From the NCBI RefSeq assembly GCF_030551255.1, contig NZ_CP130630.1, forward strand, positions 124,001 to 188,000: a stretch of DNA of 64,000 bases, written 5' to 3'. The notes under the pieces were generated by a model. The model ran no database searches. It saw only the letters and a program-made list of their open reading frames with translations, and was not told where the DNA came from. Positions 1 through 64,000 of this stretch are shown here, one piece after another; the stretch's first letter is position 1; each line of letters starts with the position of its first letter. This stretch comes from Streptomyces sp. NL15-2K (GTDB lineage: Bacteria; Actinomycetota; Actinomycetes; Streptomycetales; Streptomycetaceae). The translations under genes were made by a program, and so were the position numbers.

Positions 1-150
1 CGAGCCATCCGCAGGCATCGTCCGCCAGGAGATCCCGTCCGCGACCAGGTAGCGGATCGCGTCCAGCATCCGGCGGTGGCAGTAGTCCTCGGGCTGCCCG
101 CCCCGTCCCTGAAGCCAGGCCCGCAGCGGCGACAAAGGCCGAAGGGCCGC
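1..150 (-). pseudogene. IS5-type transposase N-terminal fragment (runs off left edge)
   Basis: Read on the minus strand in the frame ending at base 1, this stretch encodes residues such as PEDYCHRRMLDAIRYLVADG followed by ISWRTMPADG. This is typical of the first 50 residues of IS5-family (DUF4096-like) transposases. I find no start codon in frame above base 150, and the rest lies outside the window, so it is called a fragment. Family placement is from motif recognition only. Confidence 0.5.
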
Positions 151-369
151 CGCTTCGCATCCGTGATGCCCGACGGATGCCGCGCACCCGATCGAGATGG
201 CCGGCCGCCTTCCCGTCACAACGTATGGCTTTGTAACCGAGGGAGGGAGTCGTTTCGACGTGACTGTGGGGAGTCACCTTCTGACCGAGTTTGCGATGTC
301 GGCTTGTTCTGATGCCAGCCAGGGACTCGCGGTGGGAAGGTGGGGTGTGCTTCTGCCACAGGGGGCTCG

Positions 370-714
370 ATGGGGACCTCTCAGTCGAAGGTTGATCTAT
401 ACGCCGTGATCACCCGGGAGGGACTGTCCCAGCGGGCGTTGCAGCGCAAGCACGACGTCACCTGGCGGACGGTGCGGCGGGCTTTGGACGGGCAGTGGCC
501 GGAGGAGCGCAAGAAGGCGCGGCGGCGGGAGTCGCGGCTGGATCCCTGCAAAGCGCTGAAAGCCCTGGTCGGGACGAAGGCCGCCAAGAGATACGACCAC
601 GCCTATGGCCTGGTCGATCACCGCATGCGAAACCACAGCTTCCTGAAGCTGGCCGATCTGTCGTGGCCGGTACGGCCTGCCCGATGCCACTTCACAGCTG
701 GTACGGGTCGGTGA
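370..714 (+). pseudogene. IS21-type IstA transposase N-terminal fragment, chimeric
   Basis: The ATG at 370 follows an AGGGGG ribosome-binding stretch. The first 50 residues (VDLYAVITREGLSQRALQRK, then WRTVRRALDGQWPEERKKAR and RLDP) match the helix-turn-helix N-terminus of IS21 IstA transposases. After the RLDPCK point the protein no longer looks like IstA, and it stops at 714, far short of the usual 400-plus residues and without the DDE core. It is read as a truncated transposase joined to unrelated DNA. A matching istB fragment lies far away at 54367-54692; nothing shows whether they come from the same element. Confidence 0.55.
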
Positions 715-1243
715 GGCCGGTCACCGGGACACCGGAACGCCGGGAGATCAGTCTGGCGAGCTCATGTACGTCGCTGTACGTGGTGTTGAACCTCCACACA
801 GCTTCGTGGCCGGTTACCCGCGCCGCGAACGCCACCTCGTAGGCGAAAGCGCTGCCCGCGGGAAGCGAGCCAATGGCGAACTGCGTCTTCTCACCCTCTA
901 TCGACCGGATTTCCGACCACGCCACGCTGACCACGCGCCTGCCGGCAGCGTCGACGAAACCGTCCGAGAAGAGGTAGAGCCCACCACGCGTACGTTGAAA
1001 CCAGACATAGCCCCATGTAACGACGACCAGCGGGCCGACCACCACAACGCCGCGGCCCCACGCGTTCTCCGGCCCGTTGGCCAGGAAGTTCATGACGACG
1101 ACGAGGATCACCAGACACGCCGCCGCCCCGCCGAGGCCGGGGCGGCGGCGCACCCGCTGCTTGAACTTGCCAAGGTTATCGCGGGCGGCGCGGGCCAGCA
1201 CGCGGGGCCCTGGCGTGTTGGTTGGCTTGCTCGTCCCGGCCAT
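692..1243 (-). CDS. Small membrane protein with C-terminal PH-like domain
   Basis: A 183-residue protein. The ATG at 1243 is preferred over longer in-frame starts because the upstream extension is low-complexity and unlike a protein. After a basic, helical N-terminus (KFKQRVRRRP) come two hydrophobic segments (about residues 44-60 and 68-86). The rest is a beta-rich soluble domain (GGLYLFSDGFVDAAGRRVV, WSEIRSIEGEKT) resembling the PH-like domain of Streptomyces DUF6585-type proteins. Its 3' end overlaps the IstA fragment convergently. Function unknown; I infer a membrane-anchored protein with a cytoplasmic PH-like fold. Confidence 0.62.
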   Translation of the reverse strand: MAGTSKPTNTPGPRVLARAARDNLGKFKQRVRRRPGLGGAAACLVILVVVMNFLANGPENAWGRGVVVVGPLVVVTWGYVWFQRTRGGLYLFSDGFVDAAGRRVVSVAWSEIRSIEGEKTQFAIGSLPAGSAFAYEVAFAARVTGHEAVWRFNTTYSDVHELARLISRRSGVPVTGLTDPYQL

Positions 1244-1877
1244 CGGGCCATGGTAGCGAGCCAATCGCTCTCGACCGCCAGGCCCGCGCCCGGCACCGCG
1301 ACGAACTGAATGCCGCCGACCGCCGCAACTCCACCCAACGGTCCACGCCGCACACCGGACACACCGTCTTGTCCCCGCGCTGTATCGCCACCACCTGCCT
1401 ACGCACGTGCTGCAGAGCCCGCCACCGCCTCGACCTTCGCCTACCGAACAGAACACCGCTGACGACGACTTCGTCGCCGACAGCAGCACCCCACGCTCCC
1501 GGCAATACCTTCGAACCACCTCACCCGACGCCCCCCAGAATCCAGACCACCGGTTCCCTCCACCAGAGCCCCTGACGGGCTGGCGCAGCGGCACAGTGAC
1601 ATCAATTCGCATCGACATTGATCACGAAAAAGCGCGCCATGTGACTCCCGAACTCACGTCGAAATGACGTCCACTGAAATTGACACAGCCAAACGTACGA
1701 AGGCAATCACCCGACCAGGCGGGCGAGTTGAAGTCACGGGCATGGGCACCTACAACAACGCTGGCACTGGCGCTCCGCAGCCGCAAGACAGGTGCGCGAG
1801 CAGGCCAACTGGGGGATACCGGGACGCTGATGAACCTGGCATGCTGCTGCAATTCTTCGACGGAGAGGATTCAGCAG
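1244..1877. other. Intergenic stretch, no gene seen
   Basis: No reading frame here has convincing protein-like composition together with a ribosome binding site. The stretch holds the upstream region of the divergent membrane-protein gene (692-1243) and of the HTH gene at 1878. Nothing else was recognised. Confidence 0.4.
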
Positions 1878-2237
1878 ATGGCGCAGAAGCCCAACCCTGC
1901 CGCACAGATCTTCGCCCGCTACGTGAAAGACGCGGCCAGGAGGGCTGGATACGCCATCGGCCAGCGCGGCGACGACGGCGAGGCCAAACTCACCGAAGAC
2001 GCACAGATGTCGCAAGCCGACATCACCGCGATCCTCAACGGCCAGTATGAGGCGCCGCTGAACCTGCTCAAACCCCTGGCGACCGCCCTGGGAGTAGAGC
2101 AGAAAGTGCTGCTGCGGAAGGCCGGAATATTGGAGGGCAGGACTGCAGCCTCCCACCAGGGCACCTGCTCCCGGGAACGGGACGGGACTGGGCCGGGTCA
2201 TAGCCCGTACGGCTGTGTGCACTGCCACGGCCAGTGA
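1878..2237 (+). CDS. Small helix-turn-helix (XRE-like) protein
   Basis: A 119-residue protein starting at the ATG at 1878, with GGAGAGG (1862-1868) as the nearest purine-rich stretch. The first 85 residues form a plausible XRE-type HTH domain: a first helix (IFARYVKDAARRAG), then MSQADITAILNGQYEAP and LNLLKPLATALGVEQKVLLR, the usual helix 3-4 pattern with a bound-DNA helix around SQADITAIL. The last 35 residues are low-complexity and Cys/His-tipped (CVHCHGQ), which could be a run-on after a frameshift. It lies 117 bases upstream of the NB-ARC/TPR gene on the same strand and may regulate it, but a hairpin lies between them. Confidence 0.58.
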   Translation: MAQKPNPAAQIFARYVKDAARRAGYAIGQRGDDGEAKLTEDAQMSQADITAILNGQYEAPLNLLKPLATALGVEQKVLLRKAGILEGRTAASHQGTCSRERDGTGPGHSPYGCVHCHGQ

Positions 2238-2258
2238 CGGGAGCAAGTCCCTCCCGTC
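2236..2258 (+). terminator. Hairpin at the end of the HTH gene
   Basis: GACGGGAG (2236-2243) and CTCCCGTC (2251-2258) form a perfect 8-bp stem with a 7-base loop, overlapping the stop codon and followed by a short T-run (ctatttt). It fits an intrinsic terminator or attenuator before the NB-ARC gene. Confidence 0.4.
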
Positions 2259-2354
2259 GTTGGCTATTTTCCGTCGTGGCCGAATTTCGGGAGGCATAGC
2301 GGTAACAGTGCATGTCGCTGCATGCTGTGCGTTCAGGCGTGTGGAGGGGGTTTG

Positions 2355-4739
2355 GTGCGGGGCAGGAGTGCGCAGCGCGGGTCGTTTGTTGCAGGGGCCG
2401 GGGCGGCAGTCATGGTGGCGTTGGCGGTGGTGACGAACTATGTCACCGCATCGCTGCCGGGATGGGCTGAGGATCCGCGGTTGGTATGGGGTGTCTTCGG
2501 CGGGCTGACTGTCGTCGCACTCGTGCTGCAGTTCTGGGGGCGGCGTTTGGACACGGATCAAGCCGGTGCGTCAGGCGGGCGGCCGGTTGCTGTGAGCAGG
2601 ATCGTGAGCGATGCGGCTGAGTCGCTTCGTCCCCCCAGCATCGACAGGCCCGTCCGAGGTCGCGAAGCCACCATCAGCGACCTGCAGCGGCTTCTTCGGC
2701 GTTCCCGGGTGGCGAACCGAATCGCAGTGGTGACGGGCACAGGCGGTATGGGCAAGACGACGGTGGCTGCCGCTTTGGCCAAGAAGGCTCAGGAGAAGGG
2801 GACTCCAGTCTTCTGGATTCCTGCTCGGAACGCGTCGGAGCTCGCTGAGCACATGGTCAGAGTTGCGGTGGCATGCGGCCTGCAAGAGGAAGCACTGGAA
2901 TCAGCCCGAGCCGGCCGAGTCAGCTTGGCGGACGCCGTGTGGGAACAACTGGCCAAGACCAAACGGTGGCTCATCGTCCTCGACAATCTTGATGATCCCG
3001 ACATTGCCAGGTCCGGCTCCGGTCCGCTGCATGACCACCGCGGCTGGGTGCGATGCCCCGAGCCGGGGGGTCTGCTGCTGATCACCAGCAGGGTGGCTGA
3101 CGGGGGGACATGGGGCGGCGGATCCACTGTCATGAGACTGGCGCCCCTGCCCGACCATGACGGTGCCCAAGTCCTCCTCGACGGTGCCCCTCAGGCCGGG
3201 AGCCAGGCAGAGGCCGAACTGCTGGCGCAGCGCTTGGGCGGCCTGCCGCTCGCGCTCCGCGCGGCAGCCAAGTACGTCGCAGCGCCGAGCAGTCGGCACC
3301 CCACTTTTGCGGGCTACTGCCGCGCTCTTGGAACGGAACTCGCGTCCCTCATCGGAGCCGAAAGCCCGCAGGCGTCCGACCCTGAAACGGCGCGCACGGT
3401 TGTCCGGCATACGTGGGACTTGTCTCTGGACCATCTCGCAGACAACGGCATTGTCCTCGCCCGTCCGGTTCTCCGACTGCTGTCGTTTCTTGCCTGGGGG
3501 CCTGTGCCCGTCTCATTTGTCACCCCCGAGCTTGTCGCGCAGGCGACTGGCCTGCCGGCCACTCAGTCCGGCGTGGATGCCGCCTTCAATGGCTTGTCCG
3601 TCTACGGCTTGCTGGAGGTGGCCACTGATGCGAGCGGAGCCCCCGTGCCAGGGCTCGTCGACCTGCACCCGCTCGTCCGTGAGATCACGGCCCTTGATCT
3701 GACTCAACGCACCGACACTCTGCAAGCCTGGCACGCGGCGCTCGCGCGCCGCATTAGCCAGGCGATCGCGGATGTCGCGGGGGCAGAATTGAGCGACCGC
3801 TCTGTCGCGCGGCACTTGTTCCCTCACCTGCTCGTGATCGCAGCTCTGGGCGAGAACCGCGGGAACCTGAATCTGGCACAGGCAGTGGCCACCTTGGCGA
3901 ACGTGCTGCATCATGAGCGTGATCACGAGCACGTGCTGATCCTCAGCGAAATGCTGGCGGGAGCCTCGGCCGAAGGGATCGGACCTGATCACCCGGACAC
4001 CCTTACTGCTGTCCACAACGTGGCGATCACCCTCGGATACCTGTCGCAGCACCAGGACGCCGTCGAGATGCACCGGCAGAACCTTGGTGCACGGCTGCGT
4101 GTCCTGGGACCTGATCATGCCGACACCCTGGCCAGCCGGGATGGTCTAGCCGTCTCCCTTGGGGCGGCCGGAGAGCTGGACGAAGCCTTCTCCCTCCTTG
4201 AGCAGAACCACCAAGCGGCTGTCCGGCTGTTCGGACGCGACCACGACCAAACTCTCCTCAGCCGGCACAACCTTGCGGGAGGGTTCGAAGACCTAGGGGA
4301 TGTCCAGCGTGCAGCTGCTCTGTTCCGAGAAAACCTTCATGAGTGCACCCGTGTTCTCGGTACGGACCATCCTTACGCGCTTGCCAGTCAGTCCGGTTTG
4401 GCCTCTGCGCTGAGTGGGCTGGGCGATCAGGACGGGGCCATCGCGCTCCGCCGGCAGAGTCTCGACGCTTGCCTGCGTGTCTTCGGCTCTGAGCATCCCG
4501 ACACCTTTGTCGCGCGCAGCGATCTGGCGTACGAGCTCGAAGAACTTGGGGAGTACGTGGAAGCCATTGGCCTCCATGAGCGAAACCTCACCGACCGCCT
4601 TCGTGTTCTGGGCGCCGACCATCCGGACACACGTGCCAGCCAGGACGCACTCGTACACGCGCAAGCGGTTCTGCAGCCGGGTGGGGTCTTCGGGAACTTG
4701 TTCCGGAGAGTGCGTTCCGGTGGGTCGCCAAACCCTTGA
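2355..4739 (+). CDS. NB-ARC STAND ATPase with C-terminal TPR repeats and N-terminal membrane segments
   Basis: The GTG at 2355 is chosen because GGAGGGGG (2343-2350) sits just upstream; an ATG at 2322 lacks such a site. The 794-residue product has two hydrophobic segments (about 11-35 and 44-62) and a nucleotide-binding domain with a Walker A (TGTGGMGKTT, about 127-136), a Walker-B-like WLIVLDNLDD and a GLPLALRAAA motif, as in NB-ARC proteins. A winged-helix-like region follows. The C-terminal third holds about six 42-residue kinesin-light-chain-type TPR units marked by GPDHPDT/GADHPDT. Family members are signal-responsive switches, and some act in phage defence or regulation. No effector domain is visible, so the output is unknown. 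Confidence 0.85.
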   Translation: MRGRSAQRGSFVAGAGAAVMVALAVVTNYVTASLPGWAEDPRLVWGVFGGLTVVALVLQFWGRRLDTDQAGASGGRPVAVSRIVSDAAESLRPPSIDRPVRGREATISDLQRLLRRSRVANRIAVVTGTGGMGKTTVAAALAKKAQEKGTPVFWIPARNASELAEHMVRVAVACGLQEEALESARAGRVSLADAVWEQLAKTKRWLIVLDNLDDPDIARSGSGPLHDHRGWVRCPEPGGLLLITSRVADGGTWGGGSTVMRLAPLPDHDGAQVLLDGAPQAGSQAEAELLAQRLGGLPLALRAAAKYVAAPSSRHPTFAGYCRALGTELASLIGAESPQASDPETARTVVRHTWDLSLDHLADNGIVLARPVLRLLSFLAWGPVPVSFVTPELVAQATGLPATQSGVDAAFNGLSVYGLLEVATDASGAPVPGLVDLHPLVREITALDLTQRTDTLQAWHAALARRISQAIADVAGAELSDRSVARHLFPHLLVIAALGENRGNLNLAQAVATLANVLHHERDHEHVLILSEMLAGASAEGIGPDHPDTLTAVHNVAITLGYLSQHQDAVEMHRQNLGARLRVLGPDHADTLASRDGLAVSLGAAGELDEAFSLLEQNHQAAVRLFGRDHDQTLLSRHNLAGGFEDLGDVQRAAALFRENLHECTRVLGTDHPYALASQSGLASALSGLGDQDGAIALRRQSLDACLRVFGSEHPDTFVARSDLAYELEELGEYVEAIGLHERNLTDRLRVLGADHPDTRASQDALVHAQAVLQPGGVFGNLFRRVRSGGSPNP

Positions 4740-5151
4740 CATGTGGGTCGGCGTGGCGAGGACGAGGCCAACATTGAGCAAGGCGGCTGCGGTGAGTCCT
4801 TCGCGTGCGTCGCGGACGCCACATGGCCGCTGGTGGTCCTCGGCGCCGCCTTGTGCTCGGACGGCCTCGGAGTTGCGCATAGCGATCCCCAGGCGAAGCA
4901 CTGTGCTGGGCCACGGTCCGGCTGCCCAGCAGGTCAACTTGCTGGGCAGCCGGCACGCGAGAACGAAAATGCTGTCTGGGGAGTACGAGCGGGTACGCGA
5001 CGAGTCGCAACGATCTGGTCACCTTCACGGCCGAGTCGGGCGGCGTCGTCTGGTTGGGCCGCACCAAGACCGGCGACGTGGCCGCGATCGTAGTGCGATG
5101 GGCGGGCGCACGATGCCGCTTACCGGTGCAGTGCGCACCGCGCCGTTCGGT
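4740..5151. other. Intergenic stretch with a possible coding scrap
   Basis: No complete gene seen. Around 5000-5100 on the plus strand one frame reads RNDLVTFTAESGG and TGDVAAIVVRWAG, which looks protein-like but has no start signal and no family I recognise. It may be a decayed gene end left by rearrangement next to the IS110 element. Confidence 0.3.
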
Positions 5152-5355
5152 TCATCCCTGGCGGCGCTTGCGGTAGCGGGCGGGCTGCCACGGCGGGTTC
5201 GGTTTGCCTACGGGGTACTGCCGCGTTCGGCGACGGCGCTGCGGCGGCTTCGGAGGCGGGTACAGCGCCGCTTGGCGCCGTCGGCTCTCCTCAACGAACT
5301 GTCGGATCTGTTGCAGCCGCTCGGGCGAGAGCTGGCGCCCGGTCAGGTCCATCAT
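5152..5355 (-). CDS. Small Arg/Pro-rich hypothetical protein
   Basis: A 67-residue protein starting at a double ATG (5355/5352) with GGAGG about nine bases upstream (aggcggaggacccga). The N-terminal half is an amphipathic helix (LSPERLQQIRQFVEESRRRQ) and the C-terminal half is basic and proline-rich (PPKPPQRRRRTRQYP). The strong ribosome binding site argues for a real gene; no family is recognised. It abuts the left end of the IS110-type element. Similar short basic proteins often occur on actinobacterial plasmids, but that is only an analogy. Confidence 0.42.
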   Translation of the reverse strand: MMDLTGRQLSPERLQQIRQFVEESRRRQAALYPPPKPPQRRRRTRQYPVGKPNPPWQPARYRKRRQG

Positions 5356-5716
5356 TCGGGTCCTCCGCCTTCAAGGGGGTCGGTCCCTGCACCCTGGCCG
5401 CCGCCCGACGGCTCCGGGGCCCGCCTGCCGGTCGCGTCCCGACAGCCCCGTTACCTTTTTCGTGGCCCCGCAATGGGGCGCCTGGCCCCCGGGTCCGGTA
5501 TGGCTGTGTGCCCCCTGTCGTACGGATGACCTGGGGGGTGTTGCCGCCGGGCTTCGGGGCACCGCTTGACCGCTGATGAGGGGCCTGACGACCGCCTGGT
5601 CCGGCGCAATGCCGGGCCGTTTCACTGGTGGCATGTCTGCGTAACGTGGTTGCCGGCGTGTGGTGCCGCAGGGACGGCCGGGAGTTGAGGAGACGAGTGG
5701 CGAGGGGCACGCGTAC

Positions 5717-6940
5717 ATGGTCGACACGACCGCGATAGATCTTTTCCTCGGCCTGGACCTGGGCAAGGAGTTCCACCACGCCCACGGCCGGACCGAAGAC
5801 GGCAGAACCGTGCACGACAAGCGGCTGCCCAACACCGAGCCGAAACTGCTGGAGCTGTTCACCAGGCTGGTGGCGAAGTTCGGCACTGTCCTGGTGATCG
5901 TGGACCAGGTCGCCAACATCGGCGCGCTGCCGCTGACGGTGGCCCGCGCGGCCGGCTGCCGGGTGGCCTACCTGCCCGGGCTGTCGATGCGGCGGGCCGC
6001 CGACCTGCACCCGGGCGAGGCCAAGACCGACGCCCGCGACGCGTTCGTGATCGCCGAGACCGCCCGCACCATGCCGCACACCCTGCGCGCGGTGGACCGC
6101 GACGACGAGGTGCTGGCCGAGCTGACCATGCTCACCGGCTACGACAACGACCTGGCCGGCGAGGTCAACCGCGCCACCAACCGGCTGCGCGGCCTGCTCT
6201 CTCAGATCCACCCCTCTCTCGAGCGTGTGCTCGGCCCGCGCCTGGCCTACCCCTATATCCAGGCGCTCCTCCAACGGCACGGCTCCCCGGCGAGACTGAG
6301 GAAACTGGGCCGGGCCCGCTGCGAGGCCCTGCTCAAGGTGCACGGTTCGCGCAAGGCCCACCACCTGACCGCAGAGATCTTCGACGCGCTCGCCGAGCAG
6401 ACCCTTGTCGTGCCGGGCACCGAGGCATCCGCGCTGATCGTGCCGGGACTCGCCGCCCAGCTCGCCGCCGCCCACACCCAGCGCCGCCAGGCCGAGCAGG
6501 AGATCGCCGCCCTGCTGGAGGCCCTCCCTCTTTTCCACCTCCTGACCTCCCTGCCCGGCCTGGGCGTCAGGACCACAGCGGCCGTGATCGTCGCGATCGG
6601 CGACGGCACCGGCTTCCCCACCGCCGGACACCTCGCCTCCTACGCCGGACTCGCCCCCGCCACGAAGTCCTCGGGCACCTCCATCCGCGGCGAGCACGCA
6701 CCCCACCGCGGCAACCGGCTCCTCAAACGCGCCCTGTTCCAGGCCGCGTTCGCCGCGATCGGCTGCAAAGCCGACCCGTCCTCCCGGATCTACTACGACC
6801 GGCAACGCGCACGCGGCAAGACCCACACCCAGGCGATCCTCCGCCTGGCCCGCCAGCGCGTGAACGTCATCCACGCCATGATCCGCACCGGGGCCCTCTA
6901 CGAAGCACGCACCCCGAACGACGTCGACCTCGCCGCCTGA
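5717..6940 (+). CDS. IS110-family transposase (DEDD recombinase)
   Basis: A 407-residue transposase starting at the ATG at 5717 (leader gaggggcacgcgtac). The N-terminal RuvC-like DEDD domain shows FLGLDLGKEFHHAHG with the first Asp, then LVIVDQVANIG and KTDARDAFVIAETAR with the later acidic residues. The C-terminal Transposase_20 domain shows LPGLGVRTTAAVIVAIGDG, FASYAGL-type and KSSGTSIRGEHAPHRGNRLL motifs with the nucleophilic-serine region. Length and domain order are those of an intact IS110 transposase, so the element may be active. Such enzymes work with an RNA guide encoded in the element's non-coding end. Confidence 0.93.
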   Translation: MVDTTAIDLFLGLDLGKEFHHAHGRTEDGRTVHDKRLPNTEPKLLELFTRLVAKFGTVLVIVDQVANIGALPLTVARAAGCRVAYLPGLSMRRAADLHPGEAKTDARDAFVIAETARTMPHTLRAVDRDDEVLAELTMLTGYDNDLAGEVNRATNRLRGLLSQIHPSLERVLGPRLAYPYIQALLQRHGSPARLRKLGRARCEALLKVHGSRKAHHLTAEIFDALAEQTLVVPGTEASALIVPGLAAQLAAAHTQRRQAEQEIAALLEALPLFHLLTSLPGLGVRTTAAVIVAIGDGTGFPTAGHLASYAGLAPATKSSGTSIRGEHAPHRGNRLLKRALFQAAFAAIGCKADPSSRIYYDRQRARGKTHTQAILRLARQRVNVIHAMIRTGALYEARTPNDVDLAA

Positions 6941-7046
6941 CGACTCCACCGCCCCTACCCTCCAAGCCCCATCACGCCCGCGCACCGGCACGGCCACTCC
7001 GGCCCTGCCGGCCACCGGGATGCCCATCAGCCACCCGATCCGCCAG

Positions 7047-7071
7047 GAACATCCCGCTTCGCGGGACGTTC
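7047..7071 (+). repeat. Hairpin downstream of the IS110 transposase gene
   Basis: GAACATCCCGC and GCGGGACGTTC pair over 11 bases with one mismatch and a 3-base loop. It lies about 105 bases after the transposase stop, near the probable right end of the element. It could be a terminator or part of the element's end structure. Confidence 0.4.
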
Positions 7072-7194
7072 CCGAAAACCACGATCAACCCCTACAAGCC
7101 GACCCCCCGGGGTTGACGAAACAGATAGGGGCACCCCCCTCCCGCAGTACGGATTCCACCGCACTCTCCTTGAGCCGCACCGTGCGCACGGCGG

Positions 7195-7480
7195 TCACGT
7201 CTGCTGGCCCGGCCCAGGGCCGTGTCCGCGCTCCGGGCCGGGCTGCTGGTGCTGCTGCTGGCTGCCCGGATCGGCGGCCGCGGGCTTCTGCTCCCAGTCC
7301 TGGTCGGCGATAGCGCGGCGGCGGGCGTCAGCCTCGCGCTTGATGGCGGCGAACCGGGCGAGGTTCTCCGGCGTACGCAACCACGTCGCGGGATCAGTCG
7401 TCCGGCCCTCCAGTAGCTCCGGCTTCGCGGCCTGCTGATGGGCGTGGACGGCGGCGGCCCGCTGCGCCGGATGGCCAGCG
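7195..7480 (-). pseudogene. C-terminal fragment of an unknown protein fused to the HAD remnant
   Basis: On the minus strand one frame reads AHQQAAKPELLEGRTTDPAT, WLRTPENLARFAAIKREADA and RRRAIADQDWEQKPAAAD, and ends at 7195 after a Gln/Pro-rich tail. The composition is clearly that of a charged helical protein end. No start belongs to it: upstream the same DNA encodes, in another frame, the HAD gene that stops being recognisable at about 7480. I read this as the tail of a different gene, possibly plasmid-type, joined at a deletion point. The family is not recognised. Confidence 0.4.
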
Positions 7481-8180
7481 TGCTCGCCTTCGAGACGCCG
7501 GGCCCACTTATCTCCACCACGGCTCTGGGGCTTGATCGGGTTACGCTGCTGCGTCCATCGATCGCGAGGTGGGCGACGGCGAGGAAATCGTCCGCTGGGA
7601 GCACGGGGTGAAAAGCCAGGATGCGGACCACAGGTTGTTCGGCGAAGGGACCGCCGGGCGACAGCAGGTCCTCGGCTGGGGCGACGAGGCTCGGGACCTC
7701 CCTGTGCACCTTCGGAAAACCCGGCTCCTGATGGAAGGTGCACGTCTGCTCCACCGCGTACACGGTGCCCGGCGCTGCGTCCCGCAAGCGGTTGATGGCG
7801 TCCAGCGCGTTGTCCCGTGGCAGCTCCCGTACTTTCAGGAGCCGTTGGCCGCTGCTGCGCAGATCGACCACGGTCGAGCCGTTGCCGCAGATCGCCACGC
7901 CGGGACCGTAAACATGCCCGGCGATGACATCCATCCAGCGTGCCCGGCGGCCGGTGACGAAGAGGACTTCGACGCCGGCTTCCGCGGCGGAGGCTAGAGC
8001 CGTGGCCGTGCGGCGGGAGACCGACTTGTCGTCACGCAGCAAGGTGCCGTCGAGGTCGGTGGCAATGAGCCGCGTCGAACGGATGGCAGCAGCAGGGACT
8101 GTCTGCCTGTGTCTCGGGTCTGTCCCCGCACTGCTGTGGTGGGCGCCCATTCTCATTCCCCGCTTTCCTGAATAGCTCAC
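7480..8180 (-). pseudogene. Cof-type HAD phosphatase, truncated at the C-terminus
   Basis: The start at 8180 (or 8156/8150) leads into RLIATDLDGTLLRDDKSVS, the DxDGT nucleophile motif of HAD hydrolases. VLFVTGRRARWMD (motif II) and a cap domain follow, up to EISGPGVSKASTLA, the motif III lysine region of the Cof/YbiV subfamily. The expected motif IV (GDxxND, GxxxAMxNA) should come next. Instead the frame turns into Arg/Pro/Ser-rich nonsense and runs to 7092, so the catalytic acidic loop is lost and the protein is probably inactive. It lies 26 bases after the MFS gene and was probably the last gene of the 13290-8180 operon. Confidence 0.75.
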
Positions 8181-8206
8181 GTGGTTGTGCTGACGCTCTC
8201 GACTTA

Positions 8207-9469
8207 CTAGTGCTGCACCGACTGAGCATCCGGATGATTGCCAAACCCGTCCGCCCCCTGCCGCGGCCTGCTGGCGCGGGAAAGCACGAAGCCGATCCCG
8301 ATGGCCGCTGCCGCCGAGATCCCGCCACCTACAGCCAGGGCGACTCGGGCGCCGTACGCGTCGGCGATCCAGCCGGCCATGGGGGCGCCGATCGGGGAAC
8401 TACCGAGGAAGACCACCATGTACAGCGCCATCACCCGGCCGCGCATGGCTGGAGCGGTGCCAGTCTGGACACAGGTATTCGCGGTGACGTTGATCGTCAC
8501 GCCGAACAGTCCAATCAGGGCCGTGAATAGCGTGAACAGCCACTGTGACGGCGCTGCTGACGCGACGACCTCTGTCGCGCCGAAAGCGAACGCTGATCCG
8601 ACCACTACTCGCTTCACGGCGGAGCCACGGCGCGCCGCGATCAGGGCGCCAGCCAAGGATCCGACGCCCATCATGGTGTTGAAAAGGCTGTAGGAGCCGA
8701 CACCGGTGTGGAAGACGTCGTCTGCGAAGGCTGAAAGGTAGACCGGGAAGTTGAAGCCGAAGGTGCCGACAAGGCCGACCAGCACGAGCGTCCACAGTAG
8801 ATCCGATCGGCCGGCGACGTAACGCAAGACCTCGCGCAACTGTCCCTTGGTGCGAGAAGTACGTTCAACGCAGTGCAGCTCACTTGCGCGCATGAGCATG
8901 AGACCTGCCAGCGGCGCGACGAATGACAGGCCGTTGAGGAGAAAGGCGGTACCGGCATTCGTGCTGGCGAGCATCACACCGGCGAGGGCAGGACCGAGCA
9001 GGCGGGCGAACTGGAAGTTCGCCGCGTCGAGACTCACCGCGTTCTGTAGCTGGCTGTTGTCAACGATCTCGGATACGAACGCCTGACGTGCCGGATTGTC
9101 GACGACTGTGGTCAGACCGACGACGAAGGCGGCAAGCCAGACGTGCCAGACCTGGACCTCGCCGGAAAAGATCAGCGTCGCGAGTGTGAGAGCGGTGAGA
9201 GCCAACCAGGCTTGCGTGGCGAGGAGTGTGCGGCGCTTGTTCCAGCGATCGACGAAGACTCCGCCATAGAGGCCGAAGCACAGCATCGGGAGCGACTGGA
9301 GCGCAACGGTGACACCGACAGCGGTCGCCGAACCGGTGAGGCTGAGAACCAGCCAGTCCTGTGCGGTGCTCTGCGCCCAGGTGCCGATGTTCGAGACGAT
9401 CTGTCCAATGAGGAACAGGCGGTAGTTACGGACCGATAGCGAGCTGAACATCGTTGATCGTGAAAGCAT
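8207..9469 (-). CDS. MFS exporter (DUF894/EntS-like)
   Basis: A 420-residue major facilitator with about 12 hydrophobic segments. The ATG at 9469 follows GGCGGGAC. The N-terminus (SLSVRNYRLFLIGQIVSNIG, WAQSTAQDWLVLSLTGSATA) and the loop 2-3 motif GVFVDRWNKRR, then VDNPARQAFVSEIV, are typical of the EntS/DUF894 branch that exports small molecules. It lies 50 bases downstream of the FMN monooxygenase gene on the same strand and is probably co-transcribed with it. I infer export of, or resistance to, the product of the neighbouring small biosynthetic locus. Confidence 0.9.
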   Translation of the reverse strand: MLSRSTMFSSLSVRNYRLFLIGQIVSNIGTWAQSTAQDWLVLSLTGSATAVGVTVALQSLPMLCFGLYGGVFVDRWNKRRTLLATQAWLALTALTLATLIFSGEVQVWHVWLAAFVVGLTTVVDNPARQAFVSEIVDNSQLQNAVSLDAANFQFARLLGPALAGVMLASTNAGTAFLLNGLSFVAPLAGLMLMRASELHCVERTSRTKGQLREVLRYVAGRSDLLWTLVLVGLVGTFGFNFPVYLSAFADDVFHTGVGSYSLFNTMMGVGSLAGALIAARRGSAVKRVVVGSAFAFGATEVVASAAPSQWLFTLFTALIGLFGVTINVTANTCVQTGTAPAMRGRVMALYMVVFLGSSPIGAPMAGWIADAYGARVALAVGGGISAAAAIGIGFVLSRASRPRQGADGFGNHPDAQSVQH

Positions 9470-9519
9470 GTCCCGCCGGGCATGGGAGGTGTGCACTGGG
9501 CTGCTACCGAGGTCTCGGG

Positions 9520-10857
9520 TCAATCGACCAGGACGGGTTCGACTGAGTAGCGACTGCGTGGACGGGCGAGTCCGTAGTGCTCTCGCAGCGTTGTGCCGGA
9601 GTACTCGGTGCGGAACAGGCCGCGAGCCTGCAGGATCGGCAGCACAAACTCGGCGAACAGCGCGAAGTCCGTCGGCAGTTGGTGTGGCATCACGTTGAAT
9701 CCGTCTGCCGCACCGTCTTTGAACCACAGCTCGATGTTGTCGGCAACCTGTTCGGGTGTCCCGACGAGCGCCCAGTGTCCTCTGGCGTGGGCGAGGCGCT
9801 GCATGAGCTGGCGGGCGGTGAGCCGCTCGCGTCGCACGAGGTCGACGATGACCTGTACCCGGCCACTCGCGCCGCGTTCGCCCGTCATGTCCAGCGAGTC
9901 GACCGGGAACGGTCGATCGAGGTCCGCCGCGGTCAGCTCGACGCCTAGGGTCTTGTTCCACGTCCCCAGCATGTGCTCAGGCTGGATCAGCTCGTCCAGC
10001 TCGCGTTGTCTCGCTTTTGCTTCGGCTTCCGTCGAGCCGATGACGGGACTCATGCCCGGAAGGATCAACACCTCGTCCGGGCTGCGGCCGGCCCTAGCTG
10101 CGAGCCTCTTGATGTCGGCGTAGAAGGCCTTGGCGCCACCGAAGTGAGGTTGTGCGGTGAAGACCGCTTCGGCATGGCGGGCCGCGAAGGCGCGCCCGTC
10201 GTCCGAGGAACCCGCCTGGACGTACACCGGTCGGCCCTGCGGCGTCCTCGGTGTGTTGAGCGGGCCCGCTACCGAGAAGAACTCGCCACTGTACTCGATC
10301 CCGTGGATCCGGTCGGTGTCGGCGAACATGCCGGACACGGAATCCACGACCAGGGCCTCGTCTTCCCAGCTGTCCCAGAGTTTCGAGACGACGTCGATGA
10401 ACTCCGTGGCACGACGGTAGCGGTCGGAGTGCGGGGGATGTGCGGGAAGCCCGAAGTTGCCGGCCGCCTCGACGTGCTGGGTGGTGACGATGTTCCACCC
10501 AGCACGACCTTTGCTCAGGTGGTCGAGCGAGGCGAACAGCCGAGCAAGGTTGTACGGCTCGGAATAGGTGGTCGACGCCGTCGCGATCAGGCCGACCCGG
10601 CTTGTAGTCGCAGCGATCGCGGAGAGCCAGGTCAGGGGCTCGATCTGTAGCCGGCTCGCGAATCGGACGGTCTTCGGCAGATCTACCGAATCAGCAAAAA
10701 AGATCGCGTCGAACCGAGCAGCCTCCACCTGCCGGGCAAAGGAGATGTAGTAGTCGATGTCCATGAGCCGATGCGGCTCGCTGTCCGGGTGCCGCCACGC
10801 AGCCTCATGATGACCACATGGACAGAAGAACATGTTCAGATGCAATTGTCGTTTCAC
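9520..10857 (-). CDS. FMN-dependent monooxygenase, NtaA/SnaA/DszA family
   Basis: A 445-residue protein with a GTG start at 10857 giving (V/M)KRQLHLNMFF, the usual beginning of this family, followed by GHHEAAWRHP. The luciferase-like TIM barrel shows FDAIFFADS, LIATASTTYSEPYNLARLFA, DHLSKGRAGWNIVTT and PVYVQAGSSDDGRAFAARHA. Length and motifs match nitrilotriacetate, pristinamycin and dibenzothiophene-sulfone monooxygenases, which use FMNH2 from a separate reductase. No flavin reductase gene is nearby. Within the locus it could oxidise an N- or S-containing intermediate (inference). Confidence 0.92.
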   Translation of the reverse strand: MKRQLHLNMFFCPCGHHEAAWRHPDSEPHRLMDIDYYISFARQVEAARFDAIFFADSVDLPKTVRFASRLQIEPLTWLSAIAATTSRVGLIATASTTYSEPYNLARLFASLDHLSKGRAGWNIVTTQHVEAAGNFGLPAHPPHSDRYRRATEFIDVVSKLWDSWEDEALVVDSVSGMFADTDRIHGIEYSGEFFSVAGPLNTPRTPQGRPVYVQAGSSDDGRAFAARHAEAVFTAQPHFGGAKAFYADIKRLAARAGRSPDEVLILPGMSPVIGSTEAEAKARQRELDELIQPEHMLGTWNKTLGVELTAADLDRPFPVDSLDMTGERGASGRVQVIVDLVRRERLTARQLMQRLAHARGHWALVGTPEQVADNIELWFKDGAADGFNVMPHQLPTDFALFAEFVLPILQARGLFRTEYSGTTLREHYGLARPRSRYSVEPVLVD

Positions 10858-11074
10858 TGTGCTGCACCAAAGATTCTTTGAGGGTTCCCGCGCTGAGTCG
10901 ATGTCGCAAGATCGCAGTGACGGCGCTGATGCAGAGCTCGGCGATGAATTTCAGAGGACGGCCCGAAGAGTCGGGGAAAAGAGCGTGTGCTGCAGGCTCA
11001 TGCCAAGCGAGACACTCGCCGGACCGGCTCCTATGCTGACACAATCAGTCTCCGGCTCAAAACAGCCAGTGCAT

Positions 11075-12163
11075 CTATCGATGCATAAATCCGTAGTCGG
11101 TGGTGCAGCGAACGACGTCATCAAGCAGCAGTTCAGGAGCGTCGCCACGAAGGTAGGCGGCAGTCGCAGAAAGCTTCTCCGACCACTGCGCCTCGTCCAG
11201 CGCCACTCCCTCTTCCTTGATGTCGGGATTCGCCTGATGAAAATCGGCCATTGCCGACGATATGTACGCGTTCGGCTTGACCGTTGCCTCGGACTGCAAG
11301 AACAGCGTGATCGCTGGTTTGTGCGACGCAGTCGTACGATCGATCTCGACATCGTGCACAGCATTCGTCGACAGGAAATAGCTGTCGCCTGCACTGAGCA
11401 GAAGGCGATTCTCCAGCGCTCGAAGATGGGCGCTCTCTCGGTCGTGATGAGGAGGCCAGACCCCGTCCACCCTGTTCAACGCAGTTCCGGCGTAGCGGGC
11501 GTTGATCTCATGGTGGACCTCATCTACTCCGGCGGTCTCACGGTAGATCGACTGCCTCAACGTGCCGATCGACACGTATGAGACGAAGTCGAACGGATGT
11601 GAGTGCGGGGGCTCGACCACCGTTGCGGCGTCGATGGTCTTCGTTGCCTGGAACCCCACAGCCCCGGGATTCGGCTGCCAGATGTGGATTGTCAAAGCCC
11701 ATTGGGCCGGCGGGTAGCCGAGGAACTCGTCCACGTTGTGCGCGGGCGAAGTCGTACCGGAGGTAGCGTCCTCCCCGGAGGCGAGAACCAGGGTCTGACC
11801 GGCCCAACCGTAGATGCAGTGCGTTCGGCCGCCACGTGACCTTGTCGCGGCCGCAGCCTCGGATGAGACCGTGCTGCCCAGAGAGCCACGTAGGACGTCC
11901 AGGAGCAGAGCCAGGTTCTCGGCCTTGCCGAGTGTCCTGACCAGAGTATTCATTTTACGGATTCGAGCTGCCCCACGCGGCACCCGCCGAATCTCCTCGA
12001 GTAGATCGGTGAGCTCTTCGATCGGAGCGGCCCGCCGCTCAGGATGTTGAAGCCAGTTCGTGGTCAATTCACCGACGCGAGCGTCGGTGAATCCTCTCGT
12101 GAGCAGGTCCCGGCTCGCTTCCAGCGTGAGTTCGTCAATGTCGACTTCTTTTTCGGGAACCAC
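11075..12163 (-). CDS. Cupin-like hypothetical protein
   Basis: A 362-residue protein with an ATG at 12163 (leader gaaggagaagaacgtggttccc with GGAG). The N-terminal third is helical and charged. The centre has a likely metal-binding cupin motif (VVEPPHSHPFDFVSYVSIGT) and a second histidine cluster (GVWPPHHDRESAH, STNAVHDVEID), spaced as in cysteine-dioxygenase-like or sugar-cupin folds. I do not recognise a named family. It is followed, after 217 bases with no gene, by the FMN monooxygenase and preceded by the synthetase-like gene, so it is probably an oxygenase, isomerase or binding protein of the same pathway. Confidence 0.78.
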   Translation of the reverse strand: MVPEKEVDIDELTLEASRDLLTRGFTDARVGELTTNWLQHPERRAAPIEELTDLLEEIRRVPRGAARIRKMNTLVRTLGKAENLALLLDVLRGSLGSTVSSEAAAATRSRGGRTHCIYGWAGQTLVLASGEDATSGTTSPAHNVDEFLGYPPAQWALTIHIWQPNPGAVGFQATKTIDAATVVEPPHSHPFDFVSYVSIGTLRQSIYRETAGVDEVHHEINARYAGTALNRVDGVWPPHHDRESAHLRALENRLLLSAGDSYFLSTNAVHDVEIDRTTASHKPAITLFLQSEATVKPNAYISSAMADFHQANPDIKEEGVALDEAQWSEKLSATAAYLRGDAPELLLDDVVRCTTDYGFMHR

Positions 12164-12231
12164 GTTCTTCTCCTTCAGTGCCTACCTCGTGAAATCGCTT
12201 CTCGGCTGCCCATGTCGTGCATCCCATCCCG

Positions 12232-13290
12232 TCACAGGGATGCCGGCACACCCTTCAAGCGCGGCATCACATGCATGTCCCGGATGTCGCCGTGCTGCAG
12301 CGCCCACATCAGGTACCGTTCCAGGCCCATCCCAAAGCCGGCCGTCTCCAGGGGATGAGTGCGCTTCATTTCTAAGTACCATGAGTAGTCATCGGGATCG
12401 ACTGCATGCACTGCGAGCGCCGAGAGAGTGTCGTCAGCAGTGCCGTGTCGAGCACCGCATCCGACCACTTCACCAAGCCCGGCCAACAGGTCCGCGCAAT
12501 CGGCGCGGCCGTTTGGTGCGAACTTCTGGTAGAACGGGACAGAAAGATGCGGGGGATGAGTAAGCCATACGGGTCCGTCGAACCTTTTGATCAATTCCTG
12601 CTCTCCGGCGCGATTGATCGTCGGCGCATCCGGTACCTCGAATTTGAAGTAGCTGGATCCGAGCATCTCCATGGCCGCGTCAAAAGTTATGCGGGGAAAT
12701 TCGTCCTTCTCTGTGACTACTTGCAGGTGCGCGAGTGAGCCAGAGAATTTCTCCATGGAGCTATGGACAGGATGCTCAAGTAGTCCTCGAGCGAGCGCAC
12801 GGAAGTAGTCCTCGACCAACGTCATGACGTCGGTAAGGCCGCCCGATATCTCGGCCTCGGAATGAAAGAACTGATTGAGATGAGTCGCGTCCGGATCTTC
12901 GCCGCGAAAGGTCGGCATCACGTAGTAAGCGCCGACAGGGCCATGCCTCAAGATAAACTCGAGTTGGAACTGCATCGAATCCGCAAGATACGTTTGATCA
13001 CCCAGGATGTTGACCGACACCGGCAGACTGTCGCTGCCGAGACCCATTGGGCTCGAAACCGAAGAAACGGTAATCGGCATCAGGACGGGCATGATCGACA
13101 ATCTGCGGTAGAAATCCACGGTGGTTTCGAACAGCGCGCCGTAGATCGTGGTGAGCATCTGGTACCAGCCCGAGTCCGCCGCGATGGCTCGATGTGCCTC
13201 GGGGGCGGCCCACAGATTCGGCGGTGTCAGGTCGTTTTCAGTTGCCGAGAGGAAGTTCAAGATGAAACTCCTACCTGCGAGTTCTGACAT
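12232..13290 (-). CDS. Stand-alone class II aminoacyl-tRNA synthetase-like protein (AsnRS/AspRS core)
   Basis: A 352-residue protein carrying only a class II synthetase catalytic core. Motif 2 is seen as YYVMPTFRGEDPDATHLNQF with FHSEAEI, matching the R-x-E / hL-x-EF-x-x-E pattern of Asp/Asn enzymes, and motif 3 as AGFGMGLERYLMWAL. The N-terminal OB-fold anticodon-binding domain of true AspRS/AsnRS is missing, as in AsnA and archaeal AsnRS paralogues that act on free amino acids. The ATG at 13290 lacks a clear ribosome binding site. As first gene of the minus-strand set, I infer that it activates an amino acid for a small-molecule pathway rather than for translation. Confidence 0.88.
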   Translation of the reverse strand: MSELAGRSFILNFLSATENDLTPPNLWAAPEAHRAIAADSGWYQMLTTIYGALFETTVDFYRRLSIMPVLMPITVSSVSSPMGLGSDSLPVSVNILGDQTYLADSMQFQLEFILRHGPVGAYYVMPTFRGEDPDATHLNQFFHSEAEISGGLTDVMTLVEDYFRALARGLLEHPVHSSMEKFSGSLAHLQVVTEKDEFPRITFDAAMEMLGSSYFKFEVPDAPTINRAGEQELIKRFDGPVWLTHPPHLSVPFYQKFAPNGRADCADLLAGLGEVVGCGARHGTADDTLSALAVHAVDPDDYSWYLEMKRTHPLETAGFGMGLERYLMWALQHGDIRDMHVMPRLKGVPASL

Positions 13291-13539
13291 TGTTTACAGT
13301 GTGAATAAGCGTCGACGATTCCGCTGGCTTGGCAAAAATTGAGTGGCCGCTTGTCGGCGCTGCCGTGAGGGTCGAGTCGCTCAATCTCGCGGTCACTTAA
13401 AAATGTTATAGAGGCTGGTTGAGTGCGGGCTTGAACCACAGCGCCATGTCACTGGAACCTGTGCGCCAACGGTGCGTCGACGTGCAGGTAGCAGCAGGAA
13501 GGAGGGCAATGACGCATCTCTCCTGTGCAGCGACGCATA

Positions 13540-13921
13540 GGCTTCACGTCCTCCAAGAGAAGTCGGCCTCGACCACACGCAGGCCCGCCACTACCGCTCC
13601 TGGCGCCGGCACGTCGTGCTCGCGATGGCCGCCCTCGCCCTGCTCGCCGTGATCGCCAGCCTGGACCGACGCACCCATCCCGACCCGGTCCTGCCTGTCG
13701 ACGGCAATGCGGCCCCGCCCGAGCACTTCGGCCAGATCGCCCTGACCGTCACCGAGGCCCGCCGCCTGTTCCAACTGTTCACTGCCCTGCTACGGGACCT
13801 GCCCACCGCCGTGGCCACCCGCCGGATGGCCTTCCACCTGCAATGGTCCAGCTGGCGACACCGCCACCAAGCCCGCTCCCGCTGGCACCACTACAAGCGC
13901 CGCCTGGCCGCCCTTGCCTGA
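13540..13921 (+). pseudogene. IS701/IS4-type transposase C-terminal remnant
   Basis: The frame through 13559 reads EVGLDHTQARHYRSWRRHVV, then LAMAALALLAVIASLDRR and LTVTEARRLFQLFTALLRD. This is the conserved end of IS701-family transposases (the E-x-x-x-W/R-H region and C-terminal helix). The catalytic N-terminal two thirds are absent. It ends at a natural stop at 13921. This is an old insertion scar upstream of the synthetase-like operon. Confidence 0.6.
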
Positions 13922-14854
13922 CTACTCACCTCGACCACCCGTCAGATCACGAAGTGCGACTGGAGTACTATGCCGTGCGCACGGGAGTTGTTGGCGCGGG
14001 AAGTACATCTGTGCGAGGCCGCCGGCCGCGATCTGCTGGAGCTGCTGCTCGGCGGCGCCCTGCTCCCGCGCAGTGAACAGCCGGTCCGCAAAGACGGGCC
14101 ACAGGGCCTGGGTGATGCCGTGGATCCGGCGTCGTCTGGCTCGGCGGTGAACCCTGACCTCGCGCGCGTGGAGACGACCAGGTCGTCCGAGGACGCCGCC
14201 TTCTTGCGGGCGTGGCGAGGTTATTGCGGGCGCGGAGGGTGTCCAACACCATCGGCCCTGATCTGTGCGCGCTGCTCCGTTAAGTCGGTGTGGAGCGTCC
14301 CGAAGCGTCTACCAGCGTCGGCGGCCGCCGCCACTGAGCCGGAGGGGGGAGGTCTCGCCTGGCCTTGCGGGATCCGGCGGGCAGCGCACACTCGGCGTCG
14401 GGTTTGGCAGGGACACACGACTGACAGCCATGCGCTGGACGGCACGACCGTGCCCAGCGAGTCGACGGTGGTCGCGCCGGCACGCGCGTTGGGCGGGGGA
14501 AAACGCCGTGTGAGGCGCAGCGGAGCGTCATGCCGTGTTGGCGGGCCGGCGGCACCCTGGTCGCCCGGGTGAATTCTCCATCGTCATCGCCGGCCTATTT
14601 CCTCTCGTACAGGGATGAGGCAGGTCAGGGGCGGGAGTTCGGGGCCGGGAGGCAGGACAGTGCAGACGCCGTGGACGGCGCGGGGCTGAGTGACGTGACG
14701 CATGGCTTTCGTTGCCTTTCTTCGCAGAACGGGAGCAGTAGATTCGCGGCCCGGACCTCTTCAGTGCGAGCGACGAACCGTCGAGCGACAGCCTTGCGCG
14801 CACGTGTTGGGACGACCTTGCGCCGTTCGCCGGTCCCGGAGGGGCCTGCATCCG
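13922..14854. other. Degenerate stretch, no confident gene
   Basis: Short protein-like runs in changing minus-strand frames are visible: RIHGITQALWPVFADRLFTA with REQGAAEQQLQQIAAGG around 14000-14130, and GTLHTDLTEQRAQIRADG around 14240-14310. No frame holds together with a start and ribosome binding site. I read the stretch as one or more decayed genes between the IS701 scar and the AraC gene. Confidence 0.4.
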
Positions 14855-15598
14855 TCAGCAACGCGAGTGGGCGCCCGGCGTATGGCCGAAGGTGCTCCGG
14901 AAGACGTCGATGAACGCGCTGGCGGACGACCAACCACACAGGTGCGCTACCGCAGTCACCGGCATGTTCTCGGCAAGTAGGACCAACGCTTGTTGGAGCC
15001 GCAACTGGGTGCGCCACTGTGGGAAGGTCATGCCGAGATCGCTGCGGAACAGCCGGGACAGAGTGCGGTCGCTCGCCCCGACCTCACGGCCCAGTTCGGC
15101 GAGAGTGCGACTGTCGGCCGGATCAGCGCGCAAGATGTCGCACAGCGTCTGCAGCAGGGGCGTTGCGGGTGTGGGCAGGTGCAGTGGCTGCTTTGGCGAG
15201 GCCCGCAGTTGATCGAGCAGCACGGCTCGTAGGCGGGCGCGTTCGGGACTGTTGTCGTCCTGGGTCGACGTATAGGCGACGATCAGTTCGCGCAGCAGCG
15301 GGCCCACTGCGAGCACGGTCGGCGTCTCCAGGGCGAGCGGGTTCTCGGTCGCTGGCAGCCCTACCAGGTGCAGTTCGAGCTCGCCGTGGGCCTGGTGAGC
15401 GTGCACGGTGCCAGCAGGTACCCAGATGGCACGGGTACCCGGGGCGACCCACGAGCCTGTGCTGGTGGTGACGGCCAGCACTCCGCGGCCGGCGTAGACG
15501 ATCTGGTGGTCGTCATGGTGGTGGGCATCTATGGCGGCACCGGGCGCCAGCGACTGAGTGCGGGTCGGGGCAACCGGCTCATGGCGGATCTGCGTCAT
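14855..15598 (-). CDS. AraC-family regulator with N-terminal cupin domain
   Basis: A 247-residue protein from the ATG at 15598 (MTQIRHEPVAP). The N-terminal cupin sensor has HHHDDHQIVYAGRGVLAV and VPAGTVHAHQ. The C-terminal AraC-type double HTH has LAELGREVGASDRTLSRLFR and VTAVAHLCGWSSASAFIDVF, ending FGHTPGAHSRC. This is the arrangement of small AraC/YdiP-type repressors that control a neighbouring pump. It is divergent from the MFS gene at 15653, with only 54 bases between the two starts, so it very probably regulates that transporter and itself from the shared gap. Confidence 0.88.
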   Translation of the reverse strand: MTQIRHEPVAPTRTQSLAPGAAIDAHHHDDHQIVYAGRGVLAVTTSTGSWVAPGTRAIWVPAGTVHAHQAHGELELHLVGLPATENPLALETPTVLAVGPLLRELIVAYTSTQDDNSPERARLRAVLLDQLRASPKQPLHLPTPATPLLQTLCDILRADPADSRTLAELGREVGASDRTLSRLFRSDLGMTFPQWRTQLRLQQALVLLAENMPVTAVAHLCGWSSASAFIDVFRSTFGHTPGAHSRC

Positions 15599-15652
15599 TG
15601 TCTGGCAGTTTATCGGAAGTGCGACACCGTCGTCGGCGCCGACCATGACGGG

Positions 15653-16867
15653 GTGCGAAGAAATGCGTCCATCACACTGTTGTCCGTCGGGCACGCTTGC
15701 GTCGACATTTACCAGGGCGCCGTGGCGTCCCTCGTACCGTTCTTCGTCGCCGAACGCGCCTACAGCTACGCCGCTGTCTCTGGCATCGTGCTCGCCGCCT
15801 CCCTGCTGTCGTCGGTGGCGCAACCAGTGTTCGGTGCACTCACCGACCGCTGGGCGATGCCCTGGCTGCTCCCGGTCAGCACGCTGCTGGGTGGTCTAGG
15901 TATCGCGCTCAGCGGCGTGAGCGGCTCCTACGCGCTGACCCTCGTGTTCGTGGCGGTGTCCGGGGTAGGCGTGGCCGCATATCATCCCGAGTCCGCCCGG
16001 GTCGCCCGGCTCGCAAGTCGGGGCAGTCACAGTTCGATGGGCTGGTTTTCGCTGGGCGGCAACCTCGGCTTCGCAGTGGCCCCGCTCATGGTCGCCGCAG
16101 TTGTTGCCACCGGAGGTCTGCACCTGACGCCGCTGCTGGTACTGCCGGCGCTCGTGGGTGCCGTACTGTGCTTGCCAGTGCTGCGCGCGCTGGAGCGGCA
16201 GCAGTCCGCCGGGTCCGGTACAGCCGTGACGGCCGGGAGCGACGACAAAGCGTCGTTTGTGAAGCTGTCGCTTGCCGTGGTGTGTCGATCGATCGTCTTT
16301 ATCGGCCTGAGTACCTTCATCGCGCTTTTCGCCAAGGAGCGCATGGGCGACAGCACGGCGGCGGGCACCGCAGCCCTGTTCGTGCTCTACCTCGGCGGCG
16401 CGGTGGGCTCCGTGCTGGGTGGAACGCTAGCCAACCGCTGGGACCGGGTCACCGTTGCGCGCTGGTCGTACCTGCTCACGGCCGGATCAGTCGCGGGTGT
16501 GGTGTTCGTTCCCGGCCCGGCCCTGTACTTGTTCGTGGCTTTGACCTCAGCCGGCCTGTACGTCCCATTCTCGCTGCAGGTCACGCTCGGACAAGACTAC
16601 CTGCCCTCGCGCGTGGGCACCGCCAGCGGGATCACACTCGGTCTGACCGTCAGCATCGGCGGCCTGGTGAGCCCTCTCATCGGGAGCGTCGCCGACAGAA
16701 CATCCCTACAAACGGCCCTGGCGCCACTGGTCTTGATGCCCGTACTGAGCTGGCTGCTGTTCCGCGCTCTACCCGAACCCACCATGCCGCAGCCCGGGGC
16801 TGCCCCACATCTGAAGGGAGACGACACCGATGCCGCGCTCTCTCCCGTCCGGCCCGATCACCGCTGA
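15653..16867 (+). CDS. MFS transporter, fosmidomycin-resistance (Fsr)-like
   Basis: The GTG at 15653 is preferred; an in-frame ATG at 15581 would overlap the divergent AraC gene. The product (about 404 residues) opens with ITLLSVGHACVDIYQGAVAS, a signature of Fsr/MFS proteins, and has FGALTDRWAMPWLLP and VAAYHPESARVARL. About twelve hydrophobic segments are visible. Fsr-type pumps export small drugs. Regulation by the adjacent AraC protein is inferred from the divergent arrangement. The gene converges on the MmyB-type regulator at 17110, with 242 bases between them that hold nothing recognisable. Confidence 0.87.
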   Translation: MRRNASITLLSVGHACVDIYQGAVASLVPFFVAERAYSYAAVSGIVLAASLLSSVAQPVFGALTDRWAMPWLLPVSTLLGGLGIALSGVSGSYALTLVFVAVSGVGVAAYHPESARVARLASRGSHSSMGWFSLGGNLGFAVAPLMVAAVVATGGLHLTPLLVLPALVGAVLCLPVLRALERQQSAGSGTAVTAGSDDKASFVKLSLAVVCRSIVFIGLSTFIALFAKERMGDSTAAGTAALFVLYLGGAVGSVLGGTLANRWDRVTVARWSYLLTAGSVAGVVFVPGPALYLFVALTSAGLYVPFSLQVTLGQDYLPSRVGTASGITLGLTVSIGGLVSPLIGSVADRTSLQTALAPLVLMPVLSWLLFRALPEPTMPQPGAAPHLKGDDTDAALSPVRPDHR

Positions 16868-17109
16868 CCAGCCCACACCACCAGTCTGCCGCGCCTCCGA
16901 GGTGAATGACCCGCCAGACTCTGCGACCCAGGAACTCTGCCCGCTACAGGAGTGGGGCTGCACTACCGTTCTGCGCCAGCCATCCTGGCAAGTGCTGTCC
17001 AGCCACTCGATATCAGACGGCGAGGTGGAGTACTGCAAGTGCAGTTGCAACGCCATCGAACGGGCGACCGGTGCCGGTGTGTGGCGGATGCTGGTGAGGT
17101 GAGGCCCAT

Positions 17110-17931
17110 CTACAACAGCTGGGAGATCCGAGCCTGGTCCTGGGCGGTGGCGGTGAAGGTGACCAGTTTCCGCTCGGGATCGTCGGCGAGTTGGAGCACA
17201 ACGTGCTCCAACTCGATCTCCCCGAGGACGGGATGACGCAGCCGCTTGGTGCCGGAGCTCAGGGGGACGACTCTGTACTGGGGCCACCAGCTCCTCACCT
17301 CGGGGCTCGCCCCGTGCAGACGCTCGAGCAACGTGCTGAAGCCGGGGTCGCCTGGGTGTCGTGCCGCGGCCGTGCGGAATCGGCCGAGCAGTGCGGATGC
17401 TTCGGCCGGCCAGTCGACCATCACCTGACGGGCGCCCGGGTCGGTGAACATCCACCAGAGCAGGTTGCGGGCTTCCGGTGGCCGGGCGGGCCAGTCGGTC
17501 CACAATGCGCGGGCGGCCCGGTTGGAGGCCAGCACGTCCCAGCATCGGCCGGTGACATAGGCCGGGCATGGGTCGAGCCGGTCGACGAGCGAGACGACGG
17601 CAGGTGAGAGCGTTTCAGCGACGGCGGGTGTTTCGGCGGGTGGGGCTCCGTGGATGAGTTGGTGGATATGACTCCTCTCGGTGGCGTCGAGCCGCAGGGC
17701 CGCTGAGAGGGAGTCGAGCACCTGGCGGGAGGGACGCACGTCGCGGCCCTGCTCCAGGTAGGTGTAGTACGTCGAGGAAATGGCCGCGAGTTGGGCCACC
17801 TCTTCCCGGCGCAGACCGCGGGTCCGGCGCCGAGTCCCCGTGGGCAGACCGACATCCGCTGGCTGAAGCCGCTCCCGGCGGGAGCGGAGCAGCTCTCCCA
17901 GCTCCCTGGCCCGGACCGTGGACTGGGGCAT
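17110..17931 (-). CDS. XRE-type regulator with MmyB-like ligand-binding domain
   Basis: A 273-residue protein. The N-terminal HTH (ELGELLRSRRERLQPADVGL, RRTRGLRREEVAQLAAISST, YYTYLEQGRD) is the highly conserved DNA-binding part of the actinobacterial MmyB family. The C-terminal domain has NLLWWMFTDPGARQVMVDW, LLGRFRTAAARHPGDP and a closing HPVLGEIELEHVVLQLADDP, the fatty-acid-binding MmyB_LBD pattern. It is divergent from the dienelactone-hydrolase gene at 18000. Members of this family usually repress or activate a single divergent enzyme gene, so 17932-17999 is the likely operator. Confidence 0.92.
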   Translation of the reverse strand: MPQSTVRARELGELLRSRRERLQPADVGLPTGTRRRTRGLRREEVAQLAAISSTYYTYLEQGRDVRPSRQVLDSLSAALRLDATERSHIHQLIHGAPPAETPAVAETLSPAVVSLVDRLDPCPAYVTGRCWDVLASNRAARALWTDWPARPPEARNLLWWMFTDPGARQVMVDWPAEASALLGRFRTAAARHPGDPGFSTLLERLHGASPEVRSWWPQYRVVPLSSGTKRLRHPVLGEIELEHVVLQLADDPERKLVTFTATAQDQARISQLL

Positions 17932-17999
17932 CCTGGTACTTCCATTACTAGGAAAAACGTCCTGTGGATACCAGTCCAGGCCCTGGCTAGGTTGGCGCC
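17932..17999. promoter_or_regulatory. Shared divergent promoter with a small inverted repeat
   Basis: This 68-base gap separates the start codons of the MmyB-type regulator and the hydrolase. It contains AGGA-6-TCCT (17950-17963, aggaaaaacgtcct), a candidate operator half-site pair. No clear -35/-10 pair was identified by eye. Confidence 0.35.
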
Positions 18000-18761
18000 A
18001 TGAACCTCAGGAACACAAACGTCGGCATAACCGGGCCGTACGCCATCCGCACCGAACACGTCGACATCCCGGTGGGCAACGGGCCGCCGATGGGGGCCTA
18101 CATCGCCCGGCCAACGGCTCCCGGCCCGTTCCCGGGCGTCCTGGTGGGCATGGAGCTCTTCGGCGTCGATGCCGGTGTCCGCGACGTCTGCGACCAACTC
18201 GCGGGACTTGGGTTCGTGACACTCGCGCCGGACTTCCACCACCGAACCGCCCCCGGAAGCGAACTGCCCCGGGACCCCGCGGGGCGGGAGCGAGGCTTCG
18301 AACTGCTGGGGCTGATGACGCGCACCACGGTTCTCAGCGACGTGCGCGCCGCCATGGACCACCTTCACGCAGCCGGCAGCGAACGCGTCAGCATGGTCGG
18401 GCTGAGCCTCGGCGGTCACATCGCCTACGTCGCGGCCACGGAGTTGGACCTCGCCGCAGTAGTCGTCTTCTACGGCGGCTGGCTGCCGAGCACCGACATC
18501 TCGATCAGCCGCCCCGAGCCGACGCTGTCACTGACCCCAAAGATCACCGGGCGTGTCCTCTTCCTCGTCGGCGAGGAGGACCACGTCGTCCCGCCCGCAC
18601 AGCAACGCGAGATCACACAGGCGCTGCGCGAGGCCGGCATCCGTCACGAGATGGTCGTCTACCCCGGTATCGGACACGGATTCCTCGGCACCGATCGCAC
18701 CACGTCAGCCGACGCATGGCGCCGCGTCCACGCACTACTGCAGACCAGCGCCGAAAACTGA
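18000..18761 (+). CDS. Dienelactone hydrolase family protein
   Basis: A 253-residue alpha/beta hydrolase starting at the ATG at 18000. Seen are GPFPGVLVGMELFGVDAGVR (the Glu that activates the nucleophile in this family), the nucleophile elbow MVGLSLGGHIAYVA with Ser instead of the classical Cys, VGEEDHVVPPAQQ with the acidic residue, and YPGIGHGFLG with the catalytic His. The fold and motif order are those of DLH-type carboxymethylenebutenolidases. The Ser nucleophile is common in actinobacterial paralogues of unknown substrate. Its expression is probably controlled by the divergent MmyB-type regulator. Confidence 0.92.
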   Translation: MNLRNTNVGITGPYAIRTEHVDIPVGNGPPMGAYIARPTAPGPFPGVLVGMELFGVDAGVRDVCDQLAGLGFVTLAPDFHHRTAPGSELPRDPAGRERGFELLGLMTRTTVLSDVRAAMDHLHAAGSERVSMVGLSLGGHIAYVAATELDLAAVVVFYGGWLPSTDISISRPEPTLSLTPKITGRVLFLVGEEDHVVPPAQQREITQALREAGIRHEMVVYPGIGHGFLGTDRTTSADAWRRVHALLQTSAEN

Positions 18762-18849
18762 CCACCGAGACTTCCGGGGCGTGCCGGTGAGGGAAGCCGG
18801 CCCGTGGCTCACGTTCACCGCCTCCGGAGAGATGGGCCGCCCTCCTTCC

Positions 18850-18996
18850 ATGCCCGATTGCTCCGCCGCGCCCGTGGAACTGACCGCTTCCGAGCGCCAC
18901 CGGCTCAAGGAGATGGCCTACGGCCACAAGACCCCGCACCAGGCACGCCAGCGGGCGACGATCGTGCTCCTGGCGGCACGAGGCCGCGCGAACGCC
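18850..18996 (+). pseudogene. IS630-type transposase N-terminal remnant
   Basis: From the ATG at 18850 the frame reads VELTASERHRLKEMAYGHKT then PHQARQRATIVLLAARGRAN, the opening of IS630-family transposases (the ARRA-x-IIL-x-A region). It breaks off after about 49 codons and is joined directly, in another frame, to the end of a transporter gene at 18998. Confidence 0.55.
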
Positions 18997-18997
18997 C

Positions 18998-19190
18998 GGC
19001 ACCGACTTCACCGGCCACGCCCTGCCCTCGCAGAACGGCTTCAAGGCCGTCATGGCCATCGGCGCCGGAGCAGCCCTCCTCGCCCTCGCCCTCGCCACCT
19101 TCATCCCCCGGCACCGCGCCGCCGCACAGCCGACCGCCGACCGCCGACCGCCCGGAACGGCCGGTGGTGGTCACCGGCGCGAGGGCGTAA
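18998..19190 (+). pseudogene. MFS drug transporter C-terminal remnant
   Basis: The frame at 18998 reads GTDFTGHALPSQNGFKAVMA then IGAGAALLALALATFIPRH. This matches the periplasmic loop, last membrane helix and basic tail of EmrB/QacA-type 14-TM exporters. Nothing upstream of it is transporter-like. It is fused to the IS630 scrap and is certainly non-functional alone. Confidence 0.5.
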
Positions 19191-19241
19191 GACCCCGGCG
19201 CTCGCCTGCTGCCCCACCGGGCGCCGCCGCGCGGCACGAGG

Positions 19242-19253
19242 AAACCCCAGGTC
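19242..19253 (+). repeat. Copy 1 of the repeated 12-mer AAACCCCAGGTC
   Basis: AAACCCCAGGTC occurs here, 55 bases beyond the end of the DUF885 gene, and again in the two divergent promoter gaps at 35718 and 41385. No gene starts just downstream of this copy, so its role here is unclear. Confidence 0.45.
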
Positions 19254-19308
19254 GAAGATGTGCCGGCCCGGGGTCTCTGCCAGCCGCTACGGCCACCGGG
19301 GTTCAAGC

Positions 19309-20961
19309 TCAGTGGGCGGCCACGTTCGCCGTCCATGCGGCCACCGCGTCGTCCAGCACGGCCATCGGCAGGGCTCCGCCGCCCAGGACGAGGTCGTGAA
19401 AGGCTCGGACGTCGAAGGCCGCGCCCAGTTCCCGCTCGGCCCGGGCCCGAAGCCGTTGGATCTCCAGCCGCCCGATCATGTAGGACAGTGCCTGGCCGGG
19501 CATCTCGATGTAGCGGTCGGTTTCGGACTGAATCTCCACCTCTGCCATCACCGTGTTGGTCCGCAGATACTCCACCACCCGCCGGCGACTCCAACCGAAT
19601 GCGTGCACTCCGGTGTCCACCACCAGTCGGGCCGCCCGGGTCGAATCCATCGCGAGCATGCCGAGCCGCGCGATGTCGTCGGAATACAGGCCCATCTCTT
19701 CGGCCAGCCGCTCGGCGTACAACCCCCAGCCCTCGCTGTAGGAGTTGATCAACACCAAGCGCCGAAGCTGCGGCAGTTCCGCCAGCTCCTGAGCGACCGT
19801 GATCTGGAAGTGGTGTCCGGGCACCGCCTCGTGGAAGGTGAGGGCCTCCGACACGTACCGGTCCCGCTCGGTCGCGCGGTAGGTGTTGACGAGGTACGTG
19901 CCCGGTCGCGAGCCGTCCAGCGCCGCCGGGCTGTACCAGGCGGCGGCCGCATTGGGCGCGTCCGCCTCCGGGGTGGGCTCCACGACGCATCCGTGCGAGG
20001 GCATCAGGCCGAACCACTGCGGCGCCGCCTTCTCCGCGCGCTCCACCGCGGACCGCGCTGCCGCCACCAACTCCTGCGCACTGCCCCAGCGCAACGCGGT
20101 GTCCGTGCGCAACCGGTGGTGCACCTCGGCAACCGTACGCACCCCGAAGACTCTGGAGCCGATCGCCACGTACTCCTCGGCCAGCTGCTCGATCAGGTCG
20201 AGGCCGATCTGATGCAACTGCTCGGGGGTACGGTCGGTCGTCGTGTGCATCCGCGCGAGGGCGGCGTAACTGGCGTCCCCGTCCGGCAGCCAGCACAGGC
20301 CGGCCCGTTCCGGGGAACGGCCGTGCGGTGCGATGTCGGTGTCGAGTGCTTGCCGGTAGGCGGCGAACGCCGGCCGGACCACGTCCTCGATCAGACGATC
20401 CCGCTCGGCCACCCGAGAACCACTCAGTAGCGGCTGGCGTAACGGGTCACCCGCCGCGTCCGCGAGATAACCGTCCAGGCGGGTTATCGCATAGCGCGCC
20501 CGTTCCCCGACCGGGAGCCGGCCGGCGGCCACCCCGCTGCGGTGGCGGGCCGTGACCTTCGCGAGGTAGTCGGGAATCGTGGCCAGCCGCGTGAGGTAAC
20601 TGCGTTCCTGCTCCACGGTGATCGGTCGAGCGAGAGGCACCATGGTGAGGAGCCGGGCGATCGGTGAGACCAGGTAGTCGGCCATCGTGTGCTCGACCAG
20701 CCGGGCGTCGATCCGGTCCACCACTGCCGCGGCCTGCTGCGTCACCACCGCCTGGGTCGCCCAGTCCGGCTCCGCCGGATCGAGTTCACCCGCGGCGGCG
20801 GCGATGTCCGCCGCCCGGTCCCGCAATCGCGCCTCCGCCGCCTCGTCGTGGTCGCTCAGCAGATGGTCGTAACCCGGCAGGCCCTGGATGAACTCGTTGA
20901 GAGGATCCTCTTGGGCAATGACGTCGAGTAGCTCGTCGGCAAGCTTGGCCGTGGTGCTCAT
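19309..20961 (-). CDS. DUF885 family metallopeptidase-like protein
   Basis: A 550-residue protein from the ATG at 20961 (AGAGGG about eleven bases upstream), beginning MSTTAKLADELLDVIAQEDP. It shows the DUF885 hallmark LTFHEAVPGHHFQITVAQEL, a HExxH-like zinc site with a following GHH, then INSYSEGWGLYAERLAEEMG carrying the third ligand Glu, and IEMPGQALSYMIGRLEI near the end. It is a full-length member of the oligopeptidase-like DUF885 family; no signal peptide is seen, so it is cytoplasmic. It is 64 bases downstream of the aminotransferase in the cluster's minus-strand operon. It could process a peptide product or give self-protection (inference). Confidence 0.9.
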   Translation of the reverse strand: MSTTAKLADELLDVIAQEDPLNEFIQGLPGYDHLLSDHDEAAEARLRDRAADIAAAAGELDPAEPDWATQAVVTQQAAAVVDRIDARLVEHTMADYLVSPIARLLTMVPLARPITVEQERSYLTRLATIPDYLAKVTARHRSGVAAGRLPVGERARYAITRLDGYLADAAGDPLRQPLLSGSRVAERDRLIEDVVRPAFAAYRQALDTDIAPHGRSPERAGLCWLPDGDASYAALARMHTTTDRTPEQLHQIGLDLIEQLAEEYVAIGSRVFGVRTVAEVHHRLRTDTALRWGSAQELVAAARSAVERAEKAAPQWFGLMPSHGCVVEPTPEADAPNAAAAWYSPAALDGSRPGTYLVNTYRATERDRYVSEALTFHEAVPGHHFQITVAQELAELPQLRRLVLINSYSEGWGLYAERLAEEMGLYSDDIARLGMLAMDSTRAARLVVDTGVHAFGWSRRRVVEYLRTNTVMAEVEIQSETDRYIEMPGQALSYMIGRLEIQRLRARAERELGAAFDVRAFHDLVLGGGALPMAVLDDAVAAWTANVAAH

Positions 20962-21025
20962 GCAATCAATCCCTCTGTTCCAGTACTGCAACGGGCGAGG
21001 ACGAGATCCGGAGCGCTGGAAGACC

Positions 21026-22300
21026 TCATGTCTCCGAATATGTACACAGTTCTTCGAGCGCTTTGGCCAGCCGACGGACCCCTTCCGCTATCAGCCGGTC
21101 GTCAGGGCTCAAGCTGAGCCGGAAGCACCGGGTCCCGTGCGTGCGTAGGAACGGCGATTCCAGCGGGGCGACGAAGAAGTGGCGACCCGGGACGATGAAC
21201 ATCCCGTTCCGCTTGAGGAGTCGGTAGAGCTGGAGGTCGTCGAACCAGTCGTGGTCCACGTTCAGCCAACAGAACATGCCGCCGTCGCTGCTGTGCAGCC
21301 GCCAGTCGATGTGTTCCGGGAGGGCCTCGGCGAGCAGCTGCTCCGCCATCGTGCGTTTGGCCCTGTAGTAAGGCTTGATGTGCTGTGCCGTCAGTACATC
21401 GATGTGCCGTTCCGAGAGAGCTCGTGCGGCCGTGGCCTGCACCAGTTGTGGGGCGTGCAGCGTCGCATTCGCCATGAAGGACACCATGGGGTCGATGAGC
21501 GGCGCAGGACCTATCGCAAAAGCAATTCGCTCTCCGGGCAGACCCGCCTTCGACAGGGTGAACAGATTGATCACCCGGGAGTGGATGACAGGCGCAAGGT
21601 GGGTGTGCACGATGCCGGGGAAAGGCTGCCCGTACGCGTGGTCGATGACCAGGGGGGCGTCGTGGTACTCGGCCAGCTCGATCAGTACATCGAGTTCATC
21701 GGCATCGATGGTGCTGCCCGTGGGGTTGGCCGGGTTGGACAGCAGCATCATGCCCATGTTGTCGAGCCGGCGCAGTGCCTCCACATCGACGCGGTACCGG
21801 AAGGACCGCTCCCCGTTCCCGACGACTCGCGGTTCCACTCCGATGATTCCGCCCGAGTCCAGGCCGAGCCCCTGGTAGCCCGTGTAGTCGGGCAGGCGCG
21901 GCAGGACCAGGCGCCGCAGCCGGTCGTTGCCGTCCGGCCCGGTGAACAGCGTTGTCGCGATGAAGGCCAGCATCTGGCTTCCGGGTCCGACGACAACGTT
22001 CGCGGGCTCGATCGACCAGCCGTAGGCCGAATTGAAGTACTCGACGATGGCTTCGACCAGGACATGTGTGCCCCGCGAAGGGCCGTAGCAAGTGCTGGTC
22101 TCGACGAACTGCGCGTCCAGGGTCTCCCTGGTGAGCCGTTGCCATGCAGCGACGACCTCGGGGATGTACGAAGGATTCCCGGGGCTGAGATTGATCCATT
22201 CGTCTCCACCGGCGCTGTCCCCCGCTGCGGCGATATCCTCCATGATGCTCCGGATGCCTGACAGCCCTGATATCTGCTGGCCGCGACTCGATAGCTGCAC
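21026..22300 (-). CDS. PLP-dependent aminotransferase class I/II, AvtA-like
   Basis: The GTG at 22300 (leader agaaggttcaggca) is preferred; longer frames run into the carrier-protein gene. The 424-residue product shows the AvtA-type opening (SGLSGIRSIMEDIAAAG, WINLSPGNPSYIPEV), the cofactor region LLSNPANPTGSTIDADEL and LVIDHAYGQPFPG, and the PLP lysine in INLFTLSKAGLPGERIAFAI. Valine-pyruvate aminotransferase-type enzymes aminate branched 2-oxo acids. Directly after the stand-alone A and carrier genes and near an isopropylmalate synthase, it probably supplies the amino acid those enzymes use. Confidence 0.9.
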   Translation of the reverse strand: MQLSSRGQQISGLSGIRSIMEDIAAAGDSAGGDEWINLSPGNPSYIPEVVAAWQRLTRETLDAQFVETSTCYGPSRGTHVLVEAIVEYFNSAYGWSIEPANVVVGPGSQMLAFIATTLFTGPDGNDRLRRLVLPRLPDYTGYQGLGLDSGGIIGVEPRVVGNGERSFRYRVDVEALRRLDNMGMMLLSNPANPTGSTIDADELDVLIELAEYHDAPLVIDHAYGQPFPGIVHTHLAPVIHSRVINLFTLSKAGLPGERIAFAIGPAPLIDPMVSFMANATLHAPQLVQATAARALSERHIDVLTAQHIKPYYRAKRTMAEQLLAEALPEHIDWRLHSSDGGMFCWLNVDHDWFDDLQLYRLLKRNGMFIVPGRHFFVAPLESPFLRTHGTRCFRLSLSPDDRLIAEGVRRLAKALEELCTYSET

Positions 22301-22337
22301 TGCCTGAACCTTCTGTAGGAGTGAAACGTCCGGGCGA

Positions 22338-22583
22338 TCAGTCGGCTGACAGGGCTGCTCCGATGTGCTCGGAGATCTCCTTGACAGTGGACTTACGGAA
22401 GAGGAGATCCATCGGAACGGCCACACCGATCTCGGCGTGGATCTCGCGCTGAATTCTGGTCATGGTCAGTGAGTTACCGCCGAGGATGAAGAAATTGTCG
22501 TCGTCGGAAAAATCATCGCGATTGAGAGCGCGGCCCCATATTGCGTGGACCTTCGAAGTGATCACTGGTGATACTCTCCCCAT
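22338..22583 (-). CDS. Stand-alone peptidyl carrier protein
   Basis: An 81-residue carrier protein with the phosphopantetheine site FFILGGNSLTMTRIQREIH. An ATG at 22583 gives MGRVSPVITS. A GTG at 22565 preceded by GGGGAGAG is an equally good or better start and would give 75 residues. The helix I region VHAIWGRALNRDDFSDDD is a normal PCP opening. It lies 10 bases after the stand-alone A domain gene, so the pair makes a free-standing loading module that activates and carries one amino acid, perhaps for modification while bound. Confidence 0.92.
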   Translation of the reverse strand: MGRVSPVITSKVHAIWGRALNRDDFSDDDNFFILGGNSLTMTRIQREIHAEIGVAVPMDLLFRKSTVKEISEHIGAALSAD

Positions 22584-22593
22584 TCTTTGAACA

Positions 22594-24153
22594 TCAGGCC
22601 GCGACCATGGCTGCCAGTGCCCGGCGGTCCGTCTTCCCGTTCGCGTTGAGCGGGAAGGCCTCCACAGCGACGAACTGCTGCGGGATCATGTTGTGAGGCA
22701 GCACACGCAGCAGGTCCGCGTACAGGCTCCGGGTGTCGAGAGGGCTCACCGCCGGCAGCACATAGGCCACCAGGCGCGGCTCCCCTGCCTGATCGGGCAG
22801 GGCGAGCACGACGACGTCCTCCACGAACTCGTGGCTGCGCACACCGTGCTCCACATCACCGAGATCCATCCGCATGCCGCGGATCTTCACCTGGGCATCG
22901 GCCCGGCCGACCACCACCAGTTCTCCGTCCGCGGTGACATAGCCCCGGTCACCGGTCCGGTAGATGCGCATCGGACCGTCCGCGACGGGCAGTTCGGTGA
23001 AGCGCCGGGTGTCGGCCGGCGAGGCGTTGAGGTACCCCGCGCTGACGCTCAGGCCCGAGATGCAGACCTCCCCCGTGGTGCCGTCCGGGACCTCTGACAG
23101 GTCTGAGTCCAGGATTCGGATTTCGGTGTTGTACACCGGGGGGCCCACAGGCGTCGCCGACCCGTCATAGCGGGGATAGTCGGTCAATGTGTGGGAGCTG
23201 GCCACGTCAGTGCATTCGGCCACCCCGTACTGGTGCAGCAGGACACAGGTGTTGTTCTCCCGGGTGGCCCATTCCTCGACCCGTGACACGGACAGTGGTT
23301 CACCGCCGATGAAGACATGGCCTACCTGGGTCAGAGCGCTGCCTGCCACGGCAAGCTCGTGCTCGATCAGCACATAGAGGGTGCTCGGCGCGCAGTGGAG
23401 TTGTCTGACGCGCTTCTCCTCGATGATCTGATAGGCCATGACCGGATCGAATGTGCGGCTGGGCAGCAGATGGATGGCGGCTCCGCAGAACAGCGGCGCC
23501 ATCAGACCGCGCTGACTTATGTCGAAGCCGAATGAGCTGACGGTCAGCCCGTCGGCACTGTCGTCCAGCCGGTACTCCAGGCGCAGCCATTCCAGCAGGT
23601 TGTACCAGCCCTCATGGCGAATGGCCGTCGCCTTGGGTGTTCCGGTCGAGCCCGAGGTGAATACCACGTAGCACAGGTCGTCGTTGCCGAGGTCGACGTT
23701 CGGGTTCGACGCGGGCTCCGCTGCGAGAGCGTCGGTCAGCTCCTCGACGAGTACCAGTTCACCGGTTGCCTGGCCGAGCAGGTCGCGGGTGTCCGCAGAG
23801 ACGATGTTCAGCTTGTTCTGATCGAGCTGGGACACCATCAGCCCCAACCGCTCAGCCGGGTAGGTGGGATCCAACGGCACGTAGGCCGCGCCGGCCTTCA
23901 TGATCCCGAGAATGCTGACGACAAGCTCCGGTGTCCGGTCCAGGCATACGCCGATGACCGAGCCTCGACCCGCACCACGCGAGATCAGGTGGTGGGCGAA
24001 GCGATTCGCCCGCTCGTTGAGTTCCGCGTAGGTGAGTTCTGAACCGCCACAGGTCAAAGCGGTCCGCTCCGGGGTCCGCCGCGCATGGGACTCGAATACC
24101 CGATGGACAAGCAGGTCTTCGGGAAGGGAGACGTGCCGGCCTTTGAGAACCAT
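22594..24153 (-). CDS. Stand-alone NRPS adenylation domain
   Basis: A 519-residue amino-acid-activating enzyme with all core motifs: A2 LGIMKAGAAYVPLDP, A3 YVVFTSGSTGTPKATAI, A4 FGFDISQRGLMAP, A5 LHQYGVAECTD, A7 YRTGDRGY, A8 GRADAQVKIRGMRMDLGDVE and A10 LNANGKTDRRAL. Asp235 and Lys517 equivalents are present, so the substrate has an alpha-amino and carboxyl group. My hand alignment to GrsA gives pocket residues D-I-R-H-F-G-Q-D-V-K, which I cannot match to a known amino acid; Arg at 239 and Asp at 330 suggest a polar substrate. It is paired with the carrier protein at 22338. Confidence 0.94.
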   Translation of the reverse strand: MVLKGRHVSLPEDLLVHRVFESHARRTPERTALTCGGSELTYAELNERANRFAHHLISRGAGRGSVIGVCLDRTPELVVSILGIMKAGAAYVPLDPTYPAERLGLMVSQLDQNKLNIVSADTRDLLGQATGELVLVEELTDALAAEPASNPNVDLGNDDLCYVVFTSGSTGTPKATAIRHEGWYNLLEWLRLEYRLDDSADGLTVSSFGFDISQRGLMAPLFCGAAIHLLPSRTFDPVMAYQIIEEKRVRQLHCAPSTLYVLIEHELAVAGSALTQVGHVFIGGEPLSVSRVEEWATRENNTCVLLHQYGVAECTDVASSHTLTDYPRYDGSATPVGPPVYNTEIRILDSDLSEVPDGTTGEVCISGLSVSAGYLNASPADTRRFTELPVADGPMRIYRTGDRGYVTADGELVVVGRADAQVKIRGMRMDLGDVEHGVRSHEFVEDVVVLALPDQAGEPRLVAYVLPAVSPLDTRSLYADLLRVLPHNMIPQQFVAVEAFPLNANGKTDRRALAAMVAA

Positions 24154-24187
24154 GAGAAGTGGTTCCTCTCAAGAGTCATGTGACGGG

Positions 24188-25981
24188 TCAGGAAGCCAGG
24201 GCTCGACAGACGGCGGAGGTCACGGCGTTGAGCCGGGCGGCGTCCCGATCAGCGGCAAGTCCGGCCCCGTACCAGGACTCCCCGTTCAGGCTGAGCAACG
24301 CATAGGCGGCGAAGCCGTTGCCGAGAGTTTCACCGACGGTGTGTTCCGTCAGTTCTAGGAGTTCACATATGAAACCGGCGTCCAGAAGTGCGTCCACATA
24401 GGCGGCAGCAGTGTCGGCTCCGGTTCCGCTCAGCCGTACCTCCGCACCGTTGCCCACAACCACGAGGGCCTCGACGTGCGTCGTGGATTCCTCGCGGATG
24501 ACGCGGAAGTCCTTGAGCAGAAGTGCCGACTGCGCGAAATCGAGGTACTCCTCGGTGAAGATCGCGCGGAGATCCCGGGACGTCAGCTCCGAGCCACGGT
24601 CGTCGGCGACACGTTGCACCCGCTTGGCGTACTCCACCCGGAGCCCGCGCGGCAGGTCCAGCCCATAAGCGCTCATGAGCAGGTGCGCCACACCACTCTT
24701 GCCGGACTGGCTGTTGACTCTGACGACTGATTCGTAGGCCCGCCCCACGTCCTTGGGGTCGAGGGGCAGGTAGGGGACGTCCCAGGGCACCTCGCTCCAA
24801 GCGATGTCGGCTGCGAGGGCTTGGCGTTCGATCGCGGCGAGGCCTTTTGCGATGGCGTCCTGGTGAGTTCCCGAGAACGCGGTATAGACGAGGTCGCCGG
24901 CATAGGGGTGACGGGGAGAGGTGGGGAGCCGATTGGCGAACTCGACCGTGCGGCGGATCTCGTCGATGTCGGAGAAGTCCAGCTGAGGGTCGATGCCCTG
25001 GCTGAAGAGGTTCAGTGCGAGAGTCGCCAGGCATACGTTGCCGGTACGTTCGCCGTTGCCGAAGAGGGTGCCTTCGATCCGGTCCGCCCCGGCCATCACG
25101 GCCAGCTCGGCGGAGGCCACGGCCGTGCCGCGGTCGTTGTGCGGATGCACGGAAAGGATGACGGCGTCCCGACGGTCGAGATTGCGGTGCATCCATTCGA
25201 TCTGGTCCGCATAGACGTTGGGGGAGTCGGTCTCCACCGTGCTCGGAAGGTTCAGCGTGACCGGGCGGTCGCAGCTCGCGTCCCAGAGCGCCGTGACGGT
25301 GTTCGACACCTGGAGAACGAAATCGGGCTCCGTCACGTTGAACGTCTCCGGCGAGTACTCGAACCGCAGGTCCGCACCCTTGGCGGAACTCGCCTTCCGG
25401 GCGATGTGCTCAGCCGACCGGACGGCCATCGCCTGCACCTCGTCAGTGCTCATACCGAACACGACGTCGCGCCACAGACAGGCGGTCGCATGGCACAGAT
25501 GCACCATCGCCCGGTCGGCGCCCTCGATGGCCTGGAAGGTCCGGTCGATCAGCTCGAGCCGCGCCGGGGTGAAGACGGAGATGGTGACGTCGTCGGGGAT
25601 CTCGTCGTTCTCGATCAGCATGCGTACGAAAGAGAAGTCCGCGTCGCTCGCGGAGGGGTACCCGACCTCGATGTCCTTGAAGCCCATGCGCACGAGCAGT
25701 TCGAACATGCGTCGCTTGCGCTCGACATCCATCGGGCTGCTCAGCGCCTGGTTTCCGTCCCGAAGGTCGACCGAAGCCCACAGTGGAGCCTTGACCAGGG
25801 ACTGCGTCGGCCAGCTGCGGTCGGTAGGCTCGTACGGAAGCCGGGGTCCGGACCTCGCGTAGCGTCGAAAGGGCATGGAGGATCCGCGCTGCGGGTTCCA
25901 CCACGGCTGATGCGAACCGCGCGGGCCCGCAGGCGTCTTGATTCCGGACAATGCGAACCCTCTCTCTGATGCCGCGGTCAT
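24188..25981 (-). CDS. 2-isopropylmalate synthase, full length (leuA paralogue)
   Basis: A 597-residue protein with the ATG at 25981 (GGGGGAG eight bases upstream) in a four-base ATGA overlap with the MFS gene. It has the LeuA catalytic barrel: WASVDLRDGNQALSSPMDVE, MGFKDIEVGYPSASDADFSF, VILSVHPHNDRGTAVASAEL (metal-binding HxH), GTLFGNGERTGN and NSQSGKSGVAHLL. A C-terminal regulatory domain extends to RLSGTGADTAAAYVDALLDA. This matches the long actinobacterial LeuA, which condenses 2-oxoisovalerate with acetyl-CoA and is feedback-inhibited by leucine. LeuCD and LeuB are not here. It may boost leucine supply or elongate another 2-oxo acid. Confidence 0.93.
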   Translation of the reverse strand: MTAASERGFALSGIKTPAGPRGSHQPWWNPQRGSSMPFRRYARSGPRLPYEPTDRSWPTQSLVKAPLWASVDLRDGNQALSSPMDVERKRRMFELLVRMGFKDIEVGYPSASDADFSFVRMLIENDEIPDDVTISVFTPARLELIDRTFQAIEGADRAMVHLCHATACLWRDVVFGMSTDEVQAMAVRSAEHIARKASSAKGADLRFEYSPETFNVTEPDFVLQVSNTVTALWDASCDRPVTLNLPSTVETDSPNVYADQIEWMHRNLDRRDAVILSVHPHNDRGTAVASAELAVMAGADRIEGTLFGNGERTGNVCLATLALNLFSQGIDPQLDFSDIDEIRRTVEFANRLPTSPRHPYAGDLVYTAFSGTHQDAIAKGLAAIERQALAADIAWSEVPWDVPYLPLDPKDVGRAYESVVRVNSQSGKSGVAHLLMSAYGLDLPRGLRVEYAKRVQRVADDRGSELTSRDLRAIFTEEYLDFAQSALLLKDFRVIREESTTHVEALVVVGNGAEVRLSGTGADTAAAYVDALLDAGFICELLELTEHTVGETLGNGFAAYALLSLNGESWYGAGLAADRDAARLNAVTSAVCRALAS

Positions 25982-27207
25982 GTCGTTTCTCCCCCAGTCG
26001 TGAGATGCGGTTGCTCGGGTGCCACAGCCCGGCCGGCTCGGTCGATTCCGCGATCGGAGCGCAGCCCCGGCATCAGGACCAGCGTGATCATGATTGCGAG
26101 AGCGGCGTTCACGGCTATCCCCGTCGAAGGCGAGGAGAACTCGGCCACCGCGCCCGCGAGGGCGGCACCGAGGCCCTGCATGGTGCGCATGCCGGAGGTG
26201 TAGAGGCCCAGCGCCTGCCCGCTCAGCTCCCCGGGGGTCAGCGACAACAGGCGTTCCTGAAGGACCCAGTTGGCCGAATATCCGACGGTGGCGAACATGA
26301 CGGCCAGCAACGCCAAGGGCAGTGCCGGATGCAGAGCGAAGATCAGGTAAGGAGCGGCGAGCAGCAGCAACAACGGCACACCCAGGCGCTCCCTGTACCG
26401 CTGAGGCAGGAGCCGACCCGTCAGGATGTCGCCGACCAGCATGCCGAACGCGCCGGAGGCGAAGAGAAGTCCCGCGTGCCTCGGTGCATAGGCGACGTAG
26501 AGGGACTCGCAACCGACGACCAGTCCGCACGGAAGCCAGAAGGAGAGGTAGACGAAGCGGCGTGACTTGGAGGACCACAGCCGTACGTTGTTCCGCCAGG
26601 TCTCGGTGGCTGAGGCCCGCCCGAGGGCTCGCGGCGGGCGGCGGCTGAGGCCGGCCAGGGCGACGAACGAGGCGGCAAGGTAGAGGGCGGCACCGATGAG
26701 CAGCGTGTCACGCGGTGACAAGGCCGTCGTGAGCACGCCGCCGACCGCGTACCCGCAGATCTGCATGAGGCCCATGGCCATGCTGAGCACCGAGCTGCCC
26801 AGCACGTATCCGTCGCTCGGGAGGATCTCGTTCAGCAGTCCGAAGCTCACGCCGCCGCCCACCGCCGCGATCACCCCCTGGCCCAGGAGGATGGCGAAGA
26901 CAGCCCACACGGGCAGACCGGGGATGGCCTGGACGGCCGTACTCAGGCCGAAGATCAGGCTCATGCCGGTCAGCGCGGCACGGGGCGGCAGACGATCGGC
27001 TCCCGACAGCAGCGTGGTCGCGCCGATCACCTGGGCGAGAGAGGGGCCGAACATGGCGAGTGTGGACAGCAGTGGTGAGCCGGTGGCCGTGTAGATCAGC
27101 GTGCTGAGGGCCAGTCCGCTGACCGTCTGGGCGGCTATCTGCCCGGAGTACGCGAAGAAGAGCGGTGTGAACTCCGGCGTGCGGACGAGTTCGCGATAGG
27201 TGCGCAT
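25978..27207 (-). CDS. MFS exporter of the biosynthetic cluster
   Basis: About 409 residues from the ATG at 27207 (MRTYRELVRTPEFTPLFFAY); an in-frame GTG at 27243 is a possible earlier start. Roughly twelve hydrophobic segments and the MFS loop LSGADRLPPRAALTG are visible. The family resembles antibiotic-cluster efflux pumps. Its last codons overlap the isopropylmalate synthase start (ATGA), implying translational coupling. A 240-base gap separates it from the upstream 2OG oxygenase gene and could hold an extra promoter, though none was recognised. Probable role: export of the NRPS product. Confidence 0.87.
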   Translation of the reverse strand: MRTYRELVRTPEFTPLFFAYSGQIAAQTVSGLALSTLIYTATGSPLLSTLAMFGPSLAQVIGATTLLSGADRLPPRAALTGMSLIFGLSTAVQAIPGLPVWAVFAILLGQGVIAAVGGGVSFGLLNEILPSDGYVLGSSVLSMAMGLMQICGYAVGGVLTTALSPRDTLLIGAALYLAASFVALAGLSRRPPRALGRASATETWRNNVRLWSSKSRRFVYLSFWLPCGLVVGCESLYVAYAPRHAGLLFASGAFGMLVGDILTGRLLPQRYRERLGVPLLLLLAAPYLIFALHPALPLALLAVMFATVGYSANWVLQERLLSLTPGELSGQALGLYTSGMRTMQGLGAALAGAVAEFSSPSTGIAVNAALAIMITLVLMPGLRSDRGIDRAGRAVAPEQPHLTTGGETT

Positions 27208-27446
27208 GTCCGCCGTCTCACAGACCGCGCCGCGGCGCGTCACAGCGAGTCCGAAGGCCCCGGTGCGCGGACCGGCCGCGTACCCGGGCGGGCGCGGAGG
27301 TGTCCTCGCCGAGCCCGGACCGGGCTCCTTGACCCACCCCCGACCCGCATAACCCGAATCTGCTCAGATTGACCGAAAGCATCTCAGAACTCCCTCTCGC
27401 AGGATCTCGTACGCGACACGATCTGTGCCGACGGCGACGCCCTGGC

Positions 27447-28037
27447 TCAGGTCGTGAACAGGACCAGTGACATGCGCTTGCCGGACTCCACCACGCTCAC
27501 GGCGTGCTGCAGCTCTGCCTTGGCCACCAGGACGTCCCCGCGGTTGACCCGGAAGCGGCGCTCGTCCTCCGGGGTGATCCGGGCGAGGAACTCACCGCCG
27601 GAGTAGTCGTCGGTCAGGCCGATCACGATGCTGAACCGGTACTGCGGGTTCGCCTCGTGGTCGTTGTGCCAGCCGACCTCGTTGCCCTCGTGGAGGAAGT
27701 TGGTCTGCGCCCGGCGCACCGTCACCTCGTCCTGGCCGAAGCAGTCGGCCCAGAACGCCAGCGCCTTCTGCGAGGCCACGATGTCCAGGATCTTCTGTGC
27801 GATCTCGGGCGCATCGACCTTCGCGGGCTCGTAGCCGCGCTCTCCTCGGGCGATGTCCACCGGATCGACGAGGATCCGTCCGACTCCGAGCCGGTTCTCG
27901 TCCCCGATCCCGTCCCCGTGCGGCAGCTTCATGCACAGCGCGATCACCTCGTCGATCTCCTCCGCCGAGTAGAGGTACTCGCCCGCCCGGAGCAGCACGA
28001 CTCCCTCATTGTGGAGCACATCCCTGGCTGAGCTCAT
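27447..28037 (-). CDS. 2-oxoglutarate/Fe(II)-dependent oxygenase
   Basis: A 196-residue protein with the iron-binding facial triad: HxD in GWHNDHEANPQYRFSIVIGL, distal His in AELQHAVSVV, and a 2OG-binding Arg in GKRMSLVLF. SGGEFLARI and RFRVNRGDVLVAKA are typical of the P4Hc/2OG-FeII_Oxy core. Length is normal for the small type. Its start overlaps the stop of the terminal NRPS gene by four bases (ATGA), so it is co-translated with it. Probable role: hydroxylation or desaturation of an amino acid, free, carrier-bound or in the peptide. Confidence 0.93.
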   Translation of the reverse strand: MSSARDVLHNEGVVLLRAGEYLYSAEEIDEVIALCMKLPHGDGIGDENRLGVGRILVDPVDIARGERGYEPAKVDAPEIAQKILDIVASQKALAFWADCFGQDEVTVRRAQTNFLHEGNEVGWHNDHEANPQYRFSIVIGLTDDYSGGEFLARITPEDERRFRVNRGDVLVAKAELQHAVSVVESGKRMSLVLFTT

Positions 28038-31000
28038 CGTGAGCCTCCTTCTGTGTTCGGGTGGTTGCCGGGCAGAACGCGCAGGGTGATGGCGCGCAGC
28101 TGCTCGGCAAGTTCGTGGATCGCGGTCGGGCGCAGCAGCCCGAAGTGGTCGGCCGCCACCTCGCTGACCTGAAGCATCTGCACTACGTCGGCCCAGCCGC
28201 GGCAGTCGTCGTATCCGCTGTCGGTGATGCCGGGGTAGCCGTGGCCCGCCCGGATCAGGTGGACCGGGAAGTCCGCTCCCCTGCTGGGGCGATAGGTCCC
28301 GAACGCTTCGCTCGTAGCGGCGATCATGGACGACAGTGCCCGGAGGTCCTGCTCTGAGAGATCGTCGGGGATGAGCCCCTGCCGACGCAGGAAGGCCACC
28401 CCGTCCGCGTCGTCCCCAGAGGGTTCACCGGGATTGCCCTCACCCCGCGAAGACACAGCACCGCCCGGGGCGGGCACCCAGCTGTCGAACATGACCACGG
28501 CGGCCGGCCGACTGCCGCGGACGCTCAGGGCCACGCCCAGCTCGTAGGCGAGAATCCCGCCGAAGGACCAGCCGGCGAGAACCGCCGGCCCGCTGGCGGT
28601 CAGGCGCTCCACCGCGGGAATCAGCTCCGCGACGAAGTCCGGCACCGTCCGTGGCGGCGTTTCGCCGAAACCGGGGGCGTCGAGGCCCTGTACGTCGAGC
28701 GCGGGAGCGAGGTCCCTGCCCAGGGCGAGGTAGGCCAGGGCCAGGCCGGACGCCGGGGGCAGCAGGATCAGCCTCGGGGCACCCGGAACGCTGGCCAGGG
28801 GGACCTGCAGATCTCTCGGGGTCGAGCGGGAGCGCACCAGGTCGGCCAGGTGCGCGACCGTCGGCTGTCGTGCCAGGTCCGCGATGTCCGGCCGGACGCC
28901 GATGCGTCTTTCCACCACGACGGCCAGTCGCAGCAGCAGCAGCGAGTTGCCGCCCAGGTCGAAGAAGGTCGACTCCCGGTCGCAGACCTCATGTCCCAGC
29001 ACTTCTTCGAACGCGGCGTGGATCTCCCGCTCGACGGAATCGCGTCCGACGCCGGCCGTGCTGCTCCGCCGCTCGGCGCGGCTGTCCCGCCAGATCGCCG
29101 TCAACGCGTTCGCGTCCGTCTTGCCGTTGGTGTTCAGCGGGAGCTGTGGCAGGACCAGCAGCGTGCGCGGAACGAACTGTCGCGGCAGCCTCGTCGCGGC
29201 CCAGCCGCGCAGCGCGTCGCAGTCGACTGCGGTGCCGTGCTCCACTGTGCAGAACGCGACCAGTTCCGCTGCCTTGTCCTCGCCGAGCACGAGCACCCGG
29301 GCCGAGGTGAGCGATGGGTGCGCGAGGAGTGCCGCCTCGATCTCCCCCGGCTCGATGCGCACCCCGTGCAGCTTCACCTGGCGGTCCAGCCGGCCCAGGT
29401 ACTCGTAGCCGCCGTCGGGCAACTGCCGCGCGGCGTCGCCGGTGCGGTACAGGCGGCGACCCGGTTCGGCGCTGAACGGATCGGGGACGAACCGCTCGGC
29501 CGTCAGGGCGGGCTGTCCCCAGTAGCCGATCGCGGTGCCCAGTTCACCCCCGATGAAGAGTTCTCCTCGCAGGCCGGACGGGACCGGGCGCAGGTTCTCG
29601 TCGAGGACGTGCAGCCTGGCGTGGGGCAGCGCCGTGCCGATGGGCACGGACCGCATGTCGTCGTTGCGCGAGCAGGTGTGCGCGGTCACCGCGTTCGTCT
29701 CGGTCGGGCCGTACAGATTGACCAGGGTGGCCGGCAACAGGTCGTGCACCCGGTCCCGCAGCGAGGGAGTGAGCGCCTCGCCCGCCGAGAGCAGGTATCT
29801 GAGGCTGGTGCACCGTCCCGCCTCCGGCTGTTCCAGGAAGTACTCCAGGACCGACGGCACGAAGTTCACCACGGTCACCCGCTCGCGCTGGATCAGCGCG
29901 GCGAGGTGGGCCGGGTCCGCGTGCCCGGTCGGCGCGGCCACGACGAGCGACGCTCCGTGCCGCAGCGGCCAGAAAAGCTCCCAGACCGATACGTCGAAGC
30001 CGTACGGCGTCTTCAGCAGCACCCGGTCGTCGGCGCCCAGGGGCATCCGGCTCTGCAACCAGTCGAGGAACGCCTGCGAAGCGTCGGTCGGGAAGGCGAC
30101 CAGCTTCGGCCGTCCTGTCGATCCGGAGGTGAACAGGAGATAGGCGCAGTCGCCGGCACGGGCGGGCGTGGTCGTTCGTGGAGCCGGCATCGAGGCGCTC
30201 CGGCCGACGGCGGCGTCCAGGATCTGCCATGGCCCGTCCGGCAGCAGCGCACGGGTCGGCTCGTGACACAGCACCATTGCGGCGTCGGCTGCTTCCAGCA
30301 GTTCGGCGATCCGGGCCGGCGGGGACGTCGTGTCGATCGGGATGTAGCCGCAGCCCGCCGCCGTGACGGCATGGACACCGACGACGAGATCGACCGACCG
30401 TTCCAGGAGGAGCGCCACCCGATCGCCGGGCCGCAAGCCGTGCCGACGCAGCGCTTCCGCGGTGCGGGCCACCCGGTCGGCGAGTTCGGAGTAGTCCAGG
30501 GTGCCCTCGCGCTCATCGATCAGCGCCACGGCATGCGGGGTCCGGTCGGCCTGACGGAACAGCCCGTCCGCCAGGCTGAGGCGGCCGGTGCCGGCACGTA
30601 CCGGCTGCTCGGGCTGCTCCGGCCGCTCCCGCCGCTCCACCCGCTCCGGCGCGGGGGGCTGCGCCAGCGGAATCTCCCCCACCTGGGCCTCCGGTCGCCG
30701 GACGACCAGCCGAAGGATGGCCAGGAACGCTTCCAGCGCGCCCGCGGCAGCGAACTCGTCCGTCCCGCGCTCCGCCCACTCCACCGACCCGGAGATGCCC
30801 TCCGCGTGTTCGGTCAGGGCGAAGGTCAGGTCGAACTTGGCGGTTCCGCTGTCGAGGTCCCGCATGTCGCGCAGCCGACCGTTCCACTCGGGCTCCTCCG
30901 CGGTGGCGCCCTGCCAGGCGAGCATGGTCCGGAACAGCGGACTGCCGGACCGGGCGCCACTCGCCCCCGTCAGCTCCACCAGCTCGTCGAACGGCATGGG

Positions 31001-32038
31001 CTGGTGGTCCAGGGCTTCGATGACCACCTGGTGCACGCGGCGCGCCACGTCGGCGAAGCTGTCGTCCAGCGCGATGTCGGTGCGCAGCGCGAGCGTCCGT
31101 ACGAAGAAGCCCACGACCCGGTCGAGCACCGGATCCTCACGGCCCGCGGTCGGGGAACCGACCACCACCGCCGAGGAGTCGGTGAACCTGCGCAGCACCA
31201 CCTTCAGGGCGGCCAGGCACACGGCGTACACGGTCACGCCGAGTCGCTGGGCGAGCGACAGCAGGGCGTCACGCAGGTCCGCGTCGATGTCGAAGGGAAT
31301 CAGCCCCCCGCGCAGACCGGGGTCGTCGACGACCCCCTCGCGCAGGGCCAGCGTGCCGGCGATGGGTGCGTCCGCGAACTTGCCCGCCCAGTAGTCCCGC
31401 ACCCAGTCCGGGGCAGCCGTGTCGTCGTGGCCGGACACCCAGTCGACGAAGCTGGTGGCGGGGACCTCTGTCTCCTTGCCGGAGAGCAGCAGGGCCAGGT
31501 CCTCGAGAAGGACACCGACCGACCAGCCGTCGACGACGAGATGGTGGAAGACCAGAACCAGCCGCCAGGTCCCGTCCGGCAGCAGGATGGCCGTCGCCCG
31601 GTACAGCGGCGGCCTGTTCAGGTCGAGTGGCCGGCGGGCGGCGTCCGCCGTGAGCTCAGCGGCGTGCTCCTGGGCCGCCTCGGGCGCGTGGCCGGTCAGA
31701 TCGTGCCAGTCCAGGGGCACCGCGCAGGAAGCGGTCACTTCCTGTACGGGGGCGTCCGGCGGGCCGGACACCCTCAGCCGCAGCGCCTGGTGCACTTCCT
31801 GAAGCCGGCTCAGCAGCCCTTCCAGCTGCCCCCGGTCCGGCGGTTCGTTGAGGTCGAGCCGGAATGCGATGTTGTTCTGCGCGGTGCCGGGATGCCTCTG
31901 CTCGAGGAACCACAGACGCTGCTGGGCCCTGCTGAGCCGAGCCCCGGCCGCGGACCGCGGCGCGGCCCGCCGCTGCGCGCCGCGACCACGCAGGAGCAGT
32001 TCGACGAGCTCCTCGCGTCGTACGGATATCTCAGTCAT
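28034..32038 (-). CDS. NRPS module C-A-T-TE (terminal)
   Basis: A 1334-residue one-module synthetase from the ATG at 32038 (GGAGG upstream inside the previous gene; 8-base overlap). The condensation domain has HHLVVDGWS (about 165-173). The A domain shows LLFTSGSTGRPKLVAF, YGFDVSVWELFW, NLYGPTETNAVTAH, YRTGDAARQLPDG and LNTNGKTDANALT. The T domain shows FFDLGGNSLLLL. The thioesterase shows VLAGWSFGGILAYELG with the GxSxG serine and a late VAADHFGLL histidine. Hand-read pocket residues are D-V-W-N-L-A-L-A-V-K; Asn278 is reminiscent of Thr-type pockets, but the substrate is not assigned. It completes and releases the peptide. Confidence 0.96.
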   Translation of the reverse strand: MTEISVRREELVELLLRGRGAQRRAAPRSAAGARLSRAQQRLWFLEQRHPGTAQNNIAFRLDLNEPPDRGQLEGLLSRLQEVHQALRLRVSGPPDAPVQEVTASCAVPLDWHDLTGHAPEAAQEHAAELTADAARRPLDLNRPPLYRATAILLPDGTWRLVLVFHHLVVDGWSVGVLLEDLALLLSGKETEVPATSFVDWVSGHDDTAAPDWVRDYWAGKFADAPIAGTLALREGVVDDPGLRGGLIPFDIDADLRDALLSLAQRLGVTVYAVCLAALKVVLRRFTDSSAVVVGSPTAGREDPVLDRVVGFFVRTLALRTDIALDDSFADVARRVHQVVIEALDHQPMPFDELVELTGASGARSGSPLFRTMLAWQGATAEEPEWNGRLRDMRDLDSGTAKFDLTFALTEHAEGISGSVEWAERGTDEFAAAGALEAFLAILRLVVRRPEAQVGEIPLAQPPAPERVERRERPEQPEQPVRAGTGRLSLADGLFRQADRTPHAVALIDEREGTLDYSELADRVARTAEALRRHGLRPGDRVALLLERSVDLVVGVHAVTAAGCGYIPIDTTSPPARIAELLEAADAAMVLCHEPTRALLPDGPWQILDAAVGRSASMPAPRTTTPARAGDCAYLLFTSGSTGRPKLVAFPTDASQAFLDWLQSRMPLGADDRVLLKTPYGFDVSVWELFWPLRHGASLVVAAPTGHADPAHLAALIQRERVTVVNFVPSVLEYFLEQPEAGRCTSLRYLLSAGEALTPSLRDRVHDLLPATLVNLYGPTETNAVTAHTCSRNDDMRSVPIGTALPHARLHVLDENLRPVPSGLRGELFIGGELGTAIGYWGQPALTAERFVPDPFSAEPGRRLYRTGDAARQLPDGGYEYLGRLDRQVKLHGVRIEPGEIEAALLAHPSLTSARVLVLGEDKAAELVAFCTVEHGTAVDCDALRGWAATRLPRQFVPRTLLVLPQLPLNTNGKTDANALTAIWRDSRAERRSSTAGVGRDSVEREIHAAFEEVLGHEVCDRESTFFDLGGNSLLLLRLAVVVERRIGVRPDIADLARQPTVAHLADLVRSRSTPRDLQVPLASVPGAPRLILLPPASGLALAYLALGRDLAPALDVQGLDAPGFGETPPRTVPDFVAELIPAVERLTASGPAVLAGWSFGGILAYELGVALSVRGSRPAAVVMFDSWVPAPGGAVSSRGEGNPGEPSGDDADGVAFLRRQGLIPDDLSEQDLRALSSMIAATSEAFGTYRPSRGADFPVHLIRAGHGYPGITDSGYDDCRGWADVVQMLQVSEVAADHFGLLRPTAIHELAEQLRAITLRVLPGNHPNTEGGSR

Positions 32039-35000
32039 GAGTGCGCAGCGCCTCCAGCATGTCGAGCGCTTCCTCATCGCTGAGGCCGCTCACCAGCTCC
32101 TCGATGCCGCCCTGGACGGCCTCCGCGAGCGCGGCGATGGTGGGGCGGCTGCTGAACCGGCCTGCGCGCAGGGTGATCCCGAACCGCTTTCCGACCGCAC
32201 CCAGCACCCGCACCAGACTGAGCGAGGTACCGCCGACCTGGAAGAAGTCGTCGTGGCGGCCGATCTCCTGGATGCCGAGCACGCGCGACCACTCGGCCGC
32301 GATCTCTGTTTCCAACGGGCCGATGGGTCCCTCCAGCCCGCCTTCCAGGGGGAATGCCTGACGGTCCGGTTCGGGAAGGCTCTCCCGCGCGATCTTCCCG
32401 CTCGTCGTACGCGGGAAGTCCGGCAGCACGACGAAGGCGCCCGGGACCATGTACCAGGGCAAGCGCTGTCCGGCGAAGTCGGCCAGGTCGTTCGGGGACG
32501 GCGTGCTGTCACCGGCGACGACGTAGGCGGTCAGCTGGACGTTGCCGTCCGAGGACTTCCGGGCCGTCACCACGCAGGCGGAGACGGCCGGGTGCGCGCA
32601 GAGCACGTTCTCGATCTCACCGGGCTCGACGCGGCACCCCTGGATCTTGACCTGGTGGTCCGCCCGGCCCAGGAACTCGTAGATGCCGGTGTCGAGCCGC
32701 CGGACCACGTCTCCCGACCGGTAGAGACGCTCACCGGGGTTGCCCGGGTGGGGCACGAATCGCTCGGCGGTGACGGCCGGCCGTTTCTGGTATCCCCAGG
32801 AGACACCCCCCGGACCGCTGACGCAGAGCTCGCCGGGCACGTCCGTGGGCACGGGCTGGAGCGCGCGGTCGACGACGCGCATCGAGTAGACGCCGATCTC
32901 CCGTCCGAGCAGCGTCGCCGCTGCCGGTCCGTGGTCGTCGGATCCGTCCCAGACGGTGACCTCGGCCGTCTCGGTCTGTCCGTACTGGATGTGCACGGCG
33001 GCGCCGAAGTGGTCGCGGGCCCGCCGGAGCAGACTCGTCGGCACCGCCTCACCGCTCGCGATCACCCAGCGCAGCCGGGGGTAGGAACCTGCTTCGACCG
33101 CGCCCAGATACGTCTCCAGCGCGACGGGCACGAAGTGCACCAGCGCCACGGGTTCGGTGCGCAGCACCATGCTCAGATAGTCGGGGTCGGTCTCCCGCCC
33201 CGGCTCGGCGACCAGCACCTCCCCGCCCGCGAACAGCGGCAGGAGGATCTCCCAGACGGAGATGTCGAAGACCAGCGGCGTCTTGAACAGAGCCGCTTCT
33301 CCCGGCCCCACCGGGTAGGCGTCCCGGAAGTACGCCATGCGCGAGGCCATGTCGCGGTGGTCGATGAGGACACCCTTCGGGGTGCCCGTGGATCCGGAGG
33401 TGTAGTAGATGCAGGCCAGGTCGCCCGGGCGCACCGGCACGCCGGGGGCGCTCTCCGCCCCGTCGTCCTGCGGCACCAGGACCGGCACGTCGGCCAGTTC
33501 CTCCGTCTGGGACGCGTCGGCCACGATGGCGGACACGGCGGCGTCCGCGCAGATGGCCTGGACGCGCGCGAGGGGGAACTTCGGGTCCAGCGGTACGAAG
33601 GCCGCGCCGGCCTTGAGGATCCCGAGTGCCGCGCAGATCAGCTCCGGGCCCCGGTCGAGTCTGAGGCCGATCCGGCTGCCGGGCGCGATGCCGGAGCGCA
33701 CGATCCGTGCCGCGAGCGCGTTGGCCCGGCGGTCGAGCTCGCGATACGTCAGTCGGCCGTCGGCCCAGCGGACGGCCACGGCGTCAGGCGTGCGGCGCGC
33801 CTGCGCCTCGATGTCGACGTGCACCGGATTCTCGTCCGGGTGGCTGTCGGCGTCGGCTCGCTCGGCGAAGGCCACTGCCCTCTCCTCGGCCGTGAGCAGC
33901 GGCAGCTCGTCCACCGGCGTGTCCGGGTCCTGCGAGGCCGACGTGAGCAGCTGGACGTAAGCGGCGGCCAGCCGCTGCGCCCAGGGGCGGTCGAACAGAG
34001 CGGTGTCGTACTCCAGCTCGCAGGCGAATCCGTCGGCTGCCTGGTCGACCAGCAGGGTCAGTTCGTTCTTCGCGGTCCCGTTGTGCACCGCGAGCCGGGT
34101 CAGAGGGTGACCGCCGATCATGGGCGGGGTCTCCACCGGCGTGTTCTGCGGTCCGAACATCGCCTGGTACAGCGAGGCAGCGCCTTCCTGCCGCACCCCG
34201 GGGAGTCGCACCAGTTCCTGGAGGGGCAGCCTGCCGTGTTCGAGGCCGTCCGCCACATGCTGGAAGGCCGAGGCCACCGCGGTCAGGAAGGTGGTGTCCT
34301 CCGTGTACTCCTCCAGGGCCACGATGGTGTTGCTCAGGTAGCCGAAGGTGCGCTCGGCGTCGGCCGTGCCGCGCTGGGCGATGGGGAGACCGATACTGAC
34401 CCGCTCGTTGAGCGAGTAGCGGTGGAGGAGTGTCCCGAAAGCGGCCAGCATGATCGAGAAGGGGGATGCGCCGGTCTGCGCAACGAGCTGGTTCACCACC
34501 GGAGCCGGCACCGCGAAGCGGTGCACGTCTCCGCGGCGCGACGGCTGTCTGTCGTGGCGGCCAAGCCGCAGGGGAGCCGCGCCGCCCTGGAGCCGGTCAC
34601 GCCAGTACGCACGGTCCCGCTCCGCCTCGGCGGTCCCCAGCCAGCTCCGCTCGCCCTGGCTCCACTCGGCATGGTCGCCGGGCACGGTGTCAGGGACGCC
34701 GCCGTCGAGCACCAGCGTCAGGTCCCGCAGAAAGAGCTCCAAGGACCAGGAGTCGCAGACGGAGTGGTGGAAGACGAACCCGAACGCGGTCTCGTCCTGC
34801 GCGATCTCCGCGTGGAACGTACGGACCAGGGGTGGCCGGGACAGGTCGAACGGCTCCGCCGCCGCCGAGCGCAGCGCCTCGATGAACTCCTCCGTGCTCG
34901 CGCAGGAGAGCTCTCTCACATCGGGTCGCACGCTCGCGTGCACCTGCTGCGCCAAGCCGTCACCCGTCCAGTGCAGGCCGGTGCGCAGCGCGTCGTGACG

Positions 35001-35204
35001 CGCGGTCAGGAGCTCAACCGCTTCCCTGAGCTGAGCGGCCGTCAGCCGCGCTGTGACGTGGTAACCGAACGGGGCCGCGTAGGGAGCGGTGGTCCCGTCG
35101 GCCTCGGCGGTCAGCCAGAGCCTCTCCTGGCCGCTCGAAGCGGGGAGGGTCCGGATCGCCGCTTGCGCCGCGTTCGGTGTGGGCTCTGCGATCTCTGTGT
35201 TCAT
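32031..35204 (-). CDS. NRPS module C-A-T
   Basis: A 1057-residue module with ATG at 35204 and AGGAGG six bases upstream. The condensation domain catalytic motif is HHSVCDSWS (146-154), with Ser in place of the usual Gly after the Asp; the second His and the Asp are kept. The A domain shows IYYTSGSTGTPKGVLIDHRD, LVFDISVWEILLPLF, IQYGQTETAEVTVW, YRSGDVVRRLDTG and RTTSGKIARESLP. The T domain has FFQVGGTSLSLVRVL. Pocket residues read by hand are D-I-W-H-I-S-Q-E-V-K, no known match. It probably takes the aminoacyl group from the stand-alone A/PCP pair and passes a dipeptide to the C-A-T-TE protein. Confidence 0.96.
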   Translation of the reverse strand: MNTEIAEPTPNAAQAAIRTLPASSGQERLWLTAEADGTTAPYAAPFGYHVTARLTAAQLREAVELLTARHDALRTGLHWTGDGLAQQVHASVRPDVRELSCASTEEFIEALRSAAAEPFDLSRPPLVRTFHAEIAQDETAFGFVFHHSVCDSWSLELFLRDLTLVLDGGVPDTVPGDHAEWSQGERSWLGTAEAERDRAYWRDRLQGGAAPLRLGRHDRQPSRRGDVHRFAVPAPVVNQLVAQTGASPFSIMLAAFGTLLHRYSLNERVSIGLPIAQRGTADAERTFGYLSNTIVALEEYTEDTTFLTAVASAFQHVADGLEHGRLPLQELVRLPGVRQEGAASLYQAMFGPQNTPVETPPMIGGHPLTRLAVHNGTAKNELTLLVDQAADGFACELEYDTALFDRPWAQRLAAAYVQLLTSASQDPDTPVDELPLLTAEERAVAFAERADADSHPDENPVHVDIEAQARRTPDAVAVRWADGRLTYRELDRRANALAARIVRSGIAPGSRIGLRLDRGPELICAALGILKAGAAFVPLDPKFPLARVQAICADAAVSAIVADASQTEELADVPVLVPQDDGAESAPGVPVRPGDLACIYYTSGSTGTPKGVLIDHRDMASRMAYFRDAYPVGPGEAALFKTPLVFDISVWEILLPLFAGGEVLVAEPGRETDPDYLSMVLRTEPVALVHFVPVALETYLGAVEAGSYPRLRWVIASGEAVPTSLLRRARDHFGAAVHIQYGQTETAEVTVWDGSDDHGPAAATLLGREIGVYSMRVVDRALQPVPTDVPGELCVSGPGGVSWGYQKRPAVTAERFVPHPGNPGERLYRSGDVVRRLDTGIYEFLGRADHQVKIQGCRVEPGEIENVLCAHPAVSACVVTARKSSDGNVQLTAYVVAGDSTPSPNDLADFAGQRLPWYMVPGAFVVLPDFPRTTSGKIARESLPEPDRQAFPLEGGLEGPIGPLETEIAAEWSRVLGIQEIGRHDDFFQVGGTSLSLVRVLGAVGKRFGITLRAGRFSSRPTIAALAEAVQGGIEELVSGLSDEEALDMLEALRTHD

Positions 35205-35249
35205 GCTCGCCTCCTGCCCGAAGGCATGGTCAACGCCGCTTGGGGACTG

Positions 35250-35429
35250 TCAGCGGGAACTGGCGGGGCGGATGTCCGTCCAGGTCCGGTCGATGTACTC
35301 CAGGCAGGCCTCCTTCGTCCCGGCCTGGTGCACGGGCTCCCAGCCCGCCGGAACGGGCAGGTGGTTCCGCCAGACCGAGTACTGGCCCTCCGCGTTGCGC
35401 ACGGCGTACCAGTGGTGGCGCTCCTCCAT
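35250..35429 (-). CDS. MbtH-like protein
   Basis: A 59-residue gene too short for routine ORF cut-offs. ATG at 35429 with AAAGGAG nine bases upstream; stop at 35250. The translation contains NAEGQYSVWRNHLPVPAGW, EPVHQAGTKEACLEYIDRTW and TDIRP, matching the MbtH signature (N-x-E-x-Q-x-S-x-W, P-x-GW, CL-x-YI, W-T-D-x-RP). MbtH proteins bind A domains and are often needed for their folding or activity. It is the first gene of the minus-strand operon, 45 bases before the first NRPS gene. Confidence 0.95.
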   Translation of the reverse strand: MEERHHWYAVRNAEGQYSVWRNHLPVPAGWEPVHQAGTKEACLEYIDRTWTDIRPASSR

Positions 35430-35873
35430 GTCAAGGCTCCTTTCCTCGCCGCCGGCGGCGGCCGGGCGAGTTCGTCCTGGAAATCCCGTTGATCAGCCTC
35501 GGAATGCGGGGATGTCTGCGGACGGCACATCGCCCTCCGAGTTGCCCATTGGATAGTTCGTCACCATTCACAAAAGCCCGTGAAAACTCGACGAATATCG
35601 CCGCACTCTTGCCTCAAAAGGCATTGCCCGCAAAGACGAGGCTCGAATCTAGCCCTATTCTCGGAGGCATGTCAACCAACATCGGCCGGAGATCCGAAAA
35701 GATCTCCTGCGGCAGGAAAACCCCAGGTCAGCAGAGTGGTACTCATTCGGAACCTCACCGGTATCACCCTGGTGAAGATTAGAGACGCTCCACTCAGCCC
35801 ATTCGCGTCTCCGCACACGGACAATCGGACCGGGCGCATGGGGCGCGACTAAGACGGGGAAGGATTATATCTC
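35430..35873. promoter_or_regulatory. Divergent promoter gap between the MbtH/NRPS operon and the PhyH gene
   Basis: A 444-base non-coding gap with lower GC than its surroundings, as expected of a regulatory region. It drives the 16-kb NRPS operon to the left and the PhyH-type gene to the right. It contains one copy of AAACCCCAGGTC (35718-35729) also found in the SARP/MFS promoter gap. Exact -35/-10 boxes could not be set by eye. Confidence 0.6.
35718..35729 (+). promoter_or_regulatory. Copy 2 of the repeated 12-mer AAACCCCAGGTC
   Basis: It lies 145 bases before the PhyH start codon, in the same orientation as the copy found 170 bases before the MFS start at 41566. A shared regulator-binding site is possible; no direct evidence. 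Confidence 0.4.
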
Positions 35874-36773
35874 GTGCGTGACTTCAGCCACGTGGCGAAA
35901 CAATACTCCGAGGACGGTTTCGCCATCATCCGGGATGTCATCCCGATGGACCTCATCGAGGAAGCGCGCTCTCACATAGCGTGGCTCATGGAGAAGTACC
36001 CGGATGTACGCCCCGAACATCTGCACCACCCCCTGATCCGCAACGACGCCTTCTGGGTCCGGCTCATCTCGGACTCGGGGTTGACGGACATCGCCGAGTA
36101 CTTCCTCGGTCCGGACGTCGCCTGCTTCACAGCGCACTACATCTGCAAGCCGCCCTTCGACGGCCAGCCGGTGCTGTGGCATCAGGACGGCGCGTACTGG
36201 AAGCTGGAGCCGATGCAGGCGCTGACCGTCTGGCTGGCGGTGGACCGGAGTTCGACCGAGAACGGCTGTCTGCGGATGATCCCCGGGAGCCACCGGCTGC
36301 CGCTCCACTCTCCCTCGCTCCGTACCGACACGGAGAACATGCTGTACTCCGCGTCCAACGAGGACATCGTGAACGAATGGGTCGAAAAGCGCGGCGTCGT
36401 CGACATCGAGCTCAACCCCGGCGACGTCTCGATCCACCACCCCCATCTGCTGCACCGCTCCGAAGCGAACACCTCTGCCCACCGTCGCTGCGGGCTCGAC
36501 ATCGGCTACATCTCGACCTCGACGCGCATCAGTAGCGACGGTCTCTACCTCGACCCCGTTCTGGTCCGCGGTGAGCCGGTCGAAGGCGTCAACACCTATC
36601 GTCCGCTTCCTCGGTACACGGCCGGGGAGACCATCCCCTTCGTGGGGCACGAGGAGTGGAACGAACGGGTCGGCGCGCCCGACGCCGACCCGACCGCCGA
36701 CGGCGAGGAGACACCGATCCAGGTCACCCGGCGCATGATCACGCGGCTGCGGGAGGGTTCGGTCGCACGATGA
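35874..36773 (+). CDS. Phytanoyl-CoA dioxygenase (PhyH) family 2OG-Fe(II) oxygenase
   Basis: A 299-residue protein with a GTG start at 35874 (GGAAGG about ten bases upstream). PhyH features are seen in order: YSEDGFAIIRDVIPMDLIEE, LWHQDGAYWKLEPMQALTVW with the HxD iron ligands, MIPGSHRLPLHS, and VSIHHPHLLHRSEANTSAHR with the distal His and an Arg for 2OG binding. Length is usual. Family members in peptide and nucleoside antibiotic clusters hydroxylate amino acids or cyclise side chains. Divergent from the NRPS operon, it is probably the cluster's second oxygenase. Confidence 0.93.
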   Translation: MRDFSHVAKQYSEDGFAIIRDVIPMDLIEEARSHIAWLMEKYPDVRPEHLHHPLIRNDAFWVRLISDSGLTDIAEYFLGPDVACFTAHYICKPPFDGQPVLWHQDGAYWKLEPMQALTVWLAVDRSSTENGCLRMIPGSHRLPLHSPSLRTDTENMLYSASNEDIVNEWVEKRGVVDIELNPGDVSIHHPHLLHRSEANTSAHRRCGLDIGYISTSTRISSDGLYLDPVLVRGEPVEGVNTYRPLPRYTAGETIPFVGHEEWNERVGAPDADPTADGEETPIQVTRRMITRLREGSVAR

Positions 36774-36885
36774 CCCGATGCGGGCCGCCGGAGCCGCCGG
36801 CGGACCCGCGTCTCGATGACCGGAGGGGCCGGAGGGGCCGCGGCGCTACCGCGGCGTGACCGCCGCCCGGTTCGGAAGCAACCGT

Positions 36886-36935
36886 GGGAGGGACCCGGAT
36901 CGCGGTCTGCAGAGCCGGGTTCGGGTCCCTCTCCC
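36886..36935. terminator. Bidirectional hairpin terminator
   Basis: GGGAGGGACCCG (36886-36897) pairs with CGGGTCCCTCTCCC (36922-36935) with one bulge. It lies between the convergent PhyH (+) and aldo/keto reductase (-) genes, so it can end both transcripts. Confidence 0.6.
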
Positions 36936-36967
36936 CGGTCTGTGCCGAGAATCCCGGAATCTTCTGA

Positions 36968-37963
36968 TCACCACTGGTCGTGGATCCGCGGACGAATCAG
37001 TTGGTCGTAGACCTCTCGCACGGCCCCGTGCGTGTCCTGGTCCAGCGGCGCCAGCGCGGCCGCGGCGGCGTTCGCGTGCGCCTGCTCGGCGTTGCGCGCC
37101 CCCGGGATGACGACGCACACCGCCTCCTGGTCGACGATCCAGCGCAGCGCGAACTGAGCCGGTGTCACGCCCGCGGGCACCAGCAGACGCAGCCGCTCCA
37201 CTGCCTCCAGCCCGGTCGTGTAATCCACACCCGAGAAGGTCTCGCCGACATCGAAGGACTCGCCGCGCCGGTTGTAGGCGCGGTGGTCGTCCGTGCCGAA
37301 GACGGTCGCGGCCGTGTACTTCCCCGAGAGCAGCCCGCTGGCCAGCGGCACGCGCGCGATGACGCCGACCCCCGCCTGTGCCGCGGCCGGCAGCACCTGC
37401 TCCAGCGGCTTGAGGCGAAACGCGTTCAGGACGATCTGGATCGTGGCGAGGTTCGGGCGGCGGATGGCGGCCAGCGCCTCCTCGCAGGTGCGGACACTGA
37501 CTCCGTACGCCGCGATGGTCTGGTCCTCGACCAGCGCGTCGAGGGCGTCGAACACCTCGTCGCTCGCGTACACCGGGCCGGGCGGGCAGTGCAGTTGCAC
37601 CAGGTCGAGCCGCTCGACCCCGAGGTTGCGCCGCGAACGGTCCGTCCACGCACGGAAGTTGGCGGCGTTGTAGTTCTCCGGTGTCTGGGCCGCCCGCCGG
37701 CCCATCTTCGTCGCCACGGTCGGTGCCTGCGTGCCCGTCCGCGCGAGCGACCGCAGGAGTTCGCCGATGATCTGCTCGCTTCTTCCGTCCCCGTACTCGT
37801 CGGCGGTGTCGATGAAGCTCACGCCCGATTCGAGCGCCACGTGCAGCGTGCCGAGGGCGTCCGCCTCGTCCGTCTGCCCCCAGTCCGCGCCGCCGAGCTG
37901 CCAGGCCCCGAGCCCGATCACCCCGACCTGCCTGTCCGTACGCCCCAGCGTCCTCTTCTCCAT
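36968..37963 (-). CDS. Aldo/keto reductase
   Basis: A 331-residue protein beginning MEKRTLGRTDRQVGVIGLGA. It carries the AKR catalytic tetrad: Asp and Tyr in SFIDTADEYGDGRSEQ, Lys in TVATKMGRRAAQ, His in DLVQLHCPPGPVY. The C-terminal NADP-binding stretch VIPGARNAEQAHANAAA is also present. It fits the AKR12/13-like NADPH-dependent reductases, many of them general housekeeping or detoxification enzymes. It is monocistronic and convergent with the PhyH gene; membership in the peptide pathway is uncertain. Confidence 0.92.
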   Translation of the reverse strand: MEKRTLGRTDRQVGVIGLGAWQLGGADWGQTDEADALGTLHVALESGVSFIDTADEYGDGRSEQIIGELLRSLARTGTQAPTVATKMGRRAAQTPENYNAANFRAWTDRSRRNLGVERLDLVQLHCPPGPVYASDEVFDALDALVEDQTIAAYGVSVRTCEEALAAIRRPNLATIQIVLNAFRLKPLEQVLPAAAQAGVGVIARVPLASGLLSGKYTAATVFGTDDHRAYNRRGESFDVGETFSGVDYTTGLEAVERLRLLVPAGVTPAQFALRWIVDQEAVCVVIPGARNAEQAHANAAAAALAPLDQDTHGAVREVYDQLIRPRIHDQW

Positions 37964-38112
37964 GATCCGCGACTCTAGGGGGTGTCCGCCGGGCTCCTGA
38001 TCGCCAGGTACCCGTCCGGTATCGGAGGGGACTCCATCCGGGAATGGCTTCCCCCACGATCAGTCCCGCCAAAATAAAACACCAACGCACACGTACGAAC
38101 ACAGGGGTGGGA

Positions 38113-38268
38113 ATGATGGGACGCACACTGGCGAGCCTGGTGGGGATCCTCGCGATGGCGATCGTCCTCGCGGTCGGGGCGGCGACTCAGGACGGTCCGG
38201 GCGAGGGGCAGCACGGGGGGCAGAAGGTACTGGCCAACACCAACGGCCCCGCGAGCGCCGCGTCCTGA
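38113..38268 (+). CDS. Short membrane or secreted peptide, hypothetical
   Basis: A 51-residue peptide starting at one of two adjacent ATGs (38113/38116) behind GGGGTGGGA. MMGRTLASLVGILAMAIVL is a good signal-anchor-like helix, followed by a small hydrophilic tail rich in Gly, Gln, Asn and Ala (GEGQHGGQKVLANTNGPAS). A strong hairpin follows 12 bases after the stop. Unlike known families; it could be a secreted peptide, a membrane microprotein or a chance frame. Confidence 0.42.
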   Translation: MMGRTLASLVGILAMAIVLAVGAATQDGPGEGQHGGQKVLANTNGPASAAS

Positions 38269-38280
38269 CCCTCGCCACAT

Positions 38281-38315
38281 GGGCGCTCCGCTTCCCCGAC
38301 GGGAGCGGAGCGCCC
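38281..38315. terminator. Strong hairpin between the short peptide gene and the SARP gene
   Basis: GGGCGCTCCGCT (38281-38292) and AGCGGAGCGCCC (38304-38315) form a perfect 12-bp stem with an 11-base loop. It sits between two convergent genes and fits a bidirectional terminator. Confidence 0.7.
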
Positions 38316-38321
38316 TTGCGG

Positions 38322-41300
38322 TCAGTCCCGCCTGCGGCTGCCGCTCGGGACGCCCATGGCGTCGAAGTGCTCGTCCGCACTCCGGCGGTGCTCCGCGGCC
38401 GCCGCGAAGTCCCCCGCTCCCTCCGACGTCTGTGCCAGACCATCCAGAGCCCACGCCATCTGAATGCGGTACTCACTCGCGGAAGCGTGCCGGAAGGCTC
38501 TCCGATGCAGCTCCAGCGCCCGGTCGTACTCCCCCCGCCGCCGGTGGACGAGACCGGCGATGTTCTCGATCTCGGACTGCCACGGCTTCGTGCCCAGGGG
38601 TTCGACGAGATCGAGGGCGTGCTCCACCAGAGCGGGAGCCCGGTCACCCCGCCCGTCCCGTTGGCAGACGTCGGCCATGAGGACATGGGTGAGGGCCATG
38701 TTTCTGGGCATCGATGCCTCCTCACCGAGTTCGAGCACATGGTTCAGCACGGCGAGCGCCTCCGCGTGATCACCACCGGCCAGGTGGGCGATGGCGAGAT
38801 CGTTCAGCGCGCCGACGCGGTGCATGCCGTGGTTCATCTGCTTGCTGAGCAGCACGGATCGCCGGGCGGTGGCCACGGCCTGCTGAGTACGTCCCAGCCA
38901 GGTGTACACGGAGCTGAGGTTGCACAGGGCAATGGCCTCCTCCATGACGTCCCCCGTCTCCCTGCAGACACCGACCGCCTGTTCCAGGTGATGCCGCCCC
39001 TCGGACAGACGCCCCAGGGCGCTGTAGACCCAGCCGAGCTGACTGAGGTAGACGCCCTCGCGGTGCCGGTCGCCCTCGGACCGGACGAGGCGGAGCCCTT
39101 CCTCGATGCCGTCCGCCGCGCTGCTGAAGTCACCGAGCATGGAATGGCCTGCGATCAGGTTCCTCAGACTGAACTGCACGGCGACGGGGTCCTGGGCCCG
39201 GCGGGCCGCGCACAGACCGGCCCCCCCGGTCTCCCGGTACCCCCTGATGTCCCCCCGCTGATGGAGATGGAACATCGTGTTGCGGGCGAGGTAGGCGGCC
39301 TGCCGGGGAAAGCCGTGCTCATGGCCGACGGTCACGGCCGTCTGCAGAGCCCGCAGCTCCCGGTCGAACCACTGCCTGGCCTCGGGCGGGCTCGCCAGAT
39401 GCGGAAGCTCCGGCGGCTTTCCGGCGGCCGGGCACTCGTACTCCACCCGCCCCGGGAACAGCGCCCGGCACGCCTCGTCCGTCGCCGCGACGTAGTAGTC
39501 GAGCAGCCCGCCCAGTGCCGTACGCCCTTCCTCTTCCCACGTCGACTCCCACAGACCGCGCGCGAAACTGCGGACGAGGTCGTGGAAGGAGTACAGGCCG
39601 ATGCCGGGCTGGCGCAGCAGGTGTACGTCGAGCAGGGCTTCCAGAAGGTCCTCGGCGTCCGGCGGTGTCGTACCGAGGAGGGCGGCCGCCGCATGGACAT
39701 CGATGTCCGTGCCGGGGTGCAGGCCCAGCAGGCGGAAGGTGCGCCGCTGGTCGGGGTTGAGCACCTGATAGGAGAGCTGGATGGTGGTGGCGACGCTGCG
39801 TTCGTTGGAACACAGCTCCTTCAGCAGGCGCGACTCGTCGTGGAGCCGGCCGACGAGGTACTGCAGGGTCCAGTGGGGGCGGTTGCGCAGCCGGGCGGTG
39901 GCAATGCGCAGGGCGAGCGGCAGATGGCCGCACAGCTCGGCCAGCGCCCGCGCCGCCTTGGGCTCGGCGGCCACCCGTTGCTCGCCCAGCGTCGTGGTCA
40001 GCATCAGCGCGCTCTGTTCGGGCTCCATGCTGCCGAGGGACAACCACTGGGCGCCGTCGAGGTCGACCAGGCGGACCCGGCCGGTCACGATGACGAAACC
40101 TTTCGTCATGCCGGACAGCAGCGGCCGTACCTGTGCGGTGTCGACCGCGTTGTCGAGGATCAGCAGCAGTCGCCGGTCCGCCGTCCAGGACCGCCACAGC
40201 GCGAAGCGCCCTTGGGCGTCGTCGGGTATCTGCGCGTCCGACGCTCCCAGCTCCCGCAGCAGCGCGGCGGCCACGAAGTCGGGCTGGAGCGGCTGCTCTC
40301 CGGGGGTGAAGCCGCGCAGGTCGATGTAGAGCCGGCCGTCGGGGTAGGCCTCGGCCAGCTGGTGCGCGGCGTGCACGGCGAGGCTCGACTTGCCCGCGCC
40401 GCCCATGCCGTCGATGCCCACGAGCCCGGTACGCCGCTCTCCGGCCCCCGTCTCCAGCAGCTGCCGTAACTCCCGGTCCCGGCCGGTGAAGTCCGCCAGG
40501 TCGTACGGGAGGGTGCAGGGCGTGCGGATCTTGGCACCGAACGTCGCGGGAGCCGGGTCCCGCTGCGCCGGCGTCCGGTGTTTTCGTGGCGGGCCGGCGA
40601 GTTCCGGGCTGCCGCGCAGGATGTCCTCGTGCAGGCGGGACAGCTCCGCGCCGGGATCGATGCCGAGCTCCTCCGCGAGCAGGCCCCGTACCCTGCCGTA
40701 CTCGGCGAGGGCCTCGGCCTGCTGTCCCGAGCGGTAGAGGGCGAGCATCAGCTGGCCGCGCAGCCGCTCCCGCAGGGGGTGGGTGTCGACGACCCGGCGC
40801 AGGTCGCCGACCAGCTCTCCGCTCTCGCCCGCCTCCAGCCGGAGTTCGAAGAGTTGCTCCACGGCGGCGAGCCGGTGTTCCTCCAGAGCGGTGGCGGCGG
40901 CGTCGATCACGGGCCCGCCCTGTCCGCACATCACCCTGCCGCGCCACAGTGAGAGAGCCGCCCGCAGCCTCTCCACCGCGTCGGTCGTGCGGCCCTCGGC
41001 CACGTCGGCGGCTGCCGCCTTTACATACTGCCGGAAATTGTGCAGATCGAGTTGTCCGGAATCGATGGCAGCCCGGTATCCGGCACCTTCCGTGACGATG
41101 AATTCCGCTCCCCGCGGAATGCGTCGCCTCAACTCGGCGACCGTCTTGCGTATCTGCTGCACCGCGGTTGCGGGCGGTAGGTCCTCCCAGACCGCTTCGA
41201 TCAGCCGGGAGACCGTCACCACGTGATGGGCCTCCAGCAGGAGCACGGTGAGAACCCGTTCCTGGGTCGGTCCGCCGAGCTTCAGACGGCGGTCTCTATC

Positions 41301-41357
41301 CCAACACTCCAACGCACCAAGGATGTTGAACCGTACCGTGCCGTCGATTGTTTGCAT
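38322..41357 (-). CDS. SARP-family transcriptional regulator, AfsR-like (SARP-BTAD-NB-ARC-TPR)
   Basis: A 1011-residue regulator starting at ATG 41357, or at the adjacent GTG behind AGGGGGG. Domains: OmpR-like winged helix (1-95, VRFNILGALECWDRDRRLKL, AVQQIRKTVAELRRRI), bacterial transcription activation domain (about 100-250, LPLRERL-type helices, EELGIDPGAELSRLHEDILR), NB-ARC ATPase with Walker A GIDGMGGAGKSS (about 314-325) and LLLILDNAVDT, then a C-terminal TPR block (FSLRNLIAGHSMLGDFSSA, HLEQAVGVCRETGDV). This AfsR-type layout belongs to pathway-specific or pleiotropic activators. Its position between the two biosynthetic operons and divergent from the ATP-grasp operon makes it the likely cluster activator. 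Confidence 0.94.
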   Translation of the reverse strand: MQTIDGTVRFNILGALECWDRDRRLKLGGPTQERVLTVLLLEAHHVVTVSRLIEAVWEDLPPATAVQQIRKTVAELRRRIPRGAEFIVTEGAGYRAAIDSGQLDLHNFRQYVKAAAADVAEGRTTDAVERLRAALSLWRGRVMCGQGGPVIDAAATALEEHRLAAVEQLFELRLEAGESGELVGDLRRVVDTHPLRERLRGQLMLALYRSGQQAEALAEYGRVRGLLAEELGIDPGAELSRLHEDILRGSPELAGPPRKHRTPAQRDPAPATFGAKIRTPCTLPYDLADFTGRDRELRQLLETGAGERRTGLVGIDGMGGAGKSSLAVHAAHQLAEAYPDGRLYIDLRGFTPGEQPLQPDFVAAALLRELGASDAQIPDDAQGRFALWRSWTADRRLLLILDNAVDTAQVRPLLSGMTKGFVIVTGRVRLVDLDGAQWLSLGSMEPEQSALMLTTTLGEQRVAAEPKAARALAELCGHLPLALRIATARLRNRPHWTLQYLVGRLHDESRLLKELCSNERSVATTIQLSYQVLNPDQRRTFRLLGLHPGTDIDVHAAAALLGTTPPDAEDLLEALLDVHLLRQPGIGLYSFHDLVRSFARGLWESTWEEEGRTALGGLLDYYVAATDEACRALFPGRVEYECPAAGKPPELPHLASPPEARQWFDRELRALQTAVTVGHEHGFPRQAAYLARNTMFHLHQRGDIRGYRETGGAGLCAARRAQDPVAVQFSLRNLIAGHSMLGDFSSAADGIEEGLRLVRSEGDRHREGVYLSQLGWVYSALGRLSEGRHHLEQAVGVCRETGDVMEEAIALCNLSSVYTWLGRTQQAVATARRSVLLSKQMNHGMHRVGALNDLAIAHLAGGDHAEALAVLNHVLELGEEASMPRNMALTHVLMADVCQRDGRGDRAPALVEHALDLVEPLGTKPWQSEIENIAGLVHRRRGEYDRALELHRRAFRHASASEYRIQMAWALDGLAQTSEGAGDFAAAAEHRRSADEHFDAMGVPSGSRRRD

Positions 41358-41565
41358 CACGCGCTGTGCCCCCCTGTGACTTGCAAACCCCAGGTCGTGG
41401 GGCATGACGAAGGGGATTCTAGGCGGCTTCCCGGCCGAGCGGTACCTATCCGGAACGTGGCCGGTACCACGTCGGCGAAGACTCCTCGGCATCGGCGGAA
41501 CGCCCCTCACCGCACATCCAACGAAAAGCCCCCACGGCCCTTGTCAGAAAGACCAGGCCCTGTAT
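41358..41565. promoter_or_regulatory. Divergent promoter gap between the SARP gene and the MFS/ATP-grasp operon
   Basis: This 208-base gap holds the upstream regions of both operons. It contains AAACCCCAGGTC at 41385-41396, 28 bases before the SARP start. TTGTCA (41541-41546) lies 16-17 bases before a TATATG overlapping the MFS start codon, which could be part of a promoter but would place the transcription start inside the gene. Confidence 0.5.
41385..41396 (+). promoter_or_regulatory. Copy 3 of the repeated 12-mer AAACCCCAGGTC
   Basis: Located in the SARP/MFS gap, 28 bases before the SARP start and 170 bases before the MFS start. Identical to the copies at 35718 and 19242. Confidence 0.4.
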
Positions 41566-42855
41566 ATGAGTGTCTACCTGCACCGAAATTTCCTGCTCAG
41601 CTTCCTGGCCTCCTTCATTTCACTGTTCGGCTCGAAGCTGCTGATGATTTCCTATGCCGCCTATGTGTTCAAGGAGAGCGGCAGCGCGACACTTTCCGCG
41701 ATCGTGTTCGCGGCGGACTGGATCGCCAACCTCTTCATCGGAATTTTCGCCGCGCAGTACATCGACCGGCAGAACGCGAAAGTACTCCTCATCCGGCTGA
41801 ATGTGGCCGCGGCCGGAACCACACTGCTTTTCCTGGGGTTCCTGGCCCCCGACATGTTCGTCGGCGCGGTTGTCCTGGTCTTCGTGCGGTCGCTCCTCAA
41901 GAGCGCCGTCAGCAACGCCCGGGTGAAGGCGCTGGTGCAGTTCTTCGATGAGCGGGAGACCGACCTGTACTCGCCGGTCTTCAACTCCAGCCTGCCGCTG
42001 GCGCTGGCCCTAGCGGGAGCGGTGGGTGTGTTCATCCTGGAGTTCGTCGGTCTCACCGCGGTGGTGTTGATCGACGCGGTGGCCTTCGTGGTGGCGGCCG
42101 TCCTGATGAGGTTCGTCCGCCCGAACCAGACGCGCCTCGACGAGTCCCTGCGCACCGCCCGCGCCTCGGCCCGACGCGGCAGCCTGTCCGGGGCGCGGGA
42201 CGCGCTCGCCCTGATGGCACGCGAGGAAAGCATCGGGACGGCTGTCTTCTACATCGTGCTGTCCGTAACCGCTTTCCAGGCCACGTACGAGTCCCTCATC
42301 ACAGTGATTCCGGAAGTCTGGTTCCACTGGGGCGCATCGGGCACGGCGCTGTTCTTCACCTTCGAATCGATCAGCATCATGGCCGGGATTTTCCTCTACC
42401 AGTTCTTCAACCGCCGCGGGCACATCACGCCGGCGAACGAGACCGCGGTGAATCTCACCGCCGTGGCCGCCGCCACGCTCTGCTATCTGGCGATGCCGTT
42501 CGCGAGCGGAAACATCTATCTCTGCGTGGGCCTGTTCTCCGTGATGGTGCTGTGCGGCGAAGTCGTCTGGGTGCACCAGTTCAAGCTGATGATCGCCCGC
42601 ACCCCGGACGCCCAGATCTCCGCGGTCGTGGGCGTGCAGACGGCGATCGGATACAGCCTGATGGCCGTCTTCGCCTTCGTCTTCGCCCGCGGCATGGACA
42701 GCATCGGCATCATCCCGGCGATCTACGCCGACATCGCCCTCATCGTGGCACTGGTCGTGGGCTGGGAGCTGCTGCGCAAGCAGCTTCGGCAGCGGGAGTC
42801 CGCGGACGGCCGTGCCGTCGCCCCCGCGCTCCCCCAGGACGCGACTGCCAGCTGA
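41566..42855 (+). CDS. MFS transporter, first gene of the ATP-grasp operon
   Basis: A 429-residue membrane protein starting at the ATG at 41566 (MSVYLHRNFLLSFLASFISL). About ten to twelve hydrophobic helices are visible (LLMISYAAYVF, TTLLFLGFLA, LTAVVLIDAVAFVVAAVLM, LIVALVVGWELL), with the conserved YIDRQNAKVLLI loop after helix 2. It resembles the macrolide-efflux/DUF894 branch of MFS. The ribosome binding site is weak. As first gene of a tightly packed plus-strand operon of ligases and oxygenases, it probably exports that pathway's product. Confidence 0.88.
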   Translation: MSVYLHRNFLLSFLASFISLFGSKLLMISYAAYVFKESGSATLSAIVFAADWIANLFIGIFAAQYIDRQNAKVLLIRLNVAAAGTTLLFLGFLAPDMFVGAVVLVFVRSLLKSAVSNARVKALVQFFDERETDLYSPVFNSSLPLALALAGAVGVFILEFVGLTAVVLIDAVAFVVAAVLMRFVRPNQTRLDESLRTARASARRGSLSGARDALALMAREESIGTAVFYIVLSVTAFQATYESLITVIPEVWFHWGASGTALFFTFESISIMAGIFLYQFFNRRGHITPANETAVNLTAVAAATLCYLAMPFASGNIYLCVGLFSVMVLCGEVVWVHQFKLMIARTPDAQISAVVGVQTAIGYSLMAVFAFVFARGMDSIGIIPAIYADIALIVALVVGWELLRKQLRQRESADGRAVAPALPQDATAS

Positions 42856-42887
42856 TCCAGAGCCGAACGAGAAGAGACGCCGACGCC

Positions 42888-44246
42888 ATGCACGCAACGC
42901 CCAAGACGTCCACGACGACCCACACGACCGACACGACCGACACACCCAGGAAGCAGGCCTTCGTCCTGCTCGAACTCCTCAACCACATGGTCCTGATCGC
43001 CCGCGAGGCCAAGAACCGCGGCTTCCACGTGATCGCCCTCAACCACGACCCCCTGCTCACCGACGGCCCGTTCGCCGTACCGGAGGGCGTGGTCGACGAG
43101 GTGGTCCCGGTCGCCTCCTGGGCGGACGCCGAAGCGGTCGACGGCATCGTCGACGACGTACTCACCCGGTACGACGTGATCGGCACCTACGCCGCCTTCG
43201 AGGGGGCCCTGCGCCACGAGGCCCGGCTCAGGGAACGCTCCGGCCTGCCCACCAGCGGCGCAACGACGGTGACCCGTGCCCTGGACAAGGCCCTGGTACG
43301 CGGCACCCTCTACCGCGAGGGTCTCACCACCCTCCGATCCACGACCCTGACCGAGGCGCTGACCTGGGACGACTGGCGCTTCGACCGCGCGGCCGTCCTC
43401 AAGCCGGCGAACGGCACCGGAAGCGCCCTTTGCTTCACCGTCGCCTCTCTCGGCGAACTCCGCGCGGCGACCGCGGAGATCGCCGCCGTCAAGGTGACGA
43501 ACGCGCTGATGAAGCAGTACATCCTGGCGCACGGCGAGTTCGTCCTCGAGGAGCGGGCCGAGGGCGAGCTGCTGTCGGTGGAGTCCCTGGTCCATCGGGG
43601 CGAGGTGCACGTCGTCGGGCTCACCGGACGCTATGTCTCCGCCCTCGACCCGGTCGTGGAACTGGGCGCGTGCTTCCCGTACCCGCATCCGCGGGGCGAG
43701 GAGATCGTGGCCCGGGCAGTGGAGTTCCACCGCGCTCTGGGCATCACGCACGGCCCGACCCACCTCGAGGTCATGGTGCCCGACGAGGGCCCCATCGAGC
43801 TGATCGACTTCAATCTGCGCACCATCGGCGCCGGGATGTCCGTCTGCATCGGCAACGCCTTCGGCATCGAGTACGCCGTCCCGCTCACCGACCTGGCCTG
43901 CGGGCGGTGCCCGGACCTGTCCTTCCTGGCCCGCGCTCCGCGCCACTCGGCCGACCTGTTGCTCCTCCCGCCGCCGGGCGCGACCGTGATGACGGACCTG
44001 GCCTTCCCCGAGGGCACCGAGTACGGCCGCGTGACCAAGCCCTTCGGTCAGCCCCTGAGCGGGCGCGCCGACCAGCTCGACGTGGTCGCCATGGTCGTCG
44101 TCAACGCGGACACGCCCGAGGAACTGCACCGACGGGCGCTGGAGGCCCGCAAGACCACCGTCTTCAACGGCGAACCCCTCGGCGACAACCCCAACAACCA
44201 GGTGGTGTCGCCGCGTTCCTACCAGTTCACCGCAACTCCCGCGTGA
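42888..44246 (+). CDS. ATP-grasp ligase (peptide/amide-forming), first of three
   Basis: A 452-residue protein from the ATG at 42888. A Thr/His-rich start (TPKTSTTTHTTDTTDTPRKQ) leads into an ATP-grasp layout: N-terminal Rossmann-like domain (GFHVIALNHDPLLTDGPFAV), TRALDKALVRGTLYREGLTT, the nucleotide-binding lysine in RAAVLKPANGTGSALCFTV, LEERAEGELLSVESLVHRGE, and the metal-binding end HLEVMVPDEGPIELIDFNLR. This is the pattern of carboxylate-amine ligases of the BL00235/CARBOAT-like group found in peptide antibiotic clusters. It lies 32 bases after the MFS gene. Substrates unknown. Confidence 0.9.
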   Translation: MHATPKTSTTTHTTDTTDTPRKQAFVLLELLNHMVLIAREAKNRGFHVIALNHDPLLTDGPFAVPEGVVDEVVPVASWADAEAVDGIVDDVLTRYDVIGTYAAFEGALRHEARLRERSGLPTSGATTVTRALDKALVRGTLYREGLTTLRSTTLTEALTWDDWRFDRAAVLKPANGTGSALCFTVASLGELRAATAEIAAVKVTNALMKQYILAHGEFVLEERAEGELLSVESLVHRGEVHVVGLTGRYVSALDPVVELGACFPYPHPRGEEIVARAVEFHRALGITHGPTHLEVMVPDEGPIELIDFNLRTIGAGMSVCIGNAFGIEYAVPLTDLACGRCPDLSFLARAPRHSADLLLLPPPGATVMTDLAFPEGTEYGRVTKPFGQPLSGRADQLDVVAMVVVNADTPEELHRRALEARKTTVFNGEPLGDNPNNQVVSPRSYQFTATPA

Positions 44247-44269
44247 CCCTTCAAGGAGACGAACTCCGC

Positions 44270-45058
44270 ATGACCGTCACCACCGAAACCGACTCCGGCC
44301 CGGAGCACGGCGAGCGCACTCATCCCGAGGGCCTCTTCGAGCAGCACTTCGCCGCCCGCTTCACCGCGGACGCCCTCACCACCCTGCGGGAGCGATTCCG
44401 CGACGAGCACATCGTGCCGCTGCGCGGCTTCTGCCCGCCCGAGTTGCTCCGCCCGCTGCAGGAGGAGGCGTTCGGGATCATGGACGAACACGGGGTGGCC
44501 CGTAAGTTCAGCTTCGACATCACCGACGGAACTCCCCGTCAGATGACCACCGTCGGCCAGCCGGTCATCAAGGACCACGGCCCGCTCATCCACGCCACCT
44601 ACTTCTCCCCGGCGGTCAAGGAGCTGCTGGGCCAGGTGGTCGGCGAGGAGGTGTTCACCTGCCCGTACGCCGGTGAGCACTACGTGATCAGCCGACTCGG
44701 CAAGAGCGGCGACACACACGGCTGGCACTGGGACGACTACACGTACGGCTTCATCCTGGTACTGCAGGCCCCCGACTACCGTGACGGCGGCTTCGTGCAG
44801 GCCGTGCCGCACACCTCGTGGGACAAGCAGAACCCGGACGTACACGGTGCGTTGCTCAAGAGCCAGGTCAGGTCGTACGCCTTCGAGGCCGGCGACGCGT
44901 ACGTGGTCAAGACCGACACCACCATGCACCGGGTCTACCCGATCCGCGGCGAGACGACCCGCACGATCGTGAACATGACCTGGGCGAACGGCGCGGACCT
45001 CACCCGCGAGATCACCCACGAGACCAACGACGTCCTGTTCGGGGGTGTCGGTGAGTAA
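44270..45058 (+). CDS. 2OG-Fe(II) oxygenase
   Basis: A 262-residue protein with ATG at 44270 and AAGGAG eleven bases before it. The metal site is in THGWHWDDYTYGFILVLQAP (HxD), and the distal His and 2OG Arg in KTDTTMHRVYPIRGETTRTI. VQAVPHTSWDKQNPDV and FEAGDAYVVKTD surround the core. The family is PhyH/2OG-like but I cannot name a close member. It sits between an ATP-grasp ligase and a desaturase-like gene and overlaps the latter by eight bases, so it probably oxidises an amino-acid or dipeptide intermediate. Confidence 0.9.
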   Translation: MTVTTETDSGPEHGERTHPEGLFEQHFAARFTADALTTLRERFRDEHIVPLRGFCPPELLRPLQEEAFGIMDEHGVARKFSFDITDGTPRQMTTVGQPVIKDHGPLIHATYFSPAVKELLGQVVGEEVFTCPYAGEHYVISRLGKSGDTHGWHWDDYTYGFILVLQAPDYRDGGFVQAVPHTSWDKQNPDVHGALLKSQVRSYAFEAGDAYVVKTDTTMHRVYPIRGETTRTIVNMTWANGADLTREITHETNDVLFGGVGE

Positions 45059-46277
45059 CCCGCAGAGCACCGAAGACGACCTGCTGATCGCGGGCGAGCC
45101 CCGGGAGTCCATGCGGATCCTCCCCGCCTTCGTCCAGCCGTATCTCACCTGGGTGACCGGCGTCCCGCTCAAGGGCGGCAAGCAGCTGATCCCGTGGAGC
45201 CCCGCCAAGGCCGGTCTGCTGGGCATCGTGCAGATGGCCGTCGGTATCGCGCTGGGCGCGTACGCGCTGCACCCCCTCACCGCGTGGTCGCCCTTCCTCC
45301 TGGTCCTGGGCTGGCTGCTGACCAGCGGCGGCATGCGCCGTCTCGACGTCGTGGTCGTCCATCAGACGCTGCACCGCATGTTCACCAAGAAGGCATGGAG
45401 CAACCGGCTGGTCGGCGAGCTCATCACGACGGTGTTCTGGCGCACCCCGTACGACGAGAACCGCAAGGAACACCTGACCCACCACGCCTTCCCCTGCTCG
45501 ATGAAGGACGGGGACACCCGCTACCTGCTGTCGACCGGGATGCGCCCGGGGATGACCCGGACGGAGTTCCGCCGCTACCTGTGGGCGACGCTGTTCTCGC
45601 CGCGCCACCACGCCCGCTTCCTCTTCGGCCGGGTGAAGTCCAACTACGTCGGGGTGCGGCCGCGTTACCGGCTGGCGATGTCCTTGGCCTATCTCACCGC
45701 CACGGTCGCCTTCGTCGGGCTCACCGGCTGGTGGGTGGAGTGGCTGGTGCTGTGGCTGGTTCCGGCCTCGGTGTTCTTCCAGTCGTGCACCTACTTGTAC
45801 ACGATGACCGAACACCGCTGGTGGCTGTTCGGCAACCAGGAGCGGCTGCCCCGGGACAAGCGAGACCTGCTCACCTTCGGCCGCTTCTGCGGCGAGGCCG
45901 TGCCGGACGCCTCCCTCAGCGGGGGACGCAGGGCGGCCGCGTGGGCGACGTGGACGTTCCGGATGCTGGTGGTGCACTCCTCGTACCGGATGTTCGTGCT
46001 CGTCGGCGACACCGTCCAGCACGATCTGCACCACGTCATGCCGGCCTGCGACTGGGCCAACTCGCCGTGGATCAGGGCCGACGACCAGGGCAACCGGCCC
46101 GAGCGCTACAGCGAGGTCTGGGGCTCGCTCGCCGACCATCTGCAGGCCGCGGGCCAGGTCGAGGGCGACCGGGCGGGGCTGCCCGAGGACGTCGCGCCCA
46201 CCCCGTGGACGGAATCCGTACCCGTCGTCACGGGGGCCGTCACCCCCGACGGCCGCACTGTGAAGGGGCAGTTGTGA
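45051..46277 (+). CDS. Membrane diiron enzyme, fatty-acid-desaturase-like
   Basis: About 408 residues. The GTG at 45051 follows GGGGG and overlaps the previous stop (GTGAGTAA); a GTG six bases earlier is also possible. Three histidine boxes bind the diiron centre: HQTLH in DVVVVHQTLHRMF, HLTHH in NRKEHLTHHAFPC, and HDLHH in GDTVQHDLHHVMPACDW. Hydrophobic segments (AGLLGIVQMAVGIALGAYAL, FLLVLGWLLTS, LVLWLVPASVF) fit a membrane desaturase/hydroxylase fold. In a peptide cluster such an enzyme could hydroxylate, desaturate or N-oxygenate an amino-acid-derived intermediate. It shares a GTGA overlap with the next ligase gene. Confidence 0.9.
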   Translation: MSNPQSTEDDLLIAGEPRESMRILPAFVQPYLTWVTGVPLKGGKQLIPWSPAKAGLLGIVQMAVGIALGAYALHPLTAWSPFLLVLGWLLTSGGMRRLDVVVVHQTLHRMFTKKAWSNRLVGELITTVFWRTPYDENRKEHLTHHAFPCSMKDGDTRYLLSTGMRPGMTRTEFRRYLWATLFSPRHHARFLFGRVKSNYVGVRPRYRLAMSLAYLTATVAFVGLTGWWVEWLVLWLVPASVFFQSCTYLYTMTEHRWWLFGNQERLPRDKRDLLTFGRFCGEAVPDASLSGGRRAAAWATWTFRMLVVHSSYRMFVLVGDTVQHDLHHVMPACDWANSPWIRADDQGNRPERYSEVWGSLADHLQAAGQVEGDRAGLPEDVAPTPWTESVPVVTGAVTPDGRTVKGQL

Positions 46278-47632
46278 CCCACGTACTGGTGATCGACGGC
46301 ACGGGACGCGGGCACGCGATCTGTGACCTGTTCGTCCGCACGAATCCCTCGGTGACCGTGTACTACGGTCCCGGCTGCGACGCCCTGACGGCCGACCGCA
46401 TCGTCTCCGTGCCCCGGATCCGGCTCGACGACCCGTCCACCGCGCTGGACTTCCTCGCGGAGCACCCGGTGGAGTTCGTCTTCGTCTCCCATGTCGACGC
46501 GCTGTGCGCCGGGTACACCGACGTGCTCTCCGCGCACGGCCACCAGGTGATCGGCCCGTCGGCGGCCGCTGCCCGGCTGGAGGCCAGCAAGGAGCGAGGT
46601 AAACGTTTCTGTACGGACCACGGGCTGCCCACCGCCGAGTACGCCGCGTTCACCGACGCGCCAGCGGCCAAGGCCTACGTCCGGCAGCGGCCGTACGCCT
46701 GCGTCGTCAAGACCGACGGGCTCACCCCCGACGGGGACGGCTCCGTGGTGTGCGACACGGCCGCCGAGGCGGAGACGGCGGTGGACGCGTTCGCCTCCGC
46801 GCAGGGCGCGGACCTCCAACTCGTCGTCGAAGAGCGCCTCTACGGCCGCGAGATCTCCGTCTTCGCTCTGCTCGACGGCGCCGACTACCTCCTCTTCCCG
46901 ACCGCGCTGGACTTCAAGCGGACCCTGGAGGGCGACGCCGGCAAGAACTGCGACGGCATGGGCTCCCTCGCCCCGCATCCGCAGTCCTCGCCGGCCCTGC
47001 TGGAGCAGATCCGGCGGGACCTGGTCGAGCCGTTCCTGCGCGGGATCGCCGCGGAAGGGCTGTCGTACACGGGATTCGTCTACATCGGGGCGATGATCAC
47101 CGACTCGGGTCTGAAGGTCATCGAGATCAACACCCGGTTCGGCGACTCCGAGGCGGAGGCCGTGCTGCCGGGCGTGCACAACGACTTCACGGAGCTGTGC
47201 CGGGCGGTGCTGCGCCGGGAGCTGGACCGCAGCCTGCTCGTCACGGACGGTCTGGCACGGTGCAGCGTCGCCCTGACCCAGGGCTGCCTCGACCCGGCCG
47301 ACCCGACGGCCACACCGGGCTGGCCGTTCGGCGCCTTCGCCACCGGCCAGCCGGTGCTGGGCCTCGCCCAGTTCCCGCGCGACGCGACCCGCCTCTTCTA
47401 CGCCAACCTGCGCGCCGACTCGGACGGCCGCCCGGTCACCAGCGGCGGCCGGGTCCTGCACGTGGTCGGCGTCGGCCGCACCATCACCGAGGCGCGGGCC
47501 CAGGCGTACCGGCGCATCGGCGGCATCTCGTTCCCCGGCATGCGCCACCGCACCGACATCGGAGCAGCCTTCGAGGCCGGCTCCCCGTTCCCCACCAGCG
47601 CCGCTCCGGCCGTCGCGGAAACCCGGAGGTAA
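46274..47632 (+). CDS. PurD-like ATP-grasp ligase
   Basis: A 452-residue protein with a GTG start at 46274 in a four-base GTGA overlap with the desaturase-like gene. It follows the glycinamide ribonucleotide synthetase plan: an N-terminal domain (VLVIDGTGRGHAICDLF, VEFVFVSHVDAL), LEASKERGKRFCTDHGLPT, lysine in ACVVKTDGLTPDGDGSVV, QLVVEERLYGREISVFALLD, GMGSLAPHP, GFVYIGAMITDSGLKVIEIN with TRFGDSEAEAVLP, and the PurD-type C-terminal domain. It is not expected to be the housekeeping purD given its location. I infer ligation of an amine to an amino-acid carboxylate through an acyl phosphate. Confidence 0.9.
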   Translation: MTHVLVIDGTGRGHAICDLFVRTNPSVTVYYGPGCDALTADRIVSVPRIRLDDPSTALDFLAEHPVEFVFVSHVDALCAGYTDVLSAHGHQVIGPSAAAARLEASKERGKRFCTDHGLPTAEYAAFTDAPAAKAYVRQRPYACVVKTDGLTPDGDGSVVCDTAAEAETAVDAFASAQGADLQLVVEERLYGREISVFALLDGADYLLFPTALDFKRTLEGDAGKNCDGMGSLAPHPQSSPALLEQIRRDLVEPFLRGIAAEGLSYTGFVYIGAMITDSGLKVIEINTRFGDSEAEAVLPGVHNDFTELCRAVLRRELDRSLLVTDGLARCSVALTQGCLDPADPTATPGWPFGAFATGQPVLGLAQFPRDATRLFYANLRADSDGRPVTSGGRVLHVVGVGRTITEARAQAYRRIGGISFPGMRHRTDIGAAFEAGSPFPTSAAPAVAETRR

Positions 47633-47638
47633 TCCCTC

Positions 47639-48937
47639 ATGACCACGCTCACCCTCGACACCGCCACGGTCGTCGAGACCCACGAATCAGCCGTACGCTC
47701 CTACTCGCGCGCGTTCCCCGCGGTGTTCACCAGCGCCAAGGGCGACCTGCTCGTCGGGCAGGACGGCGCCCGGTACATCGACTTCCTCTCCGGTGCCGGA
47801 ACCCTCAACTACGGCCACAACCCGGACTCGATCAAAGACGACCTGATCGAATACCTGCGCGCCGACGGCCTCGTCCACGGCCTCGACCTGTCGACCTCGG
47901 CCAAGGCAGGATTCCTGCAGGCCTTGCGGACGTACGTCCTCGAACCCCGTGGCCTCGACTACAAGGTGCAGTTCACCAGCCCGTCCGGCACCAACGCCGT
48001 CGAGGCCGCGCTGAAGGTAGCCCGGCTGGCCACCGGCCGCACCAACGTCATCGCCTTCGGCGGCGGCTTCCACGGCGTCAGCACCGGCTCCCTCGCGGCC
48101 ACCGGCGGCGGCTTCTACCGGGAGGGCCTGGAGGCCACGCTCCCCCAGGTCACGCACATCCCCTACCCGGACTCCCCGCTGGGCGAGTTCGAGAGCCTTG
48201 ATCTACTGCGCCGGCTCCTCGACGACCCCAGCTCCGGCGTCGACAAGCCGGCCGCCGTCCTGCTGGAGACGGTGCAGGGCGAGGGTGGCGTGTGGGTGGC
48301 GCCGGTCCCCTTCCTCCAGGAACTGCGAGAGCTGTGCGACCGGCACGGCATCCTGCTGATCGTCGACGACATCCAGGCCGGCTGCGGCCGCACCGGCACC
48401 TTCTTCTCCTTCGAGCGGGCCGGCATCACGCCCGACCTGATCACCCTCTCCAAGTCGATCAGCGGATACGGCCTGCCGATGGCGATCGTGTTGATCAAAC
48501 CGGAGTACGACATCTGGCGCCCCGGCCAGCACAACGGAACGTTCCGCGGACACCAACTCGCCTTCGTCGCGGCGAGTGCCGCACTGCGGCACTACTGGTC
48601 CGACGACACCTTCGTCCGGCAGATCCGCACCAAGGCCGAACTCGTCACCGACTTCCTCCAGCGCCGTATCGCCCAGCCCTACGGCGCCCAAGTCCGCGGC
48701 GTCGGCCTCATGCAGGCCGTGGACCTCAGCACGGTCTCCGGCGTCGAGGCGGCCGAGGTCTCCCGGCGCTGCTTCGACAAGGGCCTGATCATCGAGACCT
48801 GCGGGCGCCGGGACGAAGTGCTCAAGCTCCTGCCACCGCTCACCGTCAGCCAGGTCAACCTCTCGGCCGGCCTCAACATGCTGGCCGACGCCCTGACGGA
48901 GCTGACCGCCCTGCCCGTGAGCGAGGTCGCCGCATGA
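47639..48937 (+). CDS. Class III aminotransferase, EctB-like (diaminobutyrate-2-oxoglutarate type)
   Basis: A 432-residue protein with GGAGG twelve bases before the ATG at 47639. It begins with the EctB-like ESAVRSYSRAFPAVFTSAKG. The PLP-binding features are FTSPSGTNAVEAALKVARLA, GGFHGVSTGSLAATGG, LLIVDDIQAGCGRTGTFFSF and the PLP lysine in ITLSKSISGYGLPMAIVLIK. EctB-type enzymes turn aspartate 4-semialdehyde into L-2,4-diaminobutyrate using glutamate. EctA and EctC are absent, so ectoine synthesis is not the purpose here. It probably supplies diaminobutyrate (or a related omega-amino acid) to the ligases on either side. Confidence 0.92.
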   Translation: MTTLTLDTATVVETHESAVRSYSRAFPAVFTSAKGDLLVGQDGARYIDFLSGAGTLNYGHNPDSIKDDLIEYLRADGLVHGLDLSTSAKAGFLQALRTYVLEPRGLDYKVQFTSPSGTNAVEAALKVARLATGRTNVIAFGGGFHGVSTGSLAATGGGFYREGLEATLPQVTHIPYPDSPLGEFESLDLLRRLLDDPSSGVDKPAAVLLETVQGEGGVWVAPVPFLQELRELCDRHGILLIVDDIQAGCGRTGTFFSFERAGITPDLITLSKSISGYGLPMAIVLIKPEYDIWRPGQHNGTFRGHQLAFVAASAALRHYWSDDTFVRQIRTKAELVTDFLQRRIAQPYGAQVRGVGLMQAVDLSTVSGVEAAEVSRRCFDKGLIIETCGRRDEVLKLLPPLTVSQVNLSAGLNMLADALTELTALPVSEVAA

Positions 48938-50583
48938 AGACCGCGGTCGTCATCTCGACCCGAGGGTTCGGCGTGTTCCGGCACGACCTCCTCATGAACC
49001 CGGACGAGGTGCGTCTCATCGGTGTCTTCACCGACCGCGACGCGGCCAACCTCACCGCCGGGCAGCGCACCTGGTTCGAGCAGATCCATGTCGTTCCGTG
49101 CGGGCTGTCCGACCCGACGCCCATGCTGTACTCGCTCGTCGACGCGGACGCGACACGGGAGGTGGTCGCCGGCCTCCTGTCGGACGCCGAGCCGACCGAC
49201 CTCACCGTCCACTGCTACGACGAGCAGAACATGATGGTCGCTGCCGAGCTGCGCACGCGCTTCGGCCTCAAGGGCCCGGGTGTCGCCGACATCCTGCCGT
49301 TCCGCGACAAGTGCCTGATGAAGCAGCGCCTGCTGGACGCCGGCGTACGCGTCCCGCGCTTCGGCCACTTCGACGCCGAGCAGCACGCTGCGGAGCCGTC
49401 GGCCTCCTTCAAGGCCATCATCGCCGAGGTCGGCCTCCCGTTCATCCTCAAGCCGACCGACGCGGCCGCTTCCGAGGGCGTCCTCAAGATCACAGAATGG
49501 GACGAGTACGCGGCCCTGCCCACCGACTTCGGCCGGGCATACGAGTACGAGGAGTTCGTCGAAGGGACGATGTACAGCGTCAACATCGTCTCGGACGCGG
49601 GCCGCACGGTCTTCGGCGGAGTGACCGAATACCTGGTCAACTCGCTCGAGGTCCCCGGCGGCAAGGTCAACGCCGACATCAACCTGATCGACTCCGACCC
49701 CCGTGTCGCCCGCATGGTCGCCTTCGCCGACCGGGCCCTGGACGCGCTGGGCCGCCCCGACGGCGGCTCCCACCTGGAGCTCTTCCACACCCCGGACGAC
49801 GAACTCGTCTTCCTGGAGGTCGGCGCCCGCTTCAAGGGCATGGCGGGCCTCGCCGCCATGCAGCGCAACTACGGCATCGCCTTCGTCAACCTCGCCTTCG
49901 AGATCGAGTCCGGCATCAAGAGCCGTCCCTACGACGGCGAACAGATCTACTGCTTCGACGGGGTGGTCCCCAAGAAGCAGGGCGTCGTCAAGGAGTTGAT
50001 CGACCCCGAGCTGGAGAGCGACGTCGAGATGACCTGGAAGGTCGAGGTCGGCGAAGAGATCGAGAGCAGCAACTCGCTGCTCGCCAACGGAGGTACGTTC
50101 CTGGTCTCCAACAAGGACTACGAGGCCGCCTACCGCGACTTCCGCCGCCTCGCCGACTACCGGCCGATCCGGTACGCCGAGCCGAGCCGGGTCCTCGGAG
50201 TCACGCCGGCCGCCCCGGAGAACGCCTACACGTACTTCCAGGAACTCAGGCTCGCCTGCGAGACCGACCCGTACGACGTTCACCACGACCTGGAGGAGGG
50301 CGCACGCGACGTCGTGGTCCTCGACGTACGGCGCGCCGCCGCCTACGCCTGCGAGCACGTCCGCGGCGCCCACAGCCTCCCCCACGAGGACATCTCCGCC
50401 GCGACGGTGAAGGGACTCGACCCCGAGCCCCTCTACGTCACCTACGGCTGGGGCCCCGCCTGCAACGGCGGTACCCGCGCCGCCGCCAAGCTGTCGGCAC
50501 TCGGCTTCAAAGTAAAAGAGATGATCGGCGGATTCGAGTACTGGAAACAGGGCGGCCACCCCACCGAGCAGGGCGAACCCTAG
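48934..50583 (+). CDS. ATP-grasp ligase fused to a C-terminal rhodanese domain
   Basis: A 549-residue protein overlapping the aminotransferase stop by four bases (ATGA). Residues 1 to about 410 are an ATP-grasp ligase: VISTRGFGVFRHDLLMNPDE, LPFRDKCLMKQRLLDAGVRV, lysine in LPFILKPTDAAASEGVLKI, EYEEFVEGTMYSVNIVSD, and HLELFHTPDDELVFLEVGAR at the metal-binding end. From about residue 440 a rhodanese domain follows: RDVVVLDVRRAAAYACEHVR, GAHSLPHEDIS and the loop ACNGGTRAAAKLSALGF, where CNGGTR holds the catalytic Cys position. The fusion suggests sulfur handling, or a rhodanese fold used as a partner domain, coupled to amide ligation. Confidence 0.9.
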   Translation: MKTAVVISTRGFGVFRHDLLMNPDEVRLIGVFTDRDAANLTAGQRTWFEQIHVVPCGLSDPTPMLYSLVDADATREVVAGLLSDAEPTDLTVHCYDEQNMMVAAELRTRFGLKGPGVADILPFRDKCLMKQRLLDAGVRVPRFGHFDAEQHAAEPSASFKAIIAEVGLPFILKPTDAAASEGVLKITEWDEYAALPTDFGRAYEYEEFVEGTMYSVNIVSDAGRTVFGGVTEYLVNSLEVPGGKVNADINLIDSDPRVARMVAFADRALDALGRPDGGSHLELFHTPDDELVFLEVGARFKGMAGLAAMQRNYGIAFVNLAFEIESGIKSRPYDGEQIYCFDGVVPKKQGVVKELIDPELESDVEMTWKVEVGEEIESSNSLLANGGTFLVSNKDYEAAYRDFRRLADYRPIRYAEPSRVLGVTPAAPENAYTYFQELRLACETDPYDVHHDLEEGARDVVVLDVRRAAAYACEHVRGAHSLPHEDISAATVKGLDPEPLYVTYGWGPACNGGTRAAAKLSALGFKVKEMIGGFEYWKQGGHPTEQGEP

Positions 50584-50592
50584 CGCGCCGGC

Positions 50593-51165
50593 ATGAATAC
50601 ATCACTGGCCGACCAGGTCATGCTGCACATCGCCGACTCCACCGGCGGCCGCACCGCGGCCTGGCACACCGAACTCGCAATCGCCCTGACAGGAGCCGTA
50701 CTGATCGATCTCGCGCTCGCCGACCACATCGCCATACGCCGAAACCAGATACTCATCAACCATCCAGGCCCCCTCGACGACCCCGTCCAGGACGAAATCC
50801 TGCGCCGGCTCGCCTCACGACGGCGCCCCGGCTCGGTCCAGGAATGGATAGAACGCCTCGCTCCACTCATGCCTGACCAGGTCCAGGAAAACCTGCTGGC
50901 CCGGGGACTGCTGATTCCCAGCATCGGCCGGTGCACCCTACGGCTCCACCCCCGACACAACAGTGAACCACCCGATCCGCCACCGAGCGAAGCCCTGTCC
51001 CGCCTGCTGCACGCCAGCCACCAGAACTGGACCCCGAGCCAGACCCCGAGCCGGACCCCGAGCCGGACTGCACAGCCGGACGAACCGGACGCCGTCACCA
51101 TCGTGTGCTCAGCAGTCGCATCCTGCATCGGCTCCGCCGTCCAGCAGTTGATGTGCAGCTTCTAG
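50593..51165 (+). CDS. GPP34 family protein (GOLPH3-like)
   Basis: A 190-residue protein starting at the ATG at 50593, nine bases after the ATP-grasp-rhodanese stop. LADQVMLHIADSTGGRTAAW and AIALTGAVLIDLALADHIAI are the conserved opening of actinobacterial GPP34 proteins; the end AVTIVCSAVASCIGSAV resembles their hydrophobic C-terminus. Between them a Thr-Pro-Ser repeat (TPSQTPSRTPSRT) replaces the more usual beta-loop region. GPP34 proteins bind phosphoinositides in eukaryotes; the bacterial function is unknown. No good ribosome binding site is visible, and a role in the pathway is doubtful. Confidence 0.75.
   Translation: MNTSLADQVMLHIADSTGGRTAAWHTELAIALTGAVLIDLALADHIAIRRNQILINHPGPLDDPVQDEILRRLASRRRPGSVQEWIERLAPLMPDQVQENLLARGLLIPSIGRCTLRLHPRHNSEPPDPPPSEALSRLLHASHQNWTPSQTPSRTPSRTAQPDEPDAVTIVCSAVASCIGSAVQQLMCSF
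51031..51066 (+). repeat. Three 12-bp tandem repeats inside the GPP34 gene
   Basis: ACCCCGAGCCAG followed by two copies of ACCCCGAGCCGG encode TPSQ-TPSR-TPSR. The unit is a multiple of three, so copy changes would keep the frame. Confidence 0.8.
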
Positions 51166-51839
51166 AACCAGCCTTCCTGCCGGAAACCGGAAACTGCAGA
51201 GATACCGCAGAAAAACCACCACAGAGCCACCCTTGTCCCTACCTCTCCCCCAACCGGGCCCGAGCCGCCGCCGCGGCCGGCGCCCCCGCCCCGGAGGCCC
51301 TCGGCGAACGCGTCCGGCGCAAGGTCAAACGGCTGGCCGCCGAGCAGGCCCGCCGCACCGCCCTCTGCCGGGATCTGATCCAGCCCACCCAGCCCACCGT
51401 CAGGAGGAATGCCCGGTGCTCCCCACCAGCAGCGCCGAACCTATCCGATCATCACCACCGTCGCGGCCCGTCCTGGTGACGGGCCCTCTCCCGGCCTGTC
51501 CATCGTGGTGGTCACGCCGACCGAGGACGGCGTTCGCCGTACCGACCCGCTCCTGCCGCTCGGCGACACCGCGTGCTCCGGCTCGGACCTAGTAGAGGCG
51601 CTGCACCTGCGGAGGGAGAGCAACCGGCGTGGTGGAGTACTTCACCAGCAACACCTCTGCTTCGCTGGCCAGTTGCCCGGGGGAAGTGGACGACTTCGCC
51701 GCCCGGGCCCTGGCTATTGCGCGCAGCGACAGGTGGCGGCAGGCGGTGGCCACGGCCCTTCTCGGCGACTCCAGACCCTCCACTGGGCCGATGCGGTCCG
51801 CGACCCGCGCCGGGAGCTGCCCGAAGTGCCCTCCGGCCG
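51166..51839 (+). other. Coding scraps upstream of the Ku remnant
   Basis: Three plus-strand pieces look protein-like but lack partners or starts: PEALGERVRRKVKRLAAEQA (about 51290-51350), [20 protein letters not shown] with [18 protein letters not shown] (about 51430-51570), and from a GTG at 51629 [20 protein letters not shown]. They change frame, and none forms a recognised gene. I read the stretch as decayed, possibly plasmid-derived, material. Confidence 0.35.
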
Positions 51840-52373
51840 GGCGGGCAAGGACAAGGAGCTGGACATGGCGCTCCAGCTGGTCGGCGCGCTCAGCGGGCCG
51901 TGGCACCCGGTCCGGTATCACGACACCTGCCAGGAGAAGGTGCGGGAGCTGGTGCAGGCGAAGGCCGAGGCCAGCATGTCGCGCCTGCCGAGGAGGCGCC
52001 GGCGGCCACCAACGTCATCGACCTGATGACGGTTCTGCAGGGCAGCATCGACCAGGCCCGCGGCGGAGGCAGGACGGAGGGTGAGCCGCCTCAGAAGAAG
52101 CCGGCGCCGGCCCGCAAGGCGGCACGGAAGACTGCCGGGAAGGCGGCGAAGAAGACCGCCGCCCAGAAGGTGCCACCGAAAACGGCCCGCGCCTCGACCG
52201 CATCCCGCAGCCAGCGCGGCACCGGCAAGAACGAACTGCGGCAGCTGAGCAAAGCTCGGCTGTATCAGCGGGCCACCGAGCACGACATCGCCGGCTGCTC
52301 CAAGATGAGCCGTGAGGAACTCATCGACGCCCTCGCCCGCGCCGGACGCCGCCGCAAGAAGAGCGCCGCCTGA
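51840..52373 (+). pseudogene. Ku-like DNA-end-binding protein, C-terminal part only, frameshifted
   Basis: One frame reads [20 protein letters not shown] and [19 protein letters not shown], the conserved end of the Ku core. At about 51980 the recognisable sequence moves to another frame: [20 protein letters not shown], then a Lys/Ala-rich tail and LYQRATEHDIAGCSKMSREE, the SAP-like C-terminus of Streptomyces Ku. The N-terminal 200 residues are missing. A broken ku gene, so not functional in end-joining. Confidence 0.75.
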
Positions 52374-52710
52374 CCCCGGGATCGTGCCGCGCCCGTGTCG
52401 TGGACCCTGCCGGAGCCGATGCTGAGCACTCCCGTGCCCGAGCCCGATCTACGGACGGGCTGGGCGGCGGAGCCCAAGTTATGGACAGGGTTTGATGCTG
52501 TCCGTCGTCCACGACTTCCAGCTGTCAGTGGCCATCTCGCAGCGTGGTTGGGCGTCCAGGGGTGGCCCGGTGGCCGGTCACGTCTGCTGTTCCGTCCGCC
52601 GTGACAGTGACTTCCTGCTACCCATGGGGCCAGCGCCTGTCCGGTCAGCGGGAGTGACACCGGGCAGGCCCTGGCGGATCGAGGGGGCCGCGGAACCCCG
52701 GTGCGGGCCG
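52374..52710. other. Intergenic stretch, nothing recognised
   Basis: No protein-like frame with a start signal and no obvious repeat or hairpin. It separates the Ku remnant from the end of the glucosidase remnant, which lies on the other strand. Confidence 0.4.
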
Positions 52711-53000
52711 CTACACGGCGAGCCAGACAGCGTGTTCGGGTTCCAGGAGTCCGTCCGCGATCGGGCCGCTGGCCAGCTGGATGGCGGTGTGGTCGGGCAG
52801 CTGGTACGCCTCATCCGAGAGGTTGACGACGCAGACGAAACCGGGTGCGCGGTGGAAGGCGAGGATGCCTGCGGGGGCGTCGTGCCAGGTCATGGTGCCG
52901 TCGCCGAGGGCAGGGTTGTCGCGGCGCAGGCGGAGGGCGGTGCGGTACAGCTCCAGCATCGAGTTCTCGTCGCCGGTCTGTGCCTCCACGCTGCGCTGTT
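52711..53000 (-). pseudogene. GH13 alpha-glucosidase C-terminal remnant
   Basis: On the minus strand the frame ending at 52711 reads SMLELYRTALRLRRDNPALG, WHDAPAGILAFHRAPGFVCV and VNLSDEAYQLPDH, the C-terminal beta-domain of GH13 alpha-glucosidases. The sequence upstream (above about 53000) in the same frame is unrelated. Only the last 95 or so residues survive; the catalytic barrel is absent. Confidence 0.7.
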
Positions 53001-53589
53001 TCCTGCACCTTCTGTCCACTCCGCATCTCCCCTCTGCCGGATGCCGCGAGGTGTGGTCTCTGCCATGAGCGGTCTCGTCGAGGACTGCCTCTCGGACGAC
53101 TGGGATGCTCAGAGCGACGTGACACCTCGGTCTGATTGCGTTCCAGACTGCCCTGCCGTCGTCGTACCGCTCCGCGGTCGGCGGGGGCAACGAGGCTGCC
53201 GTCGCGGTGACGGACGGAGTCGTCATGGTCCTTCCAGCCCGGTTGGCGAGGCCCCGGCCCGTCTGATCGACGTACTTGAGGAAACCGTCGCCGTCCGCGC
53301 ACGGCCCACCGGTTCGACCGCGGCGCCCCGCGCTCTCCCCGCCCGCGCGGGGCGCTGCCGTGGTCAGGCAACGTACGGCTGGCAGCTCGGCCCTCCTGCT
53401 CGTCAGTCAGCTGGTCGACGCGCCGGACCGGATGGCCGAGAGGTCGTTCTTGAGCGTGTTCCAGGTCCAGACGCCCATGGACTGGGGGCAGGTCCTCGCC
53501 TTCGGCGTGCTGCTGATCCTGCCCGTGCTGGTCGTCTTCACGTTCTTCGGCGGTGGTTCGTCCAGGGTGGCCGGGCCGACCGGCTGTCC
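53001..53589. other. Degenerate stretch between gene remnants
   Basis: No complete gene. The minus strand near 53180-53230 has a short protein-like run, and 53400-53560 encodes nothing I can place. It links the glucosidase remnant and the DUF6207 remnant and is probably rearrangement debris. Confidence 0.35.
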
Positions 53590-53770
53590 CAGGTCCAGGT
53601 AGCAGCGCAGCCGTACGCCGGGCTGGCCGGCGTCCCGGGTCGTGTGCTCCGCTGTCGCCGTCGCCCACCGGTCGGCGAGCAGCTGTTGGAAGGCGAGCGC
53701 GGTGTCGTCGTCGGCGGCCGCGACGTCGAGGACGACCAGGTGGTTTCGTAAGTGAGATGGAAGGGCCGGG
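53590..53770 (-). pseudogene. DUF6207 family remnant
   Basis: The minus-strand frame reads HLVVLDVAAADDDTALAFQQ, LLADRWATATAEHTTRD and PGVRLRCYLDLGQPV, matching small Streptomyces DUF6207 proteins almost end to end. The frame has no start codon near its expected N-terminus (HLRNHLVVLD instead of an initiating Met) and runs on into unrelated sequence at the 3' end. It is therefore called a remnant. Confidence 0.6.
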
Positions 53771-53875
53771 ACCGCCGCTCCCCGAACCCGTGATGGTGGC
53801 CGGCCGCGGCTTCTGACGGGGAGAGGCCAGGTAAAGGAGTCGTGGACGCGCAAGTAGGGCTGGTAGGAAGGGGAG

Positions 53876-54352
53876 ATGATCACAAACGATCTTGACCCGA
53901 TGGAGCGTCTCCTCGCGGAACACGCCTGTGAACGTTTGATCTTGGAACTCGTTCGTCGGCTCGACCTCGGTGAGCCGAGCACGGTCTCCGACCTCTTCAC
54001 CCCCGACGGCGTCTGGGAATGGCCCTATGACCAGCGGCGGATCGAAGGCCGTGAGGCTCTGCGCGAGTATTTCGGCTCTCGACCGGTGGATCGTTTGTCC
54101 CGGCGAATGTGCACGAACATCCTGGTCACCGTCGACTCGCCGGACACTGCCGCAGCGACCACCTATTTCGCGACGTACCGAGTCGACGGTTATACCGACG
54201 GGGCACTGGTGGCGCCCCGGCTGCCGGCGAACATCGGCCACTACCAGGACACCTTCCGCAAGACCGACGGCTCTTGGCTCCTGGCGACACGGACCCTCGT
54301 CCTGCCATTCGGCGGGCCAACGGAACGCCTGGACAGTCCAAGCCAGTCCTGA
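53876..54352 (+). CDS. SnoaL-like (NTF2 fold) protein
   Basis: A 158-residue protein from the ATG at 53876 (GGAAGGGGAG directly upstream; the ATG at 53900 is an alternative). It has the SnoaL_4 opening ACERLILELVRRLDLGEPST and VSDLFTPDGVWEWPYDQRRI, then REALREYFGSRPVD and the closing NIGHYQDTFRKTDGSWLLAT. These small cone-shaped proteins include polyketide cyclases, hydroxylases and dehydratases, as well as many with no known reaction. Stand-alone among remnants; no pathway link is visible. Confidence 0.87.
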   Translation: MITNDLDPMERLLAEHACERLILELVRRLDLGEPSTVSDLFTPDGVWEWPYDQRRIEGREALREYFGSRPVDRLSRRMCTNILVTVDSPDTAAATTYFATYRVDGYTDGALVAPRLPANIGHYQDTFRKTDGSWLLATRTLVLPFGGPTERLDSPSQS

Positions 54353-54366
54353 TCGATAAGCAGCCC

Positions 54367-54692
54367 TCAGCCCGTGGCGGTGTCCTGTGCTCGGGCCGCC
54401 CTGGTGCTGGCGAGCCGGAAGGACTCCGTGCCGGTCTCGATGATGTTCCCGCCGAAGGTGAGGCGATCGACGACGGCCGCGCAGAGCCGCGGATCCGTGA
54501 ACGTCTTCGTCCACCCGCCGAACGACTCGTTGGAGGCGATAGCGACGCTGTTCTCCTCCTCCCGCTCCGTCAAAACCTGGAACAGCAGCTCAGCGCCCCT
54601 GCGGTCGAGCTCCATGTAGCCGAGTTCGTCGATGCAGAGGAGATCGACGCGTCCGTAGCGGGCGATGGTCTTGGTGAGGGCCTCAGCACCCA
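54367..54692 (-). pseudogene. IS21-type IstB ATPase, C-terminal half
   Basis: The minus-strand frame reads ALTKTIARYGRVDLLCIDEL with the Walker B, GYMELDRRGAELLFQVLTER, NSVAIASNESFGGWTKTFTD and VVDRLTFGGNIIETGTESFR, the end of IstB-like helper ATPases. The Walker A half is missing. The frame is joined without interruption to the start of a group II intron protein at 54693, so the chimeric 174-residue reading frame has no sensible function. Confidence 0.85.
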
Positions 54693-54891
54693 CCCCGGCC
54701 GTGCGGGCACCCTTGTTTCCCCGGACTCGATCCCACGCCACCAGCAGGAAAGCGGGATCAGCCACGAGGTTGAACAGATCGTCAAACCTGCGATGAGAAT
54801 CATCATTTGCCCAACGGTGCAGCTTGGTCTGGATCCCCAGTACCCGGCGCTCGGCCTTCATCAAGGACCACTCCAGCTCGTCGGTATTCAC
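54693..54891 (-). pseudogene. Group II intron-encoded protein (LtrA-like), N-terminal fragment
   Basis: From the ATG (or GTG) at 54891 the frame reads MNTDELEWSLMKAERRVLGI, QTKLHRWANDDSHRRFDDLF and NLVADPAFLLVAWDRVRGNK with GARTAG. This is the well-conserved start of actinobacterial group II intron reverse transcriptase/maturases. It is cut at about residue 66 by the istB fragment, so the reverse transcriptase, maturase and endonuclease domains are all lost. Confidence 0.85.
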
Positions 54892-55489
54892 CGGCGACAG
54901 CCTCCTGGCATTCCAGCCTCCATACTGCCGATTTGCCGGCCCCCTTCCCCGTGTGACCGGCTCTCCCGGCCCCTGAGTACTACGGAGCTTCCGCCCTGCC
55001 GACGGCCATCAGCCGGCGATGGGCCTGCCCCGGCAGGGCTGGAGGCCCGGTCCAAGGGCGACCGCATGCAGCCACGTTCGCCACGGAATCGATCGACGGG
55101 TGAGGCGCCCAGCTCTACCCCGGCAGCATCCATCGCACCTACACCGCAGATCTTCGGCGCGGCCTCCCCGCCGATACGTGGAGTCGGCTTCGGAGTCGAC
55201 CACCAAGGACCGGCGGTCGTGCACTGCGTCCGGCCCGTATCCGCCAGGTTGGAGCCGGTGTCGTATTTACGGGGCGTCAGGCACTGGTTCCTCGCGTACA
55301 CCTTCCCGTCTCGCTTGCCGGACCCGGACCGTCTGGCAGTGCCAGCCCGTCCCGACGTTGTCGGGGCTGCTTACCGCTCGCCTCGGCATCCCCCGAAGCG
55401 AACTGCCCCCTGCTTCAACCAGGTTGCTGCGACAACCCAGCGGTGAAGGTCTCTCACCTCACTCGACTCCATGGCGCCTCGTGGCGCAC
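54892..55489 (-). ncRNA. Group II intron 5' RNA part (truncated element)
   Basis: On the minus strand, just upstream of the LtrA-like start, sequence such as GGCGGAAGCTCCGTAGTACT and GGTCACACGGGGAAGGGGCC resembles the RNA domains preceding bacterial intron ORFs. Further upstream come GAGTGAGGTGAGAGACCTTC and a GTGCGCC sequence whose first G is base 55489, fitting the GUGYG 5' end of group II introns. The roughly 600-base length before the ORF is typical. Domains V and VI and the 3' end are missing, so it cannot splice. Confidence 0.6.
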
Positions 55490-55551
55490 CCACCAGATAC
55501 GACAAGACCGCCACCTCCTACGAAGCGGCGGTCACACTCGCATCATTCCTG
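55490..55551 (+). pseudogene. IS5-type transposase C-terminal remnant
   Basis: Plus-strand codons from 55492 encode TRYDKTATSYEAAVTLASFL, the conserved end of IS5-family transposases. The 5' side is interrupted exactly where the group II intron's 5' end is inferred, with the intron in the opposite orientation. The 3' side is fused in frame to the DUF692 C-terminal half at about 55552-55570. Only 20 codons remain. Confidence 0.6.
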
Positions 55552-56484
55552 AGAGCTTCAGTCCGCGTCAGGCGGGTCGCAGAGGAGAGCGGCTGTGGTC
55601 TGCTCCTGGATCTGCACAACGTCCTGGCCAACGAACGCAACGGCCGTGGCAGGGTGGACGATCTGCTGGCCGACCTGCCCCTCGACCGGGTGTGGGAGGT
55701 GCACCTGGCCGGCGGTTCCGAGTACCGCGGGTACTGGCTGGACGCCCATTCCGGGCTTCCCGACGACGATCTGCTCGCGCTCGCCGACCGGATCCTGCCG
55801 CGGCTGCCGGCCCTGCGCGCGGTCCTGTTCGAGGTGACGCCCTCGGCCGTACCGGATCTCGATGTGGGCGCCGTCCGTGAACTGCTGGTGGTGATGAGGG
55901 AGATGTGGCGCCCGCAGGTCCCCCTTGCACGGCTGGCGCCGCCGCATCCAGCCGACGTTCCGCACCCGACCAGAGGGAAGACGACCGCCCCGTGCGACTG
56001 GGAGCTCGCGCTCGGCAGTCTGGCCGTCGGCCGCGATCCCGGCACACCGCTGGCCCAGGAGCTGGCGACCGACCCGGCAATCGGGCTGCTCCGGGATCTG
56101 GTCGCCGAGTTCAGGGGCAGCGCGCTCACGGGCACCCTCCGGTACACGATGCGGCTGCTGTTCCTGACGCTGGGACCGGTGGGGATGGGAGAGTTGCTCA
56201 GTAGCTACACGCGTTCGTGCCCGCCGCGCCTCTTCGCCTCCGAGGAAGCGTTCGCGTTCGCAGACCACCTGCTGGAGGCCCGGCCGCCCGTACCTTGGCT
56301 GACGGACGTCGTCCAGCTCGACCTCGGCCTCCTCCGCGCGCGACTCGAAGGCTCACCCTGCACCGTCGGTCTCCGCACCGATCCCACCGCGCTCCTGACG
56401 GATCTGGGAGCCGGGCGGCTACCGGTGGCGCCGCCACAGGGCCACTTCCGGGTCCGCCTCGTCGACGACGGCGCACCCGCCTGA
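55552..56484 (+). pseudogene. DUF692 (MNIO, MbnB-like) protein, C-terminal half with extra C-terminal domain
   Basis: From about 55570 the frame reads RRVAEESGCGLLLDLHNVLA, VWEVHLAGGSEYRGYWLDAH and AVLFEVTPSAVPDLDVGAVR, the second half of the DUF692 TIM barrel with its iron ligands (His and Asp in LDLHN, His in VHLAGG, Asp/His in LDAHSG). It starts exactly where the opposite-strand N-terminal half at 56599-57111 ends. About 180 further residues follow (WELALGSLAVGRDPGTPLAQ, LRYTMRLLFLTLGPVGMGEL), a partner-like domain I do not recognise. No native start remains. Confidence 0.8.
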
Positions 56485-56598
56485 CCGGGTACGAGGCTTT
56501 GCGCAGCCGCAGGCCGAATCGGCGCGATGGGTTTGCCCGCCTCGCCGGGCGCCGTCAGACACCTCACCGGCAAGCTACTGGCCTGGATCGAGGGCGAG
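56485..56598. other. Junction between the two DUF692 halves
   Basis: Short spacer holding no gene. The heptamer GCTTCAG at 55556-55562 recurs inverted as CTGAAGC at 56605-56611, close to both breakpoints of the split DUF692 gene. Confidence 0.5.
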
Positions 56599-57111
56599 TC
56601 AATCCTGAAGCACGAACGCGCCGTCGGACAGGTCGCCGGGCCGCGGCCGGAGGTAGTTCGCGCCGATCTCCACGGCCAGGGGCACCGGAAGCGCATCGGC
56701 CATGGTGCGAATGGACCGGGCGGCCGCGTGGGCGCCCGCCTCCGTCTGGCAGGGCGGCAGCATGAACCCGGTGTGGAACCAACCCATCCGGTCCGCCACC
56801 CGGTTGAAAGCGAGATGCTCACTGGCCCACGGCGCGTGCAGCCTCCCGGCCAGCTCACCGAAGAGCGCCGTGTGCCGCGGGTCGGGAAGGCAGGAGCCGC
56901 CGACCGGATTGCCGACCCCGTGCAGCAGCCGCGCGCCGGGAAGGTCCGAAAGCCGTCCCAGCACGTCCTCGTCGACCGAGATCTCGCCGTCTCCGCGGAC
57001 CCGCCACAGACTCTGCGGTTCGATCTCGACGACATCGAGCAGGTCGGCAACCTCGTGGAGGATGTGGTCGAGACCTGGTACGTAGGTGAGCCCCACCCCT
57101 AGTCTCGTCAC
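56599..57111 (-). pseudogene. DUF692 (MNIO, MbnB-like) protein, N-terminal half
   Basis: A GTG at 57111 (AGGGAA upstream) starts TRLGVGLTYVPGLDHILHEV, then DVVEIEPQSLWRV, LLHGVGNPVGGSCLPDPRHT, WASEHLAFNRV and VPLAVEIGANYLRPRPGDLS. This is the first half of the DUF692 barrel, including its early His and Glu metal ligands. It stops at 56599 after DGAFVLQD, just before the expected LLLDLHN half, which lies inverted at 55570. It begins 13 bases after the small CxxC protein gene. MNIO enzymes oxidise cysteines of peptide substrates; this copy is broken. Confidence 0.82.
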
Positions 57112-57124
57112 GGTGTTCCCTGGG

Positions 57125-57403
57125 TCAGCGGATCAACGGGGCAGCCACCGCCGGCTGGACCTGGCCTTCCGTATCCACCACGAAGTCGCGGGCGATAGTG
57201 ATGCGAAGGTCCCTCCCCGAGTGGCACGTGGGGCACCCCAGCTGCGTCATCACGTCCTTGATCACATCCTGCATCTTGTCCAGGTCGTTGGCCACGGACA
57301 CCGGCACCGTGACGTTGACCGCCGCCAGCCACGGGTCCGGCACCGGTCCAGCCAGCGTGCGCTGGGTCCCGGCTGCGGGCGCGTTTGCGAGGCCGCTGGT
57401 CAC
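57125..57403 (-). CDS. Small CxxC protein, candidate substrate of the DUF692 enzyme
   Basis: A 92-residue product from the GTG at 57403; the start is uncertain and no good ribosome binding site is seen. PVPDPWLAAVNVTVPVSVAN and DLDKMQDVIKDVMTQLG lead to CPTCHSGRDLRITIARDF, with Cys57 and Cys60 and a nearby His, and a short tail ending AAPLIR. Single-motif Cys-containing small proteins encoded directly before a DUF692 gene are usual MNIO substrates (established for several RiPP systems). That this is one is inference. The 41-base gap from the 396-residue gene upstream and 13-base gap to DUF692 suggest an operon. Confidence 0.68.
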   Translation of the reverse strand: MTSGLANAPAAGTQRTLAGPVPDPWLAAVNVTVPVSVANDLDKMQDVIKDVMTQLGCPTCHSGRDLRITIARDFVVDTEGQVQPAVAAPLIR

Positions 57404-57443
57404 AGGCAGCGATGGACCCGCAAGGCTGCGGCGGTGACACCAG

Positions 57444-58634
57444 CTAAGAAGAAAGCCCGCCGGGGCTGGCGGTGAGGACACTGCCGCGGATGGTCGTGTC
57501 GCCGCTGTCCGCCATGTCCGCCCACGACAGGAACACGCTGCCCAGATCGCCGATGCTGCCCGGATCGCCGTTGCCGAACACGGCGGCGGCACTCAGGTGG
57601 AAGCGATTGCCGTCGGTGCCGGAGCTGATCTGGACCTTGGGGCCGATCTCGAGCTCGGTGTCCGAGCACAGCTGTGCCATCACGGTCGGCACCGTCTGGA
57701 CCGTGTCCGCGCTCTTTTCCACCCAGGCAAGTACGAAACGCCCGCCCGGCAGGGCCGTCAGCGCCGGAGAGCTCCGGTGGAAGTGCTTCGGTGAGCCCGC
57801 GGAGGCGCTGAGGATGACCTCGCCGTCCGCCGGATCGATGACGCTGGCCACGGCTGTGGTCTGGAGGACCCCGAGGTCGCTCAGCACCGTCGATTTGATG
57901 TGTGCGGCGACGAAACGCCCGTTGTCGAGGGCCGTCAGCGCGCTGCGCCCCGTGAAGCCTGTGAGGTTGGGATGCCTCTCGCCGGTCCGGGGTGTGCCGT
58001 CGATTCCGAAGACGCGGTAGACGAGCCCGCCGCCTCCCACCGGCTCGCCGTTCGTCCAGGCGATGACGTAGTCCCCGTTGCTCAGCAGCGTCACAGCCGC
58101 ATTGCGATGGAAGGCCGCGGTGGTGTTCACGGCGATCTCGGGGCCCGTCTTCTGCCCCTCGGGCGTGAAACGCTGCGCGCGAATACGCTGCTGCTCCCCG
58201 CCGCCCGTCCAGGTGACCAGGCAGCCGCCGTCGATCATACGGGTGACCGTGGGCGGGAACTCGGGGTCGATGGAGTCGGTACTGACCTGGATCGGCTGCC
58301 CGGCGGGCTGCCCGTCGAAGAACCGCCGCAGCACCACCACCGGGGTCGGCGGAGGGAGGTTGAAGGGTTGCTCGATCCACGTGGCGAAGGTGTTCATGCC
58401 GACGGAGTCCTGGAAGGGCCACCGTCGGTTCGTATTGCCGCCGGCCGGGGTCACCTCGCTGGCGAGGAACTCCGTACCGACCTTCGCTCCGGCGGCGTTG
58501 ACCCGCTGCCCCTTGATACCAGCGTCGGCATCATCCGCCCAGAGCGCTGTGAACAAGGCGTTGGTGTTCAGCGCGTCGGCGCAGGGCTGCGACTGGCCCC
58601 CCACGACGGACGTGTTCACGATGAAGTCACCCAT
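57444..58634 (-). CDS. Hypothetical beta-rich protein, 396 residues
   Basis: ATG at 58634 with TTGGAG about eight bases upstream. The product contains about six repeats of the type ALTALDNGRFVAAHI, ALTALPGGRFVLAWVEKS, TLLSNGDYVIAWTNG and DGGCLVTWTGGG, each a strand pair ending in aromatic/valine-tryptophan. That is the pattern of beta-propeller-like proteins (hemolysin-type or FG-GAP-like annotations). There is no signal peptide. First gene of the CxxC/DUF692 operon, so it may be bound to, matured by, or exported with that system (inference). Confidence 0.8.
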   Translation of the reverse strand: MGDFIVNTSVVGGQSQPCADALNTNALFTALWADDADAGIKGQRVNAAGAKVGTEFLASEVTPAGGNTNRRWPFQDSVGMNTFATWIEQPFNLPPPTPVVVLRRFFDGQPAGQPIQVSTDSIDPEFPPTVTRMIDGGCLVTWTGGGEQQRIRAQRFTPEGQKTGPEIAVNTTAAFHRNAAVTLLSNGDYVIAWTNGEPVGGGGLVYRVFGIDGTPRTGERHPNLTGFTGRSALTALDNGRFVAAHIKSTVLSDLGVLQTTAVASVIDPADGEVILSASAGSPKHFHRSSPALTALPGGRFVLAWVEKSADTVQTVPTVMAQLCSDTELEIGPKVQISSGTDGNRFHLSAAAVFGNGDPGSIGDLGSVFLSWADMADSGDTTIRGSVLTASPGGLSS

Positions 58635-59469
58635 GACCGTTCTCCAATGGTCCAAGCCCGCACGCCACTCGGCACGGCCTTCCCCAGCACAGCCCCGCCG
58701 CGGTGCGCCCGCAATCCGACCGCGGCCATCCAGGGATGACACCCTGGCCGAGCGCTGGATCCTTGACTGGATGTACAGCAACGGCGCCCACAACACCCGG
58801 GGCCGGCTGGCGCAGGGGCCCGGCCGGTGCCGCATCCTCTGGCGGCGGTCCGACGGTCCGCACCCCATGCCGGGCCATGCACACCGCGAAGACACCCAGG
58901 GCCCTCCGCTTCCAGCACGGCGTCGGCCCGGGCGACTGGGGCCGGCTCACCGCCAGGTCGCCGGCCGTAGCAGCAGTTCAGACGTCATGTCGGGGGAATC
59001 CACGCCCAGGGTTGTTCAGATGCGGATGTGGAGCGCATAACGGACACTGGTTGAGGCGTAGCTTCAACTCGGCCACGACCACCGGAGGTTCCTTATCCTG
59101 GCCGACATGCGAGGAGACTCGGCATGCCCGGACCTCTTGCGCGGATCGCGGCCGCGCTCGGCCGCGCAGCGGCAATCGCCAGTAGTCAACGCAGGCTAAG
59201 TACATTTCGCCTACCGAGCAGTCTTCACGTATTCGCCTTCGGCGGCATGGCCGACACCGGGTGTCGAGTCGGGGATTTCGTCGCACAACGCAGCCTGCCC
59301 CAGCACCATCACCACATATGCGGCTTCGGACATGCGCAGCCCGATCCTTATCGGAAACAGTTTCCGCAGCGCGAGGACTCCCTTTCCGCGGATCCTGCAT
59401 TTACTAATGCATACCGCCGATCGGAGTTGCAAGCGGTCTCGACGTCGAACGAGATGGAGTTGAATTACC
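58635..59469. other. Intergenic stretch, no confident gene
   Basis: Upstream regions of two divergent genes (58634 minus, 59470 plus). Nothing in it has a consistent frame with a ribosome binding site. From about 59200 the base composition falls noticeably toward A/T before the tyrosinase-like gene, as at a promoter or a transfer boundary. Confidence 0.4.
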
Positions 59470-61167
59470 ATGATATACGACCTGCTAGCCGGCAGTTGGA
59501 CCTATCGCAGCTTCATCAATCGACCCGACCTCCTGCCCGACCTCAATCCCAAGCACATCGTGAAGGACGACGTCGACAAGTGGTCCCGATACCTCTTTGG
59601 CCAGGGAGTGATGACGTTTCATCCAACGGTCACGGGCGCGCTCACAGGAGTGTTCGAGATGGGCACCGATGAAAGTCCGCTCGATATGCATCTGAATGGC
59701 AAGATCGAGGATCGCGACGGAGTCATCTGGATCCAGTGGAACGCCCATGGCTTGCCCGAAACGCCGAGCGACGGCTGGTTGTACGAGTACGACGGGCGCT
59801 ACACCGCCAAATGGCCGGACGGCCGCCGGCAGGTCGACGCGATCATTGGCTCGGTCGTGCGCAGCCAGCAGCACGACGACCTCGCGCCGAACCAGACGCT
59901 CGATCGCATGGCCCAGAAAGGCAGCGTCGCCTCGTTCATCATGGTGCGCACCGCATTCGTCGAGGCACGCGAGGCGATTCCGCTTCCTCCCGAGATGCTC
60001 GAAATGGTGGGCTCGCGGCACCACCGCCTGCACCACGCGATCTGGCACGGACTGCGGGACAATTGGGTCAACCCGAGCGAGGGCGCCGATATTTCGGAGA
60101 GCGACAAGGTGGAGATCACCAAGCTCGGTTGGGCCCCGCCGCACCCGAACCAATTCCCCACGCGCGGAACCGTCGACCTGCGCGAGCCGGACAACGGCGC
60201 CGGTGAGGATTTTCTCTACATGCATCGCCAGATGATCCAGGAGGTCCGCAAGCTGCTGAGCGAACACGGTCTGCCCATGATCCAGGCGTGGACGTCCATT
60301 CCCTCCCCGAAGCGGCAGTCACGGAATCGCGACGGATTTTCCGTGCCCCCGGCCTGGGATCAAGGGAACGGTGATGCCGGCTTCAAGGGGCTGGCGATCA
60401 TCAAGAGCGATGAGTACTGGCAATCACGGATGACGTTCCTTGAGCGACAATTCAAGGATCCGAAATACCTTGCGACACTGTCCCTCGACCAGCTCGGGGC
60501 GAAGATCGAATGGTTGATCCACAATCTGATGCACATCCGGTGGTGCTCGCTTCCCACGGACCCGGACCCCGAAAGTCCGCTCACGCCGCTGCCGGGCGGC
60601 CGGCCGCTTACCGAAACGTCCGACAAGTGGATCAAGACGGCGCGCGGTGGCAAGCCGTTTTACTACGACGACCTCAACGACACGTTCTCCTCACACGTAC
60701 ACCCGGTCTTCTGGCGCCTGCACGGCTGGGTCGACGACCGCATCGAAGATTGGTACGCGGCGCACGCCGCCGCGCATATGGGGCAGGTCACTCGCAAGAC
60801 CGTGGGAGGCATTTCGTGGTTCGCCAAGGGACCCTGGGTCAGCGTCGAGACACCGTGGGTGGGCCCGGCGATCGCTGGACATGGAGGTGGCCACGACTGC
60901 GATCAAGAACACGGTGACCACGACCGCGATCACGAACACGAAGACGACGCCGGCGGTCACGAACACGGAGACCACGCCGGCGGTCACGAACACGAAGACC
61001 ACGCCGGCGATCACGAACACGGAGGACAGGGGCACCCCGGATACGACGTCGCCGTCATGCAGCGGGTCTACGATCTGATCTTCAAGCCTGAGACGACAGC
61101 AGAGGCCGCGGCGTCAGGAACGATGGCAACGCGCAGTGTCCAGTTCACGGGCAAGGTCTTCGGTTAG
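59470..61167 (+). CDS. Tyrosinase-like protein with a His-rich repeat near the C-terminus
   Basis: A 565-residue protein from the ATG at 59470. HHRLHHAIWHGLRDNW (about residues 182-197), FLYMHRQMIQEVRKLL and HVHPVFWRLHGWVDDRIEDW with the LMHIRW stretch hold the His ligands expected of the two copper sites of tyrosinase/hemocyanin-fold proteins; the overall plan recalls PvdP-type tyrosinases. Residues of about 478-522 form a metal-binding repeat (GHEHGDHAG units). The tail ends TRSVQFTGKVFG. No signal peptide is seen. I infer a copper oxidase or a metal-binding protein; codon use is slightly less GC-rich than its neighbours, which hints at transfer. Confidence 0.78.
   Translation: MIYDLLAGSWTYRSFINRPDLLPDLNPKHIVKDDVDKWSRYLFGQGVMTFHPTVTGALTGVFEMGTDESPLDMHLNGKIEDRDGVIWIQWNAHGLPETPSDGWLYEYDGRYTAKWPDGRRQVDAIIGSVVRSQQHDDLAPNQTLDRMAQKGSVASFIMVRTAFVEAREAIPLPPEMLEMVGSRHHRLHHAIWHGLRDNWVNPSEGADISESDKVEITKLGWAPPHPNQFPTRGTVDLREPDNGAGEDFLYMHRQMIQEVRKLLSEHGLPMIQAWTSIPSPKRQSRNRDGFSVPPAWDQGNGDAGFKGLAIIKSDEYWQSRMTFLERQFKDPKYLATLSLDQLGAKIEWLIHNLMHIRWCSLPTDPDPESPLTPLPGGRPLTETSDKWIKTARGGKPFYYDDLNDTFSSHVHPVFWRLHGWVDDRIEDWYAAHAAAHMGQVTRKTVGGISWFAKGPWVSVETPWVGPAIAGHGGGHDCDQEHGDHDRDHEHEDDAGGHEHGDHAGGHEHEDHAGDHEHGGQGHPGYDVAVMQRVYDLIFKPETTAEAAASGTMATRSVQFTGKVFG
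60901..61035 (+). repeat. Five 27-bp tandem repeats encoding a His/Asp/Glu-rich stretch
   Basis: Units at 60901, 60928, 60955, 60982 and 61009, typified by GGTCACGAACACGGAGACCA with CGCCGGC. They translate to DQEHGDHDR, DHEHEDDAG, GHEHGDHAG, GHEHEDHAG and DHEHGGQGH. The frame-preserving unit suggests expansion by slippage. The pattern fits copper, nickel or zinc storage. Confidence 0.93.
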
Positions 61168-61456
61168 CGATATCGTCGAACCACCGGTCGCACACCAGTG
61201 AAAATCGCCTACGCCTTCACTCAGGGCGCGCGCGGCGCCCTCCAGCTTGTCCAGATGGCCCGTGGTCGTGTTCTGAGGCGCGAGGATGAGAAGCAGCCGC
61301 TGGACTATCGATTCCAAGGGATCGACTGCGCGCATGAGGCGAGGGAGCCCAAGTGCGGTTGTGACGCCAGACTTGGACTCCCTCACTTCTGGAAACGCGC
61401 TTAGACCGCGACGACCGCGAGGGCGAACGACTGGCTGCTGCTCGCCCCGAACTGCC

Positions 61457-62269
61457 ATGGTGGACGGCGTGATCGCACCACAGACCATCGTCATGCGCGG
61501 CCGCAGCTTCTCCTACATGGACTTCGGCGGGCCAGGGCACCCGGTCGTCGCGCTGCACGGCACCTTCGGCCGCGCACTGCAGTTCGGCCAACTCGCCCAG
61601 CGGCTGGCGCCGGACTACCGGATCATCGCGCTCGACCAACGCGGGCACGGCCTCTCCGAGCAGGGCGGCACATTCAGCCGTTCCGACTTCGTCGCCGACG
61701 CCGCAGAGTTCATACGGCGACTCGAACTGGCGCCGGCGCTTGTCATCGGCCACTCCCTCGGCGGAGTCAACGCCTTCCAGTTGGCCGCGTGGCACCCCGA
61801 CCTCGTACGTGCCATGGTCCTTGAGGACACGCCGGTGGTCACCGACGCCTCCGAACTGACCCAGCCGGTCGTGGACACCACCGGCTGGCCACCCCCGGCC
61901 GCCACTCGACAGAAACTTGCCCAGAGCTTCGCCGCGATGGAAATGCCTGCCTTCGGCTACTTCATGGACAGCGCCGTCGAGCGGGACGGCACATGGACCA
62001 TGTGCTTCAACTACGCCGACATGATGGCCACCCAGTACGGCAACGTGGGCCGTTGGTGGGACGACTGGCTTGGCTCCGCCCAGCCTGCCGCGCTGTTGCA
62101 CGGCGCACTCAGCCCGCTGCTCTCGGCCCAGCTCGCCGCGGGCATGACTGCCGAGAGACCCGGTACGGAGCTGGTGGAGTTCCCCGGCTGCGGCCACTGG
62201 ATCCACCGCGACGACCCTTCCGGCCACGCTCTCGCCGTCCGCACCTTCCTGGACCGCGTACAAGCCTGA
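61457..62269 (+). CDS. Alpha/beta hydrolase
   Basis: A 270-residue protein from the ATG at 61457 (MVDGVIAPQTIVMRG). It shows VVALHGTFGRALQFGQLAQR (oxyanion HG), IIALDQRGHGLSEQGG, the nucleophile elbow LVIGHSLGGVNAFQLA, a strand with ALSPLLSAQLAAGM, and FPGCGHWIHRDDPSGHALAV with the catalytic His. A lid-like insertion (TTGWPPPAATRQKLAQSFAA) follows. Typical esterase/peroxidase-type hydrolase of unknown substrate. The 289 bases before it hold no gene that I recognise. Confidence 0.9.
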   Translation: MVDGVIAPQTIVMRGRSFSYMDFGGPGHPVVALHGTFGRALQFGQLAQRLAPDYRIIALDQRGHGLSEQGGTFSRSDFVADAAEFIRRLELAPALVIGHSLGGVNAFQLAAWHPDLVRAMVLEDTPVVTDASELTQPVVDTTGWPPPAATRQKLAQSFAAMEMPAFGYFMDSAVERDGTWTMCFNYADMMATQYGNVGRWWDDWLGSAQPAALLHGALSPLLSAQLAAGMTAERPGTELVEFPGCGHWIHRDDPSGHALAVRTFLDRVQA

Positions 62270-62333
62270 CGGGCCGGGCGTTCGGGGCTGTGCCGATGTG
62301 CCTCCGAGATCACGAAGCCAGACTGGAGTCCTA

Positions 62334-62440
62334 GGGTGTGTTGCGAAAGTGCTGGTCACAGCCATTCGTTGACAGCTGCGATCAGCACGGTCGCTTCGTA
62401 GCGGATCGCGAGTTCGTCGTAGCCGTTCCGCAGCGCGCGG
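62334..62440 (-). pseudogene. IS5-type transposase C-terminal remnant with element end
   Basis: On the minus strand GYDELAIRYEATVLIAAVNE with WL and a stop is the end of an IS5-family transposase. The adjoining plus-strand sequence tagggtgtgttgcgaaagtg with ctggtcacagccattcgt is nearly repeated at 63960-64000 at the window's right edge. Only the element end and about 25 codons remain here. Confidence 0.65.
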
Positions 62441-62544
62441 CGCGATGATCACGCCCGAGTGCGAACACCCCGCGCCACGGTCCGCGCCGGGGCCGGTGAC
62501 GTTGCGTCCTGTGTCTGCTCCCGGGGCGTCGGCACGATCCACAG

Positions 62545-62586
62545 CCCTGACACGGGTATCCGGGATTCCGGATACCCGTGTCAGGG
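62545..62586. promoter_or_regulatory. Perfect 19-bp palindromic operator upstream of the HTH gene
   Basis: CCCTGACACGGGTATCCGG (62545-62563), spacer GATT, and its exact reverse complement (62568-62586). Each end carries the CCTGACAC/GTGTCAGG element that also forms the second palindrome at 62603-62626. It lies just upstream of a -35-like TTGACA. Confidence 0.8.
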
Positions 62587-62590
62587 TTCC

Positions 62591-62596
62591 TTGACA
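62591..62596 (+). promoter_or_regulatory. -35-like hexamer TTGACA
   Basis: A consensus TTGACA lying between the two palindromes. Seventeen bases further the likely -10 (CAGCCT, 62614-62619) falls inside the second palindrome, and transcription would start at about the ATG at 62627, i.e. a leaderless message. The -10 match is poor. Confidence 0.45.
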
Positions 62597-62602
62597 TTCA
62601 CT

Positions 62603-62626
62603 GCGTGTCAGGGCAGCCTGACACGC
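62603..62626. promoter_or_regulatory. Second palindromic operator overlapping the promoter
   Basis: GCGTGTCAGG (62603-62612), spacer GCAG, CCTGACACGC (62617-62626), an exact inverted repeat ending one base before the ATG at 62627. A protein bound here would block transcription or translation start. Confidence 0.8.
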
Positions 62627-62869
62627 ATGGGAGCTGAGGACACCCCGGCCTCGCTGGCCGGCCTGGTCACCGACAAGGACCCCGCCGTCGGCTTGGAGGC
62701 CGTCGTCGCGTTGCGCCGTCTCCTGGAGGAGCTGGAGCGGCTGCACGTCGACAACGCCCGCCGCCAGGGCTGGTCGTGGCAGAGCATCGCCACGTCCCTG
62801 AACGTCAGCAGGCAGTCGGTGCACGAGAAGCATTCAGGCAGGCGCAAAGCCATGGGTATGGAGGAGTAG
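62627..62869 (+). CDS. HTH protein paired with Clp-N protein
   Basis: An 80-residue protein from the ATG at 62627, with no ribosome binding site because a palindrome occupies that place. MGAEDTPASLAGLVTDKDP and LEAVVALRRLLEELERLHVD form helices. The HTH is ARRQGWSWQSIATSLNVSRQ followed by SVHEKHSGR, with the recognition helix at SRQSVHEKH. In actinobacteria such proteins are usually followed by the Clp-N protein found here. It likely represses its own operon by binding the two palindromes. Two bases separate its stop from the next GTG. Confidence 0.85.
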   Translation: MGAEDTPASLAGLVTDKDPAVGLEAVVALRRLLEELERLHVDNARRQGWSWQSIATSLNVSRQSVHEKHSGRRKAMGMEE

Positions 62870-62871
62870 GA

Positions 62872-63417
62872 GTGTTCGAGTTCTTCACCGATCACGGGAA
62901 GCAGGCCGTGACGGCCTCCCAGGACGAGGCGATCGCCCTGGGGCACGACTTCATCGGCACCGAGCACCTCCTGCTCGGCCTCCTCGCCGCCGACTCAGGG
63001 ACGGCCGCCGGGGTGCTGCACGGGCAGAACGTCGACCTGGAGCGGGCCAGGCAAGAGACCGTACGCGTCCTGGAGGCGGCCGGGATCCCCGTCTCGAAAG
63101 CGCAGCCCGCGCGCGACGCCCTGTCGTCGCTCGGCATCGACGTCGCGGAGATCCAACGCCAGGCCGACACCTCTTTCGGCCCCGGCGCCTTCCAGTTCCC
63201 CAGGCCCATTTACACCCCCGAGGCCCGCACAGCACTGACGAACACCCTCAGCGAGGCCCGAGCACTGGGCCGCGACGCGTTCGGCACCGAGCACATCCTG
63301 CTCGGCCTGCTCACCGTGCCCGAAGGCCACGCCCTGAAGGTTCTGGCCTCCTTCCGGGTCGACCCTACGACCCTGCGCGAGACGATCCTCGCCCACGCCA
63401 CCCAGGAGGGGCCGTGA
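62872..63417 (+). CDS. Clp N-terminal domain protein (ClpC-N type)
   Basis: A 181-residue protein with GTG at 62872 behind GGAGTAGGA. It contains two Clp_N repeats: EFFTDHGKQAVTASQDEAIA with HDFIGTEHLLLGLLAADSG, and TNTLSEARALGRDAFGTEHI with LLGLLTVPEGHALKVL. It lacks the AAA+ ATPase domains, so it is an adaptor or binding protein rather than a chaperone. It overlaps the MOSC gene by four bases (GTGA) and follows the HTH gene by two bases; the three are a tight operon. Confidence 0.93.
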   Translation: MFEFFTDHGKQAVTASQDEAIALGHDFIGTEHLLLGLLAADSGTAAGVLHGQNVDLERARQETVRVLEAAGIPVSKAQPARDALSSLGIDVAEIQRQADTSFGPGAFQFPRPIYTPEARTALTNTLSEARALGRDAFGTEHILLGLLTVPEGHALKVLASFRVDPTTLRETILAHATQEGP

Positions 63418-63962
63418 GCGCGGGGCGCGTCACAGCGGTGAGCCGCAACGCCACGTACGCGTTCAGCAAGCCCAACCACCCGTCCGTCAGGCTGCTCGCC
63501 GGCCTCGGAGTGGAGGGGGACGTCCACGCCGGCGAAACTATCCGCCACCAGTTCCGCATGACCTACGAACCGGACCTGCCCAACCTGCGCCAGGTCCACC
63601 TGATGCACGAGGAACTCTTCGAGGAACTCGCGCTCAAGGGCTACGAGGTCTCCGCGGGACAGCTCGGCGAGAACATCACCACCCGTGGAGTGGACCTTCT
63701 CGCCCTGCCCACCGGGGCACTGCTGCGCCTGGGAGCCGACGCGGTGGTCGAGGTGACCGGACTGCGCAATCCCTGCTCGAAGATCAACGACTTCCGGACC
63801 GGTCTGCTGGGCGAGATGTTCGCCCTGGACCCGCGCTCCACCGAGTTCACCTTCAAATCCGGTGTCATGGCCGTCGTCCGCCAGAGCGGAACCGTCCACC
63901 CCAACGATCCCGTCGAGATCGAACTTCCGGCTCACCCACACCGCGCACTGGAACGCGTCTAG
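63414..63962 (+). CDS. MOSC domain protein
   Basis: A 182-residue protein with GTG at 63414 overlapping the previous stop. MOSC features are GRVTAVSRNATYAFSKPNHP, LAGLGVEGDVHAGETIRHQF, HLMHEELFEELALKGYEVSA with GQLGENITTRGVDL, and the key cysteine in VEVTGLRNPCSKINDF. Free MOSC proteins of this YiiM-like length bind or reduce molybdenum-cofactor-dependent N-hydroxylated compounds. The link to a Clp-N protein is unexplained; possibly stress response or detoxification. Its stop (63960-63962) runs into an IS end. Confidence 0.93.
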   Translation: MSAGRVTAVSRNATYAFSKPNHPSVRLLAGLGVEGDVHAGETIRHQFRMTYEPDLPNLRQVHLMHEELFEELALKGYEVSAGQLGENITTRGVDLLALPTGALLRLGADAVVEVTGLRNPCSKINDFRTGLLGEMFALDPRSTEFTFKSGVMAVVRQSGTVHPNDPVEIELPAHPHRALERV

Positions 63963-64000
63963 GGTCTGTTGTGAACGTACTGGTCACAGCCATTCGTCGA
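63959..64000 (-). mobile_element. IS5-type element end (continues beyond window)
   Basis: tagggtctgttgtgaacgta with ctggtcacagccattcgt nearly repeats 62333-62374. On the minus strand it gives the DEWL-stop end of an IS5-family transposase, which continues past base 64000. Confidence 0.6.

Follow-up and report, generated by a model that had tools for sequence, protein, structure and literature searches.

According to the accessible text of two papers (PMC6627628, PMC10972967), the cephamycin and clavulanate clusters lie side by side and are both controlled by the SARP CcaR. Single-activator superclusters include cooperating pairs, for example a beta-lactam and a beta-lactamase inhibitor. Published SARP promoters are described, in the available text of PMC10936776, as containing 11-bp repeats, with 8 bp between the 3' repeat and the -10. 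The DNA analysed here (the window) is a 64,000-nt stretch of Streptomyces sp. NL15-2K (NZ_CP130630.1, 124,001-188,000), with the features of interest at positions 19309-50583. Two peptide-making gene sets that usually occur apart adjoin in it, the NRPS half and the ATP-grasp half. The locus is likely to be a supercluster resembling that of cephamycin and clavulanate, in which two separate peptide pathways would be under one SARP activator. The two gene sets are probably activated in concert, in the manner of known antibiotic pairs, because the same rare signature for binding a regulator is found in both promoter regions. No cluster with this gene set was recognised in the accessible parts of the literature searched.

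All genes listed by the first-pass annotation were recovered in this region by profile scans (Table 1). The aldo/keto reductase (AKR), the plus-strand MFS, the rhodanese domain on ATP-grasp ligase 2 and the GPP34 gene were absent from its list. No tRNAs, and no RNA families at the gathering threshold, were found in the window; the repeats found across the locus were mostly weak and of coding type.

Table 1. Features of the two gene sets and their intergenic regions, in window positions
Feature	Position	Strand	Evidence
DUF885 protein, last gene of NRPS operon	19309..20991	-	PF05960 478 bits
AvtA-like aminotransferase	21026..22321	-	NF006967 390.4 bits
Stand-alone peptidyl carrier protein (PCP)	22338..22583	-	PF00550 E 2e-15
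Stand-alone adenylation enzyme (A)	22594..24153	-	TIGR01733 above cut-off
LeuA-type 2-isopropylmalate synthase	24188..25951	-	NF002991 738 bits
MFS exporter of NRPS half (predicted)	25978..27243	-	PF07690
Small 2OG-Fe(II) oxygenase	27447..28037	-	PF13640
NRPS C-A-T-TE	28034..32077	-	profile scan
NRPS C-A-T	32031..35204	-	profile scan
MbtH-like protein, 59 aa	35250..35429	-	PF03621 65.6 bits
Box AAACCCCAGGTC, PhyH/MbtH region	35718..35729	+	common to ATP-grasp promoter region
Predicted SARP-type operator copy, NRPS half, PhyH/MbtH intergenic, faces PhyH	35737..35780	+	heptamer repeats, GAAGATT
PhyH-type 2OG oxygenase, divergent	35874..36773	+	PF05721
Strong hairpin between PhyH and AKR, likely terminator	36881..36939	.	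z -5.2
Aldo/keto reductase (AKR)	36968..37963	-	PF00248
Strong hairpin, 3' end of SARP gene, likely terminator	38275..38321	.	z -6.1
Large SARP/AfsR-like regulator (DNA-binding, BTAD, NB-ARC, TPR)	38322..41510	-	profile scans
Box AAACCCCAGGTC, SARP-MFS intergenic region	41385..41396	+	common to both regions
Predicted SARP-type operator, ATP-grasp operon, SARP-MFS intergenic	41440..41483	+	heptamer repeats, GAAGACT
MFS exporter of ATP-grasp half (predicted)	41566..42855	+	PF07690
ATP-grasp ligase 1, L-amino-acid-ligase type	42888..44246	+	PF13535; nearest PDB 3vot
HalD/BesD-family 2OG enzyme, predicted hydroxylase	44270..45058	+	PF23169 325.1 bits, cut-off 26
Membrane di-iron (FA_desaturase-like) oxygenase	45045..46277	+	PF00487; His boxes
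PurD-like ATP-grasp ligase	46274..47632	+	PF01071/PF02843/PF02844; TIGR00877 315.4 vs 288
EctB-like diaminobutyrate aminotransferase	47639..48937	+	TIGR02407 573.8 vs curated cut-off 552.2
ATP-grasp ligase 2 fused to rhodanese domain	48934..50583	+	PF02655, PF00581; loop with Cys
GPP34-domain gene	50593..51165	+	PF05719

In the NRPS half, the nearest relatives of the C-A-T protein are 72-86% identical to it. The codes of the three A domains were read with motif anchors, one C-A-T position being read by hand in the window only, and led to no amino acid assignment; the stand-alone A enzyme gave DIRHFGQDV(K) in this way, and the same code was found in four other loci. The genome has two LeuA copies, the other of which (C1:3695720) shows 50% identity. 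The AvtA match falls below the NCBIfam curated cut-off of 402 bits, and no AvtA-like aminotransferase was found in the NRPS loci of genome G072 and Streptomyces sp. ISL-66. The DUF885 copy in the NRPS locus of G072 is 84% identical to that of the window; the AKR adjoins DUF885 in G072, and was therefore assigned to the NRPS half. Plasmid carriage was rejected for the C-A-T protein (best plasmid match 43.7% identical, all 229 records below 60%) and for ligase 2 (sole plasmid record from Vibrio, 34.9%). In the proposed pathway, a leucine-type residue would be supplied by LeuA and the aminotransferase and loaded by the stand-alone A enzyme and PCP. The C-A-T and C-A-T-TE proteins might extend it to a tripeptide, which would be tailored by two 2OG oxygenases and the reductase and exported by the MFS of this half.

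The ATP-grasp half includes an enzyme of the same family as the lysine halogenases BesD and HalD and the lysine hydroxylase Hydrox (PDB 6nie, 7u6h, 7u6i, 7jsd). In BesD, the residues E123, D143, H137 and R77 contact lysine, according to the accessible text of PMC13244439, and the aligned residues are kept in the HalD-like enzyme of the window. Its iron site is H153-D155-H220, of hydroxylase type. The BesD/HalD halogenases have Gly at this iron-ligand position (Gly or Ala in halogenases), whereas Asp stands there, in an H-W-D motif, in the window enzyme and in 19 other loci; these are all 20 loci in which the motif was found, of 24 examined. The halogenase identity was rejected on this replacement of Gly by Asp, and the enzyme is therefore predicted to be a hydroxylase. 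EctA and EctC of the ectoine pathway were not found among the neighbouring genes scanned, and the EctB profile match is above its cut-off. Further ATP-grasp enzymes are present in related loci, and the GPP34 gene also lies 3' of the operon in several relatives. The BesD-like hydroxylase might act on a basic amino acid (lysine, ornithine or diaminobutyrate), and the membrane di-iron enzyme would oxidize the hydroxylated amino acid again. EctB may supply or consume a terminal amine; the three ATP-grasp ligases would link the units to form a small peptide that leaves through the neighbouring MFS.

The SARP gene is a member of the ATP-grasp cluster. Its orthologue adjoins the ATP-grasp operon in loci L015/L016 and L044-L047, and none was detected in G072 and ISL-66 at their NRPS loci. 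Both operator-like sites of the window contain three heptamers at 11-bp spacing, then 8 bp, then a -10-like box, a geometry which fits the published SARP promoters; the PhyH start is 94 bases 3' of the operator copy. The PhyH site was first noticed by eye and scored afterwards, with a matrix built from the ATP-grasp promoters of five other genomes (two of the five sites are nearly identical). It scored 36.8 bits. Once the five training sites and the ATP-grasp site of the window itself were set aside, the next-best real position reached 14.5 bits among 2,195,778 positions on both strands of partly overlapping loci, and the best simulated one reached 18.1 bits among 40.4 million. A genome-wide pattern built from both window sites themselves had no third match in 12.4 Mb, with 0 for the reversed-pattern control. 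The NRPS-half promoters of two other genomes carry no operator-like site. These results suggest that the SARP most likely binds both the repeat array before the ATP-grasp operon and the second copy between PhyH and MbtH; this second copy is assumed to drive the divergent MbtH operon also, about 300 bases away.

The first-pass annotation had proposed one peptide with both thiotemplate and ATP-grasp bonds, so that the NRPS tripeptide and an ATP-grasp unit would end up in the same product. It had named conservation of both operons as one block as support for this, and homologous operons lying apart in many genomes as grounds against it; the latter is what the genomes show. A single block is not kept across related genomes: the halves are together only in the index genome, in ISL-66 and, apparently, in S. 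cyaneofuscatus, which seems to have both markers on one contig of 302,773 bases. With ligase 2 and the small 2OG-Fe(II) oxygenase as markers of the ATP-grasp and NRPS halves, the NRPS marker was absent in 22 of the 23 non-index genomes with the ATP-grasp marker. The HalD-containing operon was present in 18 of these 23, and 17 of the 18 lack the NRPS marker, which argues against a single hybrid product, as does G072 with an NRPS half and no ATP-grasp marker. The core of the ATP-grasp operon lacks adjacent core NRPS-half genes in 17 of 21 named loci, and no NRPS genes adjoin the operon in SID8374 (G244) and Wenjunlia. The A-domain codes of the window, G072 and ISL-66 agree in the positions read, and the NRPS half therefore looks unchanged by its neighbour. 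Moreover, each half has its own exporter, and the thioesterase would release the NRPS product. The idea of one regulated locus is supported: the repeat array of the ATP-grasp operon recurs before PhyH. The hybrid peptide would account for the co-occurrence of the halves in further genomes and for the operator-like site common to both. The hybrid reading could also draw on a DUF885 gene that adjoins the ATP-grasp operon in ISL-66 and shares 82% identity with its counterpart in the window's NRPS operon; this gene is a weak mark of a link between the halves there. On balance, a single hybrid peptide seems unlikely.

The separability of the halves, and the place of the window on its contig (124-188 kb of about 12.3 Mb), would suit two unrelated clusters that adjoin near the contig end and are regulated separately. 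However, the shared operator copy lies far outside what chance would give, and the pairing recurs; pure chance adjacency was judged unlikely after the operator scan. Since the halves are paired also in ISL-66 and apparently in S. cyaneofuscatus, their association may exceed a single accident. The ATP-grasp marker was found in one of the two close non-index NRPS genomes of the genus sample (P about 0.045, a thin statistic). NPDC003032, NPDC059629, Actinoplanes capillaceus and Kitasatospora kazusensis, which have a close C-A-T, are not named among the ligase 2 matches listed (120 of 153); this makes regular pairing less likely but does not decide the matter. No SARP site was scored in ISL-66 (locus L070), and the halves can therefore be paired without this regulator. 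A motif common to both halves in ISL-66, perhaps for the LuxR-type gene found in L048, L051, L052 and L064, was rejected, as the word comparison gave only GC-rich words with weak matches on the NRPS side.

For the supercluster with two products, regulatory capture is a possible, still tentative origin: a mobile NRPS pathway beside the ATP-grasp pathway might have gained a copy of the SARP operator of its neighbour, so that two peptides would be made together and perhaps act in synergy. Both pathways have come together in two further strains, ISL-66, where the SARP site is missing, and apparently S. cyaneofuscatus. Comparing the pathways where they are joined and where they are separate, with the operator and without it, makes it testable whether adjacency or the operator came first. 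If regulatory capture is true, the ATP-grasp member would be the founder of an uncharacterised family that extends across actinomycetes into a myxobacterium.

The ATP-grasp operon appears to represent an uncharacterised peptide family with a conserved oxygenase pair. The nearest solved ligase relatives of ATP-grasp ligases 1 and 2 are the L-amino acid ligases BL00235 (3vot), 4wd3 and BacD, which are distant (E 1.3e-15 for ligase 1 and 1.3e-9 for ligase 2); unlike them, ligase 2 carries a rhodanese domain. The HalD, di-iron, EctB and PurD set is not part of the accessible description of the beta-lactone peptides cystargolide and belactosin, and the window differs from these in having three ATP-grasp enzymes. 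For cephamycin and clavulanate, the binding, mutant effects and products are known, whereas for the window locus co-regulation is predicted from sequence. CcaR is named among the small SARPs in the accessible text of PMC10972967, whereas the window regulator is a large AfsR-like SARP. As far as the cephamycin/clavulanate system is described in the accessible sources, the arrangement is otherwise alike: two adjacent clusters, which here are able to exist apart, use different precursors, the SARP gene lies inside one of them, and SARP-type heptamer repeats stand at the promoters of both, the NRPS-half site here facing PhyH.

The window spans bases 124,001-188,000 of contig C1 of the Streptomyces sp. 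NL15-2K genome (12.4 Mb, 3 contigs); in the protein database, the contig carrying an identical protein has 12,347,483 bases. Profile scans recovered every gene listed in the first-pass annotation. The named same-genus and close-protein relatives are mostly Streptomyces. Two strong hairpins were found, one between PhyH and the aldo/keto reductase (AKR) gene, and the other at the 3' end of the SARP gene. A second LeuA elsewhere in the genome shares 50% identity with the cluster LeuA, which suggests that the cluster copy is probably dedicated. The coordinates are collected in the table.

Positions of the putative regulatory sites, repeats and neighbouring features within the window
Feature	Position	Strand	Remark
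Degenerate frames	18860-19200		By eye, like the beginning of a transposase and the end of a membrane protein; beside the first AAACCCCAGGTC box
Direct repeats	19231-19253; 35709-35729		Near-identical, 21-23 bases
AAACCCCAGGTC box, exact copies	19242; 35718; 41385		First two inside the direct repeats
PhyH operator site	35737-35780		PhyH/MbtH region
SARP gene (large, AfsR-like)	38322-41510	-	Between the NRPS and ATP-grasp halves
ATP-grasp operator site	41440-41483		SARP-MFS region
MbnB/TglH/ChrH-like gene	55471-56484		RiPP precursor modification enzymes; partial match, residues 33-121 only

The two halves appear to share an operator. When the SARP-MFS intergenic region of the window was aligned with those of five relatives, a conserved array emerged, and the same array, first spotted by eye, is present in the PhyH/MbtH intergenic region. 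A matrix trained only on L015, L044, L045, L046 and L047 scored 44.6 bits at the ATP-grasp site and 36.8 at the PhyH site. Excluding both window sites and the five training sites, the next best of 2,195,778 positions (window plus fetched loci, both strands, partly overlapping) reached 14.5. The maximum simulated with a second-order model of the window was 18.1 in 40.4 million positions; after 20,000 permutations of the matrix columns, the PhyH site scored at most 5.3. A pattern common to both sites, and derived from them, matched those two alone in the whole genome with up to three mismatches, and the reversed-pattern control gave 0 matches. A looser heptamer pattern returned the same two sites in the window, against 0.04 expected. 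The start codons are 83 (ATP-grasp site) and 94 (PhyH site) bases downstream. The same matrix scored no such site in the NRPS loci of G072, another genome, and ISL-66.

The box AAACCCCAGGTC is also shared; with at most one mismatch, 0.2 matches would be expected in the window. The direct repeats around its first two copies flank the core NRPS operon, and may be a trace of rearrangement on arrival. The degenerate transposase-like frame nearby resembles the IS630 type.

The marker of the NRPS half, the small 2OG oxygenase, was found in 2/297 family genomes, 5/392 genus genomes and 4/265 genomes of an overlapping draw (index genome counted in each), and two of the genus matches (G313, G428) are only 47-48% identical. 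The NRPS locus of G072 contains AKR, DUF885, PCP, A, LeuA, MFS, 2OG, C-A-T-TE, C-A-T, MbtH and PhyH at 64-86% identity; AvtA was not found in this locus, nor ligase 2 in the genome. The AKR gene adjoins DUF885 in G072 and lies beyond PhyH in the window, so that a circular permutation, or equally the relocation of one gene, would turn one gene order into the other. In G248 (L032), G026 (L036/L037) and G196 (L038/L039), genes for LeuA, a stand-alone A and an AvtA-like enzyme lie a few to roughly 30 kb from one another, with PCP in the first two genomes; the remainder of the NRPS half is absent from these loci. L032 and L039 have the same stand-alone A code as the window. Distant NRPS relatives are found in L071-L074 of G428 and G313 (2OG 47-48%, C-A-T-TE 44%), and the C-A-T has a 43.7% match in a Streptomyces sp. 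NBC_01237 plasmid record (length 1,601,525, as contig C2 of G313).

The rhodanese-fused ligase 2, marker of the ATP-grasp half, was present in 6/297 family and 10/393 genus genomes (index counted). G244 contains the entire plus-strand operon, SARP and the GPP34 gene (53-88% identity), with no NRPS-half gene above 70 bits within 38 kb; the operon in Wenjunlia has neither SARP nor NRPS genes in 37 kb. In the species genome collection, a scan turned up 21 named loci, mostly with about 10 kb on each side and a few shorter at contig ends. HalD-like, desaturase-like and PurD-like genes accompany ligase 2 in 17 of them (exceptions L058, L059, L061 and L063); of this group, L045 had no ligase 1 match and L062 no EctB match. 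Core NRPS-half genes were found in none of the 21; beyond the core, L051 (82%) and L052 (27%) each have a DUF885 relative, and L056 has a weak AKR match (32%).

The four exceptions among the named loci, in which MFS and ligase 2 occur without the HalD module, have a class II (D/K/N) tRNA-synthetase-like family in common; in L059 it includes a tRNA-editing domain, and L061 has an editing gene of its own. Another such gene is found in L051 and, by grouping, L060, both with the HalD module; self-resistance or amide ligation is a possible role. L019 (G277) contains, in 20 kb, ligases 1 and 2, PurD, alanine racemase, a separate rhodanese, NUDIX, a further ATP-grasp ligase, ornithine cyclodeaminase and a DegT aminotransferase; HalD, desaturase and EctB were unmatched there. 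Glutamate-mutase-like genes (B12-binding, MutE) adjoin the operon in L060 (S. termitum, 19090-21236). Near the operons of L048, L051, L052 and L064 is a LuxR-type regulator gene (class by eye), and SARP was not found. P0194, P0293 and P0330 are relatives of ligases 2 and 1 from Archangium violaceum and a ligase 1 relative from a strain of Oxalobacteraceae, so that the family extends beyond actinomycetes.

It had been proposed that both halves form one regulated locus building a single hybrid peptide. The shared operator array supports one regulated locus; the single pathway fares worse, since the halves are separable and 22 of the 23 non-index ligase 2 genomes lack the NRPS marker (18 have a HalD-containing operon; G277, G149, G125 and the genomes of L058 and L063 do not). 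The NRPS marker was present in 2/24 ligase 2 genomes, and ligase 2 in 2/8 genomes carrying the NRPS half or parts, both times the index genome and ISL-66 (G337). ISL-66 carries each half on a short contig of its own: L070/L075 has the NRPS half followed by genes resembling ordinary chromosomal ones, and L051 the ATP-grasp operon plus a DUF885 gene. The protein database also gave C-A-T (81%, P0002) and ligase 2 (82%, P0125) from S. cyaneofuscatus, apparently on one 302,773-base contig. Close C-A-T proteins occur in NPDC003032, NPDC059629, Actinoplanes capillaceus and Kitasatospora kazusensis, and these four are not named among the 120 of 153 ligase 2 matches listed, many of them nameless, which disfavours regular pairing.

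Assuming independence and a ligase 2 prevalence of 9/392, a rough estimate with small denominators, the chance of pairing in 1 of 2 NRPS genomes is 0.045. It is 0.0016 for 2 of 3 (S. cyaneofuscatus added) and 0.010 for 2 of 7 (the four C-A-T holders counted as lacking), both mixing sampling routes. The A-domain codes of the window, G072 and ISL-66 are equal at the positions read (one C-A-T position left out), so that the ATP-grasp neighbour probably makes little difference to the NRPS product. Two pathways under one regulator fit the results best, and a single hybrid peptide made by both halves is less probable. The literature search, mostly judged from listed entries, recognised no publication describing this gene set.

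Ligase 1 and HalD form a single open frame in L049, L055 and the Archangium violaceum protein, as do PurD and EctB in L050 and L052; these fusions point to direct cooperation within each pair. Three His boxes are conserved in the membrane enzyme of the loci holding it (L052 read separately). Among solved structures, the HalD-like enzyme matches lysine halogenases and a lysine hydroxylase (7jsd). It keeps the positions aligned to BesD R77, H137, E123 and D143, whose roles in lysine contact are described in an excerpt of PMC13244439; BesD D239 and W241 fall outside the alignment. It differs from BesD in having Asp for Gly, in the window and 19 other loci (24 examined; L017 and L049 are one strain). 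Both operator sites, as read from the sequence, consist of three heptamers with 11-bp spacing, then 8 bp and GAAGACT or GAAGATT, and share this layout with the SARP promoters described in excerpts of PMC10936776 and PMC10972967.
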